Shown one piece after another: positions 1-64,000 of a stretch of 64,000 bases of DNA. The translations under genes were made by a program, and so were the position numbers. Positions within the stretch are counted from its first letter, which is position 1. Every line of letters starts with the position of its first letter. The notes beneath the pieces are model-generated. The model saw only the letters and a list, made by a program, of their open reading frames with translations. It made no database searches and was not told the DNA's origin. This DNA is from Chamaelirium japonicum (Eukaryota > Streptophyta > Magnoliopsida > Liliales > Melanthiaceae), in assembly GCA_947650365.1 (NCBI GenBank), contig OX393551.1, forward strand, positions 95,516,697-95,580,696, read 5' to 3'.

Positions 1-1410
1 AAAAGAGAGAGAAGAAGAAAGAAGAGAACAGAGAGATAAATAAAGAGAGAAGAATTCCTGCTCCAGTCCATTCACCACGGGTATAAGTGTAAAGTAAGAA
101 ATAATCTAAATTCTAAAACTCTACTTCTTAATATTTATATGGCCCCTTTAGGGTAGGGCACATTTAACGGCTCTCTTTTTTTCCATCACACAATACGTTA
201 TCAACACGAACATGTCAAGCCCAGCCGACCAGTCATAAGAAAATAGAGAGAGAAAGGAAGATAGAAGAGAGAAAAAAAAGGAGAAGAGAATAGGGAGATA
301 AACGAAGAGAGAAGTAGAAGAAGTCCTGCTCCAACCTATTGGCCATGGGTATAGGTGTAAAATAAGAATAAATCTAATTAGGATGGGGCATGTTTGATGG
401 CTCTCCCTTTCTCCCATCTTACAACACGTTATCAGTACGAATATGTCGAGCCCAACCGACCAGTTATTAGAAAATAGAAAGAGAAACGAAGATAGAAGAG
501 AGAGAAGAAGAAAGAAGAAAATAAAGAGATAAACGAATAGAGAAGAGAGTAGAAGTCCTACTCCAGTCTATTCGCCATGGGTATAGATGTGTAGTAAGAA
601 GGAATCTAAATTATAAAACTCTACGTCTCAATAAAATAATTAAACCTCTCCGTTCTCTTCTCTCTTCTCCCATGGATTAGGGTTTACCATAGATTGCTTA
701 GACCCTAAGTAAGTATACCCTATAAATAAAATACGACCCCTTTAGGATAGGGCATATTTGATGGGTCTCTCTTTCTTTTATCTCACAAAACATTATCAGC
801 ACGAACATGTCTAGCCCAGCCAACCAGTCATAAGAAAACAAAAAGAGAAACAAAGACAGAAGAGAGAGAAGAAAACTGAGAATTAATTATTTAAATAGTC
901 TCTTCTTATGCCGGTATAGGTGTGAAGTAAGAAGGGATCTATATTCCAGAACTCCACAAAAGAGAAAGAAGAAAAGAAAAGAGAACAAAGAAATAAATAA
1001 AGAGAGAAGAGAGGCGATGTCCTGCTCTAGTCCATTGGCCACGGGTATAGGTATGAAGTAAGCAAAAATCTAAATTCCAAAACTCCATTTTTCAATATTT
1101 ATACGACCCCTTTAGGATAGGGCATGTTTGACGGCTCTCTCTTTCTCCCACCTCATAATACTTTATCAGTACGAACCTGTCGAGCCCAGCCGATCAGTTA
1201 TAAGAAAATAGAGAGAGAAACGAAGACAAAAAAGAGAGAAGAAGAGAAAAGAGAACAGAGAGACCAACAATGAGAGAAGAGAGAAGAAGACCTGCTCCAG
1301 TCTATTGGCCACGAGTATAGGTGTCAAATAAGAAGGAATCTAAATTCCAAAACTCTACTTCTTAATAATATAATTAAGTATCTTCGTTCTCTTCTTTCTT
1401 CTCCCATGGA

Positions 1411-1537
1411 TTAGGGTTTTCCATAGATAGCTTAGGCCCTAAGTAAGCCTACCCTATAAATAATATATGACCCCTTTAGATGGGGCACGTTTGACAACTC
1501 TCTTTTTCTTCCATCTTACAATACGTTATCAGCACGA
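1411..1537 (+). promoter_or_regulatory. Telo-box/TATA/LTR-end/PBS-like module
   Basis: TTAGGGTTT lies at 1411-1419, TATAAATA at 1455-1462 and CGTTATCAGCACGA at 1524-1537. The 36-bp gap from telo-box to TATA and about 70-bp gap from TATA to PBS are typical of the family. The layout matches a minimal LTR promoter with a short R-U5, but there is no evidence here of transcription. Confidence 0.55.
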
Positions 1538-1924
1538 ATATATCGAGCCTAGTCGATCAATCACAAGAAAACTGAGAGAGAAACGAAGACAAAAGAGAGA
1601 GAAGAAGAGAGCAGAGAACAGAGATATAAACGAAGATAGAAGAGAAAATAAGTCCTACTCTAATTCATTGCCATCCGATCGAACGATCTCATAACAGTTA
1701 AATTGTTTTAAAATTTTTCAAAGAAAAATATAAATTAATTTTATTAAAAAAAATTCATTGACAACCGATTGAGAGAAGAAGAGAGAAGACAATGATGAGA
1801 TAAACGAAAAGATAAGAGAGAAGAAGTCCTACTCTAGTCCATTCGCCACAGGTATAGGTGTGAAGTAAGAAAAATCTAAATTCCAAAACTCTACTTCTCA
1901 ATAGAAAAATCCCAAAGTTATTAT

Positions 1925-2840
1925 GATTATCATAGTAATGTTATTATAATTTTTTTAATTAAATTAATTATTTATTTAGTTATTAAATAATTTAATAATT
2001 ATATTTTTGGTAAATTAATTAATTTATTTAATTACTTAATTATCTAGTTATTTAATGAAATTTATTATTTTATTTATTTATTATTAGTATATTATTAAAT
2101 AATGATTTAATTATATAATTAATTTATTAATTCTTTTTAACTTAAATATTTTTAACTAGATAATTAATAAAAAGAATAATTTAACTAGTTATTTAACTTA
2201 ATTATAATAAACTAGTTATTTAAAAAGAATTATTTCATATCGGAATTAACTAGTTATTTAAAAAGAATTATTTTAAACTAGTTATTTAACTAGTTATTTA
2301 ACTTAATATTAAATAAACTTATTAATTTTTTTTATGATTTAATTATTTAATTCTTTTTATTATTAAATAATTAATCAATAATTTAAATAGTTAAAAACTT
2401 ATTTAGTTAAAACTATATTAAACAGATAATTTGTTTATAGGAATAAGTAATTTAATTATTAAATTAATTTATAGTTAAATAAACAATATTTTAAATTAAT
2501 TATTATATATTTAAAAAATTATTTTATTAAATTATAAAATATTAAATTAAATAACAAAATTAATTATTTAGTTAAGTAAAAAAATAAAATAATAATTTAT
2601 TAACTATTTACTTATTATTTAAATAATTAGTTAATTATTTGAATATATAATTAATAAAATATTTTTTAAAATAACTTTATATTTTTTTAAATAATCAAAT
2701 AAATATTTATTTATTTTAATATTTAAATAATAAATAAATTATTTAAATAATATTTTTATATAGATAATTAAATATTTTTTTAATTATTTAATTATTTAAC
2801 TATTTAATTTATTAAAATAATTAAATTAATTAAATAATAG
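1925..2840 (+). repeat. AT-rich domain of a long-class unit
   Basis: About 900 bp of almost pure A and T in TTAATTATTTAA-type words, with no gene. On the left it starts after AATCTAAATTCCAAAACTC and a TTATTATGATTATCATAG motif. On the right it ends at GGAAGTAAAGAAGGAAGAT, followed by GATCGTTCGATCGG (2937-2950) and the telo-box/TATA module. This order recurs in every long-class unit, so the domain belongs to the repeat and is not random spacer. Such DNA is a candidate matrix-attachment or easily unwound region, by composition only. Confidence 0.75.
2183..2300 (+). repeat. Local tandem repeat AACTAGTTATTTA
   Basis: About five copies of AACTAGTTATTTA start near 2183, 2210, 2248, 2274 and 2288, two of them followed by AAAAGAATTATTT. 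The mirror position in the other palindrome arm (about 6950-7030) lacks them, so they account for much of the 185-bp arm difference. They probably expanded after the palindrome formed or were lost on the other side. Confidence 0.75.
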
Positions 2841-3133
2841 GAAGTAAAGAAGGAAGATAAGGCACACCTGAATTTTTTGCTTTAGAATAATTTATATTTT
2901 TCTTTAAAAAAATTTAAAACAGTACAAATGCTATGAGATCGTTCGATCGGATGGCTATCCATCGTCGGATCTCTTCCATGGATTAAGGTTTCCCATAGAT
3001 TGCTTAGGCTCTAAGTAAGCTTAACCTACAAATAATATACGACCCCTTTGGGGTGGGGCACGTTTGACGTCTCTACTCCACTTCTTAATAATATAATTAT
3101 ATCTCTCAGTTCTCTTCTATCTTCTCCTATGGA

Positions 3134-3262
3134 TTAGGGTTTTCCATAGATGTCTTAGGTCCTAAGTAAGCTTACCCTATAAATAATATATGACTCCTTT
3201 AGGGTGGGGCACGTTTGATGACTCTCGCTTTCTCTAGTCTCACAACAAGTTATCAGCACGAA
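3134..3262 (+). promoter_or_regulatory. Telo-box/TATA/LTR-end/PBS-like module
   Basis: TTAGGGTTT starts at 3134, TATAAATA is at 3178-3185, and the PBS-like TTATCAGCACG follows at about 3250. This copy lies just downstream of the long AT-rich domain and its GATCGTTCGATCGG block, so it shows the order of parts in the long-class unit. Confidence 0.5.
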
Positions 3263-3962
3263 CATATCGAGCCCAGCCGACCAGTCGTAAGAAAACGGAG
3301 AGAGAAACGAAGACAGAAGTGGAGGTTTAGAATTTAGATTCTTTCTTAGTTCATACTTATACCCATGGTCAATGGACTAGAGCATGACTTCTTCTCTCTT
3401 ATCTCTTTGTTTATCTCTCCGTTCTCTTTCCTCTGTCTTTGTTTCTCTCTCTATTTTCTTACGACTGGTCGATTGGGCTCGACATATTCGTACTGATAAC
3501 GTGTTGTGAGATTGGAAAAAGAAAGAGCCATCAAATATGCCCAACCCTAAAAGGGTTGTATAAATATTGAGAAGTTGAGATTTGGAATTTAGATTCCTTC
3601 TTAATTCACACCTATACTCATGGCTAATGAATTGGAGCAGGATTTCTTCTCCCTTCGTTTATTTTTTCATTCTCTTCTCTCTTCTTCTCTCTTCTGTCTT
3701 TGTTTCTTTCTTCGTTTTCTCTTCTCTCTTCTTCTCTCTCTTTTGTTTTTGTTTCTCTCTCCGTTTTCACTTGACTGGTAGGCTGGGCTCAATATGTTCA
3801 TTCTGATAACGTGTTGTGAGGTGGAAGAAAGAGAGAGCAGTCAAACGTGTCCTACCCTAAAGGGGTCATATAAATATTAAGAAATGAAGTTTTGTAATTT
3901 AGATTCTTTCTTACTTCACACCTATACCCATGGCCAATGGACTGGAGTAGGACTTATTCTCT

Positions 3963-4080
3963 TTTCGTACTGATAATATTACTATAATTTTTTTAATTAA
4001 ATTAATTATTTAATTAAAACAAAGAGAGTTTTGGAATTTACTATGATAATTATAATAACTTTGAGATGATGCTATTGAGA
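3963..4080 (-). repeat. MITE-like hairpin block
   Basis: A short block whose ends are inverted copies of a motif around GTTATTATGATTATCATAG, with TTTTTTTAATTAAATTAATT between. It ends in CTATTGAGAAG at the edge of a minus-strand unit. Its mirror copy in the other palindrome arm is at 5246-5353. Related blocks occur at 11977, 17767, 54120 and 59095. It may be the AT-rich domain collapsed to its two ends; I see no transposase and no clear target duplication. Confidence 0.5.
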
Positions 4081-4591
4081 AGTGGAGTTTTGGAATTTAA
4101 ATTTATTCTTACTTCACACTTATACATATGGCGAATTGACTGGAGCAGTATTTCTTTTCTCTTCTCTCTTTGTTTATCTCTCCGTTCTTTTCTCTTTTCT
4201 GTCTTCGTTTCTCTCTTCGTTTTCTTGTGACTGGTCAGCTGGGCTCGACATGTTCATGCTGATAACGAATTATGAGATGGGAAAAGAGAGATCGAACAAA
4301 CATGCCCCACCCTAAAGGGGTCGTATTTATTTATAGGGCAAGCTTACTTAAGGCCTAAGCAATCTATGGGAAACCCTAATCCATAGGAGAATAGAGAAGA
4401 GAATGGAGATATTTAATTATATTATTGAGAAGTGGAGTTTTGAAATTTAGATTCCTTCTTACTTCACTCCTATACCAGTGGCGAATGGACTGGAGTAAGA
4501 ATTTTTTTCTCTTCTCTCTTTAATATTCTCTCCGTTCCCTTCTCTTTTCTCACAACACGTTATCAGCACGAATGTGTCAAGCCCAGCCGAT

Positions 4592-4729
4592 AAGTACGAA
4601 CGTGTCTATTGGCTATGGGTATAGGTGTGAAGTGAAAAGGAATCTAAATTCCAAAACTCCACTTCTCAATATTAATAGTACCCCTTTAGGGTGGGGCATG
4701 TTTGACGGCTCATTGTTATCTTGTGATTG
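4592..4729. repeat. Palindrome 1 spacer
   Basis: About 138 bp separate the arms. The spacer is also array sequence: part of a short-class unit running from TATTGGCTATGGGTATAGG through AATCTAAATTCCAAAACTCC to GGGGCATGTTTGACGGC. It is flanked by mirror copies of the LTR-end/PBS-like motif, near 4552-4590 on the plus strand and 4731-4772 on the minus strand. Confidence 0.8.
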
Positions 4730-5245
4730 ATCGGCTGGGCTCGACACGTTCGTGCTGATAACGTGTTGTGAGAAGAGAGAAGAAGAGAGAAGGGAACAGA
4801 GAGAATATTAAAGAGAGAAGAGAAAAAAAGTCTTACTCTAGTCCATTCGCCACTGGTATAGGAGTAAAGTAAGAAGGAATCTAAATTTCAAAACTCCACT
4901 TCTCAATAATATAATTAAATATCTCCATTCTCTTCTCTATTCTCCTATGGATTAGGGTTTCCCATAGATTGCTTAGGCCTTAAGTAAGCTTGCCCTATAA
5001 ATAAATACGACCCCTTTAGGGTGGGGCATGTTTGTTGGATCTCTCTTTTCCCATCTCACAATTCGTTATAAACATGTCGTGCCCAGCTGACCAGTCACAA
5101 GAAAACGAAGAGAGAAACGAAGACAGAAAAGAGAAAAGAACGGAGAGATAAACAAAGAGAGAAGAGAAAAGAAATACTGCTCCAGTCAATTCGCCATAGG
5201 TATAAGTGTGAAGTAAGAATAAATCTAAATTCCAAAACTCCACTT

Positions 5246-5353
5246 CTCAATAGCATCATCTCAAAGTTATTATAATTATCATAGTAAATTCCAAAACTCT
5301 CTTTGTTTTAATTAAATAATTAATTTAATTAAAAAAATTATAGTAATATTATC
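5246..5353 (+). repeat. MITE-like hairpin block
   Basis: Mirror copy of 3963-4080 in the right arm of palindrome 1. It starts CTCAATAGCATCATCTC and runs through TTATTATAATTATCATAG to a TTAATTAAATAATTAATTT core and an inverted end. It has no coding content. Confidence 0.5.
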
Positions 5354-6479
5354 AGTACGAAAAGTGAATAAGTCCTGCTCCAGTTTATTGGCCATGGGTA
5401 TAGGTGTGAAGTAAGAAAGAATCTAAATTACAAAACTTCATTTCTTAATATTTATATGACCCCTTTAGGGTAGGACACGTTTGACTGCTCTCTCTTTCTT
5501 CCACCTCACAACACGTTATCAGAATGAACATATTGAGCCCAGCCTACCAGTCAAGTGAAAACGGAGAGAGAAACAAAAACAAAAGAGAGAGAAGAAGAGA
5601 GAAGAGAAAACGAAGAAAGAAACAAAGACAGAAGAGAGAAGAAAAGAGAAGAGAATGAAAAAATAAACGAAGGGAGAAGAAATCCTGCTCCAGTTCATTA
5701 GCCATGAGTATAGGTGTGAAGTAAGAAGGAATCTAAATTCCAAATCTCAATTTCTCAATATTTATACAACCCTTTTAGGGTTGGGCATATTTGATGGCTC
5801 TTTCTTTCTCCAATCTCACAACACGTTATCAGTACGAACATGTCAAGCCCAATCGACCAGTCGTAAGAAAATAGAGAGAGAAACAAAGACAGAGGAAAGA
5901 GAACGAAGAGATAAACAAAGAGATAAGAGAGAAGAAGTCATGCTCCAGTCCATTGACCATGGGTATAAGTATGAACTAAGAAAGAATCTAAATTCTAAAA
6001 CTCCACTTCTGTCTTCGTTTCTCTCTCCGTTTTCTTACGACTGGTCGGCTGGGCTCGATATGTTCGTGCTGATAACTTGTTGTGAGACTAGAGAAAGCGA
6101 GAGTCATCAAACGTGCCCCACCCTACAGGAGTCGTATATTATTTATAGGGTAAGCTTACTTAGGACCTAAGACATCTATAGAAAACCCTAATCCATAGGA
6201 GAAGATAGAAGAGAACTGAGAGATATAATTATATTATTAAGAAGTGGAGTAGAGACGTCAAACGTACCCCACCCCAAAGGGGTCGTATATTATTTGTAGG
6301 TTAAGCTTACTTAGAGCCTAATCAATCTATGGGAAACCTTAATCCATGGGAGAGATCCGACGATGGATAGCCATCCGATCGAACGATCTCATAGCATTTG
6401 TACTGTTTTAAATTTTTTTAAAGAAAAATATAAATTATTCTAAAGCAAAAAATTCAGGTGTGCCTCATCTTCCTTCTTT

Positions 6480-7195
6480 ACTTCCTATTATTTAATTAAT
6501 TTAATTATTTTAATAAATTAAATAGTTAAATAATTAAATAATTAAAAAAATATTTAATTATCTATATAAATAAATTATTTAAATAATTTATTTATTATTT
6601 AAATATTAAAATAAATAAATATTTATTTGATTATTTAAAAAATAATTAAGTTATTTTAAAAAATATTTTATTAATTATATATTCAAATAATTAACTAATT
6701 ATTTAAATAATAAGTAAATAGTTATTAAATTATTATTTTAGTTTTTTACTTAACTAAATAATTAATTTTTTTATTTAATTTAATATTTCATAATTTAATA
6801 AAATAATTTTTTAATTATATAATAATTAATTTAAAATATTGTTTATTTAACTATAAATTAATTTAATAATTAAATTACTTATTCCTATAAACAAATTATC
6901 TGTTTAATATAGTTTTAACTAAATAAGTTTTTAACTATTTAAATTATTGACTAATTATTTAATTATTTTAAAATAAAATAATAATTATTCAAATAACTAA
7001 TAAAAAGAATTAATAAATTAATTATATAATTAAATCATTATTTAATAATATACTAATAATAAATAAATAAAATAATAAATTTCATTAAATAACGAGATAA
7101 TTAAGTAATTAAATAAATTAATTAATTTACCAAAAATATAATTATTAAATTATTTAATAAGTAAATAAATAATTAATTTAATTAAAAAAATTATA
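6480..7195 (-). repeat. AT-rich domain, minus-strand unit
   Basis: Partner of 1925-2840 in the right arm of palindrome 1, without the AACTAGTTATTTA expansion. It is preceded at about 6370-6480 by the conserved block holding CCGATCGAACGATC, AAAGAAAAATATAAATTA and GCAAAAAATTCAGGTGTGCC. No gene is visible. Confidence 0.75.
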
Positions 7196-9139
7196 ATAAC
7201 ATTACTATGATAATCATAATAACTTTGGGATTTTTCTATTGAGAAGTAGAGTTTTGGTATTTAGATTCTTCTTACTTCACACCTATACCTGTGGCGAATG
7301 GACTAGAGTAGGACTTCTTCTCTCTTATCTTTTTGTTTATCTCATTATTCTCTTCTCTCTTCTTCTCTCAATCGGTTGTCAATGAATTTTTTTTAATAAA
7401 ATTAATTTATATTTTTCTTTGAAAAATTTTAAAACAATTTAACTGTTATGAGATCGTTCGATCGGATGGCAATGAATTAGAGTAGGACTTATTTTCTCTT
7501 CTATCTTCGTTTATATCTCTGTTCTCTGCTCTCTTCTTCTCTCTCATTTGTCTTCGTTTCTCTCTCAGTTTTCTTGTGATTGATCGACTGGGCTCGATAT
7601 ATTCGTGCTGATAACGTATTGTAAGATGGAAGAAAAAGAGAGTTGTCAAATGTGCCCCATCTAAAGGGGTCATATATTATTTATAGGGTATGCTTACTTA
7701 GCGCCTAAGCTATCTATGGAAAACCCTAATCCATGGGAGAAGAAAGAAGAGAACGAAGAGACTTAATTATATTATTAAGAAGTAGAGTTTTGGAATTTAG
7801 ATTCCTTCTTATTTGATACCTATACTCGTGGCCAATAGACTGGAGCAGGTCTTCTTCTCTCTTCTCTCATTGTTTATCTTTCTGTTCTCTTTTCTCTTCT
7901 TCTCTATTTTTTGTCTTCGTTTCTCTCTCTATTTTCTTATAACTGGTCGGCTGGCCTCGACAGGTTCGTACTGATAAAGTATTATGAGATGGGAGAAAGA
8001 GAGAGCCGTCAAACATGCCCTATCCTAAAGGGGTCGTATAAATATTGAAAAATGGAGTTTTGGAATTTAGATTTTTTCTTACTTCATACCTATACCCGTG
8101 GCCAATGGACTAGAGCAGGACATTGTCTCTCTTCTCTCTTTATTTATTTCTTTGTTATCTTTTCTTTTCTTCTTTCTCTTTTGTGGAGTTTTGGAATATA
8201 GATTCCTTCTTACTTCACACCTATACCGGCATAAGAAGAGACTATTTAAATAATTAATTCTCAGTTTTCTTCTCTCTCTTCTGTCTTTGTTTCTCTTTTT
8301 GTTTTCTTATGACTGGTTGGCTGGGCTAGACATGTTCGTGCTGATAATGTTTTGTGAGATAGAAGAAAGAGAGACCCGTCAAATATGTCCTATCCTAAAG
8401 GGGTCGTATTTTATTTATAGGGTATACTTACTTAGGGTCTAAGCAATCTATGGTAAACCCTAATCCATGGGAGAAGAGAGAAGAGAACGGAGAGATTTAA
8501 TTATTTTATTGAGAAGTAGAGTTTTATAATTTAGATTCCTTCTTACTACACATCTATACCCATGGCGAATAGACTGGAGTAGGACTTCTACTCTCTTCTC
8601 TATTCGTTTATCTCTTTATTTTCTTCTTTCTTCTTCTCTCTCTTCTATCTTTGTTTCTCTTTCTGTTTTCTAATAACTGGTCGGTTGGGCTCGACATATT
8701 CGTACTGATAACGTGTTGTAAGATGGGAGAAAGGGAGAGCCATCAAACATGCCCCATCCTAATTAAATTTATTCTTATTTTACACCTATACCCATGGCCA
8801 ATAGGTTGGAGCAGGACTTCTTCTACTTCTTTCTTTGTTTATCTCCCTATTCTCTTCTCCTTTTTTTTCTCTCTTCTATCTTCCTTTCTCTCTCTATTTT
8901 CTTATGACTGGTCGGCTGGGCTTGACATGTTCGTGTTGATAACGTATTGTGTGATGGAAAAAAAGAGAGCCGTTAAATGTGCCCTACCCTAAAGGGGCCA
9001 TATAAATATTAAGAAGTAGAGTTTTAGAATTTAGATTATTTCTTACTTTACACTTATACCCGTGGTGAATGGACTGGAGCAGGACTTCTTCTCTCTTTAT
9101 TTATCTCTCTGTTCTCTTCTTTCTTCTTCTCTCTCTTTT

Positions 9140-12100
9140 GTCTTCGTTTCTCTCTTTGTTTTTTTATGACTGGTCGGTTGGGCTCGATATATTCGTGCTG
9201 ATAATGTGTTGTGAGATGGAAGAAAGTGAGAGCCATCAAATGTGCTCTACCCTAAAGGGGTCGTATATTATTTATAGGGTAAGCTTACTTAGGGCATAAG
9301 AAATCTATGGGAAACCCTAATCCATAGGAGAGATCCGACGGTGGACAGCTATTCGATCGAATGATCTCATAACAGTTGTAATATTTTAAATTTTTTAAAG
9401 AAAAATATTAAATATTTTTAAAGCAAAAAATTCGGGTGTGCCTCATCTTCCTTCTTTACTTCCTATTATTTAATTAATTTAATTAGTTTAATAAATTAAA
9501 TAGTTAAATAATTAAATAATTATTTAATTATCTATATAACTAAATATTTAAATTATTTATATAATTTATTTAATATTTAAATATTAAAATAAATAAATAT
9601 TAATTTGATTATTTAAAAAATTTAAGTTATTTAAAAAAATATTTTATTATTTATATATTCAAAAAACGAACTTATTATTTAAATAATAAGTAAATAGTTA
9701 TTGAATTATTATTTTATTTTATTACTTAATTAAATAATTATTTTTTTATTTATTTTAATTAATATTTTATAATTTAATAAGAAAAATTTAATTAATTAAT
9801 TACATAATAAATTTATTAAAATTATTATTTTTTTAACTATATCTTCTTTTCTCTATTCTGTATTCGTTTCTCTTTCTGTTTTCTTGTGGCTGGTCGGTTG
9901 GGCTCGATATGTTTGTGCTATAATGTGTTGTGAGATAGAAGAAAGAGAGAGCCATCAAACATGCCCTACTCTAATTAGATTTCTTCTTACTTTACACCTA
10001 TACCCGTGGCCAATAGGTTGGAGCAGGACTTCTTCTATCTTCTCTCTTCGTTTATCTCCCTGTTCTCTTTTCTCTTTTTTTCTCTTTCCTATCTTCCTTT
10101 CTCTCTCTGTTTTCTTATGACTGGTCGGCTGGGCTTGACATCTTCGTGTTGATAACGTATTTTATTTATAGGGTAAGCTTACTTAGGGCCTAACCAATCT
10201 ATGGAAAACCTAAATCCATGGGAGATATCCGACGATGGACAGCCATCCGATAGAACATGCCCCACCCTAAAGGGGTCGTATTAATCATTTATTTAAATAA
10301 TTATTAAATTAATTCTCTTAATTAGTAAGCTTACCTTATAAGTATTTAATTATATATAATTGATTATCACCATGGGTATAGATGTGAAGTAAGAAGGAAT
10401 CTAAATTCCAAAACTCCACTTCTCAATAGTATCATCTCAACGATATTATGATTATCATAGTAATATTACTATAATTTTTTTAAATAAATTATTTATTTAT
10501 TTAATTACTAAATAATTTATTAATTTAAATAATTTAATAATTAAAATGTGTTATGAGATGGGAGAAAGTGAGAGCCGTCAAACTTGCTCAACCCTAAAGA
10601 GGTCGTATAATATAATTAAATCTCTCCGTTCTCTTTTCTCTTCTCCTATGGATTAGGGTTTCCCATAGATTGCTTAGGCCCTAAGTAAGCTTACCCTATA
10701 AATAATATACTACCCCTTTAGGGTGGGGCACGTTTATGGCTCTCTCTTTCTCTCATCTAATAACATTTATCCTATAAATAATATTTGACCCCTTTAGGGT
10801 GGGGCACTTTTGATGGCTCTCTCTTTCTCCCATCTCACAACACATTATCAGCACGAATATATCGAGCCCAGCCTACCAGTCGCAAGAAAATGGAGAGAGA
10901 CAAAGATAGAAGATAAGTTTTGGAATTTAGATTCCTTCTTACTTCATACCTATAACTGTGGTCAATGGACTGGAGCAGGACTTCTTCTCTCTTCTCTCTT
11001 CTCTCTTTATTTATCTCTCTGTTCTTTTCTTTTTTCTTCTCTAAAATCTCTCCGAAGAGAGAAGAGAAAAGAAGTCCTTCTCCAATCCATTAGCCATGGG
11101 TACAGGTGTGAAGTAAAAAGGAATTTAAATTCCAAAACTTCATAGAAGTGACAGAAAAAGAGAGAAGAGAACGAAGAGATAAACAAAGACAGAAGAGAGA
11201 GATACGATTGGTTGGTTGGGCTCGATAGTAAGAAGTGGCACACCAAAATTGCTTAGGCCCTAAGTTCAAATATTAAGAGATATATTGTCGGATATCTCCT
11301 TTAGATTAGGGTTTTCCATAGAATACTTAGGCCCTAAGTAAACTTACCCTATAAAGAATATACGACCCCTTTAGGGTGGGGCATGTTTAATGGCTCTCTC
11401 TTTCTCCCATCTCATAACACATTATCAGTACAAACATGTCGAGCCCAACGACCAGTCGCAAGAAAACGGAGAGAGAAACAAAGACAAAAGAGAGAAGAAG
11501 AAAGAAGAGAATAGAGAGATAAACTAAGATAGTAGAGAGAAGAAGTCATATTCTAGTCCATTGGCCATGCGAATAGGCATAAAGTAAGAAGGAATCTAAA
11601 TTCCAAAACTCCACTTCTCAATAATATAATTAAATCTCTCCGTTCTTTTTTTTCTTCTCCCATAGATTAGGGTTTTTCATAGATTGCTTAGGCACTAAGT
11701 AAGCTTACCCTATAAATAATATACGTCCCTTTTAGGGTGGGGCACGTTTGATGGCTCTCTTTCTCTCATCTCACAACACGTTATCAGCACGAACATATCG
11801 AGCCCAGCTGACCAGTCACAAGAAAACGAAGAGAGAAACGAAGACAGAAGAGAGAGAAGATAACAGGAGAACGGGAAGATAAACGAAAAGAGAAGAGAAA
11901 AGAAGTCATACTCCAATCCATACGCCATGGGTATAGGTATGAAGTAAGAAGGAATCTAAATTTCAAAGCACCACTTCTCAATAGTATCTTCTCAGCGTTA
12001 TTATGATTATCATAGTAATGTTACTATAATTTTTTTAATTAAATTAATTATTTGATTAAAATGAAGAGAGAACAGAATTTACTATAATAATCATAATAAC

Positions 12101-13008
12101 GTTGAGATGATATTATTGAGAAAACTCCATATCTAATAATAGAATTAAATCTCTCCATTCTCTTCTATCTTCTCCCATGGATAATATTTTCCCATGGATT
12201 GCTTAGGCCCTAAGTAAGCTTACCTTATAAATAATATATAACCCCTTTAGGGTGGGTTACGTTTGATGGCTCTCTCTTTCTCCCATCTCACAACACGTTA
12301 TTAGCACGAACATATCAAGCCCAGCCGACCCATCATAAGAAAATGGACAGAAAAACGAAGACAGAAGTAGAGTTTTATAATATAGATTCCTTCTTACTTT
12401 ACACTTATACCCATGGCCAATTGACTGGAGCATGACTTCTCTCTTCTCTCTTTATTTATCTCTCTATTTTCTTCTCTCTTTTCTATTTTTGTTAAACTCT
12501 ACTTCTTTTCTCAATAAATGAAGAGAGACATAAAGACAAAAGAGAGAGAAGAAGAGAGAAGAAAACGGAGAGATAAACGAAGAGAGAAGAGAGAAGAAGT
12601 CCTGCTCCAGTCCATTCGCCATGGGTATAGGTATGAAGTTCTCTCTTCTATCATCGTTTATCTCTCCATTCTCTTCTCTCTTCTTTTGTCTTCGTTTGTC
12701 TCTCTGTTTTTCTTACGACTGGTCGACTGGGCTCGACATATTCGTGCTGATAATATACTATGAGATGGGAGAATGAGAGAGCCGTCAAATGTGCCCTCCC
12801 TAAAGGGGTCGTATATTATTTATAGGGTTACTTAGGGCCTAAGTAATCTATGAGAAACCCTAATCCATGGGAGAAGAGAGAAGAGAACGGAGAGATTTAA
12901 TTATATTATTGAGAAGTGAAGTTTTAGATTTCTTCTTCCTTAACACCTATATCCGAGGATAATGGACTGGAGTAGAACTTCTTCTCTCTTCTTTCTTCAT
13001 TTATCGCT
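9140..13008. repeat. Mosaic array between the two inverted repeats
   Basis: Array units in both directions with no gene. The block 9335-9465 is a minus-strand copy of the GAACGATC / GCAAAAAATTCGGGTGTGC region, followed by an AT-rich domain at 9465-9842. The stretch 9850-10160 repeats 8650-8955 in the same direction, with a recognisable CAATAGGTTGGAGCAGGAC variant. Plus-strand TATA modules lie near 10700, 10773, 11350, 11712 and 12226. A short AT-rich patch covers about 10440-10548. Confidence 0.75.
11977..12120 (+). repeat. MITE-like hairpin block
   Basis: The clearest hairpin. CTCAATAGTATCTTCTCAGC at the left is matched by an inverted GTTGAGATGATATTATTGAG at the right end. Inside are inverted copies of TTATGATTATCATAGTAA and a TTAATTAAATTAATTATTTG core followed by a purine stretch. 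It is about 144 bp and would fold into one imperfect stem. Confidence 0.65.
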
Positions 13009-13413
13009 TCATTCTCTTATCTCTTCTTCTCTTTACTCGCAATATGTTATCAGCATGAACATATCAATCCCATCCAACCACTATTTAGAATTTAACTAAA
13101 TTATTTAAATATATTATTTAAATTATTTTTCTTTCCATTTTCTTCTCTCTTCTTCCCTCTCTTCTGTCTTCATTTCTCTCTCCAGTTTCTTGTGATTGGT
13201 CAGCTAGGCTCGATATGTTCATGCTGATAACGAGTTGTGAGAAAAAAAAAGAAGAGAGAAGAGAAGGGAGAGATAAACGAAGAAAGAAGAAATATTGCTC
13301 TAGTCCATTCGCCACAGGTATAGGTGTAAAGTAAGAAAGAATCTAAATTCCAAAACTCCACTTCTAAATAATATAATTAAATCTCTCCATTCTCTTCTCT
13401 CTTCTCCCATGGA

Positions 13414-13543
13414 TTAGGGTTTCCCATAGATTGCTTAGGACCTAAGTAAGCTTACCCTATAAATAATATATGACCCTTTTAGGGTGGGGCACGTTTGACG
13501 GCTCTTCCTTTCTCCCATCTCATAACACTTTATCAGCACGAAT
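13414..13543 (+). promoter_or_regulatory. Telo-box/TATA/LTR-end/PBS-like module
   Basis: TTAGGGTTT lies at 13414-13422, TATAAATA at 13458-13465, and TTATCAGCACGA begins at about 13530. The unit then runs through a purine stretch and flips orientation near 13593 at the recurrent CAGAAGTGGAG joint. Confidence 0.5.
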
Positions 13544-15667
13544 ATATCGAGCCCAGCAGACCAGTCGCAAGAAAATAGAAAGAGAAACAAAGACAGAAGT
13601 GGAGTTTTGGAATTTAAATTCCTTCTTACTTCACACCTATACCCGTGGCCAATAGACTAGAGCAGGACTTTTTCACTCTTCTCTCTTCGTTTATCTCTCC
13701 GTTCTCTTTTCTCTTCTTCTCTTACTTTTGTCTACGTTTCTTTATCCGTTTATTGAGAGAAGAAGAGGAGTTTAACGAAGACAGAAGGGAGATAAGAAGC
13801 GAGAAGATAATAGAGAGATAAATAAAGAGAAAATAGAGAACTTCACACCTATACCCGTGGCCAATGGACTGGAGCAGGACTTCTTCTCTCTTCATTTATC
13901 TCTCCATTTTCTTCTCTCTTTTTCTTTCTCTTTTGTCTTCATTTCTCTATCCGTTTATATAGAGAAAAAGTGGAGTTTAACGAAGACAAAAGAGAGATAA
14001 GAAGCGAGAAGCAAACAAAGAGATAAATGAAGAGAGAAGAGAGAAGATATCCTGCTCCAGTACATTGGCCACGGGTATAAGTGTGAAGTAAGAAGGAATA
14101 TGAATACCAAAACTCCACTTCTGTCTTTATTTCTCTTACTATTTTCTTGCCACTGGTCGGCTAGGCTCGACATATTCGTACTGATAACATGCTGTGAGAT
14201 GGGAGAAAGAGAGAGCCGTCAAACATGCCCCACCCTAAAGGTGTCGTATATTATTTATAGGAAAAGCTTACTTAGGACCTAAGCAATCTATAGGAAACCC
14301 TAATCCATAGACGAAGAGAAAAAAGAATGAAGAGATTTAATTATATTATTGAGAAGTAGAGTTTTGGAATTTAGAATCTTTCTTAATTCACACCTATACC
14401 TGTGGTGAATGGACTGGAACATGACTTCTTCTCTTTTCTCTCTTTATTTGTCTCTCCTTCTCTTCTATCTTCTCACAACACATTATCAATATGAACATGT
14501 CGAATCTAACCGACCAGTCACAAGAAAACAGAAAGAGAAAAGATGATAGAAGAGAGAGAAGATAACAGAGAGATAAACAAAGAGAGAAGATAGAAGAAGT
14601 CCTGCTCCAGTCCATTGGCCACGCGTATAGCTGTAAAGTAAGAAGGAATCTAAATTCCAAAACTCCACATAAGAGAGATAAGAAGAGAGAAGAGAATACA
14701 GGGATAAATGAATAGAGAAGAAGTCCTACTCTAGTCCATTGGCCGCGGGTATAGGTGTGACAAAAGAAGGAATATAAATTCCTAAACTCCACTTCTGTCT
14801 TCATTTCTCTCTCTGTTTTCTTGTGACTGGTCGGCTGGGCTTGACATGTTCGTACTGATAACTTGTTATGAGATGGGAGAAAGAGAGAGCCATCAAACGT
14901 GCCCCATCATAAAAGGGTCATATATTATTTATAAGGTAAGATTACTTAGGGCCTAAGTAATCTATGGGAAATCCTAATCCATGGGAGAGATTCGATGGTG
15001 GCCCTAATTAAGCTTACCTTACAAATAATATACGACCCCTTTAGGGAGAGGCACGTTTGACGGCTCTTTCTTTCTCCTATCTTATAACACATTATCAGCA
15101 CAAAAATATCGAGCCCAACCGACTAGTCACAAGAAAATAGAAAGAGAAACGAAGATAGAAATAGAGTTTTGGAATTTAGATTTCTTCTTACTTCACACCT
15201 ATACCCATGGCCAATGGACAGGAGTAGGACTTTTTTTCTCTTCTAACTTTATTTATCTCTCCGTTCTCTTCTCTCTTTTTCTCTTTCTTTAATGGAGTTT
15301 CAGAATTTAGATTCATTCTTACTTCATACCTATACCCGTGGCCAATGGACTGGAGCAGGACTTCTTCTCTCTTCTCTTTTCGTTTATCTTTCCGTTCTCT
15401 TATCTCTTCTTCTCTTACTTCTTTCTTTGTTTCTCTCTCTATTTTCTTATGACTGGTCATCTGGGTTCGACATGTTCGTGCTGCTAATATGTTATGACAA
15501 ATAAGAAGAGAACGAAGAGATAAATGAAGAGAGAAGAGAGAAGAAGTCCTGCTTCAGTCCATTCACCACCGGTATAGGTGTGAAGTAAGAAGAAATCTAA
15601 ATTCCAAAACTCCACTTCTCAATAATATAATTAAATCTCTCATTTCTCTTCTTTCTTCTCCCATGGA

Positions 15668-15794
15668 TTAGGGTTTCTCATAGATTGCTTAGGCCCTAAG
15701 TAAGCTTACCCTATAAATAATATACGACCCTTTAGGGTAGGGTAAGTTTGACCACTCTCTCTTTATCCCATCTCATAATACGTTATCAGCACGA
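15668..15794 (+). promoter_or_regulatory. Telo-box/TATA/LTR-end/PBS-like module
   Basis: TTAGGGTTT is at 15668-15676, TATAAATA at 15712-15719 and CGTTATCAGCACGA at 15781-15794. Spacing matches the other modules. Its mirror in the second arm of inverted repeat 2 is the minus-strand module at 61205-61332. Confidence 0.55.
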
Positions 15795-17766
15795 ATATAT
15801 CGAGCCCAACCGACCAATCACAAGAAAACAGAGAGAGAAACGAAGACAGAAGAGAGAGCAGAAGAAAGAAAATAACGGAGATATAAACGAAGATAGGAAA
15901 GAAAAGAAGTCCTGCTCCAATCAATTGGCCACGGGTATAGATTTGAAGTAAGATGAATCTAAATTCCAAAACACCACTTCTTAATATTTATATGACCCCT
16001 TTATGGTGGGGCACGTTTGACGGCTCTCTCTTTCTCCCATCTCACAACACGTTATCTACATGAACATATCGAGCCCAGCGGACTAGTCACAAGAAAACGG
16101 AGAGAAACAAAGATAGAAGAGAGAGAAGAAAAGAGATGTGAAGAGAGAGATAAACGAAGAAAGAAGAAGTTCTACTCCAGTACCTTGGCCATGGGTATAG
16201 GTTTGAAGTAAGAAGGAATCTGAATTCCAAAACTTCACTTCTCAATAATATAATTAAATATCTCTGTTCTTTTCTCTCTTCTCCTATGGATTAGGATTTC
16301 CCATAGATTGCTTAGACTCTAAGTAAGCGTACCCTATAAATAATATATGACCCCTTTAGGGTAAGGCATATTTGACGGCTCTATCTTTTTCTCCCAAATC
16401 ACACTACGTTATCAGCACAAACATGTCAAGTCCAGCCGACCAGTCGTAAGAAAATGAAGAGAAAAACGAAGATAGGAGAGAGAGAAGAAGAGTGAAGAGA
16501 ACGGAGAGATAAATGAAGAGAGAAGAAGTCATGCTCCAGTCCATTGGCCACGGGTATAGGTGTAAAGTAAGATAGAATCCAAATTCCAAAACTCCACTTC
16601 TGTTTTTGTTTCTCTCTCTGTTTTCTTGCAACTGGTCGGCTGGGCTCGATATGTTCGTGCTGATAACATATCTAGTTTAATTAAGAAGGAATCTAAATTC
16701 CAAAACTTTACTTCTTAATAATATAATTAAATTTCTCTGTTCTCTTCTCTCTTTTCCCATGGATTAGGGTTTCCTATAGAATTCTTAGGCCCTCAGTAAG
16801 CTTGCCCTATAAATAATATTCGATCCCTTTAGGGTAGGGCATGTTTGACGACTCTCTCTTTCTCCCATCTCACACTACTTACCCTATAAATAATATACGA
16901 CCCCTTTAGGGTAGGGTATATTTGACGGCTCTCTCTTTCGCCCATCTTATAACACATTATCTTTTGTTTCTCTCCCAGTTTCGCTCCCTGTTTTCTTTAT
17001 TTCTCTCTCTTTCTCTTATAGTATAAAGTAAAATAAATAAGTATTGATAGAAAAGAGATAAAAAATTATTTTAAACTAGAGAGAGCAGGATTTCTTCTCT
17101 CTTTTCTCTTTGTTTATCTCTCCATTCTCTTCTTTCTTTCTCCCATCTCTTAATATGTTATCAGCACGAACATATCGAGCCTAGCCGACCAATCGTAAGA
17201 AAACAGAGAGAGAAACGAAGATAGAAGTAGAGTTTTCAATTTTAGATTTTTTCTTACTTCACATTTATACCCATGGCTAATGGACTGGAGCGGGACTTCT
17301 TCTTCTCTTTTCTATCTTTGTTTATCTCTCCGTTATCTTCTCTCTTCTTCTCTCTCTTCTGTCTTTGTTTCTCTCTCTATTTTTTTGCGACTGGTCAGCT
17401 GGGCTCGATATATTTGTGCTGATAACGTATTATAAGATGGGAGAAAAATAGGGCCGTCAAGCGTGCCCCACCCTAAAGGTGTCGTATATTATTTATAGGG
17501 TAAGTTTACTTAAGGCCTAAGCAATCTACGAGAAACCCTAATCCATGGGAGAGGTTCGACTGTGGACATCCATCCAATCGAATGATCTCACAACAGTTAT
17601 AATGTTTTATATTTTTTTAAAGAAAAATATAAATTATTTTTAAAGCAAAAAATTTGAGTGTACTTCATCTTCTTTCTTTACTTCTTATTATTTAATAAAT
17701 TAAATAGTTAAATAATTAAATAATCAAATAAATATTTAATTATCTTTTCTCTTCTCACTTTATTTT

Positions 17767-17894
17767 ATTACTATGATAATTAAGTGGAGTGTTGCTACTA
17801 TAATTTTTTTAATTAAATTAATCGTTTAATTAAAACGAAGATAGAAGAGAATTTACTATGATAATCATAGTAACGTTGAGATGATACTATTAAG
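17767..17894 (-). repeat. MITE-like hairpin block
   Basis: Hairpin family member with a degenerate left end. It shows TTTTTTAATTAAATTAATCG, then GAGAATTTACTATGATAATC and GTTGAGATGATACTATTAAG. Its mirror in the other arm of inverted repeat 2 is 59095-59220. Confidence 0.5.
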
Positions 17895-20800
17895 AAGTGA
17901 AGTTTTAGAATTTAGATTCCTTTTTACTTCGCACCTATACCTGTGGTGAATGGACTGGAGCAAGACTTCTTTTCTCTTCTCTCTTATTTATCTTTGTTTA
18001 AATTATTTAATAATTTAAAAAATTTATAAATTAAGTTTTTAGTAAAATAATTAATTTAAATAAACAAATTTTTTGCTTGAAAAATAATTAATATTTTTTT
18101 AAAAAAAATTTTTAAAACATTACAACTGTTATGAGATCGTTCGATCGGATGGCTGCTTACCATTGGATCTCTCCCGTGGATTAGGGTTTCCCATAGATTG
18201 CTTAGGCCCTAAGTAAGCTTACCCTATAAATAATATGCAAGACTTTAATGGTGGGGCCTATTTGACGGCTCTCCCTTTCTCCTATCTCATAATACATTAT
18301 TAGCACGAATATATCGAGCCCCATGGAATCTAATTAAATAAATATTTAATTGATTACAGAACTTCTTCTCTCTTCGACATGTTCGTACTGATAACGTGTT
18401 TTGAGATGGGAGAAAAGAGCCGTCAAACGTGCCCTACCCTAAAGGGGTCATATATTCTTCAAAGTAGAGAGAAAAGAACAGAGAGATAAACGAAGAGAGA
18501 AGAGAGAAGAGAGAAGAACTCCTACTCCAGTCCATTCGCCAAGGGTATAGTTATAAAGTAAGAAGAAAACTAAATTCCAAAACTCTACTTCTTAATATTT
18601 ATATGACCCATCAGATCTCTACTATTTCTTTATTTATTATACTTATTTAATCTTACAACACATTATCAGCATAAACATATCGAGCCCAGCTGACCAGTCA
18701 CAAGAAAACAAAGAAAGAATCGAAGACAGAAGAAAGAAAAGAAGAGAGAAGAGAACAGAGAGATAAACGAAGAGAGAAGAGAACGGAGAGATAAACGAAG
18801 AGAAAAGAGAGAATAAGTCTTGCTACAGTCCATTATCCATGGGTATATATATGAAGTAAGAAAGAATATAAATTCCAAAACTCCACTTCTGTCTTTATTT
18901 CTCTCTATTTTCTTATGATTGGTCAGCTCGGCTCGATATGTTCTTGCTGATAACATATTGCGAGATGGGAGAAAGGGAGAGCTATCAAATATACCCACCC
19001 TAAAGGTGTCGTATAAATATTAAGAAGTGGAGTTTTGGAATTTACATTCCTTTTTACTTCACACCTATACCAATGGCCAATGGACTGGAGAGGCCACAGG
19101 TATATTATTTATTGGGTAAGATTACTTAGGGTCTAAGCAATCTATGGCCTAAGCAGGACTTCTTCTCACTTCTCTCCTTATTTATCTCTTTGTTCTTTTC
19201 TCTCTTTCTCCTATCTCACAACACGTTATCAGTACGAACATATAGAGCCCAGTCGACCAGTCGCAAGAAAACAAAGAGAGAAGAGAAGATAAAAAAAAGA
19301 GAATAAGAGAGAAGAGAATGGAAAGATTTAAATATATTATTAAGAACTGGAGTTTTGGAATTTAGATTCCTTCTTACTTCACACCTATACCCATGGTGAA
19401 TGGACTGGAGCAGGACTTCTTCTCTCTTCTCTCTTCATTTGTCTCTCTGTTCTCTTCTCTCTTTTTCTCTCTCTTCTGTCTTCGTTTCTCTATCCGTTTT
19501 CTTTTGATTGATCGGCTGGGCTCGACATGTTCGCTGAATGGGAGAGATTATTTAACTAATATTATTTTTAGTCCTGCTCCATATTTAATCTCTTTTTTTG
19601 TCTCTCTTCTAAGGAGATTTGGAATTTAGCTTCCTTCTTACTTCACACTTATACCCGTGGCCAATGGACTGGAGCAGGACTTCTTCTCTTTTCTCTCTTC
19701 ATTTATCTCTTCGTTATCTTCTCTCTTCTTCTCTCTCTTCTGTGGAGTTTTGGAATTTAGATTCCTTCTTACTTCACACCAATACCCATGGCTAATGAAC
19801 TAGAGTAGGACTTCTTTTCTCTTTCCTCTTTATTTATCTCTCTATTCTTTTCTCTCTTCTTCTCTCTCTCTCTTCTATCTTTGTTTCTCTGTCTGTTTTC
19901 TTGTGACTGGTCGGCTGGCCTCGATATGTTCGTACTGATAACGTGTTGTGAAATGGGAAAAAGAAAGAGTCGTCAAACGTGCTCCACCCTAAAGGGATAA
20001 TTTATTATTTATAGGGTAAGCTTACTTAAGGCCTAAGTATTCTATGGGAAACCCTAATCTATAGGAGAGATCCGATGGTGGACAACCATTATTCTTACTT
20101 CATACCTATACCTATGGCGAATGGACTGGAGTTGGACTTATTCTCTCTTCTCTGTTCTTCTCTTTCTAATTATCGGATAGCTGTCTACCATCGGATCTTT
20201 CCTATGGATTAGGGTTTCACATAGATTGCTTAGGCCCTAAGTAAGAAGAAGTCATGCTCTAGTCCATTGGCCATGAATATAGATATGAAGAAGAAGGAAT
20301 CTAAATTTAAAAACTCCACTTCTCAATAGTATCATCTCAACGATATTATGATTATCATATTAATATTACTATAAATTTTTAAATTAAATTAAAATTTTAT
20401 TTAATTATTAATTAATTTAAATAATTTAATAATTAAGTTTTTATTAAAATAATTAATTAATTTAATTATTTAATTATCTAATATTTAATTAAATTTATTA
20501 TTTTATTTATTTATTATTATTTTTTTATTAAATAATTAAATTAGGTAACTATTTAATTATTTAAATAATTAAATAAATAAATAATTATTTAATTATATAA
20601 TTAATTTATTAATTTATTTTATTAGTTATTTCTTTAATTTTTATCTTATTTTTAAATAGTTAAATAATTAGTTAATTATTTAAATGGATTGAGAGAATAT
20701 AGAGATAAATAATAGTGCCCCACCCTAAAGAAAATTTATAAAAACATTGATTATTTCAAGTTTATGCTTAAAAAAGAGAGAGCCGTCAAACGTGCCCCAC

Positions 20801-21734
20801 CCTAAAGGGGTCCTATATTATTTATTGAGAAGTTGAGTTTGGAATTTAGACTCCTTACTTTACACTACTTCACACCTATATCCGTGGCTAATGGACTAGA
20901 GCAGGACTTCTTCTCTCTTCTCTCTTTGTTTCTCTATTCATTTTCTAGTGACTAGTCTGTTAGGCTCGACATATTTGTGCTGATAATGTATTATGAGATG
21001 GGAGAAAGAGAGAGCCATCAAATATGCCCTACCCTAATTAGATTCCTTTCTTACTTCACACCTATACCTGTGTCCAATAGACTGGAGCAGGACTTCTTCT
21101 TTCTCCTCTCTTCATTTATCTCTCTGTTCTCTTCTTTCTTCTTCTCTCTCTTCTAAGGAGTTTTAGAATTTAGATTCCTTCTTACTTCATACCGATACCC
21201 GTAGCTAATGAACTAAAGTAGGACTTCTTCTCTCTTCTCTCTTCATTTATCTCTCTGTTCTCTTATCTCTTCTTCTTGCTCTTCTGTCTTCGTTTCTCTC
21301 TCCGTTTTCTTGCGACTTGTCAGTTGGGCTCGACATGTTCATGCTGATAACGTGTTATGATGTAGGAAAAAGAGAGAGCTGTCAAACGTGCCCCCACTCT
21401 AAAACGATAATATATTATTTATAGGGTAAGCTTACTTAGGGCCTAAATAATCTATGGGAAACCCTAATCCCTGGCAGAGATCCGACGGTGGACAACCATC
21501 TTTCTTACTTCACACCTATACCCGTGGTGAATGGACTAGAGTAAGACGTCTTCTCTCTTACCTCTTCTTCTCTCTCTAATTATCGGATCGCTATCCACCG
21601 TTGAATCTCTCCCATTGATTAGGGTTTCCCATAGATTGCTTAGGCCCTAAGTAAGCTTACCCTATAAATAATTAAGGCTGACCAGTCATCTCTACGTTAT
21701 TGTGATTATTATAGTAATGTTCCTATATTTTTTT

Positions 21735-22350
21735 AAATTAAATTAATTATTTATTTAATTTTTAAATATTTAAATTAATTTAATAATTTAAATAATTAAG
21801 TTTTTAGTAAAATAATTAATTTATTTAATTATTAAATTATCTAGTTATTAAATTAAATTTATTATATTATTTATTTATTATGATTATATTATTAAATAAA
21901 TCAATTAGGTAATTATTTAAATTATTAAATAAAAAAATAATAATTTAATTATATAATTAATTTATTAATTTATTTTATTAATTATTAATTAATTTTAATT
22001 AATTAAATAATAAGTTAATTATTTAAATATTTAAAAATTTATTTAGTGAAGAAATATATTAAATAGATTATTTATTTATTAAATAACTAATTTATTAATA
22101 AATTGAATAAATATTTAAATAAATAAGTAATTAAAGAAATAATGATTATCATAGTAATGTTACTATAATTTAAAAAAATTAAACTATGATAATTTAATAA
22201 ATAAGGTTTCTATAATATTTCTTCGTATTTGATTTAAATTAATTATCTTTTTAATATTAAATAAATTATTTATTTTACTAAAAACTTAATAATCAAATTA
22301 TTTAATTATTAAAATTATTTAATAAATTAATAAATAAATAAATAATTTAA
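21735..22350 (+). repeat. AT-rich domain at the inner end of inverted repeat 2
   Basis: Nearly pure A/T, pairing with about 54690-55440. The shared, less repetitive string AAGGTTTCTATAATATTTC near 22203 has its mirror at about 54802-54823, confirming alignment of the arms here. There is no coding content. Its right border is exactly the start of the gag fragment. Confidence 0.7.
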
Positions 22351-22466
22351 GATGTCAAACTCTTCAGTATACTCCTGTACACTTCTATTTATTTTTTGTC
22401 TTCCAGGATGGCGTTTTGAATGGTAAAGATGTCAAACTCTTCAGTATACTCCTGTACACTTCTATT
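22351..22466. repeat. 39-bp direct repeat at the end of the gag fragment
   Basis: The 39 bases at 22351-22389 (starting GATGTCAAACTCTTCAGTAT) recur exactly at 22428-22466, 77 bp later, with TTTGTCTTCCAGGATGGCG between. The first copy touches the AT-rich arm of inverted repeat 2. It is a local tandem duplication at the fragment border. Confidence 0.9.
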
Positions 22467-23084
22467 GCCTTGTTTCAGGCTAAGCAACCTCTGGTACAGA
22501 GAGGTACGATAGTCAGGAGGAAGGTACTTCAGTTGCATCTTGTCACGCATCTTGGTCCACATTACGACCTTTTGTTTCCCTTTCCTGAGGCGATTCGCTT
22601 GCAACTCTCGCCACTAAACCAAAGCGGCTCCTTTTAGTTTAGTTGCCACGAGTTTGACTTTTCTATCGTCAGGGAGATCTTTCCATTCAATAAAGTGTTG
22701 GATGCTTTCTATCATGTCAAGCAATGCATCAGCATCATGGCTTTCCTAAAAGTCATCGATGTCAACTTGGACTCCATAACTTTGTGATCTCTCAAGGGCT
22801 CGCATAAGGCGTTCTTCCATGCTGTGCTGATTATGCGCATGTCGCTCTATAGGGTTTCGGGGATGATCGAACTGAATGTTCTCCCGTTCAAAGTTTATGT
22901 CAGACTCATCCAACTCAGCTTCAGAATCAGGGGGTGAATCAAAATAGTCAGCTCGATTTCGCTCTTGTGGTTGGTATCCGTTTTGATTATAAGGTAAGGA
23001 TTGGTTCTGGTTTTGAGGTGGGATTGGAACCGGATTTTGATTTAAGCCCCGGCTTTGATCCGACTCTTTAACTCTATGAACCTT
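22351..23084 (-). mobile_element. gag: Broken Ty3/gypsy gag fragment (fossil)
   Basis: Read on the minus strand, 23084 to about 22640 gives a hydrophilic N/Q- and D/E-rich region followed by a VQVDIDDF-like start of the retrotransposon gag core. From 22640 to 22389 comes LPPDYRTSLYQRL and LKQGNRSVQEYTEEFD, the hallmark of the plant Ty3/gypsy retrotransposon gag domain (Pfam retrotrans_gag type). Only the gag N-terminal part is present: no zinc knuckle, protease, reverse transcriptase or integrase is in the window. The fragment is broken in several places. Its upstream edge is fused to GCTGATAACGTGTTG (23084-23098), the array's PBS-like motif in matching orientation, as expected where a leader follows a PBS. 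Base composition is clearly less AT-rich than the surroundings. Family is confident; the lineage within gypsy is not resolved. Confidence 0.88.
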
Positions 23085-26000
23085 GCTGATAACGTGTTGT
23101 AAGAAGAGAGAAGAAAAGAAAAGAGAATGGAAAGATAAACAAAGAGAGAAAAGAGAAGTCATGTTCCAGTCCATTCGCCATGGGTATAGGTGTTACGTAA
23201 AAAGGAATCTAAATTCCAAAACTCCATTTCTCAATTATATAATTAAATCTCTCTGTTCTCTTATTGATCTCTCCTATGGATTAGGGTTTCGTATAGATTG
23301 CTTAGGCCCTAAGTAAGGTTATTTTATAAATAATATACGACCCCTTTAGGGTGGGGCATGTTAGATGACTCTCTCTTTCTCCTATCTCACAATACGTTAG
23401 CAGCAGGAACATATCGAGCCCAGTCGACCAGTCGTAAGAAAACGGAGAGAGAAACGAATACAAAAGTAGAGTTTTGGAATTTAAATTCCTTCTTACTTCA
23501 CACCTATACACGTGGCCAATGGACTGAATCAGGACTTCTTCTCTTTTCTTTTTTTGTTTATCTCTCCGTTCTTTTCTTTCTTCTTCTCTCTCTTCTAGCT
23601 TCGTTTCTTTCTTTGTTTTCTTGCGACTGGTCGGCTGGGCTCGAGATGTTTATGTAGATAACATATTATGAGATGAAAGAAAAGAGAAAGCCGTTAAATG
23701 TGCCCCACCTTAAAGGGGTCGTATATTATTTATTTCAATAAATTATTATTTAATTAAATAATTAAAAAATTATTTTATTAAATTATTAAATATTAATTAA
23801 AATAAATAAAAAATTTAATTATTTAATTAAGTAATAAAATAAAACAATAATTTAATAACTATTTACTTATTGTTTAAATAATTAGTTAATTATTTGAATA
23901 TATAAATAATAAAACGGAGAGAGAAACGAAGACAGAAGAGAGAGAAGAAGAAAGAAGAGAACGGGGAGATAAAAGAAGAGAGAAGAAGTCATGCTCCGGT
24001 CCATTGGCCACGGATATAGGTGTGAAGTAACAAGGAATCTAAATTCCGAAACTCCAATTCTCAATATTTATACGACCCTAAGTAGGGTGGGGCAAGTTTG
24101 ATGGCTCTCTCTTTCTCCTATCTCACGGCACGTTATCAGCACGAACATGTCGAGCCCAGCCGACCAGTCGTAAGAAAATAAAGAAAGAAACGAAGATAGA
24201 AGTAGAGTTTTGGAATTTAGATTCTTTCTTACTTCGCACCTATACTCGTGGCAAATGGACTAGAGCAGGACTTCTTCTCTAAGAAATCTATGGGAAACCC
24301 TAATCCATAGGAGAAGAGAGAAGAGAACGGAGAGATTTAATTATATTATTGAGAATTGGAGTTTTGGAATTTAGATTCCTTCTTACTTCACACCTATACC
24401 AATAGATTTCTTAGAGAAGAAGTCCTGTTCTAGTCCATTTGCCACGAGTATAGGTGTGAAGTAAGAAGGAATCTAAATTTCAAAACTCTACTTCTATCTT
24501 CGTTTCTCTCTTCATTTTCTTATGATTGGACTGGAGCAAGACTGGAGCAAGACTTCTTCTCTCTTCTCTCTTCGTTTATCTCTCTGTTCTCTTCTTTCTT
24601 CTTCTCTCTCTTCTGTCTTCGTTTTTCTCTCTGTTTTCTAGTAACTGGTTGGCCGGGCTTGATATGTTCATACTGATAACGTGTTGTGAGATAGAAGATT
24701 GCTTATATTTTTTATTTATTTCAGGTAATATTTTTTTAAATATTATAAAGTATATAGTTCCTTTAAATATTTAAATAGTATTATTTTAATATTATTATTT
24801 AAATATTTAATTATAAAATATTATAGATGTTATGAAATTATTCGATCGAATGGCTGTCCACCGTCAGATCCCTCCCATGGATTAGGGTTTCCCATAGATT
24901 GCATAGGCCCTAAGTAAGCTCACCCTATAAATAATATATGACCCATTTAGGGTGGGGTACGTTTGACGTCTCTCTCTTTTTCCCATCGTACAACACGTTA
25001 TCAGCACGAACATATCGAGCCCAACCAACCAGTCATAAGAAAACGGAAAGAGAAACAAAGATAGAAGAGAGAAAAGAAGGGAAAAGGGAATATAGAGTAA
25101 ACAAAGAGAGAAGAAGTCCTCCTCTAATCCATTTGCCATGGGTATAGGTGTTAAGTAATAAGGAATCTAAATTCCAAAACTCCTCTTCTTAATATTTATA
25201 CGACACCTTTAGGGTGGGGCATGTTTGACGGCTCTTTCTTTCTCCCATCTCACAACATGTTATCAACACGAATATATTGAGCCCAGCCGACCAGTCACAA
25301 GAAATTAGAAAGAGAAACAAATACAGAAGAGAAAAGAGAACAGAGAGATAAACGAAGGGAGAAGAAGTCTTGCTCTAGTCCATTGGCTACGGGTATAAGT
25401 GTGAAGTAAGAAGGAATCTAATAAGGGTGGGGCAAGATTAACGGCTCTCTCTTTCTCCCATCTCACAACATGTTATCAGCACGAACATATCGAGCCATCC
25501 TACCAATTATAAGAAAACGGAGAAAGAAACAAAGAGAGAAGAGAGAAAAAGTCCTGCTCAAGTCCATTGGCCGTGGGTATAGGCGTGAAGTAAGAAAGAT
25601 TCTAAATTCCAAAACTCCACTTCTCAATAATATAATTAAATCTCTCTGTTCTCTTCTCTCTTCTCCAATGGATTAGGTTTCCTATAGATTGCTTAGGCAT
25701 TAAGCAAGCTTACCCTATAAATAATATACCACCCCTTTAGAGTAGGGCATATTTGAAAGCTTTCTCTTTTTCCTATCTCACAATACGTTATCAGTACGAA
25801 CATATCGAGCCCAGCCGATCAGTCACAAGAAAATAAAGAGAGAAACAAAAACAGAAGAGAGAGAAGATAACGGAGAAATAAACGAAGAGAGAAGAGAGAA
25901 GAAGTCATGCTCTAGTCCATTGGCCACGGGTATAGGTGCAAAGTAAGAAGGAATCTAAATTCTAAAACTTTACTTCTCAATATTTTTACGACCCCTTTAG

Positions 26001-27529
26001 GGTGGGGCATATTTGACAGCTTTCTCTTTCTCCCATCTCACAACACGTTATTAGCACGAACATGTTGAGCCCAGCTGACCAATCATAAGAAAACAGAGAG
26101 AGAAACGAAGATAGAAGAGAAAGAAGAAGAAAGAAGAGAACGAAGAGATAAATAAAGAGAGAAGAGAAAAAAAGTATTGCTCCAGTCCATTGACCACGGG
26201 TATAGGTAATAAGTAAGAAGGAATCTAAATTTCAAAACTTCACTTCTCAATATTTATATGACCCCTTTATTATTGGGCACGTTTGATGGCTCTCTCTATC
26301 TCCTATCTCACAACACGTTATCAGCACAAACATGTTGTGCCCAATCGACTAGTCGTAAGAAAACAGAGAGAGAAACGAAGCAGAAGTGGAGTTTTGGAAT
26401 TTATATTCCTTCTTACATCACACCTACACCCGTGGCGATTGGACTGGAGCATGACTTCTTCTCTCTTCTCTCTTCATTTATCTTTCCGTTCTCTTCTCTC
26501 TCTTTCTATCTTCTCTTTGGAGTTTTGAAATTTAGATTCCTTCTTACTTCACTTCTATACCAGTGGCTAATGGACTGGAGCAGGACTTCTTCTTTTTTCT
26601 TTTTTCTATTATCTCTCTATTCTCTTCTCTTTTCTTCTCTCTCTTCTGTGTTTGTTTATTTCTCTATTTTCTTACGACTGGTCGGTTGGGCTCGACATAT
26701 TCGTATTGATAACGTATGATAGAAAGAGAGAGCCGTCAAACGTGCCCCACCCTAAAGGGATCGTATATTATTTATTGGGTAAACTTGTGAGGTAAGAAGG
26801 AATCTAAATTCTAAAACATCGCAGAAGAAAGAGAAGAAGAGAGAACAAAACAGAGAGATAAATGAAGAGAGAAGAGAGAAGAAGTCCTGCTCTAGTCTAT
26901 TCACCACGGGTATAGGTGTGAAGTAAGAAAGAATCTAAATTCCTAAACTCCACTTCTTATTAATATTATTAATACTCTCCATTCTTATCTCTCTTCTCCG
27001 ATGGATTAGGGTTTCCTATAGATTGCTTAGGCCCTAAGTAAGCTTACCCTATAAATAATATACAACCCCTTTAGGGTGGGACACATTTGATGGCTCTCTC
27101 ATTCTCCCATCTCACAATACGTTATCAACACGAACATATCGTGCCCAGCCGACAAGTCACAAGAAAATGGAGAAAGAAATGAAGACAGAAGAGAGAGAAG
27201 AAGAGAGAATAAAACGATGAGATAAACGAAGAAAGAAGAGAGAAGAAGTCCTACTCCAGTCCATTGGCCACGGGTATAGGTGTGAAGTAAGAAGGAATCT
27301 AAATTTTGAAACTCTACTTCTATCGTTGTTTCACTCTTCGTTTTCTTGTAACTGGTCGGCTGGGCTCAACATGTTCAAGCTGATAACATGTTATGAGAAG
27401 AGAGAAGAAGATAGAAGAGATCAACGGAGAGATAAACAAATAGAGAAAAGAGAAGAAGTTATGCTCCAGTATATTCGCCACAGGTATAGGTGTGAAGTAA
27501 GACGGAATCTATATTCCAAAACTCTATTT

Positions 27530-28740
27530 CTTAATAGTATTATCTCAACATTATTATGATTATCATAGTAATATTACTATAATATTTTTAATTAAATTAA
27601 TTAATTAATTAATTATTAAATAATTTAAATAATTTAATATTTTAATAATTAAGTTTTTAGTTAAATAAATAATTTATTTATTTAAATTTATTATTCTATT
27701 TATTTATTTATTATTATATTATTAAATAATTAAATTAGGTAATTATTTAAATTATAAAAAAAAATAATAATTTATTTATATAATTAATTTATTAATTTAT
27801 TTTATTTGTTATTTATTTATTAATTATTTTATTTTGAAATAATTAAATAATTAGATAAATATTTAAATATATAAAAATTATTTATTGAAGAATTATATTA
27901 AATAGATTATTTACTTAAATAAATAAATAATTTAATTATTAAATTATTTTATAGTTAAATAAAAAATAATTAAAATATATTATAAAATATTAATTTAAAT
28001 AATTAAAAAACTTATTATTTAATTAAGTAAAAAAGTAAAACAGTAATTTAATAACTATTTACTTATTATTTAAATAATTAGTAAATTATTTTAATGTATA
28101 AATAATAAAATATTTTTTTAAATAACTTAATAAATTTTTTAAAAAATTAAATAAATTTTTATGTTTTTTAATATTTACATAATATATAAATTACTTAAAT
28201 ATTTAATTATTTAATTATATAGATAGTTAAATATTTATTTAATTATTTATCTATTTAACTATTTAATTTATTAAATAGTTGGAAGTAAAGAAGGAAGATG
28301 AGGCATACCCGAATTTTTTGTTTTAAAAATAATATATATTTTTCTTTAAAAAACTTGAAAACATTACACTTGTTATGTGATCGTTCGATCGGATAGCTGT
28401 CCACCATCAGATCTCTCCCATGGATTAGGGTATCTTATAGATTGCTTAGCCCCTAAGTAAGTTTACCCTATAAATAATATACGACCCTTTTAAGGTGGGG
28501 CGCGTTTGATGGCTCTCTCTTTCTCCCATCTCACAACACATTATCAGCACGAATATGTCGAGCCTAGCCGACCAGGCATAAGAAAAGAGAGAGAGAAACG
28601 AAGACAGAAGAGAGAGAAGAAGGAAGAAGAGAACGGAGAGATAAAAGAAGGGAGAAGAGAGAAGAAGTCATACTCTAGTCCATTCACCACGGGTATAGGT
28701 ATAAAGTAAGAAGGAATCTAAATTCTAAAACTTTACTTCT
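27530..28740 (+). repeat. Complete long-class array unit
   Basis: The best single view of the long class. It begins with the hairpin-type motif around ATTATGATTATCATAGTAAT (about 27550-27575) and runs through an AT-rich domain to 28280. Next come GGAAGTAAAGAAGGAAGATG (28281), a poly-A/T block, and GATCGTTCGATCGG (28380-28393). It finishes with the TATA module, LTR-end/PBS-like motif, purine stretch, and AATCTAAATTCTAAAACT at about 28710-28727. At about 1.2 kb it is roughly three times the common 365-bp unit, which looks like the same thing without the AT-rich and U3-like parts. Confidence 0.7.
28380..28552 (+). promoter_or_regulatory. TATA/LTR-end/PBS-like module with U3-like block
   Basis: The GATCGTTCGATCGG block starts at 28380, a one-base-off telo-box (TTAGGGTAT) is at about 28426, TATAAATA is at 28469-28476, the LTR-style end ACAACA at 28533-28538 and TTATCAGCACGA at 28541-28552. 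The self-complementary core CGATCG recurs in each long-class unit and could be a protein-binding site. Confidence 0.5.
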
Positions 28741-31700
28741 CAATATTTATACGACCCCATTAGGGTAGGGCATGTTTGACGGATCTCTCTTTCTCCTATC
28801 TCATAACACGTTATCAACACGAACATATTAAGCCCAGCCGACCAGTCACAAGAAAATGAAGAGAGAAACGAAGACAAAAGAAGAGAGAAAAGAACAGAGA
28901 GATAAATGAACAGAGAAGAGAGAAAAAGTCCTATTCCAATCTATTGGCCACGAGTATAGGTGTAAAGTAAGAAGGAATCTAAATTCCAAAACTTCACTTC
29001 TCAATATTTATAGGAACCCTTTAATGTGGGGAACATTTGACAGCTCTCTCTTTCTTCCATCTCACTATACATTATCAGTACGAATATATCGAGCCCAACC
29101 GACCAGATGTAAGAAAACAGAGAGAGAAACAAAGACAGAAGTGGAGTTTTGGAATTTAGGTTTCTTCTTACCTCTGACCTATATCCATGGCTAATAGACT
29201 GGAGCAAGACTTCTTCTCTCTTCTCTTTTTATTTATCTCTCCGTTCTCTTCTCTCTTCTCTCTCTTCTATGGAGTTTTTGAATTTAGATTCATTCTTACT
29301 TCACACCTATACCCGTGGCCAATGGACTGGAGCAGGACATCTTCTCTCTTCTCTCTTTGTTTATCTCTTCGTTTACTTCTCTCTTCTTCTCTCTCTTCTA
29401 TCTTCGTTTATCTTTCTATTTTCTTGTGACTGGTTGGCTAGGCTCGACATGGTCGGCTGGGCTTGACATATTCATACTGATAACGTATTACTTATTGGGT
29501 AAGTTTGTGAAGTAAGAAGGAATCTAAATTCTAAAACTCCACAGAAGAGAAAGAACAAAAGAGAAGAGAACGGTGAGATAAATAAAGAGAGAAGAGAGAA
29601 GAAGTCATGCTCCAGTTAATTCGCCATTAGTATAGGTGTAAAGTAAAAAGGAATCTAAATTCCATAACTGTACTTCTCAATAATATTATAAAATCTCTCC
29701 AGTCTTTTCTCTCTTCTCCTATGGATAAGGGTTTCATATAGATTGCTTTGGCCTTAAGTAAGCTTACCCTATAAATAATATATGACCCCTTTAGGGTGGG
29801 GCATATTTGATGGCTCTCTCTTTCTCCCATCTCATAATATGTTATCAGCACGAATATGTCGAGCCCGGCCGACCAGTCACAAGAAAACGGAGAAAGAAAT
29901 AAAGATAGAAGAGAGAGAAGAAGTGAGAAAAGAACGAAAAGATAAATAAAAAGAGAAGAGAGAAGAAGATCTGCTCTAGTCCATTTGCATGGGTATATTT
30001 GTGAAGTAAGAAGTTATCTAAATTCCAAAACTCCACTTTTGCCTTCGTTTCTCCCTCTTTTTTCTTGTGACAGGTTGACTGGGCTCAACATATTCATGCT
30101 GATAACGTGTTGTAAGAAGAGAGAAGAAGAGAGATAATAACAAAGATATAAACGAAGATAGAAGAGAGACGAAGTCCTGCTCCAATCAATTCGCTACTAG
30201 GTATAGGTGTGAAATAAGAAGGAATCTAAATTCCAAATCTTCACTTCTATATTTGTTTCTCTCTATTTTTTGTGACTGATCGATTGGGTTCGATATGTTC
30301 GTGCTGATAATGTGTTGTGAGATGGGAGAAAGAGAGAGAGCCATCAAACATGTCCAATGGACTAAAACAAGACTTCTTCTTTCTTCACTCTTTATTTATC
30401 TCTTCATTCTCTTCTCTCCTCTTCTCTCTTCTATCTTCGTTTCTCTTTCCATTCTTACCCTATAAATAATATATAACCCCTTTAGGGTGGGGCACGTTTG
30501 ACGGCTCTCTTTTTATCCTATCTCACAATACGTTAACAACATGAGCATGTCAAGCCCAGCCGACGAGTCGTAAGAAAATAGAGAGAGAAACAAAAGCAGA
30601 AGAGAGAAAAAGAGAGAAGAGAATAAAGAGGTAAATAAAGAGAGAAGAAGTTCTGCTCCAATCCATAGGCTACGGGTATAGGTGTGAAGTAAGAAGGAAT
30701 CTATATTTGAAAAATTTACTTCTGCCTTCATTTGTCTCTCCGTTTTTTGGTGATCGATCGGCTGGGCTTGACATATTCGTACTGATAACGTGTTGTGAGT
30801 TGGGAGAAAGAAATAGCCATTAAATGTGCCCCACCCTAAAAGGGTCGTATATGATTTATAGTGTAAGCTTACTTAGGGCCTAAGCAATCTATAAGAAATG
30901 TAATCCATAGGAGAAGAAAAAAGAGAACGGAGAGATTTAATTACATTATTGAGAAGTGGAGTTTTGGAATTTAGATTCCTTCTTACTTCACAGCTATACC
31001 CGTGGTGAATGGACTGGTGCAAGGCTTCTTCTCTCTTCTTTCTTTGTTTATTTCTCTATTATCTTTTCTCTTCTTTTCTCTTCTCACAACAGGTTATCAG
31101 CATGAGCATGTCGATCCCAACCGACCAGTCATAAGAAAACAGAGAGAGAAGAGCTTCTTCTCTCTGTTATCTTCTTTGCTCTCTTCTATGGAGTTTTAGA
31201 ATTTAGATTCCTTCTTACTTCACACCTATACCCATGGCCAATGGACTGGTTATCTTTCTGTTCTCTTCTCTCTTCTTCGCTTTCTTCTGTCTTTATTTCT
31301 CTCTTTGTTTTATTATGACTGGTCGGCTGGGCTCGACATGTTCGTACTGCTAACGTGTTATAAGAAGAGAGAAGAAGGGAGAAGAGAACAGAGAGATAAA
31401 TAAAGAGAGAAGAGAGAAGAAGTCCTTCTCCAATTTATTCATCACGGGTATAGGTGTGAAGTAAGAAGGAATCTAAATTTCAAAATTTTACTTCTTAATA
31501 ATATAATTAATTCTCTCCATTCTTTTCTCTCTTCTTCTCTCTCTACTATGGAGTTTTGAAATTTAAATTTCTTTTTACTTCACACCTATACCCATGGCGA
31601 ATAGACTAGAGCAAGACTTCTTCTCTCTTCTCTCTTCTCTCTTCGTTTATCTCTCTGTTCTTTTCTCTCTTTCTCCCATCTCACAACACATTATCAGCAC

Positions 31701-32399
31701 GAACATGTCTTGGCCAGCCGACCTGTCGTAAGAAAATAGTAAGAGAAACAAAGTCAAAAGTAGAGTTTTGGAACTTAGATTCCTTCTTACTTCACACCTA
31801 TACCCGTGGCGAATGGACTAGAGCAGGAAAAAAGAGAACACAGAGATAAACGAAGAGAGAAGAAAGAGAAGAAGAGAGGAGAGAACGAAGAGATAAACGA
31901 AGAGAGAAGAGAGAAGAAGTCCTACTCCAGTCTATTCACCACAGGTATATGTATGAAGTAAGAAGGAATCTAAATTTCAAAACTCCACTTCTCTATAATA
32001 TAATTAAATCTCTTTATTCTCTTCTCTCTTCACCCATGGATTATAAAAAATAAATACTAGTCGGCTTTAATTAGTTATTAAATAATTAATTAGTTATTTT
32101 AATTTAATTATTTTACTTCACATCTATACCCTTGGCCAATGGACTGGAGCATGACTTTTTATCTCTTTTCTCTTAGTTTATCTCTCCATTCTTTTCTCTC
32201 TTCTTCTCCCATTTCACAACATGTTATCAGCAGTATAGGTGTGAAGTAAGAAAGAATCTAAATTCGAAAACTCTAATTCTCAAAAATATAATTAAATCTC
32301 TTCATTCTCTTCTCCTATAGATTAAGGTTTCCCATAGATTGCTTAGTCCCTAAGTAAGCTTACCCTATAATTAATTTACGACCCCTTTTCGGTGGGGCA

Positions 32400-33680
32400 T
32401 ATTTGACAGCTCTCTCTTTCTTCTATCTCACAATACGTTATCAGCACAAATATGTTGAGCCTAACCGACTAGTCAAAAGAAAATGGGGAGAGAAACGTAG
32501 ACAAAAGTGGAGTTTTACTTCATACCTAAGCCCGTGGCGAATGGACTCAAACATGACTTCTTCTCTCTTCTCTCTTCATTTATCTGTGTTATCTTCTCTC
32601 TTTTTCTCTCTCTTCTGTCTTCGTTTATCTCTATGTTTTCTTGTGACTGGTCGGCTGGGCTAGACATGTTCGTGTTGATAACGTATTGTAAGAAGAGAGA
32701 AGAAGAGAGAAGAGAACAGAGAGATAAATGAATTATTTAACGGTTGTGCTTGATATATTCATTCTGATTATGTATTGTAAGATGGGAGAAAGAGAGAGCC
32801 ATCAAATGTGCCACAACCTAAAGGGGTCGTATATTATTTATAGGGTAAGCTTACTTAGGGCCTAAGCAATCTATGGGAAATTCTAATCCATGGAAGAAAT
32901 CCGACAGTGGATAATGAAATAGAGCATGACTTCTTTTCTCTTCTCTCTTTATTTATCTCTCCGTTCTCTTCTCTCTTCTTCTCTCTCTTCAATGGAGTTT
33001 TGGAATTTAGATTCCTTCTTACTTCACATCTATACCCATGGCTAATGGACTGGAACATGACTTCTTCTCTCTTGTTTATCTCTTCGTTCTTTTCTCTCTT
33101 CTTCTCTCTTTTCTGTCTTCGTTTCTCTCTCCGTTTTCTTGTGACTGGTCGGTTGGGCTCGACATGTTCGTGCTAATAACGTATTGTGAGATGGAAGAAA
33201 GAGAGGGCCATCAAACATGCCCTACCCTAAATGGGTCAAATAAATATTGAAAACTAGAGTTTTGGAATTTAGATTCCTTCTTACTTCACACCTATACCCA
33301 TGGTCAATGCAATGGAGCAGGTCTTCTTTCTTTATTTATCTCTCTGTTGTCTTCTCTCTTCTTCTCTCTTTTCTGTCTTAGTTTCCCTCTCCATTTTTTT
33401 GGGACTAGTCGGTTGGGCTCGACATGTTCATGCTGATAACATCGTTGTGAGAAGAGAGAAGAAGAGAGAAAAGAACAGAGAGATAAAGGAAGAGAGAAGA
33501 GAGAAAGTCCTACTCCAATCCATTCGCCATGGATATAGGTATAAAGTAAAAATGAATCTAAATTCCAAAACTCCATTTCTCAATAATATAATTAAATCTC
33601 TCCGTTCTCTTCTTGATTACTCTTATGGATTAGTATTTTCTATAGATTGCTTAGGCCCTAAGTAAGCTTACCTTATCAAA
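32400..33680 (+). repeat. Partial third copy of block B
   Basis: It shares with 42460-44120 and 46200-47840 a distinctive run: GAATTATTTAA followed by a GGGCT..GATATATTC variant (32731), GGATAATGAA (32909), and later TTATGGATTAGTATTTTC (33622). It is about 500 bp shorter than the B copies over the same landmarks, so it is an older or partly deleted copy. Confidence 0.65.
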
Positions 33681-33882
33681 AATATACGACCCTTTTAGGG
33701 TGGGGCACATTTGACGGTTTTTTCTTTCTCCCATCTTACAACACGTTATCGGCACAAACATGTCAAGCCCAGCCGACCAGTCGCAAGAAAATGGAGAGAG
33801 AAACGAAGACAGAAGTAGAGTTTTGGAATTTAGATTCCTTCTAACTTCACACCTATACCCGTGGCCAATGGATTGGAGCCGG

Positions 33883-36180
33883 ACTTCTGTTGTGATTTTA
33901 AATTGTTATACCGCAAGTGCACGGCATCTATCTGATAGACAATGGCAAATACGGGTCGATCCCACAGAGACTTGATTGAAAACTAATTAAAAGAAAATTA
34001 AAGCTAATTAATTTTATATTTTAGTTTAATATGATGATTGATTTTTGTGAATTTGTTTTGTAAAGAGAAATATGGAAGGTAAAACTAACAGCTAATTAAG
34101 ATTGAGGTTGGAATCAATATGGATGGATATTCTAAGCCCTAGAATCCGCACATGTAGCGATCTAAACCGTATTTTTATATGATTTCCGTGATGCTCACGG
34201 AGATTCGAAGTCAATCCATCCCCGCGGAAGGTATTCAACAAGAAGCACAATTATGATAAACTAATGTAGTGATCTTTCTCGCTTCATAGGAATAAGATAA
34301 AGTAATCCTCCATAAAATTTGTAGTGATAAGAAAAGCCAAGACTATGTAATAATTCCCCGTAAAACTTTCCGTAATAACGAAGAATAAAACTATGAAATC
34401 GACTTCTATAAAACCCTGATAATAACGGAGAATAAATTCGACTTACTGCATGTAATTCCTATCAAGCTTTCATGAGATAAATAAGATCACATTATTTCAT
34501 TGAACGAACGGAAATATGGAAATAGCACATAAAAACAGAGTTTAGATCTGACTACAGGGCTTCATCCAGGTCTTAGAACGATGATTTAGCCTCGCATGGC
34601 CATGTGAGCGCTGATGACGGATGCTTTTTTCTCGAAGATGACGAACCCGGCGATGATGGCGTGCGACTTCGAGAGCGATGGACGTGGCTCGGAGATGGTG
34701 AAGATGGCGATGGTGTAGTAGAAGCACCCCCGGGTCGTCCTAAGCTTTTCGGTGGTGATGAAGATGGAGATGATGGTCCAAAAAGCCCCCCGTTCTTTGG
34801 TTTCGGATGGTATTATATAGAAAGAGGTCCGGACGTATAAGGTGATAGCCCCGGTCAAGGGAGTTGTCCTTAGTTAGGAAATAAAGAGATAGTCGTTCGG
34901 TGAGAGGAGGTCTCGGATAGAGAGAAAAAGGAAAGAGAATCCGAAAGAGAGAATCAAAGAGAGAGAGAATATAGAGATGGGTCCTCCACTGGATTCCGGT
35001 TTTAGGTTTTAGAGAGAGAAGTCCGGAGTAGGAGAGAGAGAAGATCGGTTGGGTTAGAGCGAGGATCCGGAGCTCTGATGGGGTTTTAAGGGCCCGGGAT
35101 GGCTGGGTTTCGTTTTAAGGGCCTGCATGGGTTTGATTATAGGAGCTCCATGCAGTGGATCGGACGGCTGTGATTGTGGGAATGAGAGGTGGGTCAGCCG
35201 GGTCGGGTAAATGCATGCATGCAGAAGGAAGCTAGAGACGGCTGCGATTGCATCGGCGAGAGATGAATGCATGGGTGTACGTTGGGACCGGTCGGGATTC
35301 AAGGGCTGCATGCGTAGGTTGTTAAATTGGATGGCTGTGATTGGTTCGGTTGAAGGAGAGGATCAGTTTTTTCACATGCATATGCATGCATGGCTATTAG
35401 GAATTGTAAGGGACGGCTGCGATCATCCCATGCACGGATGAGATTTAAAGAAGCCAGGGCTTAGGTGCAATGTTCCGTGGCTAAGAGGTTGGGTGCACGA
35501 CCGAGCCGGGTTTGATACTTAAAAACTTATGGGAATACACGGCTTCGATTTAGAAGGACGAAGAGGTGATCATGAGAGATAATCGGGTTTGTGCGATTCG
35601 ATCGAAGTCTTGGCCATGACGGGTTTATGGGTGACTTTGTATATAGACGGTCGCCATGGGTACGATGGTGAAATAAGAAGAGTAGGGAATGGGCGACTTG
35701 GGTTGGTTAATGGGTTCAAGCGCAATGGGGTCACGTGGAAGGCTTGGTCACCCACTTATCATCATCCGAATTCATCATCAAATCCATCATCGGTCCTTCA
35801 GAAATGTCCGCATACGGCCTGTACAACTTCCATTGAATTGCCGTGAGAATATCCATTGCTTGATCATAATGCTCTTGAGCTGAATGCATCGATAACCGGA
35901 TCAATTCCCTGAAAATCACACATGAAATGACGTCTATAAGAGTCCAATACGCGATTATCGATAAAAGGGATAGTTTGGACTTCCGAGCTCTATATTTTTC
36001 ATGCATGCATTATATAAGGGCGAACCAATATATCACTGTGTTCGTATGAATGTCTACTAAGCAGTGGTGCAAAGATAATTATGCAGTTTACGTGTAGTAT
36101 GAAAGTTTTACGTAGCAAACTGACGATATATGCTTGAGAATAATGAGATAATTAGCACAAATTGGCCGCTCAACAACTTC
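33883..36180 (+). mobile_element. Solo LTR with 5-bp target duplication (fossil)
   Basis: The insertion 33888-36175 (2288 bp) starts TGTTGTGATT and ends GGCCGCTCAACA, so the termini are TGTTG/CAACA. It is flanked by an exact 5-bp duplication ACTTC at 33883-33887 and 36176-36180. Removing it restores the array phrase GGACTTCTTCTCTCTTC. With TG..CA ends, 5-bp duplication and no internal coding, it is a solo LTR left by recombination between the ends of a full LTR retrotransposon; it looks whole at both ends. Base composition is far more GC-rich than the array. A CCGCAAGTGCACGG followed by GGGTCGATCCCACAGAGACT lies near its 5' end; I remember this motif pair from other plant repeats but cannot tie it to a family. 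The length would suit a large gypsy (Tat/Ogre-like) LTR; that is a guess. It is younger than the array it split. Confidence 0.88.
34811..34822 (+). promoter_or_regulatory. Possible TATA box in the solo LTR
   Basis: TATTATATAGAA lies about 925 bp into the 2288-bp LTR, a reasonable U3/R position if the element reads left to right. Orientation is not otherwise proven. Nearby open frames are artefacts of GATGATGG-like runs at 34600-34790. Confidence 0.35.
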
Positions 36181-36604
36181 TTCTCTCTTCTCTCTTCGTT
36201 TATCTCTCCGTTCTCTTCTCTCTTCTCCCATGGATTAGGATTTCTCATAGATTGTTTAGGCTCTAAGTAAGCTTACCCTACAAATAATATACGACCCCTT
36301 TAGGGTGGGGCACGTTTGATGGCTCTCTCTTTCTCACACCTTATAACATATTATCAGCACGAACATGTCGAGCCCAGCCGATCAGTCGCAAGAAAACAGA
36401 GAGAGAAACGAAGACAAAAGTGGAGTTTTGGAATTTAGATTCCTTCTTACTTCACACCTATACCCGTGGCCAACGGACTGCAGTAGGACTCCTTCTCTTT
36501 TCTCTCTTTATTTATCTCTCCATTCTCTTCTATCTTCTTCTCTTCTTATTGTAGAGTTTTGAAATTTAGATTCCTTCTTACTTCACACCTATACCTGTGG
36601 CCAA
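36181..36604. repeat. Array segment between solo LTR and TIR element
   Basis: An ordinary plus-strand unit with a TATA near 36284, CATATTATCAGCACGAACAT near 36350, and an inversion joint at about 36418 into a minus-strand block ending at CCTGTGGCCAA, where the TIR element starts. Confidence 0.8.
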
Positions 36605-36642
36605 TGTGGCTGTAAATTTTGGCCGGAAGCCTTACAAATAGC

Positions 36643-36790
36643 GGGACCCACTAGCCCTGCCTGTGGGTCCACAAAGACGACAATGGGACCCACTAGCACT
36701 GCCTGTGGGATCTACAAAGATGATAGCGGGACCCACCAGCCCTGCTTGTGGGGTCCATAAAGATGATAGCGGGACCCACCAGATTCAAAG
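36643..36790 (+). repeat. Minisatellite, left end of TIR element
   Basis: GGGACCCAC recurs at 36643, 36685, 36728 and 36771, giving a 42-43 bp period. A full unit holds GGGACCCACTAGCCCTGCC, TGTGGGTCCAC and AAAGATGATAG. The GGGTCC/GGGACC halves make each unit partly palindromic. Confidence 0.88.
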
Positions 36791-37221
36791 ACTCCATAGA
36801 ACCAGTCAATCAAGTCGAGTCGAAGGGCTGATCAAACTTTAGTCTAGATTGTTGATTTGGATGTTGCTTGTTAGTGCCTTTGAATTCAAACTTTGAATAA
36901 GAAGAGAGAGGAGATTGACATAAGATATGATATTAGAGTTCAGCCAAAATCTACGTCTCCGTGCTATAAGGTGCAACCTAAATTCACTAACACTTTTCTC
37001 AAAGAAACATCGACAGGCCGAGTATCACTGATCTCTTTGAAAAGAAGATCGAAGGGTTAGAATGTGAAAGCACTAGGTTTTTTGAAAGTCTGATTCAGAA
37101 ATCAGAGATCCGATTTTTTCTAGTACACTCGTTGGGTCTGCTATTTATAGATTTTTCTTGAAGGGAAACCTGAGTAAAGGGAAGTTTTTGTAGCTGTCGC
37201 CTGAATCCCGACGGGGTTGAT

Positions 37222-37445
37222 GGGTCCCACCGTCATCTCGGTAGACCCCACAGGCAGGACTGGTGGGTCCCGTCGTCATCTCGGTGGACCCCATAGGCAG
37301 GGTCGGTGGGTCCTACCGTTACCTCGATAGACCCCATAGGCAGGGCTGGTGGGTCCCGCTATCATCCTTATGGATCCAACAGGTAGGGCTAGTGGGTCCC
37401 GTTGTCATCTTTGTGGACCCCACAGGCAGGGCTTATGGGTCCCAC
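37222..37445 (-). repeat. Minisatellite, right end of TIR element
   Basis: Inverted counterpart of 36643-36790. GGGTCCC-type motifs start at 37222, 37264, 37308, 37351, 37393 and 37437, again a 42-44 bp period. There are about six copies here against four on the left, so the ends have changed copy number independently. Confidence 0.88.
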
Positions 37446-37480
37446 TATTTGTAAGGCTTTCGGCCAAAATTTGCACCACA

Positions 37481-38700
37481 GCTAATGGACTGGAGCAAGA
37501 CTTCTTCATCTCTCTTTGTTTATCTCTTCATTCTCTTCTCTCTTCTGTCCTTAATTCTCTTTTTGTTTTCTTGTGACTGGTCGGTTGGGCTTGACATGTT
37601 CGTATTGATAACGTATTGTAAGATGGGAGAAAGTAAGAGCCGTCAAACATGCCCTACCCTAAAGGGGTAGTATATTATTTATAGGGTAAGCTTACATAGG
37701 GCCTAAGCAATCTATGGAAAACCCTAATCCATGGGTGAAGAGAGAAAAGAATGGAGAGATTTAATTATATTATTAAGAAGTGGAGTTTTGGAATTTAGAT
37801 TCCTTCTTACTTCATACCTATACCCGTGGCTAATGGATTGGAGAAGGACTTCTTTTCTCTTCTATCTTTGTTTATCTCTTCATTCTCTTCTCTCTTATTT
37901 TCTCTTCCCTATCTTTATTTCTCTTTTCATTTTCATATGACTGGTCGGCTGAGCTCCATATGTTCATGTTGATAACGTGTTATGACTGGTCGGCTGAGCT
38001 TCATATGACTGGTCGGCTGAGCTCCATATGGTGAATGGACTAGAGCTTGACTTCTTCTCTCTTCTCTTTTTGTTTATCTATTTGTTCTCTTCTCTCTTCT
38101 TACAACACGTTATCAGCACGAACATGTCGAACCCAACCGACCAGTCGCAAGAAAACAGAGAGAGAAACGAAGACAGAAGAGAGAGAAGAAAAGAGAAGAG
38201 AACGAAGAGAGAACAGAGAGATAAATGAAGAGAGAAGAAGCCCTGCTCTAGTCCATTGGCCACAGGTATAGGTATGAAGTAAGAAGGAATCTAAATTCCA
38301 AAACTCTACTTCTTAATATTTATACGACCCCTTTTTAGTAGGGCACGTTTAATGACTCTATTTCTTTCATCTCACAACACTTTATCAGCACGAACATATC
38401 AAGCCCACCAGACCACTCACAAGAAAACGAAGACAGAAGCATGACTTCTTTACTTCTCTTTTTATTTATCTTTCTGTTCTCTTCTTTCTTCTTCTCTCTC
38501 TTCTGTGGAGTTTTAGAATTTAGATTCTTTATTACTTTATACCTATACCCTTGGCCAATGGACTGGAGCATGACTTCTTTTCTCTTTTATCTTTGTTTAT
38601 CTCTCCGTTCTCTTCTTTCTTCTTTTCTCTCTTCTGTCTTCGTGCTGATAACGTATTTTGAGATGGGAGAAAGAGAGAGCCGTCAAACATGCCGCACCCT
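37481..38700. repeat. Array segment right of the TIR element
   Basis: Family units in both directions without a gene. A short local triplication of GACTGGTCGGCTGAGCT lies at about 37938-38025, giving three near-copies around CCATATG. A head-to-head pyrimidine/PBS/purine joint lies near 38085-38125. Confidence 0.75.
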
Positions 38701-41000
38701 AAAGGTGTCGTATAAATATTGAGAAGTAGAGTTTTGGAATTTAGATTACTTCTTACTCCACAGCTATACCCGTGGCCAATGCACTGTATCAGAACTTCTT
38801 CTCTCTTCTCTCTTCGTTTATCTCTTTATTCTCTTTTTACTTCTTCTCTCTCTTCTGTCTTTATTTCTCTCTCTGTTTTTTTATAATTGGTCAGCTGGGC
38901 TCGACATATTCATGCTGATAACGTGTTGTGAGAAGAGAGAAAAGAATAGAGAGATAAATAAAGAGATAAGAGAGAAGAAATCCTGCTCCATGTTATTTAA
39001 CTAATATATGTTCGTAAAGAAAACGGAGAGGGAAATGAAGACAGAAGAGAAAGAAGAAGTGAGAAGAGAACGGAGAGATAAACAAAAAGAGAGAAGAGCG
39101 AAGAAGTCCTACTCCAGTCCATTCGTTACAGATATAGGTGTGAATTAAGAAGGAATCTAAATTACTGACCTGCACTTCTCAAAATTTATATGACCCCTTT
39201 AGGGTGGGGCATGTTTGACAGCTCTTTCTTTCTCCCATCTCATAACACTTACCCTATAAATAATATAAGACCCTTTTAGGGTGGGGCACGTTAAACAGCT
39301 CTCTCTTTCTCCCATCTCACAAAACATTATCAGCACGAACATGTCGAGCCCAGCCGACCAGTAATAAGAAAACTGAGAGAGAAATGAAGACAAAAGAGAG
39401 AGAAGGAAAGAGAAGAGAATGGAGAGATAAACAAAAATAGAAGAGAGAAGAAGTCATGCTCTAGTCCATTGGCCATGGGTATAGGTGTGAAGTAAGAAAG
39501 AATATAAATTCCAAAACTCCACTTCTGTCTTTGTTTCTCTCTCCATTTTCTTGCGATTGGTCGGCTGTGCTCGACATGTTCTTACTGATAATGTGTTGTG
39601 AAATGGGAGAAAGAGAGAGACGTCAAATGTGCCCCACCCTAAAGGGGACGTATAAATATTGAGAAGTGGAGTTTTGAAATTTAGATTCCTTCTTACTTCA
39701 CACCTATACCCATGGCCAATGGATCGGAGCAGAACTTCTTTTCTCTTCTCTCGTTGTTTATCTCTTCGTTCTCTTCTCCTTTCGTTTATTTCTTCGTTCT
39801 CTTCGCTCTTCTTCTATCTTCCCTCTTCGTTTATCTCTTCGTTCTCTTCTCTTTTATTCTCTCTCTTCTATCTTTATTTCTCTCTCTGTTTTCTTATTAC
39901 TGGTCGGCTGGGCTCGATATGTTCGTGCTGATAACATATTTTGAGATGGGAGAAATAGAGAGCCATCAAACATGCCCCACACTAAAAAATGTTATATATT
40001 ATTTATAGCGTAAACTAACTTAGGGCCTAAATAATCTATGGGAAAGAGAAACGAAGACAGAAGGGAGAAGAAAATAGAAGAAAACAGAGAGAGAAACGTA
40101 AATAGAAGATAAAGAAGAAGAGAGAAGAGAACGGAGAGATAAATGAAGAAAGAAGAAGTCATGCTCCAATCAATTCTCCATGGGTATAGGTGTGAAGTTA
40201 GAAGGAATATAAATTCCAAAACTCCTCTTCTCAATAGTATCATCTTAACATTATTTTGATTATCATAGTAATGTTACTATAATCATTTATTTAATTTTTA
40301 AATAATTTATTAATTTAAATAGTTTATTAATTAAGTATTTAGTAAAATAATTAATTAATTAAATTATTTAATTATCTAGTTATTTAATTATTTTTTTAAT
40401 ATAATAATAAAAAGTAAACTAATTAAATAAATATTGAGAAAGAAGAGAAGAAGTCGTGCTCCAGTCCATTCGTCACGGGTATAGGTATGAAGTAAGAAGG
40501 AATCTAAATTTCGAAACTCCACGGAAGAGAAAGAATAAGAGAGAATAGAACAGAGAGATAAATAAAAAGAGAAGAAGTCCTGCTCCAGTCTATTGGCCAC
40601 GGGTATATGTGTGAAGTAAGAAGGAATCTAAATTCCAAAAACTCCACTTCACAATAGTTCATTTTATTTAAATAATTCAATATCTATTTATACTATAATA
40701 ATTATATTTAATTAATTATTTTACTAAAAACTTAATTATTAAATTATTTAAATTAATAAATTATATAATAATTAAATAAATAATTAATTTAATTAAAATA
40801 TTTATAATAACATTACTATGATAATCATAATAATGTTGAGATAATACTATTGCGAAGTGGTGTTTTAAAATTTAGATTCCTTCTTACTTCACACCTATAC
40901 TCGTGGCCAATGGACTATAACAGGACTTCTTCTATTTTCTCACTTCGTTTATTTCTTCATTCTCTTCTTTCTTCTTTTCTCTCTTTTGTCTTCATTTCTC
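38700..41000 (+). repeat. Direct duplication block A, copy 1
   Basis: Copies 49960-52200 in the same direction with an offset of 11.20-11.24 kb. Landmarks: CACAGCTATACCC (38759 and about 50003), TGTTATTTAACTAATATATG (38991 and 50235), a double TATA block ACTTACCCTATAAATAATAT with its partner at 39247/50489, TCAATAGTAT (40231 and 51427) and TGCGAAGTG (40851 and 52061). It includes two AT-rich patches, at 40262-40435 and 40660-40815. There is no gene. Confidence 0.8.
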
Positions 41001-42420
41001 TCTCCGTTTTCTTGTAACAGGTCGGTTGGCCTTGGCATGTTCGTGCTGATAACGTGTTGTGAGAAGGGAGAAAGTAAGAGCCGTCAAATGTGCCCTACCC
41101 TAAAAGGGTCGTATATTATTTATAGGATTAGCTTATTTGGGGCCTAAGTAATATATAGGAAACCCAAATCCATGAAAGAATAGAGAAGAGAATAAAGAGA
41201 TTTAATTATATTATTGAGAAGTGGAGTTTTGGAATTTAGATTCTTTCTTACTTCATACGTATATCCGTGGCCAATGGACTAGAGCAGGATTTCTTCTCTT
41301 TTCTAACTTCGTTTATTTCTCCATTCTCTTTCCTCTTCTTTTCTCTTCTCTGTCTTCATCTCTCTCTCTGTTTTCTTGTGATTGGTTGGCTGGGCTCGAT
41401 ATATTCGTACTGATAATATGTTATGGGATGGAAGAAAGAGAGAGCCGTCAAATATGCCCCACCCTAAAAGGGTCATATATTATTTATAGGTTAAGCTTAC
41501 TTAGGGCCTAAGCAATTTATGGAAAACCTTAATCCATAGGAGAAGAGAGAACAGAATGGGGAGATTTAATTATATTATTAAGAAGTGGGGTTTTGGAATT
41601 TAGATTCCTTCTTACTTCACACCTATACCCCTGGCAAATGGACTGGGGCAGGACTTCTTCTCTCTTCTTTCTTTGTTTATTTCCCTGTTATCTTCTCTCT
41701 TCTCATAATATATTATCAGTATGAACATGTCCAGCCCAGCCGACCAGTCACAAGAAAACGAAGAGAGAAATGAACACAAAACAGGTAGAAGAAGAGAAAA
41801 AAGAACTGAGAGATAAATAAAAAGAGAAGAGAGAAGAATCCTTGCTCCAGTGCATTGGCCATGGGTATAGGTGTAAAGTAAGAAGGAATCTAAATTTCAA
41901 AACTCTACTTCTCAATATTTATATGACCCCTTTATGGTGGGGCACGTTTGATATCTCTCTCTTTCTTCCATCTTATAACACGTTATCGTCACGAACATGT
42001 CAAGCCCAGCCGACCAGTCACAAGAAAACAAAGAGAGAAAGGAAGACAGAAGTGGAGTTTTGGATTTTAGATTCTTTCTTACTTCACACATATACTCGTG
42101 GTCAATGGACTAGAGCAGGACTTCTTCTCTCTTTACTTTTTATTTCTCTCTCCGTTCTTATCTCTCTTCTTCTCTCTCTTCTGTGGAGTTTTGGAATTTA
42201 GATTCCTTCTTACTGCAGTCTTATACCCTTGGCCAATGGACTAGAGCAGGACTTTTGCTATATTCTATCTTCGTTTAACTCTCTGTTATCTTCTCTCTTC
42301 TTCTCTTTCTTCTGTCTTCGTTTCTCTCTCTATTTTCTTGTGACTGGTCGACTGGGCTTGACATGTTCGTGCTGATAATGTGATGTGAGATGGAAGAAAG
42401 AGAGAGCTATCAAACATGCC
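41000..42420. repeat. Array segment between blocks A and B
   Basis: Family units only. Minus-strand TATA modules lie near 41120 and 41480, and an inversion joint of the CAGAAGTGGAG type is at about 42048. No gene is visible. Confidence 0.7.
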
Positions 42421-45400
42421 CCACCCTAAAGGGGTAGTATAAATATTAAGAAGTAGAGTTTTGGAATTTAGATTCCTTCTTACTTCACTGCTATACCTGT
42501 GGCCAATGGCCTGGAGTAGGACTTCTTCTCTCTTTGTTTATCTCTTTGTTCTCTTTCTTCTTCTTCTTTCTCTTTTGTCTTTATTTTTCTCTCTGTTTTT
42601 TTATGACTGGTCTGCTGGGCTCGACATGTTCGTGCTGATAACGTGTTGTAAGAAGAGTGAAGAGAGAAGAGAACGGAGAGATAAACGAATTATTTAATGG
42701 CTGGGCTTGATATATTCGTGCTGATAACGTGTTGTAAGATAGGAGAAAGAGAGAGCTGTTAAATTTGCCCCACCCATTATATTTTTTATAGGGTAAGCTT
42801 ACTTAGGGCCTAAGCAATCTATGGAAATCCCTATTCCAAGGGAGAGATCCTATGGTGGATAATGAACTAGAGTAGGACTTCTTCTCTCATCATTTATCTC
42901 TATGTTCTCTTCTTTCTTCTTCTCAATCTTCTGTAGAGTTTTGGAATTTAAATTCCTTCTTACTTCACACCTATACCCATGGCCAATGGACTGGAGAAGA
43001 AATTTTTTTCTCTTTTTCATTTATTTATCTCTCTATTCTCTTCTCTCTTCTCTCTTCTTCTCTTTCTTCTGTCTTTGTTTCTCTCTCTCTTTTATCTTCG
43101 TTTCTCTCTTCGTTTTCTTATGACTGGTCGGATAGGCTTGACATCTTCATGCTGATAATGTGTTGTGAGAAGAGAGAAGAAGAGATAAGAGAACGGAGAG
43201 ATAAACAAAGAGAGAATAGAGAAGAAGTCCTGCTCTAATCCATTCCCTAATGATATAGGTGTGAAGTAAGAAGGAATATAAATTCCAAAACTCTACTTCT
43301 CAATAATATAACTATAATTTCTTCGTTCTCTTCTCTCTTCTCCCATGGATTAGGGTTTTCCATAGATTGCTTAGGCCCTAAGTAAGCTTACACCATAAAT
43401 AATATATGACCCCTTTATGATAGGGCATGTTTGATGGCTCCAATTTTTTTCGATCTTACAACACGTTATCGAATTCTTTCTTACATCTCACCTATACCCG
43501 TGGCCAATGGAATAGAGCAGGACTTCTTCTCTCTTCTCTCTTCGTTTATCTTTTTGGTCTCTTCTTTCTTCTTCTATCTCTTCTGTCATTATTTATCTCT
43601 CCGTTTTCTTGTGACTGGTCGGTTGGGCTTGAAATATTCGTGCTGATAACGTGTTGTGAGATGGGAGAAAGAAAGAGCCGTCAAATGTGCCCCACTTTAA
43701 AGGGGTCATTTAAAGTGAAGTTTTGGATTTTAGATTCCTTCTTACTTCACACCTATACCTGTGGCCAATGCACTGATGAGGTCTTCTTCTCTCTTCTCTC
43801 TTTAGTTATCTCTCCATTCTTTTTTCTCTTCTTTTCCCTTTTCTGTATTTGTTTCTCTTTATTTTTTTGCGACTGGTCGGTTGGGATCGACGTGTTTATG
43901 CTGAAAACGTATTGTGAGAAGAGAGAAGAAGAGAGAAGAGAATAGAGAGATAAATTAAAAGAGAAGAAGTCTTGCTCATGTCCATTTACCATGGGTATAG
44001 GTTTGAAGTAAGAAGGAACCAAAATTCCAAAACTCTATTTCTCAATAATATAATTAAATCTCTCTGTTATCTTCTTGATCTCTCATATGGATTAGTGTTT
44101 CCTTTAGATTGCTTAGGCCCTAAGTAAGCTAACCTTATAAATAAATTATGACCCCCTTAGGGTGGGGAAAGTTTGACGGTTATCTCTTTCTCCCATCTCA
44201 CAACACATTATCAGCACGAACATGTCGAGTCCAACCGACCAGTCACAAAAAAACGGAGAGAGAAATAAAGACAGAAGTGGAGTTTTAAAATTTAGATTCC
44301 TTCTAACTTTACACCTATACCCGTGGCCAATGGACTGGAGCAGGACTTCTTCTCTCTTCATTTATTTCTCTATTCTCTTCTATCTTCACTCATAGATTAG
44401 GGTTTCTCATAGATTGCTTAGACCCTAAGTAAGCTTACTCTATAAATAATATACGACTCCTTTAAGTTGGGGCATGTTTGACGGCTTTCTCTTTTTCCTA
44501 TCTCAAAACACGTTATCAGTAGGAAAATATTGAGCCCATCCGACCAGTCGTATAAAAACGGAAAGAGAAACGAAGACAGAAGTGAAGTTTTGGAATTTAG
44601 ATTCCTTTTTACTTCACACATATACCCATGGCCAATGGACTGGAGTAGGACTTTTTCTCTTTTCTCTCTTTATTTATCTCTCTATTCTTTTCTCTCTTCT
44701 TCTCTCTCTTCTGTGGAGTTTTGGAATTTAGATTCCTTCTTACTTCATATCTATACTTGTGGCCAATGGACTAGAGCAGGACTTCTTTTCTCTTCTCTTT
44801 GTTTATCTATTTGTTCTTTTCTATTTTCTTCTCTCTCCGTTTTCTTATAATTGGTCGGTTGGGCTCGATATGTTCGTACTGATAACGTATTATAAGATAG
44901 AAGAAAGTAAGCACCGTCAAACGTGCCCTACCCTAAAGGGGTCATTTATTATTTATATGGTAAGCTTACTTAGGGCCTAAGGAATCTATAGGAAACCCTA
45001 ATCCATAGGAGAAGAGAGAAAAGAATGGAGAGATTTATTTATATTATTGAGAACTGGAGTTTTGGAATTTAGATTCCTTCTTACTTCACACCTATACCCG
45101 TGGCCAATGGACTGAAGCGGGTCTTCTTCTATCTTCTATCTTCGTTTATATCTCCGTTCTCTTCTCTCTTCTTCTCTCTCCTTTGTTTTCGTTTCTTTCT
45201 CCGTTTTCTTACGACTGGTCGGCTGGGCTCGACTTGTTCATACTGATAATGTACTATAAGATAGGAGAAAGAGAGAGCCGTCAAACGTGCCCCACCCTAA
45301 AGGGGTCATATATTATTTATAGGGTAAGCTTACTTAGGGCCTAAGCAATCTATGGAAACCTTAATCCATGAGAGAAGAGAGAGGAGAACGGGGAGATTTA

Positions 45401-46200
45401 ATTATATTATTGAGAAGTGGAGTTTTGGAACTTAGATTTCTTCTTACTTTATACCTATAGTCGTGACGAATGGACTGGAGCAGGTCTTCTTCTTTATTCT
45501 CTCTTCGTTTATATCTCCATTCTCTTCTTTCTTCTTTTCTCTTCTCACAACACATTATCAGCACGAACGTGTCGAGCCCAGCCGACCAATCGCAAGAAAA
45601 CGGAGAGAGAAACAAAGATAGAAGACAGAATAAAAGAGAAGAGAATGGAGAGATAAATAAAAGGAGAAGAACCCCTTCTCCAGTCCATTGGCCACGGTTA
45701 TAGGTGTGAAGTAAGAAGGAATCTAAATTCTAAAACTCTACTTCTTAATATTCATATGACCCCTTTATGGTGGGGCACGTTTGACGGGTCTCCCTTTGTC
45801 CTATCTCACAACACGTTATTAGCACGAACATGTCGAGCCCAACTGACCAGTCGCAAGAAAACGGAGAGAGAAAGAAAGACAGAAGTGGAGTTTTTGATTT
45901 TAGATTTCTTCTACTTCACACCTATACCCGAGCTAATGGACTAGAGCAGGTCTTCTTCTCTATTCTCTCTTTATTTATCTCTCTGTTTTCTTTTCTTTTC
46001 TTCTCTCTCTTCTATGGTGTTTTGGACTGGAGCAGGACTTCTTCTCCCTTCTATCTTCGTTTATCTCTCTGTTCTCTTCTCTCTTTTGTCTTTGTTTCTC
46101 TCTCTATTTTCTTATGACTAGCCGGCTGGGATCGATATGTTCATGCCGATAACGTGTTGTGAGATAAGAGAGAGCAAGAGCCGTCAAATATGCCCCACCC
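42420..46200 (+). repeat. Tandem duplication block B, copy 1
   Basis: Repeated directly next door at 46200-49960 with an offset of 3.68-3.73 kb. Landmarks: GGAGAGATCC (42841 and 46524), a joint where CGTTATC runs into GATTCTTTCTTAC (43464 and 47148), TCTCATATGGATTA (44081 and 47797) and TTTTGGACT (46020 and 49753). These are odd joints not found in ordinary units, so the whole block was duplicated. A unit of about 3.7 kb built from many smaller units is a higher-order repeat. Confidence 0.82.
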
Positions 46201-49200
46201 TAAAGGGGTCGTATAAATATTGAGTAGTGGAGTTTTGAAATTTTGATTCCTTCTTACTTCACAGCTATACTTTCTTTGTTTTCTTGTGACTGGTCGACTG
46301 GGCTTGACATGTTCATGCTAATAACGTGTTATGAGAAGAGAGAAGAGAGAAGAGAAGGGAGAGATAAATGAATTATTTAATGGTCAGGCTCGATATGTTT
46401 ATACTGATAACGTGTTGTAAGATGGGAGAAAGGGAGAGCCGTCAAATATGCCCTACCCTTTATATTATTTATAGGGTAAGCTTACTTAGGGCCTCAACAA
46501 TCTATGGGAAACCCTATTCCAAGGGAGAGATCCGATGGTGGATAATGAACTAGAGTAAGACTTCTTCTCTCTTTATTTATCTCATTGTTTCTTCTTTCTT
46601 CTTCACAATCTTCTATAGAGTTTTGGAATTTAGATTCCTTCCTACTTCACACCTATACCCGTGGGCAATAGACTAGAGCAGGACTTCTTCTCTCTTCTCT
46701 CTTCGTTTATCTCTCAATTCTTTTCCCTCTTCTTCTTTCTCTTCTATCTTTATTTCTCTCTTACTTCTATCTTCAGTTTTTCTTTGTTTTTTTATGACTG
46801 GTCGGCTGGGCTCGACATATTCGTGCTGATAACGTGTTGTGAGAAGAGAGAAGAAGAGAGAAGAGAACAGAGAGATAAACGAAGAGAGAAGAGAGAAGAA
46901 GTCCTGCTCTAATCCATTTGCCATGGGTATAGGTATGAAGTAAGAAGGAATCTAAATTCCAAAACTCCACTTATTAATAATATAATTATAATCTCTCCAT
47001 GCTCTTCTCTCTTCTTCCATGTATTAGGGTTTTCTATAGATTGCTTAGGCCCTAAGTAAGCTTACACCATAAATAATATACGACCCATTTTGGATGGGGC
47101 ACGTTTGACGGCTCTCTCTTTCTCCCATCTTATAACACGTTATCAGATTCTTTCTTACTTCACACCTATACCGTGGCCAATGGAATAGAGCTGGACTTCT
47201 TCTCTTTTCTCCCTTTGTTTATCTCTCTGGTCTCTTCTTTCTTTTTCTATCTCTTCTGTCTTTGTTTATCTCTCCGTTTTCTTGTGACTGGTTGGTTAAG
47301 CTCGAAATATTCATGCTGGTAATGTATTGTGAGATGAGACAAAGATAGAGCCGTCAAACGTGCCCTACCTTAAAGGGGTCGTATAAATATTGAGAAGTGG
47401 AGTTTTGGATTTTAGATTCATTCTTACATCACACCTATACCCATGGCCAATACACTGGCTATACCCGTGGCCAATACACTGAAGCAAGTCTTCTTCTCTC
47501 TTCTCTCTTCATTTATCTTTCTGTTCTTTTCTCTCTTCTTCTCTCTCTTTAATCTTCGTTTATCTCTTCAATTTTTTACGACTGGTCGGTTAGGGTCGAT
47601 ATGTTCATCCTGATAACGTGTTGTGAGAAAAGAGAAGAAGAGAGAAGAAAACAGAAAGATAAACGAAGAGATAAGAGAGAAGAAGTCATGCTTATGTCTA
47701 TTTACCACGGATATAGGTACGAAGTAAGAAGGAACCTAAATTCCAAAATTTTATTTCTCAATAATATAATTAAATCTCTCCATTCTTTTCTTTATCTCTC
47801 ATATGGATTAAGGTTTCCAATAGATTGCTTAGGCCCTAAGTAATCTTACCTTATAAATAATATACGACCCCCTTAGGATGGGGAACATTTGACTTTCTCT
47901 TTCTCCCATCTTACAAGACATTATCAGCACGAACATGTCAAGCCCAGCCGACCAGTCACAAAAAAACAGAGAGAAAATGAAGACATAAGTGGAGTTTTGG
48001 AATTTAGATTCTTTCTAACTTTACACCTATACTCGTGGCCAATTGATTAGAGCAGGACTTCTTCTTTCTTCTATTTTCTTTTATTTCTCTGTTCTTTTCT
48101 ATCTTCTCCCATGGATTTGGGTTTCTCATAGATTGCTTAGGCCCTAAGTAAGCTTACCCTATAAATAATATATGACCCCTTTAAGGTAGGGCATGTTTGA
48201 CACTTTCTCTTTCTCCCATCTTATAACACGTTATCAGCACGAACATGTCGAGCCTATCTGACCAGTCGTAAGAAAATGGAGAGAGAAACGAAGACAGAAG
48301 TGGAGTTTTTAAATTTATATTCCTTCTTACTTCACACCTATACCCGTGGCCAATGAACTGGAGCAGGACTTCTTCTCTATTCTCTCTTTATTTATCTCTC
48401 TATTCTCTTCTCTCTCTTCTGTGGAATTTTGGAATTGAGATTCCTTCTTACTTCACACCTATACTTGTGGCCAATGGACTGGAGCAGGATTTCTTATCTC
48501 TTCTCTCTTTGTTTATCTCTTCGTTCTCTTCTCTTTTCTTCTCTCTTTTTTGTTTTCATTTCTCTCTCTGTTTTCTTGTAATTGGTCGGTTGGGCTCGAC
48601 ATGTTCGTGCTGATAATGTATTATGAGATAGGAGAAAGTGAGCGCCCTCAAATATGCCCCACCCTAAAGGGGTCGTATATTATTTATAAGGTACGCTTGC
48701 TTAGGGCCTAAGTAATCTATGGGAAACCCTAATCTATGGGAGAAGAGAGAAGAAAATAGAAAGATTTAATTACTTTATTGAGAAGTGGAGTTTTGGAATT
48801 TTGATTCCTTCTTATTTCACACCTATACCCGTGGTCAATGGACTTGAGCAGGACTTCTTCTCTCTTCTATCTTCGTTTATATCTCCGTTCTCTTCTCTCT
48901 TATTCTCTCCTCTGTCTTTGTTTCTCTCTCCGTTTTCTTACGACTGATCGGCTGGGCTCGATATATTCGTGCTGATAACGTGTTATGAGATAGGAGAAAG
49001 AGAGAGCCATCAAATAAGCCCCACCCTAAAGGGGTCGTATATTATTTATAAGGTAAGCTTACTTAGGGCCTAAGCAATCTATGGGAAATCCTAATCCATG
49101 GGAGAAGAAAGAAGAGAACGTGGAGATTTAATTATAATATTGAGATATGGAGTTTTGGAATTTAGATTCCTTCTTACTTCGTACCTATACCCATGACGAA

Positions 49201-49960
49201 TGGACTAGAGCATGACTTCTTCTCTATTCTCTCTTCGTTTATCTCTCCGTTCTCTTCTCTCTTCTTATCTCTTCTCACAACACATTATCAGCATGAACAT
49301 ATCGAGCCCAGCCGACCAGTCGCAAGAAAACAGAGAAAGAAACAAAGACAGAAGAGAGAAGAAGAGGGAGAAGAAAAGAGAAGAGAATGGAGAGGTAAAT
49401 AAAGAGAGAAGAGAGAAGAAGCCCTACTCCAGTCCATTGGCTACGAGTATAGGTGTGAAGTAAGTAGGAATCTAAATTCTAAAACTCCACTTCTTAATAT
49501 TTATACGACTCCTTTATGGTGAGGCACATTTGACGGGTCTCTCTTTGTCCTATCTCACAACAGATTATCAGCACGAACATGTCGAGCCCATCTGACCAGT
49601 CCCAAGAAAACGGAGAGAGAAATGAAGACAGAAGTAGAGTTTTTGAATTTAGATTTCACACCTATACCTGTGGCCAATGGACTGGTGTAGGATTTCTTCT
49701 CTCTTTATTTATCTCTCTGTTCTCTTTTCTTTTTTTTTTCTCTTCTATGCAGTTTTGGACTAGAGCAGGAATTCTTCTCACTTCTATCTTTATTTATTTC
49801 TTTGTTCTCTTCTTTCTTCTTCTCTATTCTGTCTTTGTTTCTCTCTTCGTTTTCTTGTGACTGGTCGGTTGGGATCGATATGTTCGTGCTGATAACGTGT
49901 TGTGAGATGGGAGAGAGAGAAAGCCATCAAATATGCCTTACCCTAAAAGGGTCGTATAAA
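46200..49960 (+). repeat. Tandem duplication block B, copy 2
   Basis: Second copy of 42420-46200, in the same order and direction. The two differ at about one base in ten by eye and by small length changes, so the duplication is not recent. No gene is visible. Confidence 0.82.
48605..48732 (-). promoter_or_regulatory. Minus-strand telo-box/TATA/PBS-like module
   Basis: On the plus strand the order is TCGTGCTGATAATG (48605-48618, PBS-like motif reversed), TATTTATA (48681-48688, TATA reversed) and AAACCCTAA (48724-48732, telo-box reversed). It is the same module pointing left, a clean example of minus-strand units. Confidence 0.5.
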
Positions 49961-52200
49961 TATTGAAAAGTGGAGTTTTGGAATTTAGATTCCTTCTTAC
50001 TTCACAGCTATACCCATGGCCAATGGACTGGAATAGGACTTCTTCTCTCTTATCTCTTCGTTTAACTCTTTATTCTCTTTTCTCTTCTTCTCTCTCTTCT
50101 GTCTTCGTTTTTGTCTCTGTTTCCTTGTGACTGGTCAGCTAGGCTCGATATGTTCGTATTGATATCGTGTTATGAGAAGAGAGAAGGGAATAAAGAGATA
50201 AACAAAGAGAGAAAAGAGAAAAAGTCCTGCTCTATGTTATTTAACTAATATATGATTGTGAAAAAAACAGAGAGAGAAATGAAGATAGAAGAAAGAGAAG
50301 AAGAGAGAAGATAACAGAGAGATAAACGAAAAGAGAAGAGAGAAGAAGTCCTACTCCAGTCCATTGGCCATAGGTATAGGTGTAATGTAAGAAGGAATCT
50401 AAATTCTAAATCTCTACTTCTCAATATTCATGCGACCTCTTTAGGGTGGGGCAGGTTTGACGGCTCTCTTATTCTCCCATCTCATAATACTTATCATATA
50501 AATAATATATGACACCTTTAGAGTGGGGCATATTAGACGAATCTCTTTTTCTTCCATCTCACAATATACTATCAGCATGAATATATTGAGCCCAACCGAC
50601 CAGTCATAAGAAAACGGAGATAGAAACAAAGACAGAAGCGAGAAAAAGAGAAAAGAGAATAGAGAGATAAACGAAGAGATAAGAGAGATGAAGTCTTACT
50701 CCAGTCCATTAACCACGAGTATAGGTGTGAAGTAAGAAGAAATTTAAATTCCAAAACTCCACTTCTGTCTTCGTTTCTCTTTCCGTTTTCTTGTGACTGG
50801 TCGGCTGGGCTCAACATGTTCGTGCTGATAACGTGTTATGAGATGGGAGAAAGAGATAGCCGTCAAACGAGCCTTACCCTAAAGGGGTCGTATAAATATA
50901 TAGAAGTAGAGATTTGGAATTTAGATTTCTTCTTATTTCACACCTATACCCGTGGCCAATGGATTGGAGCAGGACTTCTTCTCTTTTCTCTCTTTATTTA
51001 TCTCTCTGTTCTCTTTTATCTTCTTCTGTCTCCTCTCTTTGTTCTCTTCTCTCTTCTTCCCTCTCTTCTATCTTTGTTTCTCTCTCTATTTTCTTATGAC
51101 TGGTCGGGTGGGCTTGATATGTTCATATTGATAACGTATTTTGAGATGGGAGAAAGAAAAAGCCATCAAAAGTGCCCCATTCTAAAGGGGTTGTATATTA
51201 TTTATAGCGTAAGCTAACTTAGGGCCTAAACAATCTATGAGAAAGAGAAACAAAGATAGAAGAGAGAAGAAAACATAGAGAGAAACGAAGATAGAAGAGA
51301 AAGAAGAGGAGAGAAGAGAATGAAGAGATAATCGAAGAGAGAAGAGAGAAGAAGTCTTGCTCTAGTCCATTCGCCACGGGTATAGGTGTGAAGTAAGAAA
51401 GAATCTAAATTACAAAACTCCACTTCTCAATAGTATCATCTCAACGTTATTATGATTATCATATTAATGTTACTATAATTATTTATTTTGATTATTAAAT
51501 AATTTAATACTTATATAATTTAATAATTATATAATTTAAATATTTAAGTTTTTAGTAAAATAATTAATTAATTAAATTATTTAATTATCTAGTTATTTAA
51601 TTATTTTTTTAATATTAATAATATAAAGTATACTAATTAAATAAATATTGAGAGAGAAGATAGAAGAAGTCCTGCTCCAGTCCATTCGCCACGGGTATAG
51701 GTATGAAGTAAGTAGGAATCTAAATTCCAAAACTCCACAGAAAATAGAAAAGAAGAGAGAAGAGAACAGAGGGATAAATGAAGAAAGAAGAAGTAATGCT
51801 CCAGTCCATTGACCACGGGTATAGGTATGAAGTAAGAAGAAATGTAAATTTCAAAAACTCAACTTTAACAATAGTTTATTTTATTTAGATAATTCAATAA
51901 CTATTTATACTATAATAAATATATTTAATTAATTATTTTACTAAAAACTTAATTATTAAATTATTTAAAATATTTAATAATTAAATAAATATTTAATTTA
52001 TTTAAAAAAAATTATTGTAATATTACTACGATAATCATAATAATGTTGAGATGATACTTTTGCGAAGTGAAGTTTTGGAATTTAGATTCTTTCTTATTTC
52101 ACACCTATACCCGTGACCAATGGACAGGAGCATGACTTCTTCTCTCTTCATTTATTTTTCCATTCTCTTCTCCCTTCTTCTCTCTCTTCTGTCTTCATTT
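49960..52200 (+). repeat. Direct duplication block A, copy 2
   Basis: Partner of 38700-41000, described there. It contains AT-rich patches at 51440-51640 and 51870-52025. Homology between the copies fades after the CTTCATTTCTCTCT stretch near 52195. Confidence 0.8.
51575..51850 (+). repeat. Small inverted repeat, left arm
   Basis: Reverse-complement partner of 52258-52530; coordinates sum to about 104106 and the centre is near 52053. Both arms hold an AT stretch, AATATTGAGAGAGAAGA, and two consecutive CCTGCTCCAGTCCATT-type blocks joined by AAACTCCACAGAA. Confidence 0.75.
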
Positions 52201-52257
52201 CTCTCTTTGTTTTTTTTTTCTTCTTCTTTCTCTTCTGTGGACTTTTGGAATTTAGAT

Positions 52258-52530
52258 TCCTTCCTACTTCATACCTATACCTGTGGCCAATTGACTATAG
52301 CAAGACTTCTTCTCTATTTTCTCTTTATTTATCTCTCTAGTCTCTTCTCTCTTCTTCTCTCTCTTCTGTGGAGGTTTGGAATTTAGATTCCTTCTTACTT
52401 CACGCCTACACCCGTGGCGAATGGACTGGAGCAGGACTTCTTCTCTCTTCTCTCTCAATATTTATTTAATTAGTTTACTTTATATTATTAATTCTAAAAA
52501 AATAATTAAATAACTAGTTGATTACTTTTT
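52258..52530 (-). repeat. Small inverted repeat, right arm
   Basis: Partner of 51575-51850. The TCTCTCAATATTTATTTAAT stretch at 52451-52470 mirrors the left arm's outer AT sequence. The loop between the arms (51851-52257) is about 400 bp of AT-rich and minus-strand array sequence. Confidence 0.75.
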
Positions 52531-54690
52531 GAAATAAATTCAAATTATTTAAATATCTCTTATATTATTTATTAAATTAAATTATTAATAACGTGTTTAA
52601 TAAATTTCATTTAATTTAAGCTTGGCATATTTATGTCTCCGTTATCTTCTCTTTTTTTTTCATCTCATAACACGTTAACAGCATGAATATGTCGAGCCCA
52701 ACTGACCAGTCGTAAGAAAACAGAGAGAGAAATGAAGACATAAGTGGACTTTTGGAATTTAGATTCTTTTTTACTTCATACCTATACCCGTGGCCAATGG
52801 AATAGAATAGGACTTCTTCTCTCTTCTATCTTCGTTTACCTCTTGGTTCTTTTCTTTTTTCTTTTTTCTTTTCTGTCTTTGTTTCTCTCCGTTCTCTCTT
52901 CTCTCTTCTTCTCTCTCTTCTGTGGAGTTTTGGAATTTAGATTCCTTCTTACTTCATACCTATATCCGTATGAAGTATAGGTGTGAAGTAAGAAGGAATT
53001 TAAATTCCAAAATTCCACTTCTGTCTTCATTTCTCTCTCTGTTTTCTTGTGACTAGTTGGCTAGGCTTGATATGTTAGTACTGAAAACGTGTTGTGAGAT
53101 GTGAGAAAGAGTGAGTCGTCAAACGTGTGCCACTATAAAGGGGACATATAAATACTGAGGAGTGGAGTTTTGGAATTTAGATTCCTTCTTACTTCTCTCT
53201 TCTTCTCTCTTCTCAAAATATATTATCAGCATGAACATGTCGAGCCCAGCCGACCAGTCACAAGAAAATAGAGAGAGAAATGAAGATAGAAGAGAGAGAA
53301 GAAGAGAGAAGAGAACGGAGAGATAATCGAAGATAGAAGAGAGAAGAAGTCCTGTTCGAGTCCATTCTCCATAGGTTTAGGTGTGAAGTAAGAAAGAATA
53401 TAAATTCCAAAACTCTACTTCTGTCTTCGTTTCTTTCCCTATTTTCTTTTGACTAGTCGACTCGGCTCAACATGTTCGTGCTGATAACGTATTATGAGAT
53501 GGGAGAACGAGAGGGCTATCAAACGTGCCCCACACTAAAGGAGTCATATATTATTTATAGGGTAAGATTACTTAGGGCCTAAGCAATCTATAGAAAACCC
53601 TAATCCATAAGAGAGATTCGACGGTGGATAGCCATCTTTCTTACTTCATACCTATACCTGTGGCGAATGGACTGGTGTAAGACTTCTTCTCTATTCTATC
53701 TTTGTTTATCTCTCTGTTCTTTTCTATCTTCTTCTCTCTTTTCTGTCTTCGTTTATCTCTCCGTTCTCTTCTCTCTTCTTCTCTCCCTTCGTCTTCGTTT
53801 CTCTTTCTGTTTTCTTGTGACTGGTAGGTTGGGCTCGACATATTCATGCTAATAACGTGTTGTGAGGTGGGAGGAAGCGAGAAAAGAACGGAGATATAAA
53901 CATAAAGAGAATTGCTAAATATTAAATTATCGTATAATACGTCATCAGCACGAACATGTCGAAGAGAGAAGGGAGAAGAGAGAAGAAGTCCTGCAATCAA
54001 TTAATCAAAATTTAAATCTCTCTTATAAATAACGTTCATACCTAATCCATATTTAAATCTCTCCTACCTGTAATCAATTAAATATAGGTCTTTTTTTCTT
54101 CCATTTCTGTTCGTTCACCTCAACGTTATAATTAGTTAAATAATCATATATCATAATAATGCTACTATAATTTTTTTAATTAAATTAATCATTATATTAA
54201 AACAAAGAGAGAAGAGAATTTAATATGATAATCATAATAACGTTGAGATGATACTATTAAGAAGTGGAGTTTTGGAATTTAGATTCCTTCTTACTTCACA
54301 CCTATACCCGTGACCAATGGACTGGAGCAGATCTTCTTCTTTCTTCTCTCTTCGTTTATCTCTCCGTTCTATTCTCTCTTCTTTTATCTCTTTTGTCTTT
54401 ATTTCTTTCTTCTTTTTCTTGTGACTGGTTGGCTGGGCTTGACAAGTTCGTACTGATAACGTATTGTGAGATAGGAGGTTACATATTTATTTTAGTTATT
54501 TTATTTATTTTAATTAATATTTTCTAAATAAAATTATATAATTAATTCTCTCAATTAGTAAGCTTATCCTATAAATAGACTGGAGCAGGACTTCTCCTAT
54601 CTTCTCTCTTAATTTATAATTTAATTAAAAAAGTATCATCTCAATGTTATTATGATTATCATAGTAATGTTACTATAATTTTTTTAATTA
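52531..54690. repeat. Array segment before inverted repeat 2, right arm
   Basis: Family units in both directions, a short AT-rich patch to 52620, and a less familiar stretch at about 53995-54115. There, AATCAATTAA and ATATTTAAATCTCTC-type words recur twice and the usual unit order breaks down. I see no gene. Confidence 0.65.
54120..54260 (-). repeat. MITE-like hairpin block
   Basis: It starts at a TCAACGTTATAATT variant, has a TTTTTTTAATTAAATTAATC core, then a purine stretch and TTTAATATGATAATCATAAT, and ends GTTGAGATGATACTATTAAG. It has the same layout as 11977-12120. Confidence 0.5.
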
Positions 54691-55184
54691 AATTATTTAT
54701 TTAATTTTTTATTAAATAATTAAATAATTTAATTATTAAGTTTAGTAAAATAAATAATTTATTTAATATTAAATAGATGATTAATTTAAATCATATACGA
54801 AGAAATATTATAGAAACCTTATTTATTAAATTATTATAGTTTAATTTTTTTAAATTATAGTAACATTACTATAATAATCATTATTTCTTTAATTACTTAT
54901 TTATTTAAATATTTATTCAATTTATTAACAAATTAGTTATTCAATAACTAAATAATCTATTTAATATATTTCTTCACTAAATAAAAATTTAAATATTTAA
55001 ATAATTAACTTATTATTTAATTAATTAAAAATAAATAATAATGAATAAAATGAATTAATAAAATAATTATATAATTAAATCATTATTTTTTTATTTAATA
55101 ATTAAAATAATTAAATAGTTACCTAATTGAATTATTTAATAATATAATAAAAATAAATAAATAATATAATAAATTTAATTTAAT

Positions 55185-55330
55185 AACTAGATAATTTAAA
55201 TTATTATTAACTAGATAATTAAATAAATTTAATAACTAGATAATTAAATAACTAGATAATTAAATAACTAGAAAAAAATTTTTATTTAAATTTATTATTA
55301 TTAAATAAATTTAATTTAATAACTAGATAA
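55185..55330 (+). repeat. Local tandem repeat AACTAGATAATTAAAT
   Basis: AACTAG recurs at 55185, 55209, 55234, 55250, 55266 and 55321, mostly as AACTAGATAATTAAAT. The mirror place in the other arm (about 21830-21880) has one copy. It resembles the AACTAGTTATTTA expansion at 2183-2300, so this AT-rich word seems prone to local duplication. Confidence 0.75.
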
Positions 55331-58300
55331 TTAAATAAATTTATTATTATTTAAATTATTAAATTAATTTAAATATTAAAAATTAAATAAATAATTAATT
55401 TAATTAAAAAAATATAGTAACATTACTTTGATAATCATAAAAACATAAAGATGACTGGTCAGCCTTAATTAATGGGAGAGATTCGACGGTGGATAGCGAT
55501 CTGATAATTAGAGAGAGAAGAAGAGAGAAGAGAGAAGACGTCCTACGCTAGTCCATTCACCATGGGTATAGGTGTGAAGTAAGAAAGATGGCTATCCACC
55601 GTTTGATCTCTCACATGGATTAGGGTTTCCTATAGATTGTTTAGGCCCTAAGTAAGCTTACCCTCTAAATAATATATTATTATTTTAGAGTGGGGCACGT
55701 TTGACGGCTCACTCTTTCTTCCACATCATAATACGTTATCAGCATGAACATATCGAGCCCAATTGACCAGTCACAAGAAAACGGAGAGAGAAACGAAGAC
55801 AGAAGAGCGAGAAGAAGAGATAAGAAAATAAAGAGATAAATGAAGAAAGAAGAAGTCCTGCTTCAGTTCATTAGTTACAGGTATAGGTGTGAAGTAAGAA
55901 GGAATCTAAATTCTAAAACTCCTCAGAATAGAGAGAAGAAGAGAGAAGAGAATAGAGAGATAAATGAAGAGAGGAGAAAGAAGAAGTCTTGCTCCCATCT
56001 CACAACATGTTATCAGCACGAATATGTTGAGGCTAGCTGACTAGACACTAGAAAACAGATAGAAAAACAAAAAAAGAAGAGAGAAGAAGTCCTGCTCCAA
56101 TCCATTAGCCACGGGCATAGGTGTGAAGTAGTGTGAAGTAAGAAGGAGTCTAAATTACAAAACTCAACTTCTCAATAAATAATATAGGACCCCTTTAGGG
56201 TGAGGCACGTTTGACGGCTCTCTCTTTTTTAATTATAAACTTGAAATAATCAATGTTTTTATAAATATTCTTTAGGGTGGGGCACTATTATTTATCTCTA
56301 CGTTCTCTTACTTCGTTTAAATAATTAACTAATTATTTAATTATTTAAAAATAAGATAATAATTAAAGAAATAACTAATAAAATAAATAAATAAATTAAT
56401 TATATAATTAAATCATTATTTCTTTATTTAATTATTTAAATAATTAAATAGTTATCTAATTTAATTATTTAATAATAAAATAATAATAATAAATAAAATA
56501 ATAAATTTAATTAAATAATTAGATAATTAAATAAATTAATTATTTTAATAAAAACTTAATTATTAAATTATTTAAATTAATTAATAATTAAATAAAATTT
56601 TAATTTAATTTACAAATTTATAGTATCATTAATATGATAATCATAATAACGTTGAGAAGATACTATTGAGAAGTGGAGTTTTTTAATTTAGATTCCTTCT
56701 TACTTCATACCTATACCCGTGGCCAATGGACTAGAGCATGACTTCTTCTTACTTAGGGCCTAAGCAATCTATGCGAAACCCTAATCCATGGGAAAGATCC
56801 GATTGTAAACAATTATCCGATAATTAGAAAGAGAAGAACATAGAAGAGAGAATAAGTCCAGCTCCAGTCCATTCGCCATGGGTATAGGTATGAAGTAAGA
56901 ATAATAACTGTCCACCGTCGGATCTCTCCTATAGATTAGGGATTCCCATAGATTACTTAGGCCTTAAGTAAGCTTACCCTATAAATAATAAATTATCCCT
57001 TTAGGGTGGAGCACGTTTGATGACTCTTTCTTTCTCCCATTTCACAACACGTGATTAGTATGAACATATCAAGCCCAGCCGACCAGTCGCAAGAAAATAG
57101 AGAAAGAAATGAAGATAGAAGAGAGAGAGAAGAAGAAAGAAAAGAATAGAGAGATAAATAAAGAGGGAAGAGAAAAGAAGTCCTACTCTAGTTCATTGGC
57201 CATGGGTATTGGTGTGAAGTAAGAAGGAATCTAAATTCCAAAACTCCAAAGAAGAGAGAGAAGAAGAGAGAAGATAACGAAGAGATAAATGAAGAGAGAA
57301 AAGAGAAGAAGTCCTACTCCAGTCCATTGGCCACGGGTATAAGTGTGAAGTAAGAAGGAATCTAAATTCTAAATCTCCACAGAAGAGAGAGAAGAAGAGA
57401 GATTAAATAAGGAGTAGGACTAAAAATAATATTAGTTAAATAATCTCTCCCATTCAGCACGAACATGTCGAGCCCAGCTGTTCAATCACAAAAAAACAGA
57501 GAGAGAAACAAAAACAGAAGAGAGAGAAGAAGAGAGAAGAGAACAGAGAGATAAATGAAGAGAGAAGAGAGAAGAAGTCCTGCTCCAGTCCATTCGCCAC
57601 GGGTATAGGTGTGAAGTAAAAAGGAATCTAAATTCGAAAACTCCAGTTCTCAAAATTATAATTAAATCTTTCCATTCTCTTCTCTCTTCTTCTCTCTCTT
57701 TTATCTTCTCTTCTCTCTTCGTTTTCTTGTGACTGGTCGGCTGGGCTCGATATGTTCATACTGATAACGTGTTGTGAGATGGGCGAAAGAGAGAAAAGAA
57801 CAAAAAGATAAACAAGGAGAGAAGTAATAAGAAGTCCTGCTTAGGCCCTAAGTAATCTCCCATAGATTAGGATTTATCATAGATTGCTTAGGCCCTAAGT
57901 AATCTTATCCAATAAATTATATACCTGTAACCTCTCCAGTCAATTGGCCACGGGTATAGGTGTAAATGAAAAAGGAATGTAAATTCCAAAACTCCACTTC
58001 TTAATATTTATACGACTCATTTAGGGTGGGCATATTTGATAGCTCTTCCTTTCTCCCATCTCGCAACTTGTTATCAGCATGAACATGTCGAGCCGAGCCG
58101 ACCAGTCATAAGAAAATGGAGAGAGAAATAAAGATAGAAGTGGAGTTTTGGAATTTATATTCTTTCTTACTTCATATATATACCCGTGGATAATGGACTG
58201 GAGCATGACTTCTTCTTTCTTTTCTCTTCGTTTATCTCTCCGTTATCTTCTCTCTTCTTTTCTTTCTTCTGTCTTTGTTTCTTTCTCTATTTTCTTGTGA

Positions 58301-59094
58301 CTGGTCAGCTGGGCTCGATATGTTCGTGCTGATAACGTGTTGTGAGATTAAATAAGTATAATAAATAATAAGATGGTAGAGATCTGATGGGTCGTATAAA
58401 TATTAAGAAGTGGAGTTTTGGAATTTAGATTCCTTCTTACTTCATAACTATACCCGTGGTGAATGGACTAGAGTAGGAGTTCTTCTCTCTTCTCTCTTTG
58501 TTTATCTCTTCGTTCTCTTCTCTCTTCTTTGAAGAATATACGACCCCTTTAGGATAGGGCACGTTTGACGGCTCTTTTCTCCCATCTCAAAACACATTAT
58601 CAGTACGAACATATTGAAGAGAGAAGAAGTTATATAATCAATTAAATATTTATTTAATTAGATTCCATGGGGCTCGATATATTCGTGCTAATAATGTGTT
58701 GTGAGATGGGAGAAAGAGAGAGCCGTCAAATGTGCCCCACCCTTAAAGGGTCGTATATTATTTATAGGGTAAGCTTACTTAGGGCCTAAGCAATGTATGG
58801 GAAACCCTAATCTACGGGAGAGATCTGATAGTAGGTAGTCATCCGATCGAACGATCTCATAACAGTTGTAATGTTTTAATTTTTTTAAAAAAAAAATATT
58901 AAATATTTTTCATGTAAAAAATTTATTTATTTAAATTAATTATTTTACTAAAAATTAATTTATAAATTTTTTAAATTATTAAATAATTTAAACGAAGATA
59001 AATAAGAGAGAAGAGAGAAGAAGTCTTGCTCCAGTCCATTCACCACGGGTATAGGTGCGAAGTAAAAAGGAATCTAAATTCTAAAACTTCACTT

Positions 59095-59220
59095 CTCAAT
59101 AGTATCATCTCAACGTTACTACGATTATAATAGTAAATTCTCTTCTCTCTTCATTTTAATTAAATAATTAATTTAATTAAAAAATTATAGTAGCAACACT
59201 CCACTTAATTATCATAGTAA
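59095..59220 (+). repeat. MITE-like hairpin block
   Basis: Begins CTCAATAGTATCATCTCAAC and ends ACTTAATTATCATAGTAA; it is the mirror of 17767-17894 in the other arm of inverted repeat 2. The left end is kept better here than in its partner. Confidence 0.55.
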
Positions 59221-59407
59221 TAAAATAAAGTGAGAAGAGAGAAGATAATTAAATATTTAATTAATTATTTAATTATTTAACTATTTAATTTATTAAATAA
59301 TCAAATTAATTAAATAATAGGAAGTAAAGAAAGAAGATGAAGCACACTCGAATTTTTTACTTTAAAAATATTTTACATTTTTCTTTAAAAAAATATAAAA
59401 CATTACA

Positions 59408-59591
59408 ATTGTTGTGAGATCGTTCGATCGGATGGCTGTCCACAGTCGAACCTCTCCCATGGATTAGGGTTTGTCGTAGATTGCTTAGGCCCTAAGTAAG
59501 CTTACCTTATAAATAATATACGACACTTTTAGGGTGGGGCACGCTTGACGGCCCTATTTTTCTCCCATCTTACATACGTTATCAGCACGAA
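59408..59591 (+). promoter_or_regulatory. Telo-box/TATA/PBS-like module with U3-like block
   Basis: GATCGTTCGATCGGATGGC starts at about 59418, TTAGGGTTT at 59464, TATAAATA at 59508-59515 and CGTTATCAGCACGA at about 59577. This is one of the few copies with every upstream part in consensus form. Confidence 0.55.
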
Positions 59592-61204
59592 CATATCGAG
59601 CCCAGCCGACCAGTCGTAAAAAAATGGAGAGAGAAACGAAGACAGAAGAGAGAGAAGAATAGAGAAGATAACGGAGAGATAAATGAAGATAGAAGAGAGA
59701 AGAAGTGCCGCTCCAGTCCATTAGCCATGGGTATAAGTACGAAGTAAGAAGAAATTTAAATTCAAAAACTCTACTTCTATATTTGATTCTCTCTCTGTTT
59801 TCTTACGATTGGTCAGCTAGGCTCGATATGTTCATGCTGATAACATGCTAAGAGATGGGAGAAAGAAAGAAGAGAGTAAAGAGATAAACAAAGAGAGAAG
59901 AGAGAAGAAAGAAAAAGTCCTGCTCTTTCTAGTTTAAGATGATTTTCTATCTCTTTTCTATCAATACTTATTTATTTTATTTTATACTATAAGAGAAAGA
60001 GAGAGAAATAAAGAAAACGGGGAGAGAAACAAAAGATAACGTGTTATAAGATAGGAGAAAGAGAGAGCCGTCAAATATGCCCTACCCTAAAGGAGTCGTA
60101 TATTATTTATAGGGTAAGTAGTATGAGATGGGAGAAAGAGAGAGCTATCAAACGTGCCCTACCCTAAAGGGGTCGAATATTATTTATAGGGTAAGCTTAA
60201 TTAGGGCCTAAGAATTCTATGGGAAACCCTAATCCATGGGAAAAGAGAGAAGAGAACAGAGAAATTTAATTATATTATTGAGAAGTAAAGTTTTGGAATT
60301 TAGATTCCTTCTTAATTAAACTAGATATGTTATCAGCACGAACATATCGAGCCCAGTCGACCAGTTGCAAGAAAACAGAGAGAGAAACAAAGACAGAAGT
60401 GGAGTTTTGGAATTTGGATTCTACCTTACTTTACACCTATACCCGTGGCCAATGGACTGGAGCATTACTTCTTCTCTCTTCATTTATCTCTCCGTTCTCT
60501 TTTCTCTTCTTCTTTCTCTCCTGTCTTCGTTTTTATCTCCATTTTCTTGCGATTGGTCGGCTGGGCTTGACATGTTTGTGCTGATAACGTATTGTGATTT
60601 GGGAGAAAGAGATAGAGCCGTCAAATATGCCCTACCCTAAAGGGGTCATGTATTATTTATAGGGTATGCTTACTTATAGCCTAAGCAATGTATAGGAAAT
60701 CCTAATCCATAGGAGAAGAGAGAAGAGAACGGAGATTTTTAATTATATTATTAAGAAGATGAGTTTTGGAATTCAGATTCCTTCTTACTTCAAACCTATA
60801 CCCATGGCTAATGTACTGGAGCAGAACTTCTTCTCTCTTCATTTATCTCTCTGTTCTCTTCTCTTTTCTTCTCTCTCTTCTATCTTTGTTTCTCTCTCCT
60901 TTTTCTTGTGACTAGTATGCTGGGCTCGATATGTTTATATAGATAACGTATTGTGAGATGGGAGAAAGAGAGAGCCGTCAAACGTGCCCCACCATAAAGG
61001 GGTCATTTAAATATTAAGAAGTGGTGTTTTTGAATTTAGATTCATTCTTACTTCAAATCTATACCCGTGGCCAATGGACTGGAGCAGGACTTCTTGTCTC
61101 TTCTATCTTCGTTTATTTCTCCGTTATTTTCTTTCTTCTTCTCTCTCTTTTGTATTCATTTCTCTCTTCATTTTCTTGTGACTGGTCGGTTGGGCTCGAT
61201 ATGT

Positions 61205-61332
61205 TCGTGCTGATAACGTATTATGAGATAGGATAAAGAGAGAGTCATCAAACTTGCCCTACCCTAAAGGGGTCGTATATTATTTATAGGGTAATCTTAC
61301 TTAGGGCCTAAGCAATCTATGAGAAACCCTAA
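61205..61332 (-). promoter_or_regulatory. Minus-strand telo-box/TATA/PBS-like module
   Basis: TCGTGCTGATAACG at 61205-61218, TATTTATA at 61281-61288 and AAACCCTAA at 61324-61332: all three parts in consensus form on the minus strand. It is the mirror of 15668-15794 across inverted repeat 2. Confidence 0.55.
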
Positions 61333-64000
61333 TCCATGGGAGAAGAAAGAAGAGAAAGGAGAGATTTAATTATATTATTGAGAAGTGGAGTTTTGGAATT
61401 TAGATTTCTTCTTACTTCATACCTATACCTGTGGCGAATGGACTGAAGCAGGACTTCTTCTCTCTTCTCTCTTCATTTATCTCTTTGTTCTCTTCTCACT
61501 TGTCTTAACATATTATTAGCACAAACATGTCGAGCCCAGCCGACCAGTCATAAGAAAACGGAGAGAGAAACAATGACAGAAGTGAGAGAAGAAGAGATAA
61601 GAGAACGGAAAGATAAACGAAGAGAGAAGAGAGAAGAAGTCCTACTCCAGTCCATTAGCTATGGGTATAGGTGTGAAGTAAGAATGAATCTAAATTCCGA
61701 AACTCCATAGAAGAGAGAGAAGAAAAGAGGAGAGAACGGAGAGATAAATGAAGTTAGAATATAAAAGAAGTCCTACTCCAGTCCATTGGCCATGGGTATA
61801 GGTATGAAGTAAGAAGGAATCTAAATTCCAAAACTCCATTTCTATCTTCATTTCTCTCTCCATTTTCTTGTAACTGGTCGGTTGGGCTCGATATTTTTGT
61901 GCTGATAATGTGTTATGAGATATGAGAAAGAGAGAGCCATCAAATGTGCCCCTCCCTAAAGAGGTCATATATTATTTGTAGGGTAAGCTTAATTAGGGCC
62001 ACCGTCGAATCTCTCCCATGGATTAGGATTTCCTATAGATTGCTCCAAGTAATCTTACCTTATAAATAATATATGACCCTTTTAGGGTGGGGTATGTTTG
62101 ACGGCTCTCTCTTTTTCCCATCTTATAATAAGTTATCTGTACGAACATATCGAGCCCAGCCGACCAGTCACAAGAAAACGGAGAGAGAAACAAAGACAAA
62201 AGTGGAGTTTAGGAATTTATATTCCTTCTTATGTCACACCTATACCCGTGGCCAATGGACTAGAGTAGGACTTCTTCTCTCTTTATTTATCTCTCCATTC
62301 TATTCTCTCTTATTATTTCTCTTGTGTGGAGTTTTGAAATTTAGATTCTTTATTACTTTACAGCTATACGCGTAGCCAATGGACTGAAGCAGGACTTCTT
62401 ATATCTTCTCTCTTTGTTTATCTCTCTGTTATCTTCTTTCTCTTCTTTCATCTTTTCTCTCTCTGTTTTCTTATGACTGGTCGGTTAGGTTCGACATGTT
62501 CATGTTGATAATGTGTTGTGAGAAGAGAGAAGAGAACAGAGAGACAAATAACAAAGAGAGAAGAGAGAAGAAGTCCTGTTCCAGTCCATTTTCCACAGGT
62601 ATAGGTGTGAATTAAGAAAGATTCTAAATTCCAAAACTCTACTTCTCAATAATATAATTAAATACCTTCGTTCTTTTTTCTCTTTGTCTATGGATTAGGG
62701 TTTCTTATAGATTGCTTAGGCCCTAAGTAAGCTTTTCCTATAAATAATATACGACCCCTTTAGGGTGGGGCACGTTTGACGGCTCTCTCTTTCTCCCACC
62801 TCACAGCATATTATCACTACGAATATATCGAGCCTAGCTGACCAGTCGCAAGAAAATAGTAAGAGAAATGAAGATAGAAGTGGAGTTTTGGTATTTATAT
62901 TCCTTCTTACTCCACATTTATACCCGTGGCTAATGTACTGGAGTAGGACATCTTCTCTCTTCTCTCTTCATTTATCTCTCTGTTTGCTTCTCGCTTCTTA
63001 TATCTCTTTTGTCTTTATTAAACTCCACTTCTTCTCTATATTAACGGATAGAGAAACGAAGACAAAAGAGAAAGAAAAAGAGAGAAGAAAATGGAGAGAT
63101 AAACAAAGAGAGAAGAAGTCCTGTTCCAGTCCATTGGCCACTGGTATAGGTATGAAGTTCTTTATTTTCTCTTTATTTATCTCTCTATTCTCTTATCGCT
63201 TCTTATCTCTCTTCTGTCTTCGTTAAAGTCCCCTTCTTCTGTAAATAAACGGATAAAGAAAAGTAGACAGAAGTAAGAGAAGAAAAGAAAAGAGAACGGA
63301 GAGATAAACGAAGAGAGAAGAGTGAAAAAGTCCTGCTCTAGTTAATTGGCTACAGGTATATGTGTGAAGTAAGAAGGAATTTAAATTCCAAAACTCCACT
63401 TCTGTCTTCGTTTCTGTTTCTGTTTTCTTGCGACTGGTCAGCTGGGCTTGATATGTTCGTGCTGATAAAGTGTTATGAGATGGGAGAAAGGAAGAGCTAT
63501 CAAACGTGCCCCACCATAAAGGGGTCATATGTTATTTATATAGTAAGCTTACTTAGGTCCTAAGCAATCTATGGAAAACCCTAATCCATGGGAGAAGAGA
63601 GAAGAGAATAGAGAGATTTAATTACATTATTTAGAAGTGGAGTTTTGAAATTTAGATTCCTTCTTACTTCACACCTATACCCGTGGCGAATGGACTAGAG
63701 TAATATTTCTTCTCTCTTCTTTCTTCGTTTATCTCTCCTTTCTCTTCTTTCTTCTTTTTTTTTTCTCACAACTCGTTATCAGCATGAACATATCGAGCCC
63801 AGCCGACCAGTCACAAGAAACTGAAGAGAGAAACAAAGACAGAAGAGAGGGAAGAAAAGAGAAGAGAATGGAAAGAAAAATAATTTAAATAATATATTTA
63901 AATAATTTAGTTAAATTCTAAATAGTGGTTGGCTGGGCTTGATATGTTCATGCTGATAACGTGTTGTGAGTAAAGAGAAGAAGAGAGAAGAGAATGGAGA

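Follow-up and report, generated by a model that had tools for sequence, protein, structure and literature searches.

An LTR-end and PBS repeat array near the end of C3

The window, by which we mean the whole stretch of 64,000 bp that was analysed (C3:95516697-95580696), is occupied from position 1 to position 64,000 by a satellite array with no assigned strand. The array was recognised from 125 matches, on both strands, to a primer-binding-site (PBS) string, CGTTATCAGCACGA, at up to two mismatches, against a chance mean of 0.14. Allowing three mismatches gave 146 matches, 67 on the plus and 79 on the minus strand; the preliminary description was thus right about the repeat and its presence on both strands, and too low in its count of some 70 copies. 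As it had also proposed, most sites lie just behind an ACAACA end, which is the consensus of columns -6 to -1 (A91 C63 A95 A94 C62 A96).

A TATA motif (CCCTATAAATAA, up to two mismatches, searched within 330 bp upstream) precedes 60 of the 125 PBS sites, exactly 73 bp away at 36 of those 60 and 70-75 bp away at at least 49. Anchoring copies by plain Hamming counts (145 leader and 128 LTR-end anchors) placed a PBS with at most four mismatches at 136 of the 145 leader anchors. Most units therefore carry a PBS, and the accompanying claim that most also keep a promoter gave way to a figure of about half. From 27 to 76 bp after the PBS, the sequence averages 80% purine (130 copies) vs 49% in the window; this stretch, taken at first for a polypurine tract, is a GA-rich 5' leader, the true tract (AGGGGGAG or AAGGAGGAG) being the one that precedes the 3' LTR of dispersed elements.

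Same-strand neighbours (n = 70) are spaced at 258-274 bp in 15 cases, 303-315 bp in six and 357-370 bp in 14, with the other 35 spacings shorter, in between or above 420 bp, so that the three suggested length classes exist and hold half of the spacings. Neighbouring PBS sites switch strand at 75 of 145 steps; despite this, spacings, Tandem Repeats Finder and the block structure all reveal head-to-tail units in long blocks, as in satellites derived from LTR-UTR sequence. Examples are a run of six plus-strand PBS units at 24996..26329 (sites at 24996, 25258, 25471, 25786, 26046 and 26316, spaced 213-315 bp) and about two head-to-tail 360-bp units at 11295..11987 (+; 1.9 copies, 84% matches by Tandem Repeats Finder).

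Homology to LTR, PBS and leader is recognisable over 24.8% of the window, meaning that the array fills it and the module itself does not. The remainder is made up in part of GA/TC tracts, a second repeated module (for example TATACCCGTGGCCAATGGACTGGAGCAGGACTTCT at 15331..15365, +, with 77 matches at up to three mismatches), AT-rich blocks and two insertions; one of the eight AT-rich blocks found (27468..28386, unstranded) reaches a whole-LTR copy. Because neither the second module nor the AT-rich flank ahead of the LTR occurs in any of the non-array loci fetched, some of the unit may have another source. No known RNA families (at gathering level) and no tRNA genes were found in the window, and an ORF scan and a search with proteins of L022, a dispersed element described below, revealed no convincing coding content. 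Among window ORFs of at least 110 aa, the 10 of 13 that were scanned contained no retroelement families, and a match to NatA_aux_su (E 0.0052) in one window ORF, below the curated cut-off, was taken as chance. Neither the window nor array samples L054, L076 and L077 contained a match to the L022 gag, INT or RT sequences. The window itself has no pair of LTRs around gag-pol and is not an LTR retrotransposon.

Among the matches listed, unit matches on C3 extend from 92.75 to 99.97 Mb of 100.1 Mb, and blocks of the array lie at many chromosome ends of the same genome, plus some interior sites, with interior blocks on C1, C2, C5 and C10. Homology to the window covers 98.8% of an array sample from C4 and 97.9% of one from C1. 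Larger duplications are superimposed on the units: a 9.1-kb palindrome with arms at 1..4591 (+) and 4730..9139 (-) that are 98.2% identical and separated by 138 bp, an 8-kb inverted duplication at 13010..21009 (+) and 55987..63996 (-; reaching the window end) with 91.4% identity, and a 3.7-kb direct tandem duplication at 42586..50013 (42586-46270 and 46271-50013; unstranded, 84.9%). The short loop of the palindrome is the typical shape of a fold-back read, which raises the possibility that mixed orientation and palindromes are artefacts of such reads or of assembly. We regard this as highly improbable: the palindrome arms differ at 81 of 4400 aligned bases (plus 201 gap columns) and the 8-kb pair by even more, exceeding expected read error, and both strands are also present in the samples from C4 and C1.

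Dispersed elements and a predicted half-tRNA-Ile primer

The array had been described as a satellite of LTR-end and PBS modules, with a matching-ended LTR retrotransposon in the same genome set beforehand as the test. Such an element, flanked on both outer sides by the 5-bp target duplication CAACT, lies at C9:31.404-31.412 Mb. Its LTRs of 168 bp (5') and 170 bp (3') are identical at 156 of 172 aligned columns, the PBS directly adjoins the 5' LTR, AAGGAGGAG precedes the 3' LTR, and tblastn with L022 proteins identified gag, INT and RT in copia order with broken frames. The C9 LTR alone, without the PBS, gave 123 window matches; the LTRs of L022, L023, L024 and L027, which have the same PBS, gave none at E<=1e-3. 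All 44 places matching the parent LTR core at up to one mismatch lie outside array blocks. Since the C9 element is only 73-78% similar to window copies over the whole LTR, with similarity ending some 20-35 bp into the leader, it is parent-like and the exact donor was not found.

Ten dispersed PBS loci on C1 were fetched and 10 kb of each examined for LTR pairs. In four of them, AGGGGGAG and a 5-bp duplication accompany paired LTRs of 153-174 bp; at a fifth, L021, the fetched DNA ends within a second LTR, and the 10 kb at the remaining five contained no such pair. ORFs of L022 match the Pfam families Retrotran_gag_2, zf-CCHC, gag_pre-integrs, rve and RVT_2. The dispersed elements thus combine a half-tRNA-Ile PBS at the 5' LTR with gag-INT-RT order and a 5-bp duplication, and, judged by these three features, the parent is classed as a Bianca-type Ty1/copia element. 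Another candidate parent, L026 (C1:31.898 Mb), was dropped for the C9 element; it has the TATA region and PBS in common with the satellite and gave 144 window matches (best 75.6%), its LTR-like part stops some 100 bp upstream, at the start of another repeat, and a search of 28 kb gave no second LTR.

The PBS pairs with nucleotides 27-40 of tRNA-Ile(AAU), with A34 as the single mismatch, and each of ten tRNA-Ile(AAT) loci pairs with 13 of the 14 PBS bases, the exception always being A34. In the Bianca lineage, the PBS is described as complementary to an edited half tRNA-Ile whose first anticodon base is changed from A to I (PMC6317226). With complementarity computed to the gene and A34 editing taken from the literature, the predicted primer is edited tRNA-Ile, by way of its anticodon arm; the PBS at 24996..25009 (+), an exact copy of the string, is an example of a site complementary to nucleotides 27-40. 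Half-tRNA-Ile priming, with a PBS carrying the C that pairs with inosine 34, would explain why this PBS looked odd; the initiator-Met assignment first given to it was rejected on this fit, in a scan of the genome's tRNAs confined to tRNA-Ile. In the half-tRNA priming described for copia and Ty5, cDNA starts at nucleotide 40 in the anticodon stem-loop (PMC1181622, PMC5371799), and the PBS position here predicts the same start; the tRNA named for Ty5 in that literature is initiator Met tRNA, whereas here it is tRNA-Ile.

That an ordinary satellite acquired a PBS-like string by chance resemblance has a probability close to nil: although the satellite has a further module and AT-rich sequence that matched none of the non-array loci fetched, the homology spans both the LTR and its junction with the PBS in an element flanked by target duplications, and the PBS fits all ten tRNA-Ile genes checked.

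Truncated LTRs and the probable origin and decay of the unit

Searching the window with LTR, PBS and leader of the C9 element (BLAST) gave 158 matches of 78.4% mean identity, of which 128 cross the LTR/PBS junction. Most are truncated: 135 start at LTR base 40 or later, 26 of the 158 sharing a start at base 43, and only seven start at base 1. These seven comprise a whole LTR, the PBS and the start of the leader, at 24828..25022 (+; TGTTATG...ACAACA, the best match to the C9 element at 77.8%), 9174..9374 (-; 76.5%), 17395..17595 (-; 74.0%), 18127..18321 (+; 73.2%), 28371..28571 (+; 75.5%), 58670..58864 (-; 76.1%) and 59410..59609 (+; 73.5%).

Whole LTRs with a PBS, flanks ahead of the LTR that look alike by eye in six of the seven, and the PBS retained at nearly all leader anchors are what one would see if the array consisted of a small, TRIM-like non-autonomous element (LTR-internal-LTR-internal) that Bianca-type enzymes continue to copy in trans and that returns to the array by recombination. 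We nevertheless consider this very unlikely. None of the seven whole LTRs is preceded by a polypurine tract, their flanks being AT-rich (by eye), and the great majority of matches lack the LTR start. Exact copies of the satellite LTR end with no PBS behind them, sought with a filter that admits only about 42% of random flanks, were returned at two places, one in the C9 element and one in an array unit split by a CACTA-like transposon. Finally, TATA and PBS columns are not significantly better preserved than their neighbours (TATA A/T columns 0.971 vs 0.946 for other A/T columns, random draw p 0.07; PBS p 0.14), p values that are rough because copies inside duplications are not independent. The slightly better-kept TATA columns may still reflect use. 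PBS changes, counted in 118 of the 128 LTR-end-anchored copies (ten with more than five mismatches were dropped), are C>T or G>A in 137 of 181 cases (summed counts).

We therefore favour, at roughly 90% probability, an origin of the satellite from the 5' junction (LTR, PBS and leader) of a Ty1/copia element of the half-tRNA-Ile-priming Bianca type, by passive amplification and decay. Illegitimate recombination would have removed the body of the element and fused a truncated LTR to other sequence; unequal exchange, break-induced or fold-back copying would then have amplified the junction, GA and TC tracts perhaps supplying the homology for inversions, and the copies would have been silenced and decayed mainly by C-to-T change. 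TATA box and PBS would be present because the amplified piece happened to include both, and not because they are used.

Possible function and known systems

The microRNA miR845 acts on Met-type PBSs. In a similar manner, the array could serve as a chromosome-end store of LTR-end and PBS sequence on both strands, giving rise to small RNAs directed at the half-tRNA-Ile PBS by which the whole Bianca-type lineage is silenced at the one site that it cannot readily alter, a role that we consider unlikely. A published 22-nt 'miRNA' of ice plant, mcr-miR6 (PMC4977306), is antisense to the LTR end and PBS, with its target at 47 window sites at up to three mismatches (four with one, none exact). Four unit strings searched as letters in the published literature did not occur there, and two PBS strings were found in the ice plant list and in two further works that, judged by title, concern other subjects. 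Should small RNAs be made from the arrays, it could be tested directly whether an entire retrotransposon lineage is controlled through its PBS.

The potato satellite Sobo has a long monomer. Like the present array, Sobo is an LTR-derived satellite, as entered in a published table (PMC9659126). The Ogre-derived satellites of Lathyrus are likewise described as born from retrotransposon sequence with parent elements still dispersed, but they stem from tandem repeats in the 3' UTR rather than from an LTR/PBS junction and expanded mainly in primary constrictions (PMC7004042). Bianca itself denotes retrotransposons (PMC6317226), whereas the window is non-coding, an array descended from such an element. 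A close parallel in structure is provided by maize CRM1TR and CRM4TR, tandem repeats derived from the point where LTR and UTR meet in an LTR retrotransposon, for which illegitimate recombination yielding LTR-UTR~LTR was proposed (PMC3648361); our unit similarly spans the LTR end and leader of its dispersed parent. With TATA box, LTR end and leader already reported in CRM4TR units (PMC3648361), the array is less unusual than first claimed. Its distinguishing features are a Ty1/copia parent with a half-tRNA-Ile PBS, where the CRM parent is Ty3/gypsy, and a location at many chromosome ends in mixed orientations, where the CRM1TR and CRM4TR loci are given as centromeric or pericentromeric. Few satellites have been traced to an LTR/PBS/leader junction; the array joins them as a clear Ty1/copia example, in a genome where the satellite, mostly at chromosome ends, coexists with the dispersed element family.

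Source of the satellite units

The window holds 125 matches to the 14-base primer binding site (PBS) string, against 0.14 expected by chance (≤2 mismatches, both strands), most of them preceded by an ACAACA LTR end and followed by a stretch that is 80% purine (mean over 130 copies). The preliminary description had placed units on both strands, as we find, with orientation switching at 75 of 145 neighbour steps. Its view that most units keep promoter and PBS stands for the PBS, but an upstream TATA motif accompanies only 60 of the 125 sites (at exactly 73 bp in 36 of these); likewise, its three length classes are present (258-274, 303-315 and 357-370 bp) but account for just 35 of 70 spacings between same-strand neighbours. 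A second module, a 35-base string with 77 matches on both strands (for example 13850-13884), recurs across the whole window.

Genome-wide, exact PBS copies number 14,508 (7,170 + 7,338). The 100 places listed among them all fall on contig C1, 75 spread over 8.7-112 Mb and 25 packed into 0.2 Mb at 116.3-116.5 Mb; therefore, dispersed copies and dense blocks both exist. We fetched 10 kb around each of ten of the 75 dispersed places. Four loci (L022, L023, L024 and L027) carry paired LTRs of 153-174 bp with a 5-bp target duplication, and AGGGGGAG precedes the 3′ LTR in each; in L021 the second LTR is cut off by the end of the fetched stretch, and the other five loci have no such LTR pair within 10 kb. 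In L022, copia gag, integrase and reverse transcriptase lie in open frames. The LTRs of these four elements give no matches in the window.

A genome search for the satellite LTR end without a PBS behind it returned two places. One, on C157 (G000:C157:542834; near base 1501 of L030, reverse strand), is a satellite unit split by a CACTACAAGAAA... sequence that resembles a CACTA transposon. The other belongs to C9, where it forms the 3′ LTR of a Ty1/copia element (31.404-31.412 Mb) that is full-length although broken. The two LTRs of this element measure 168 and 170 bp and agree at 156 of 172 aligned columns; CAACT stands at both outer sides, the PBS follows immediately after the 5′ LTR, and the gag-INT-RT interior has broken frames. 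Used alone, the LTR of the C9 element matches the window 123 times, so a retrotransposon with matching ends, whose absence was to count against the preliminary description, does exist in this genome; target duplications, sought there at dispersed copies, flank this element as well as four of the ten C1 loci. A core stretch of 33 bases from the C9 LTR occurs at 44 places with ≤1 mismatch (all listed); none is inside the satellite blocks, and on C5, C9, C10 and C11 some form same-strand pairs with 6-10 kb between them. When ≤3 mismatches are allowed, a similar core occurs at 159 places, among which satellite units from the blocks start to appear.

Queried with the C9 LTR, PBS and 46 leader bases, the window returned 158 matches (mean identity 78.4%), 128 of which span the LTR/PBS junction, and similarity stops within the leader. 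Seven copies start at LTR base 1 and extend through the PBS, while 26 junction-crossing matches start at LTR base 43, a common start that suggests one shared truncation, local alignment ends being rough breakpoints only. The flanks before the seven whole-LTR copies are all AT-rich, six of them alike by eye, and none contains a polypurine tract; this AT-rich pre-LTR sequence and the second module are absent from all non-array loci fetched. We put at about 0.9 the probability that the satellite arose from the LTR-PBS-leader junction of a half-tRNA-Ile-primed (Bianca-type) Ty1/copia retrotransposon.

Primer tRNA

Ten tRNA-Ile(AAT) genes from the genome were set against the reverse complement of the PBS, the comparison being confined to tRNA-Ile; a 25-base search string is exact in nine genes and has two mismatches in one, and ARAGORN calls tRNA-Ile at all ten loci. 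In every gene the PBS pairs at 13 of 14 bases (nt 27-40, numbered from the anticodon), with A34 as the sole mismatch. In the mature tRNA, according to the literature, A34 is inosine, which pairs with the C of the PBS. Half-tRNA-Ile is also the primer described by Neumann and co-workers for Bianca elements, with the inosine included in their account (PMC6317226). The reported start for half-tRNA elements is nt 40 (PMC1181622), and fungal Helenus and Copia elements are also primed from anticodon loops, tRNA-Ile included (PMC10886601). The priming mechanism is therefore not new.

Chromosomal location and array rearrangement

The window lies at 95.5 Mb of the 100.1-Mb C3, whose start carries telomere repeats, in a 1.52-Gb assembly with twelve large contigs. 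A 60-base unit string (≤3 mismatches) occurs at 1,045 places; the 100 among these matches listed include places near the starts of C2 to C8 (within 2.6 Mb), near the ends of C3, C4 and C7, and on small contigs. The rest of the matches listed fall in interior blocks on C1 (117-118 of 137 Mb; 116-118 Mb when the PBS places are included), C2 (108.8-111.5 of 122.5 Mb), C5 (82.9-83.5 of 93 Mb) and C10 (58.5-60.3 of 73.6 Mb). The full list for a 94-base string (≤2 mismatches) comprises 24 places: 15 on small contigs, four ≤6 Mb from a chromosome-contig end, and five within the interior blocks of C2 and C10. The chromosome end is thus a main place of the satellite and not the sole one; scaffold joins could explain some of the interior blocks. 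These blocks, 10-20 Mb from the contig end, could be sites where ends have fused, genuine interstitial sites or errors of scaffolding. Two 6-kb array samples, from C4 and C1, are 98.8% and 97.9% covered by window homology, with units on both strands.

The window contains a 9.1-kb palindrome (1-9139; arms 98.2% identical, 138 bp apart), an 8-kb inverted duplication (91% identity) and a 3.7-kb direct duplication (85%); these differing identities and orientations point to segments having been copied on different occasions, in direct as well as inverted orientation; tracts of GA and TC, together with inverted modules, may have supplied the homology. Two insertions lie inside satellite units. The first, 2288 bp at 33888-36175, has TG...CA ends and is flanked by the 5-bp duplication ACTTC; it resembles a solo LTR or a short LTR element of non-autonomous type. 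The second, 876 bp at 36606-37481, has inverted terminal sequences and appears MITE-like. Eight blocks fall below 17% GC (1846-2950, 6377-7291, 9350-9915, 20254-20784, 21632-22423, 27468-28386, 54553-55503 and 56217-56724), some of which adjoin the beginning of a whole-LTR copy.

Amplification and known LTR-derived satellites

Of the 50 window matches that extend far enough, 44 have an exact TATA core, but A/T columns are well kept generally (0.971 for those of the TATA, 0.946 for the others; p 0.07 by random draw); the corresponding value for the PBS is p 0.14. Among PBS changes, 137 of 181 are C>T or G>A (counts summed over 118 LTR-end-anchored copies, 10 of 128 having been dropped with >5 PBS mismatches), and the coding parts of L022 find no match in the window. 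We therefore favour passive amplification as the probable history of the array. That the arrays make small RNAs against the half-tRNA-Ile PBS and so silence the Bianca-type lineage is, we judge, very improbable; its main support comes from another species, the ice plant, where mcr-miR6 TTCGTGCTGATAACGTGTTGAA is listed as a new miRNA (PMC4977306). By sequence, this miRNA runs antisense to the end of an LTR plus the half-tRNA-Ile PBS, a link drawn here; a role as a retrotransposon-directed small RNA is possible.

Among the open-licence papers listed, none deals with a Bianca-derived satellite, and a search of that literature for four unit strings gave no paper. Among known cases, Ogre-derived satellites have 3′ UTR repeats as their source (PMC7004042), and a review table gives Sobo as LTR-derived and PisTR-A as from the Ogre 3′ UTR (PMC9659126). 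Maize CRM1TR and CRM4TR are tandem repeats from LTR-UTR sequence, and CRM4TR includes a TATA motif (PMC3648361).
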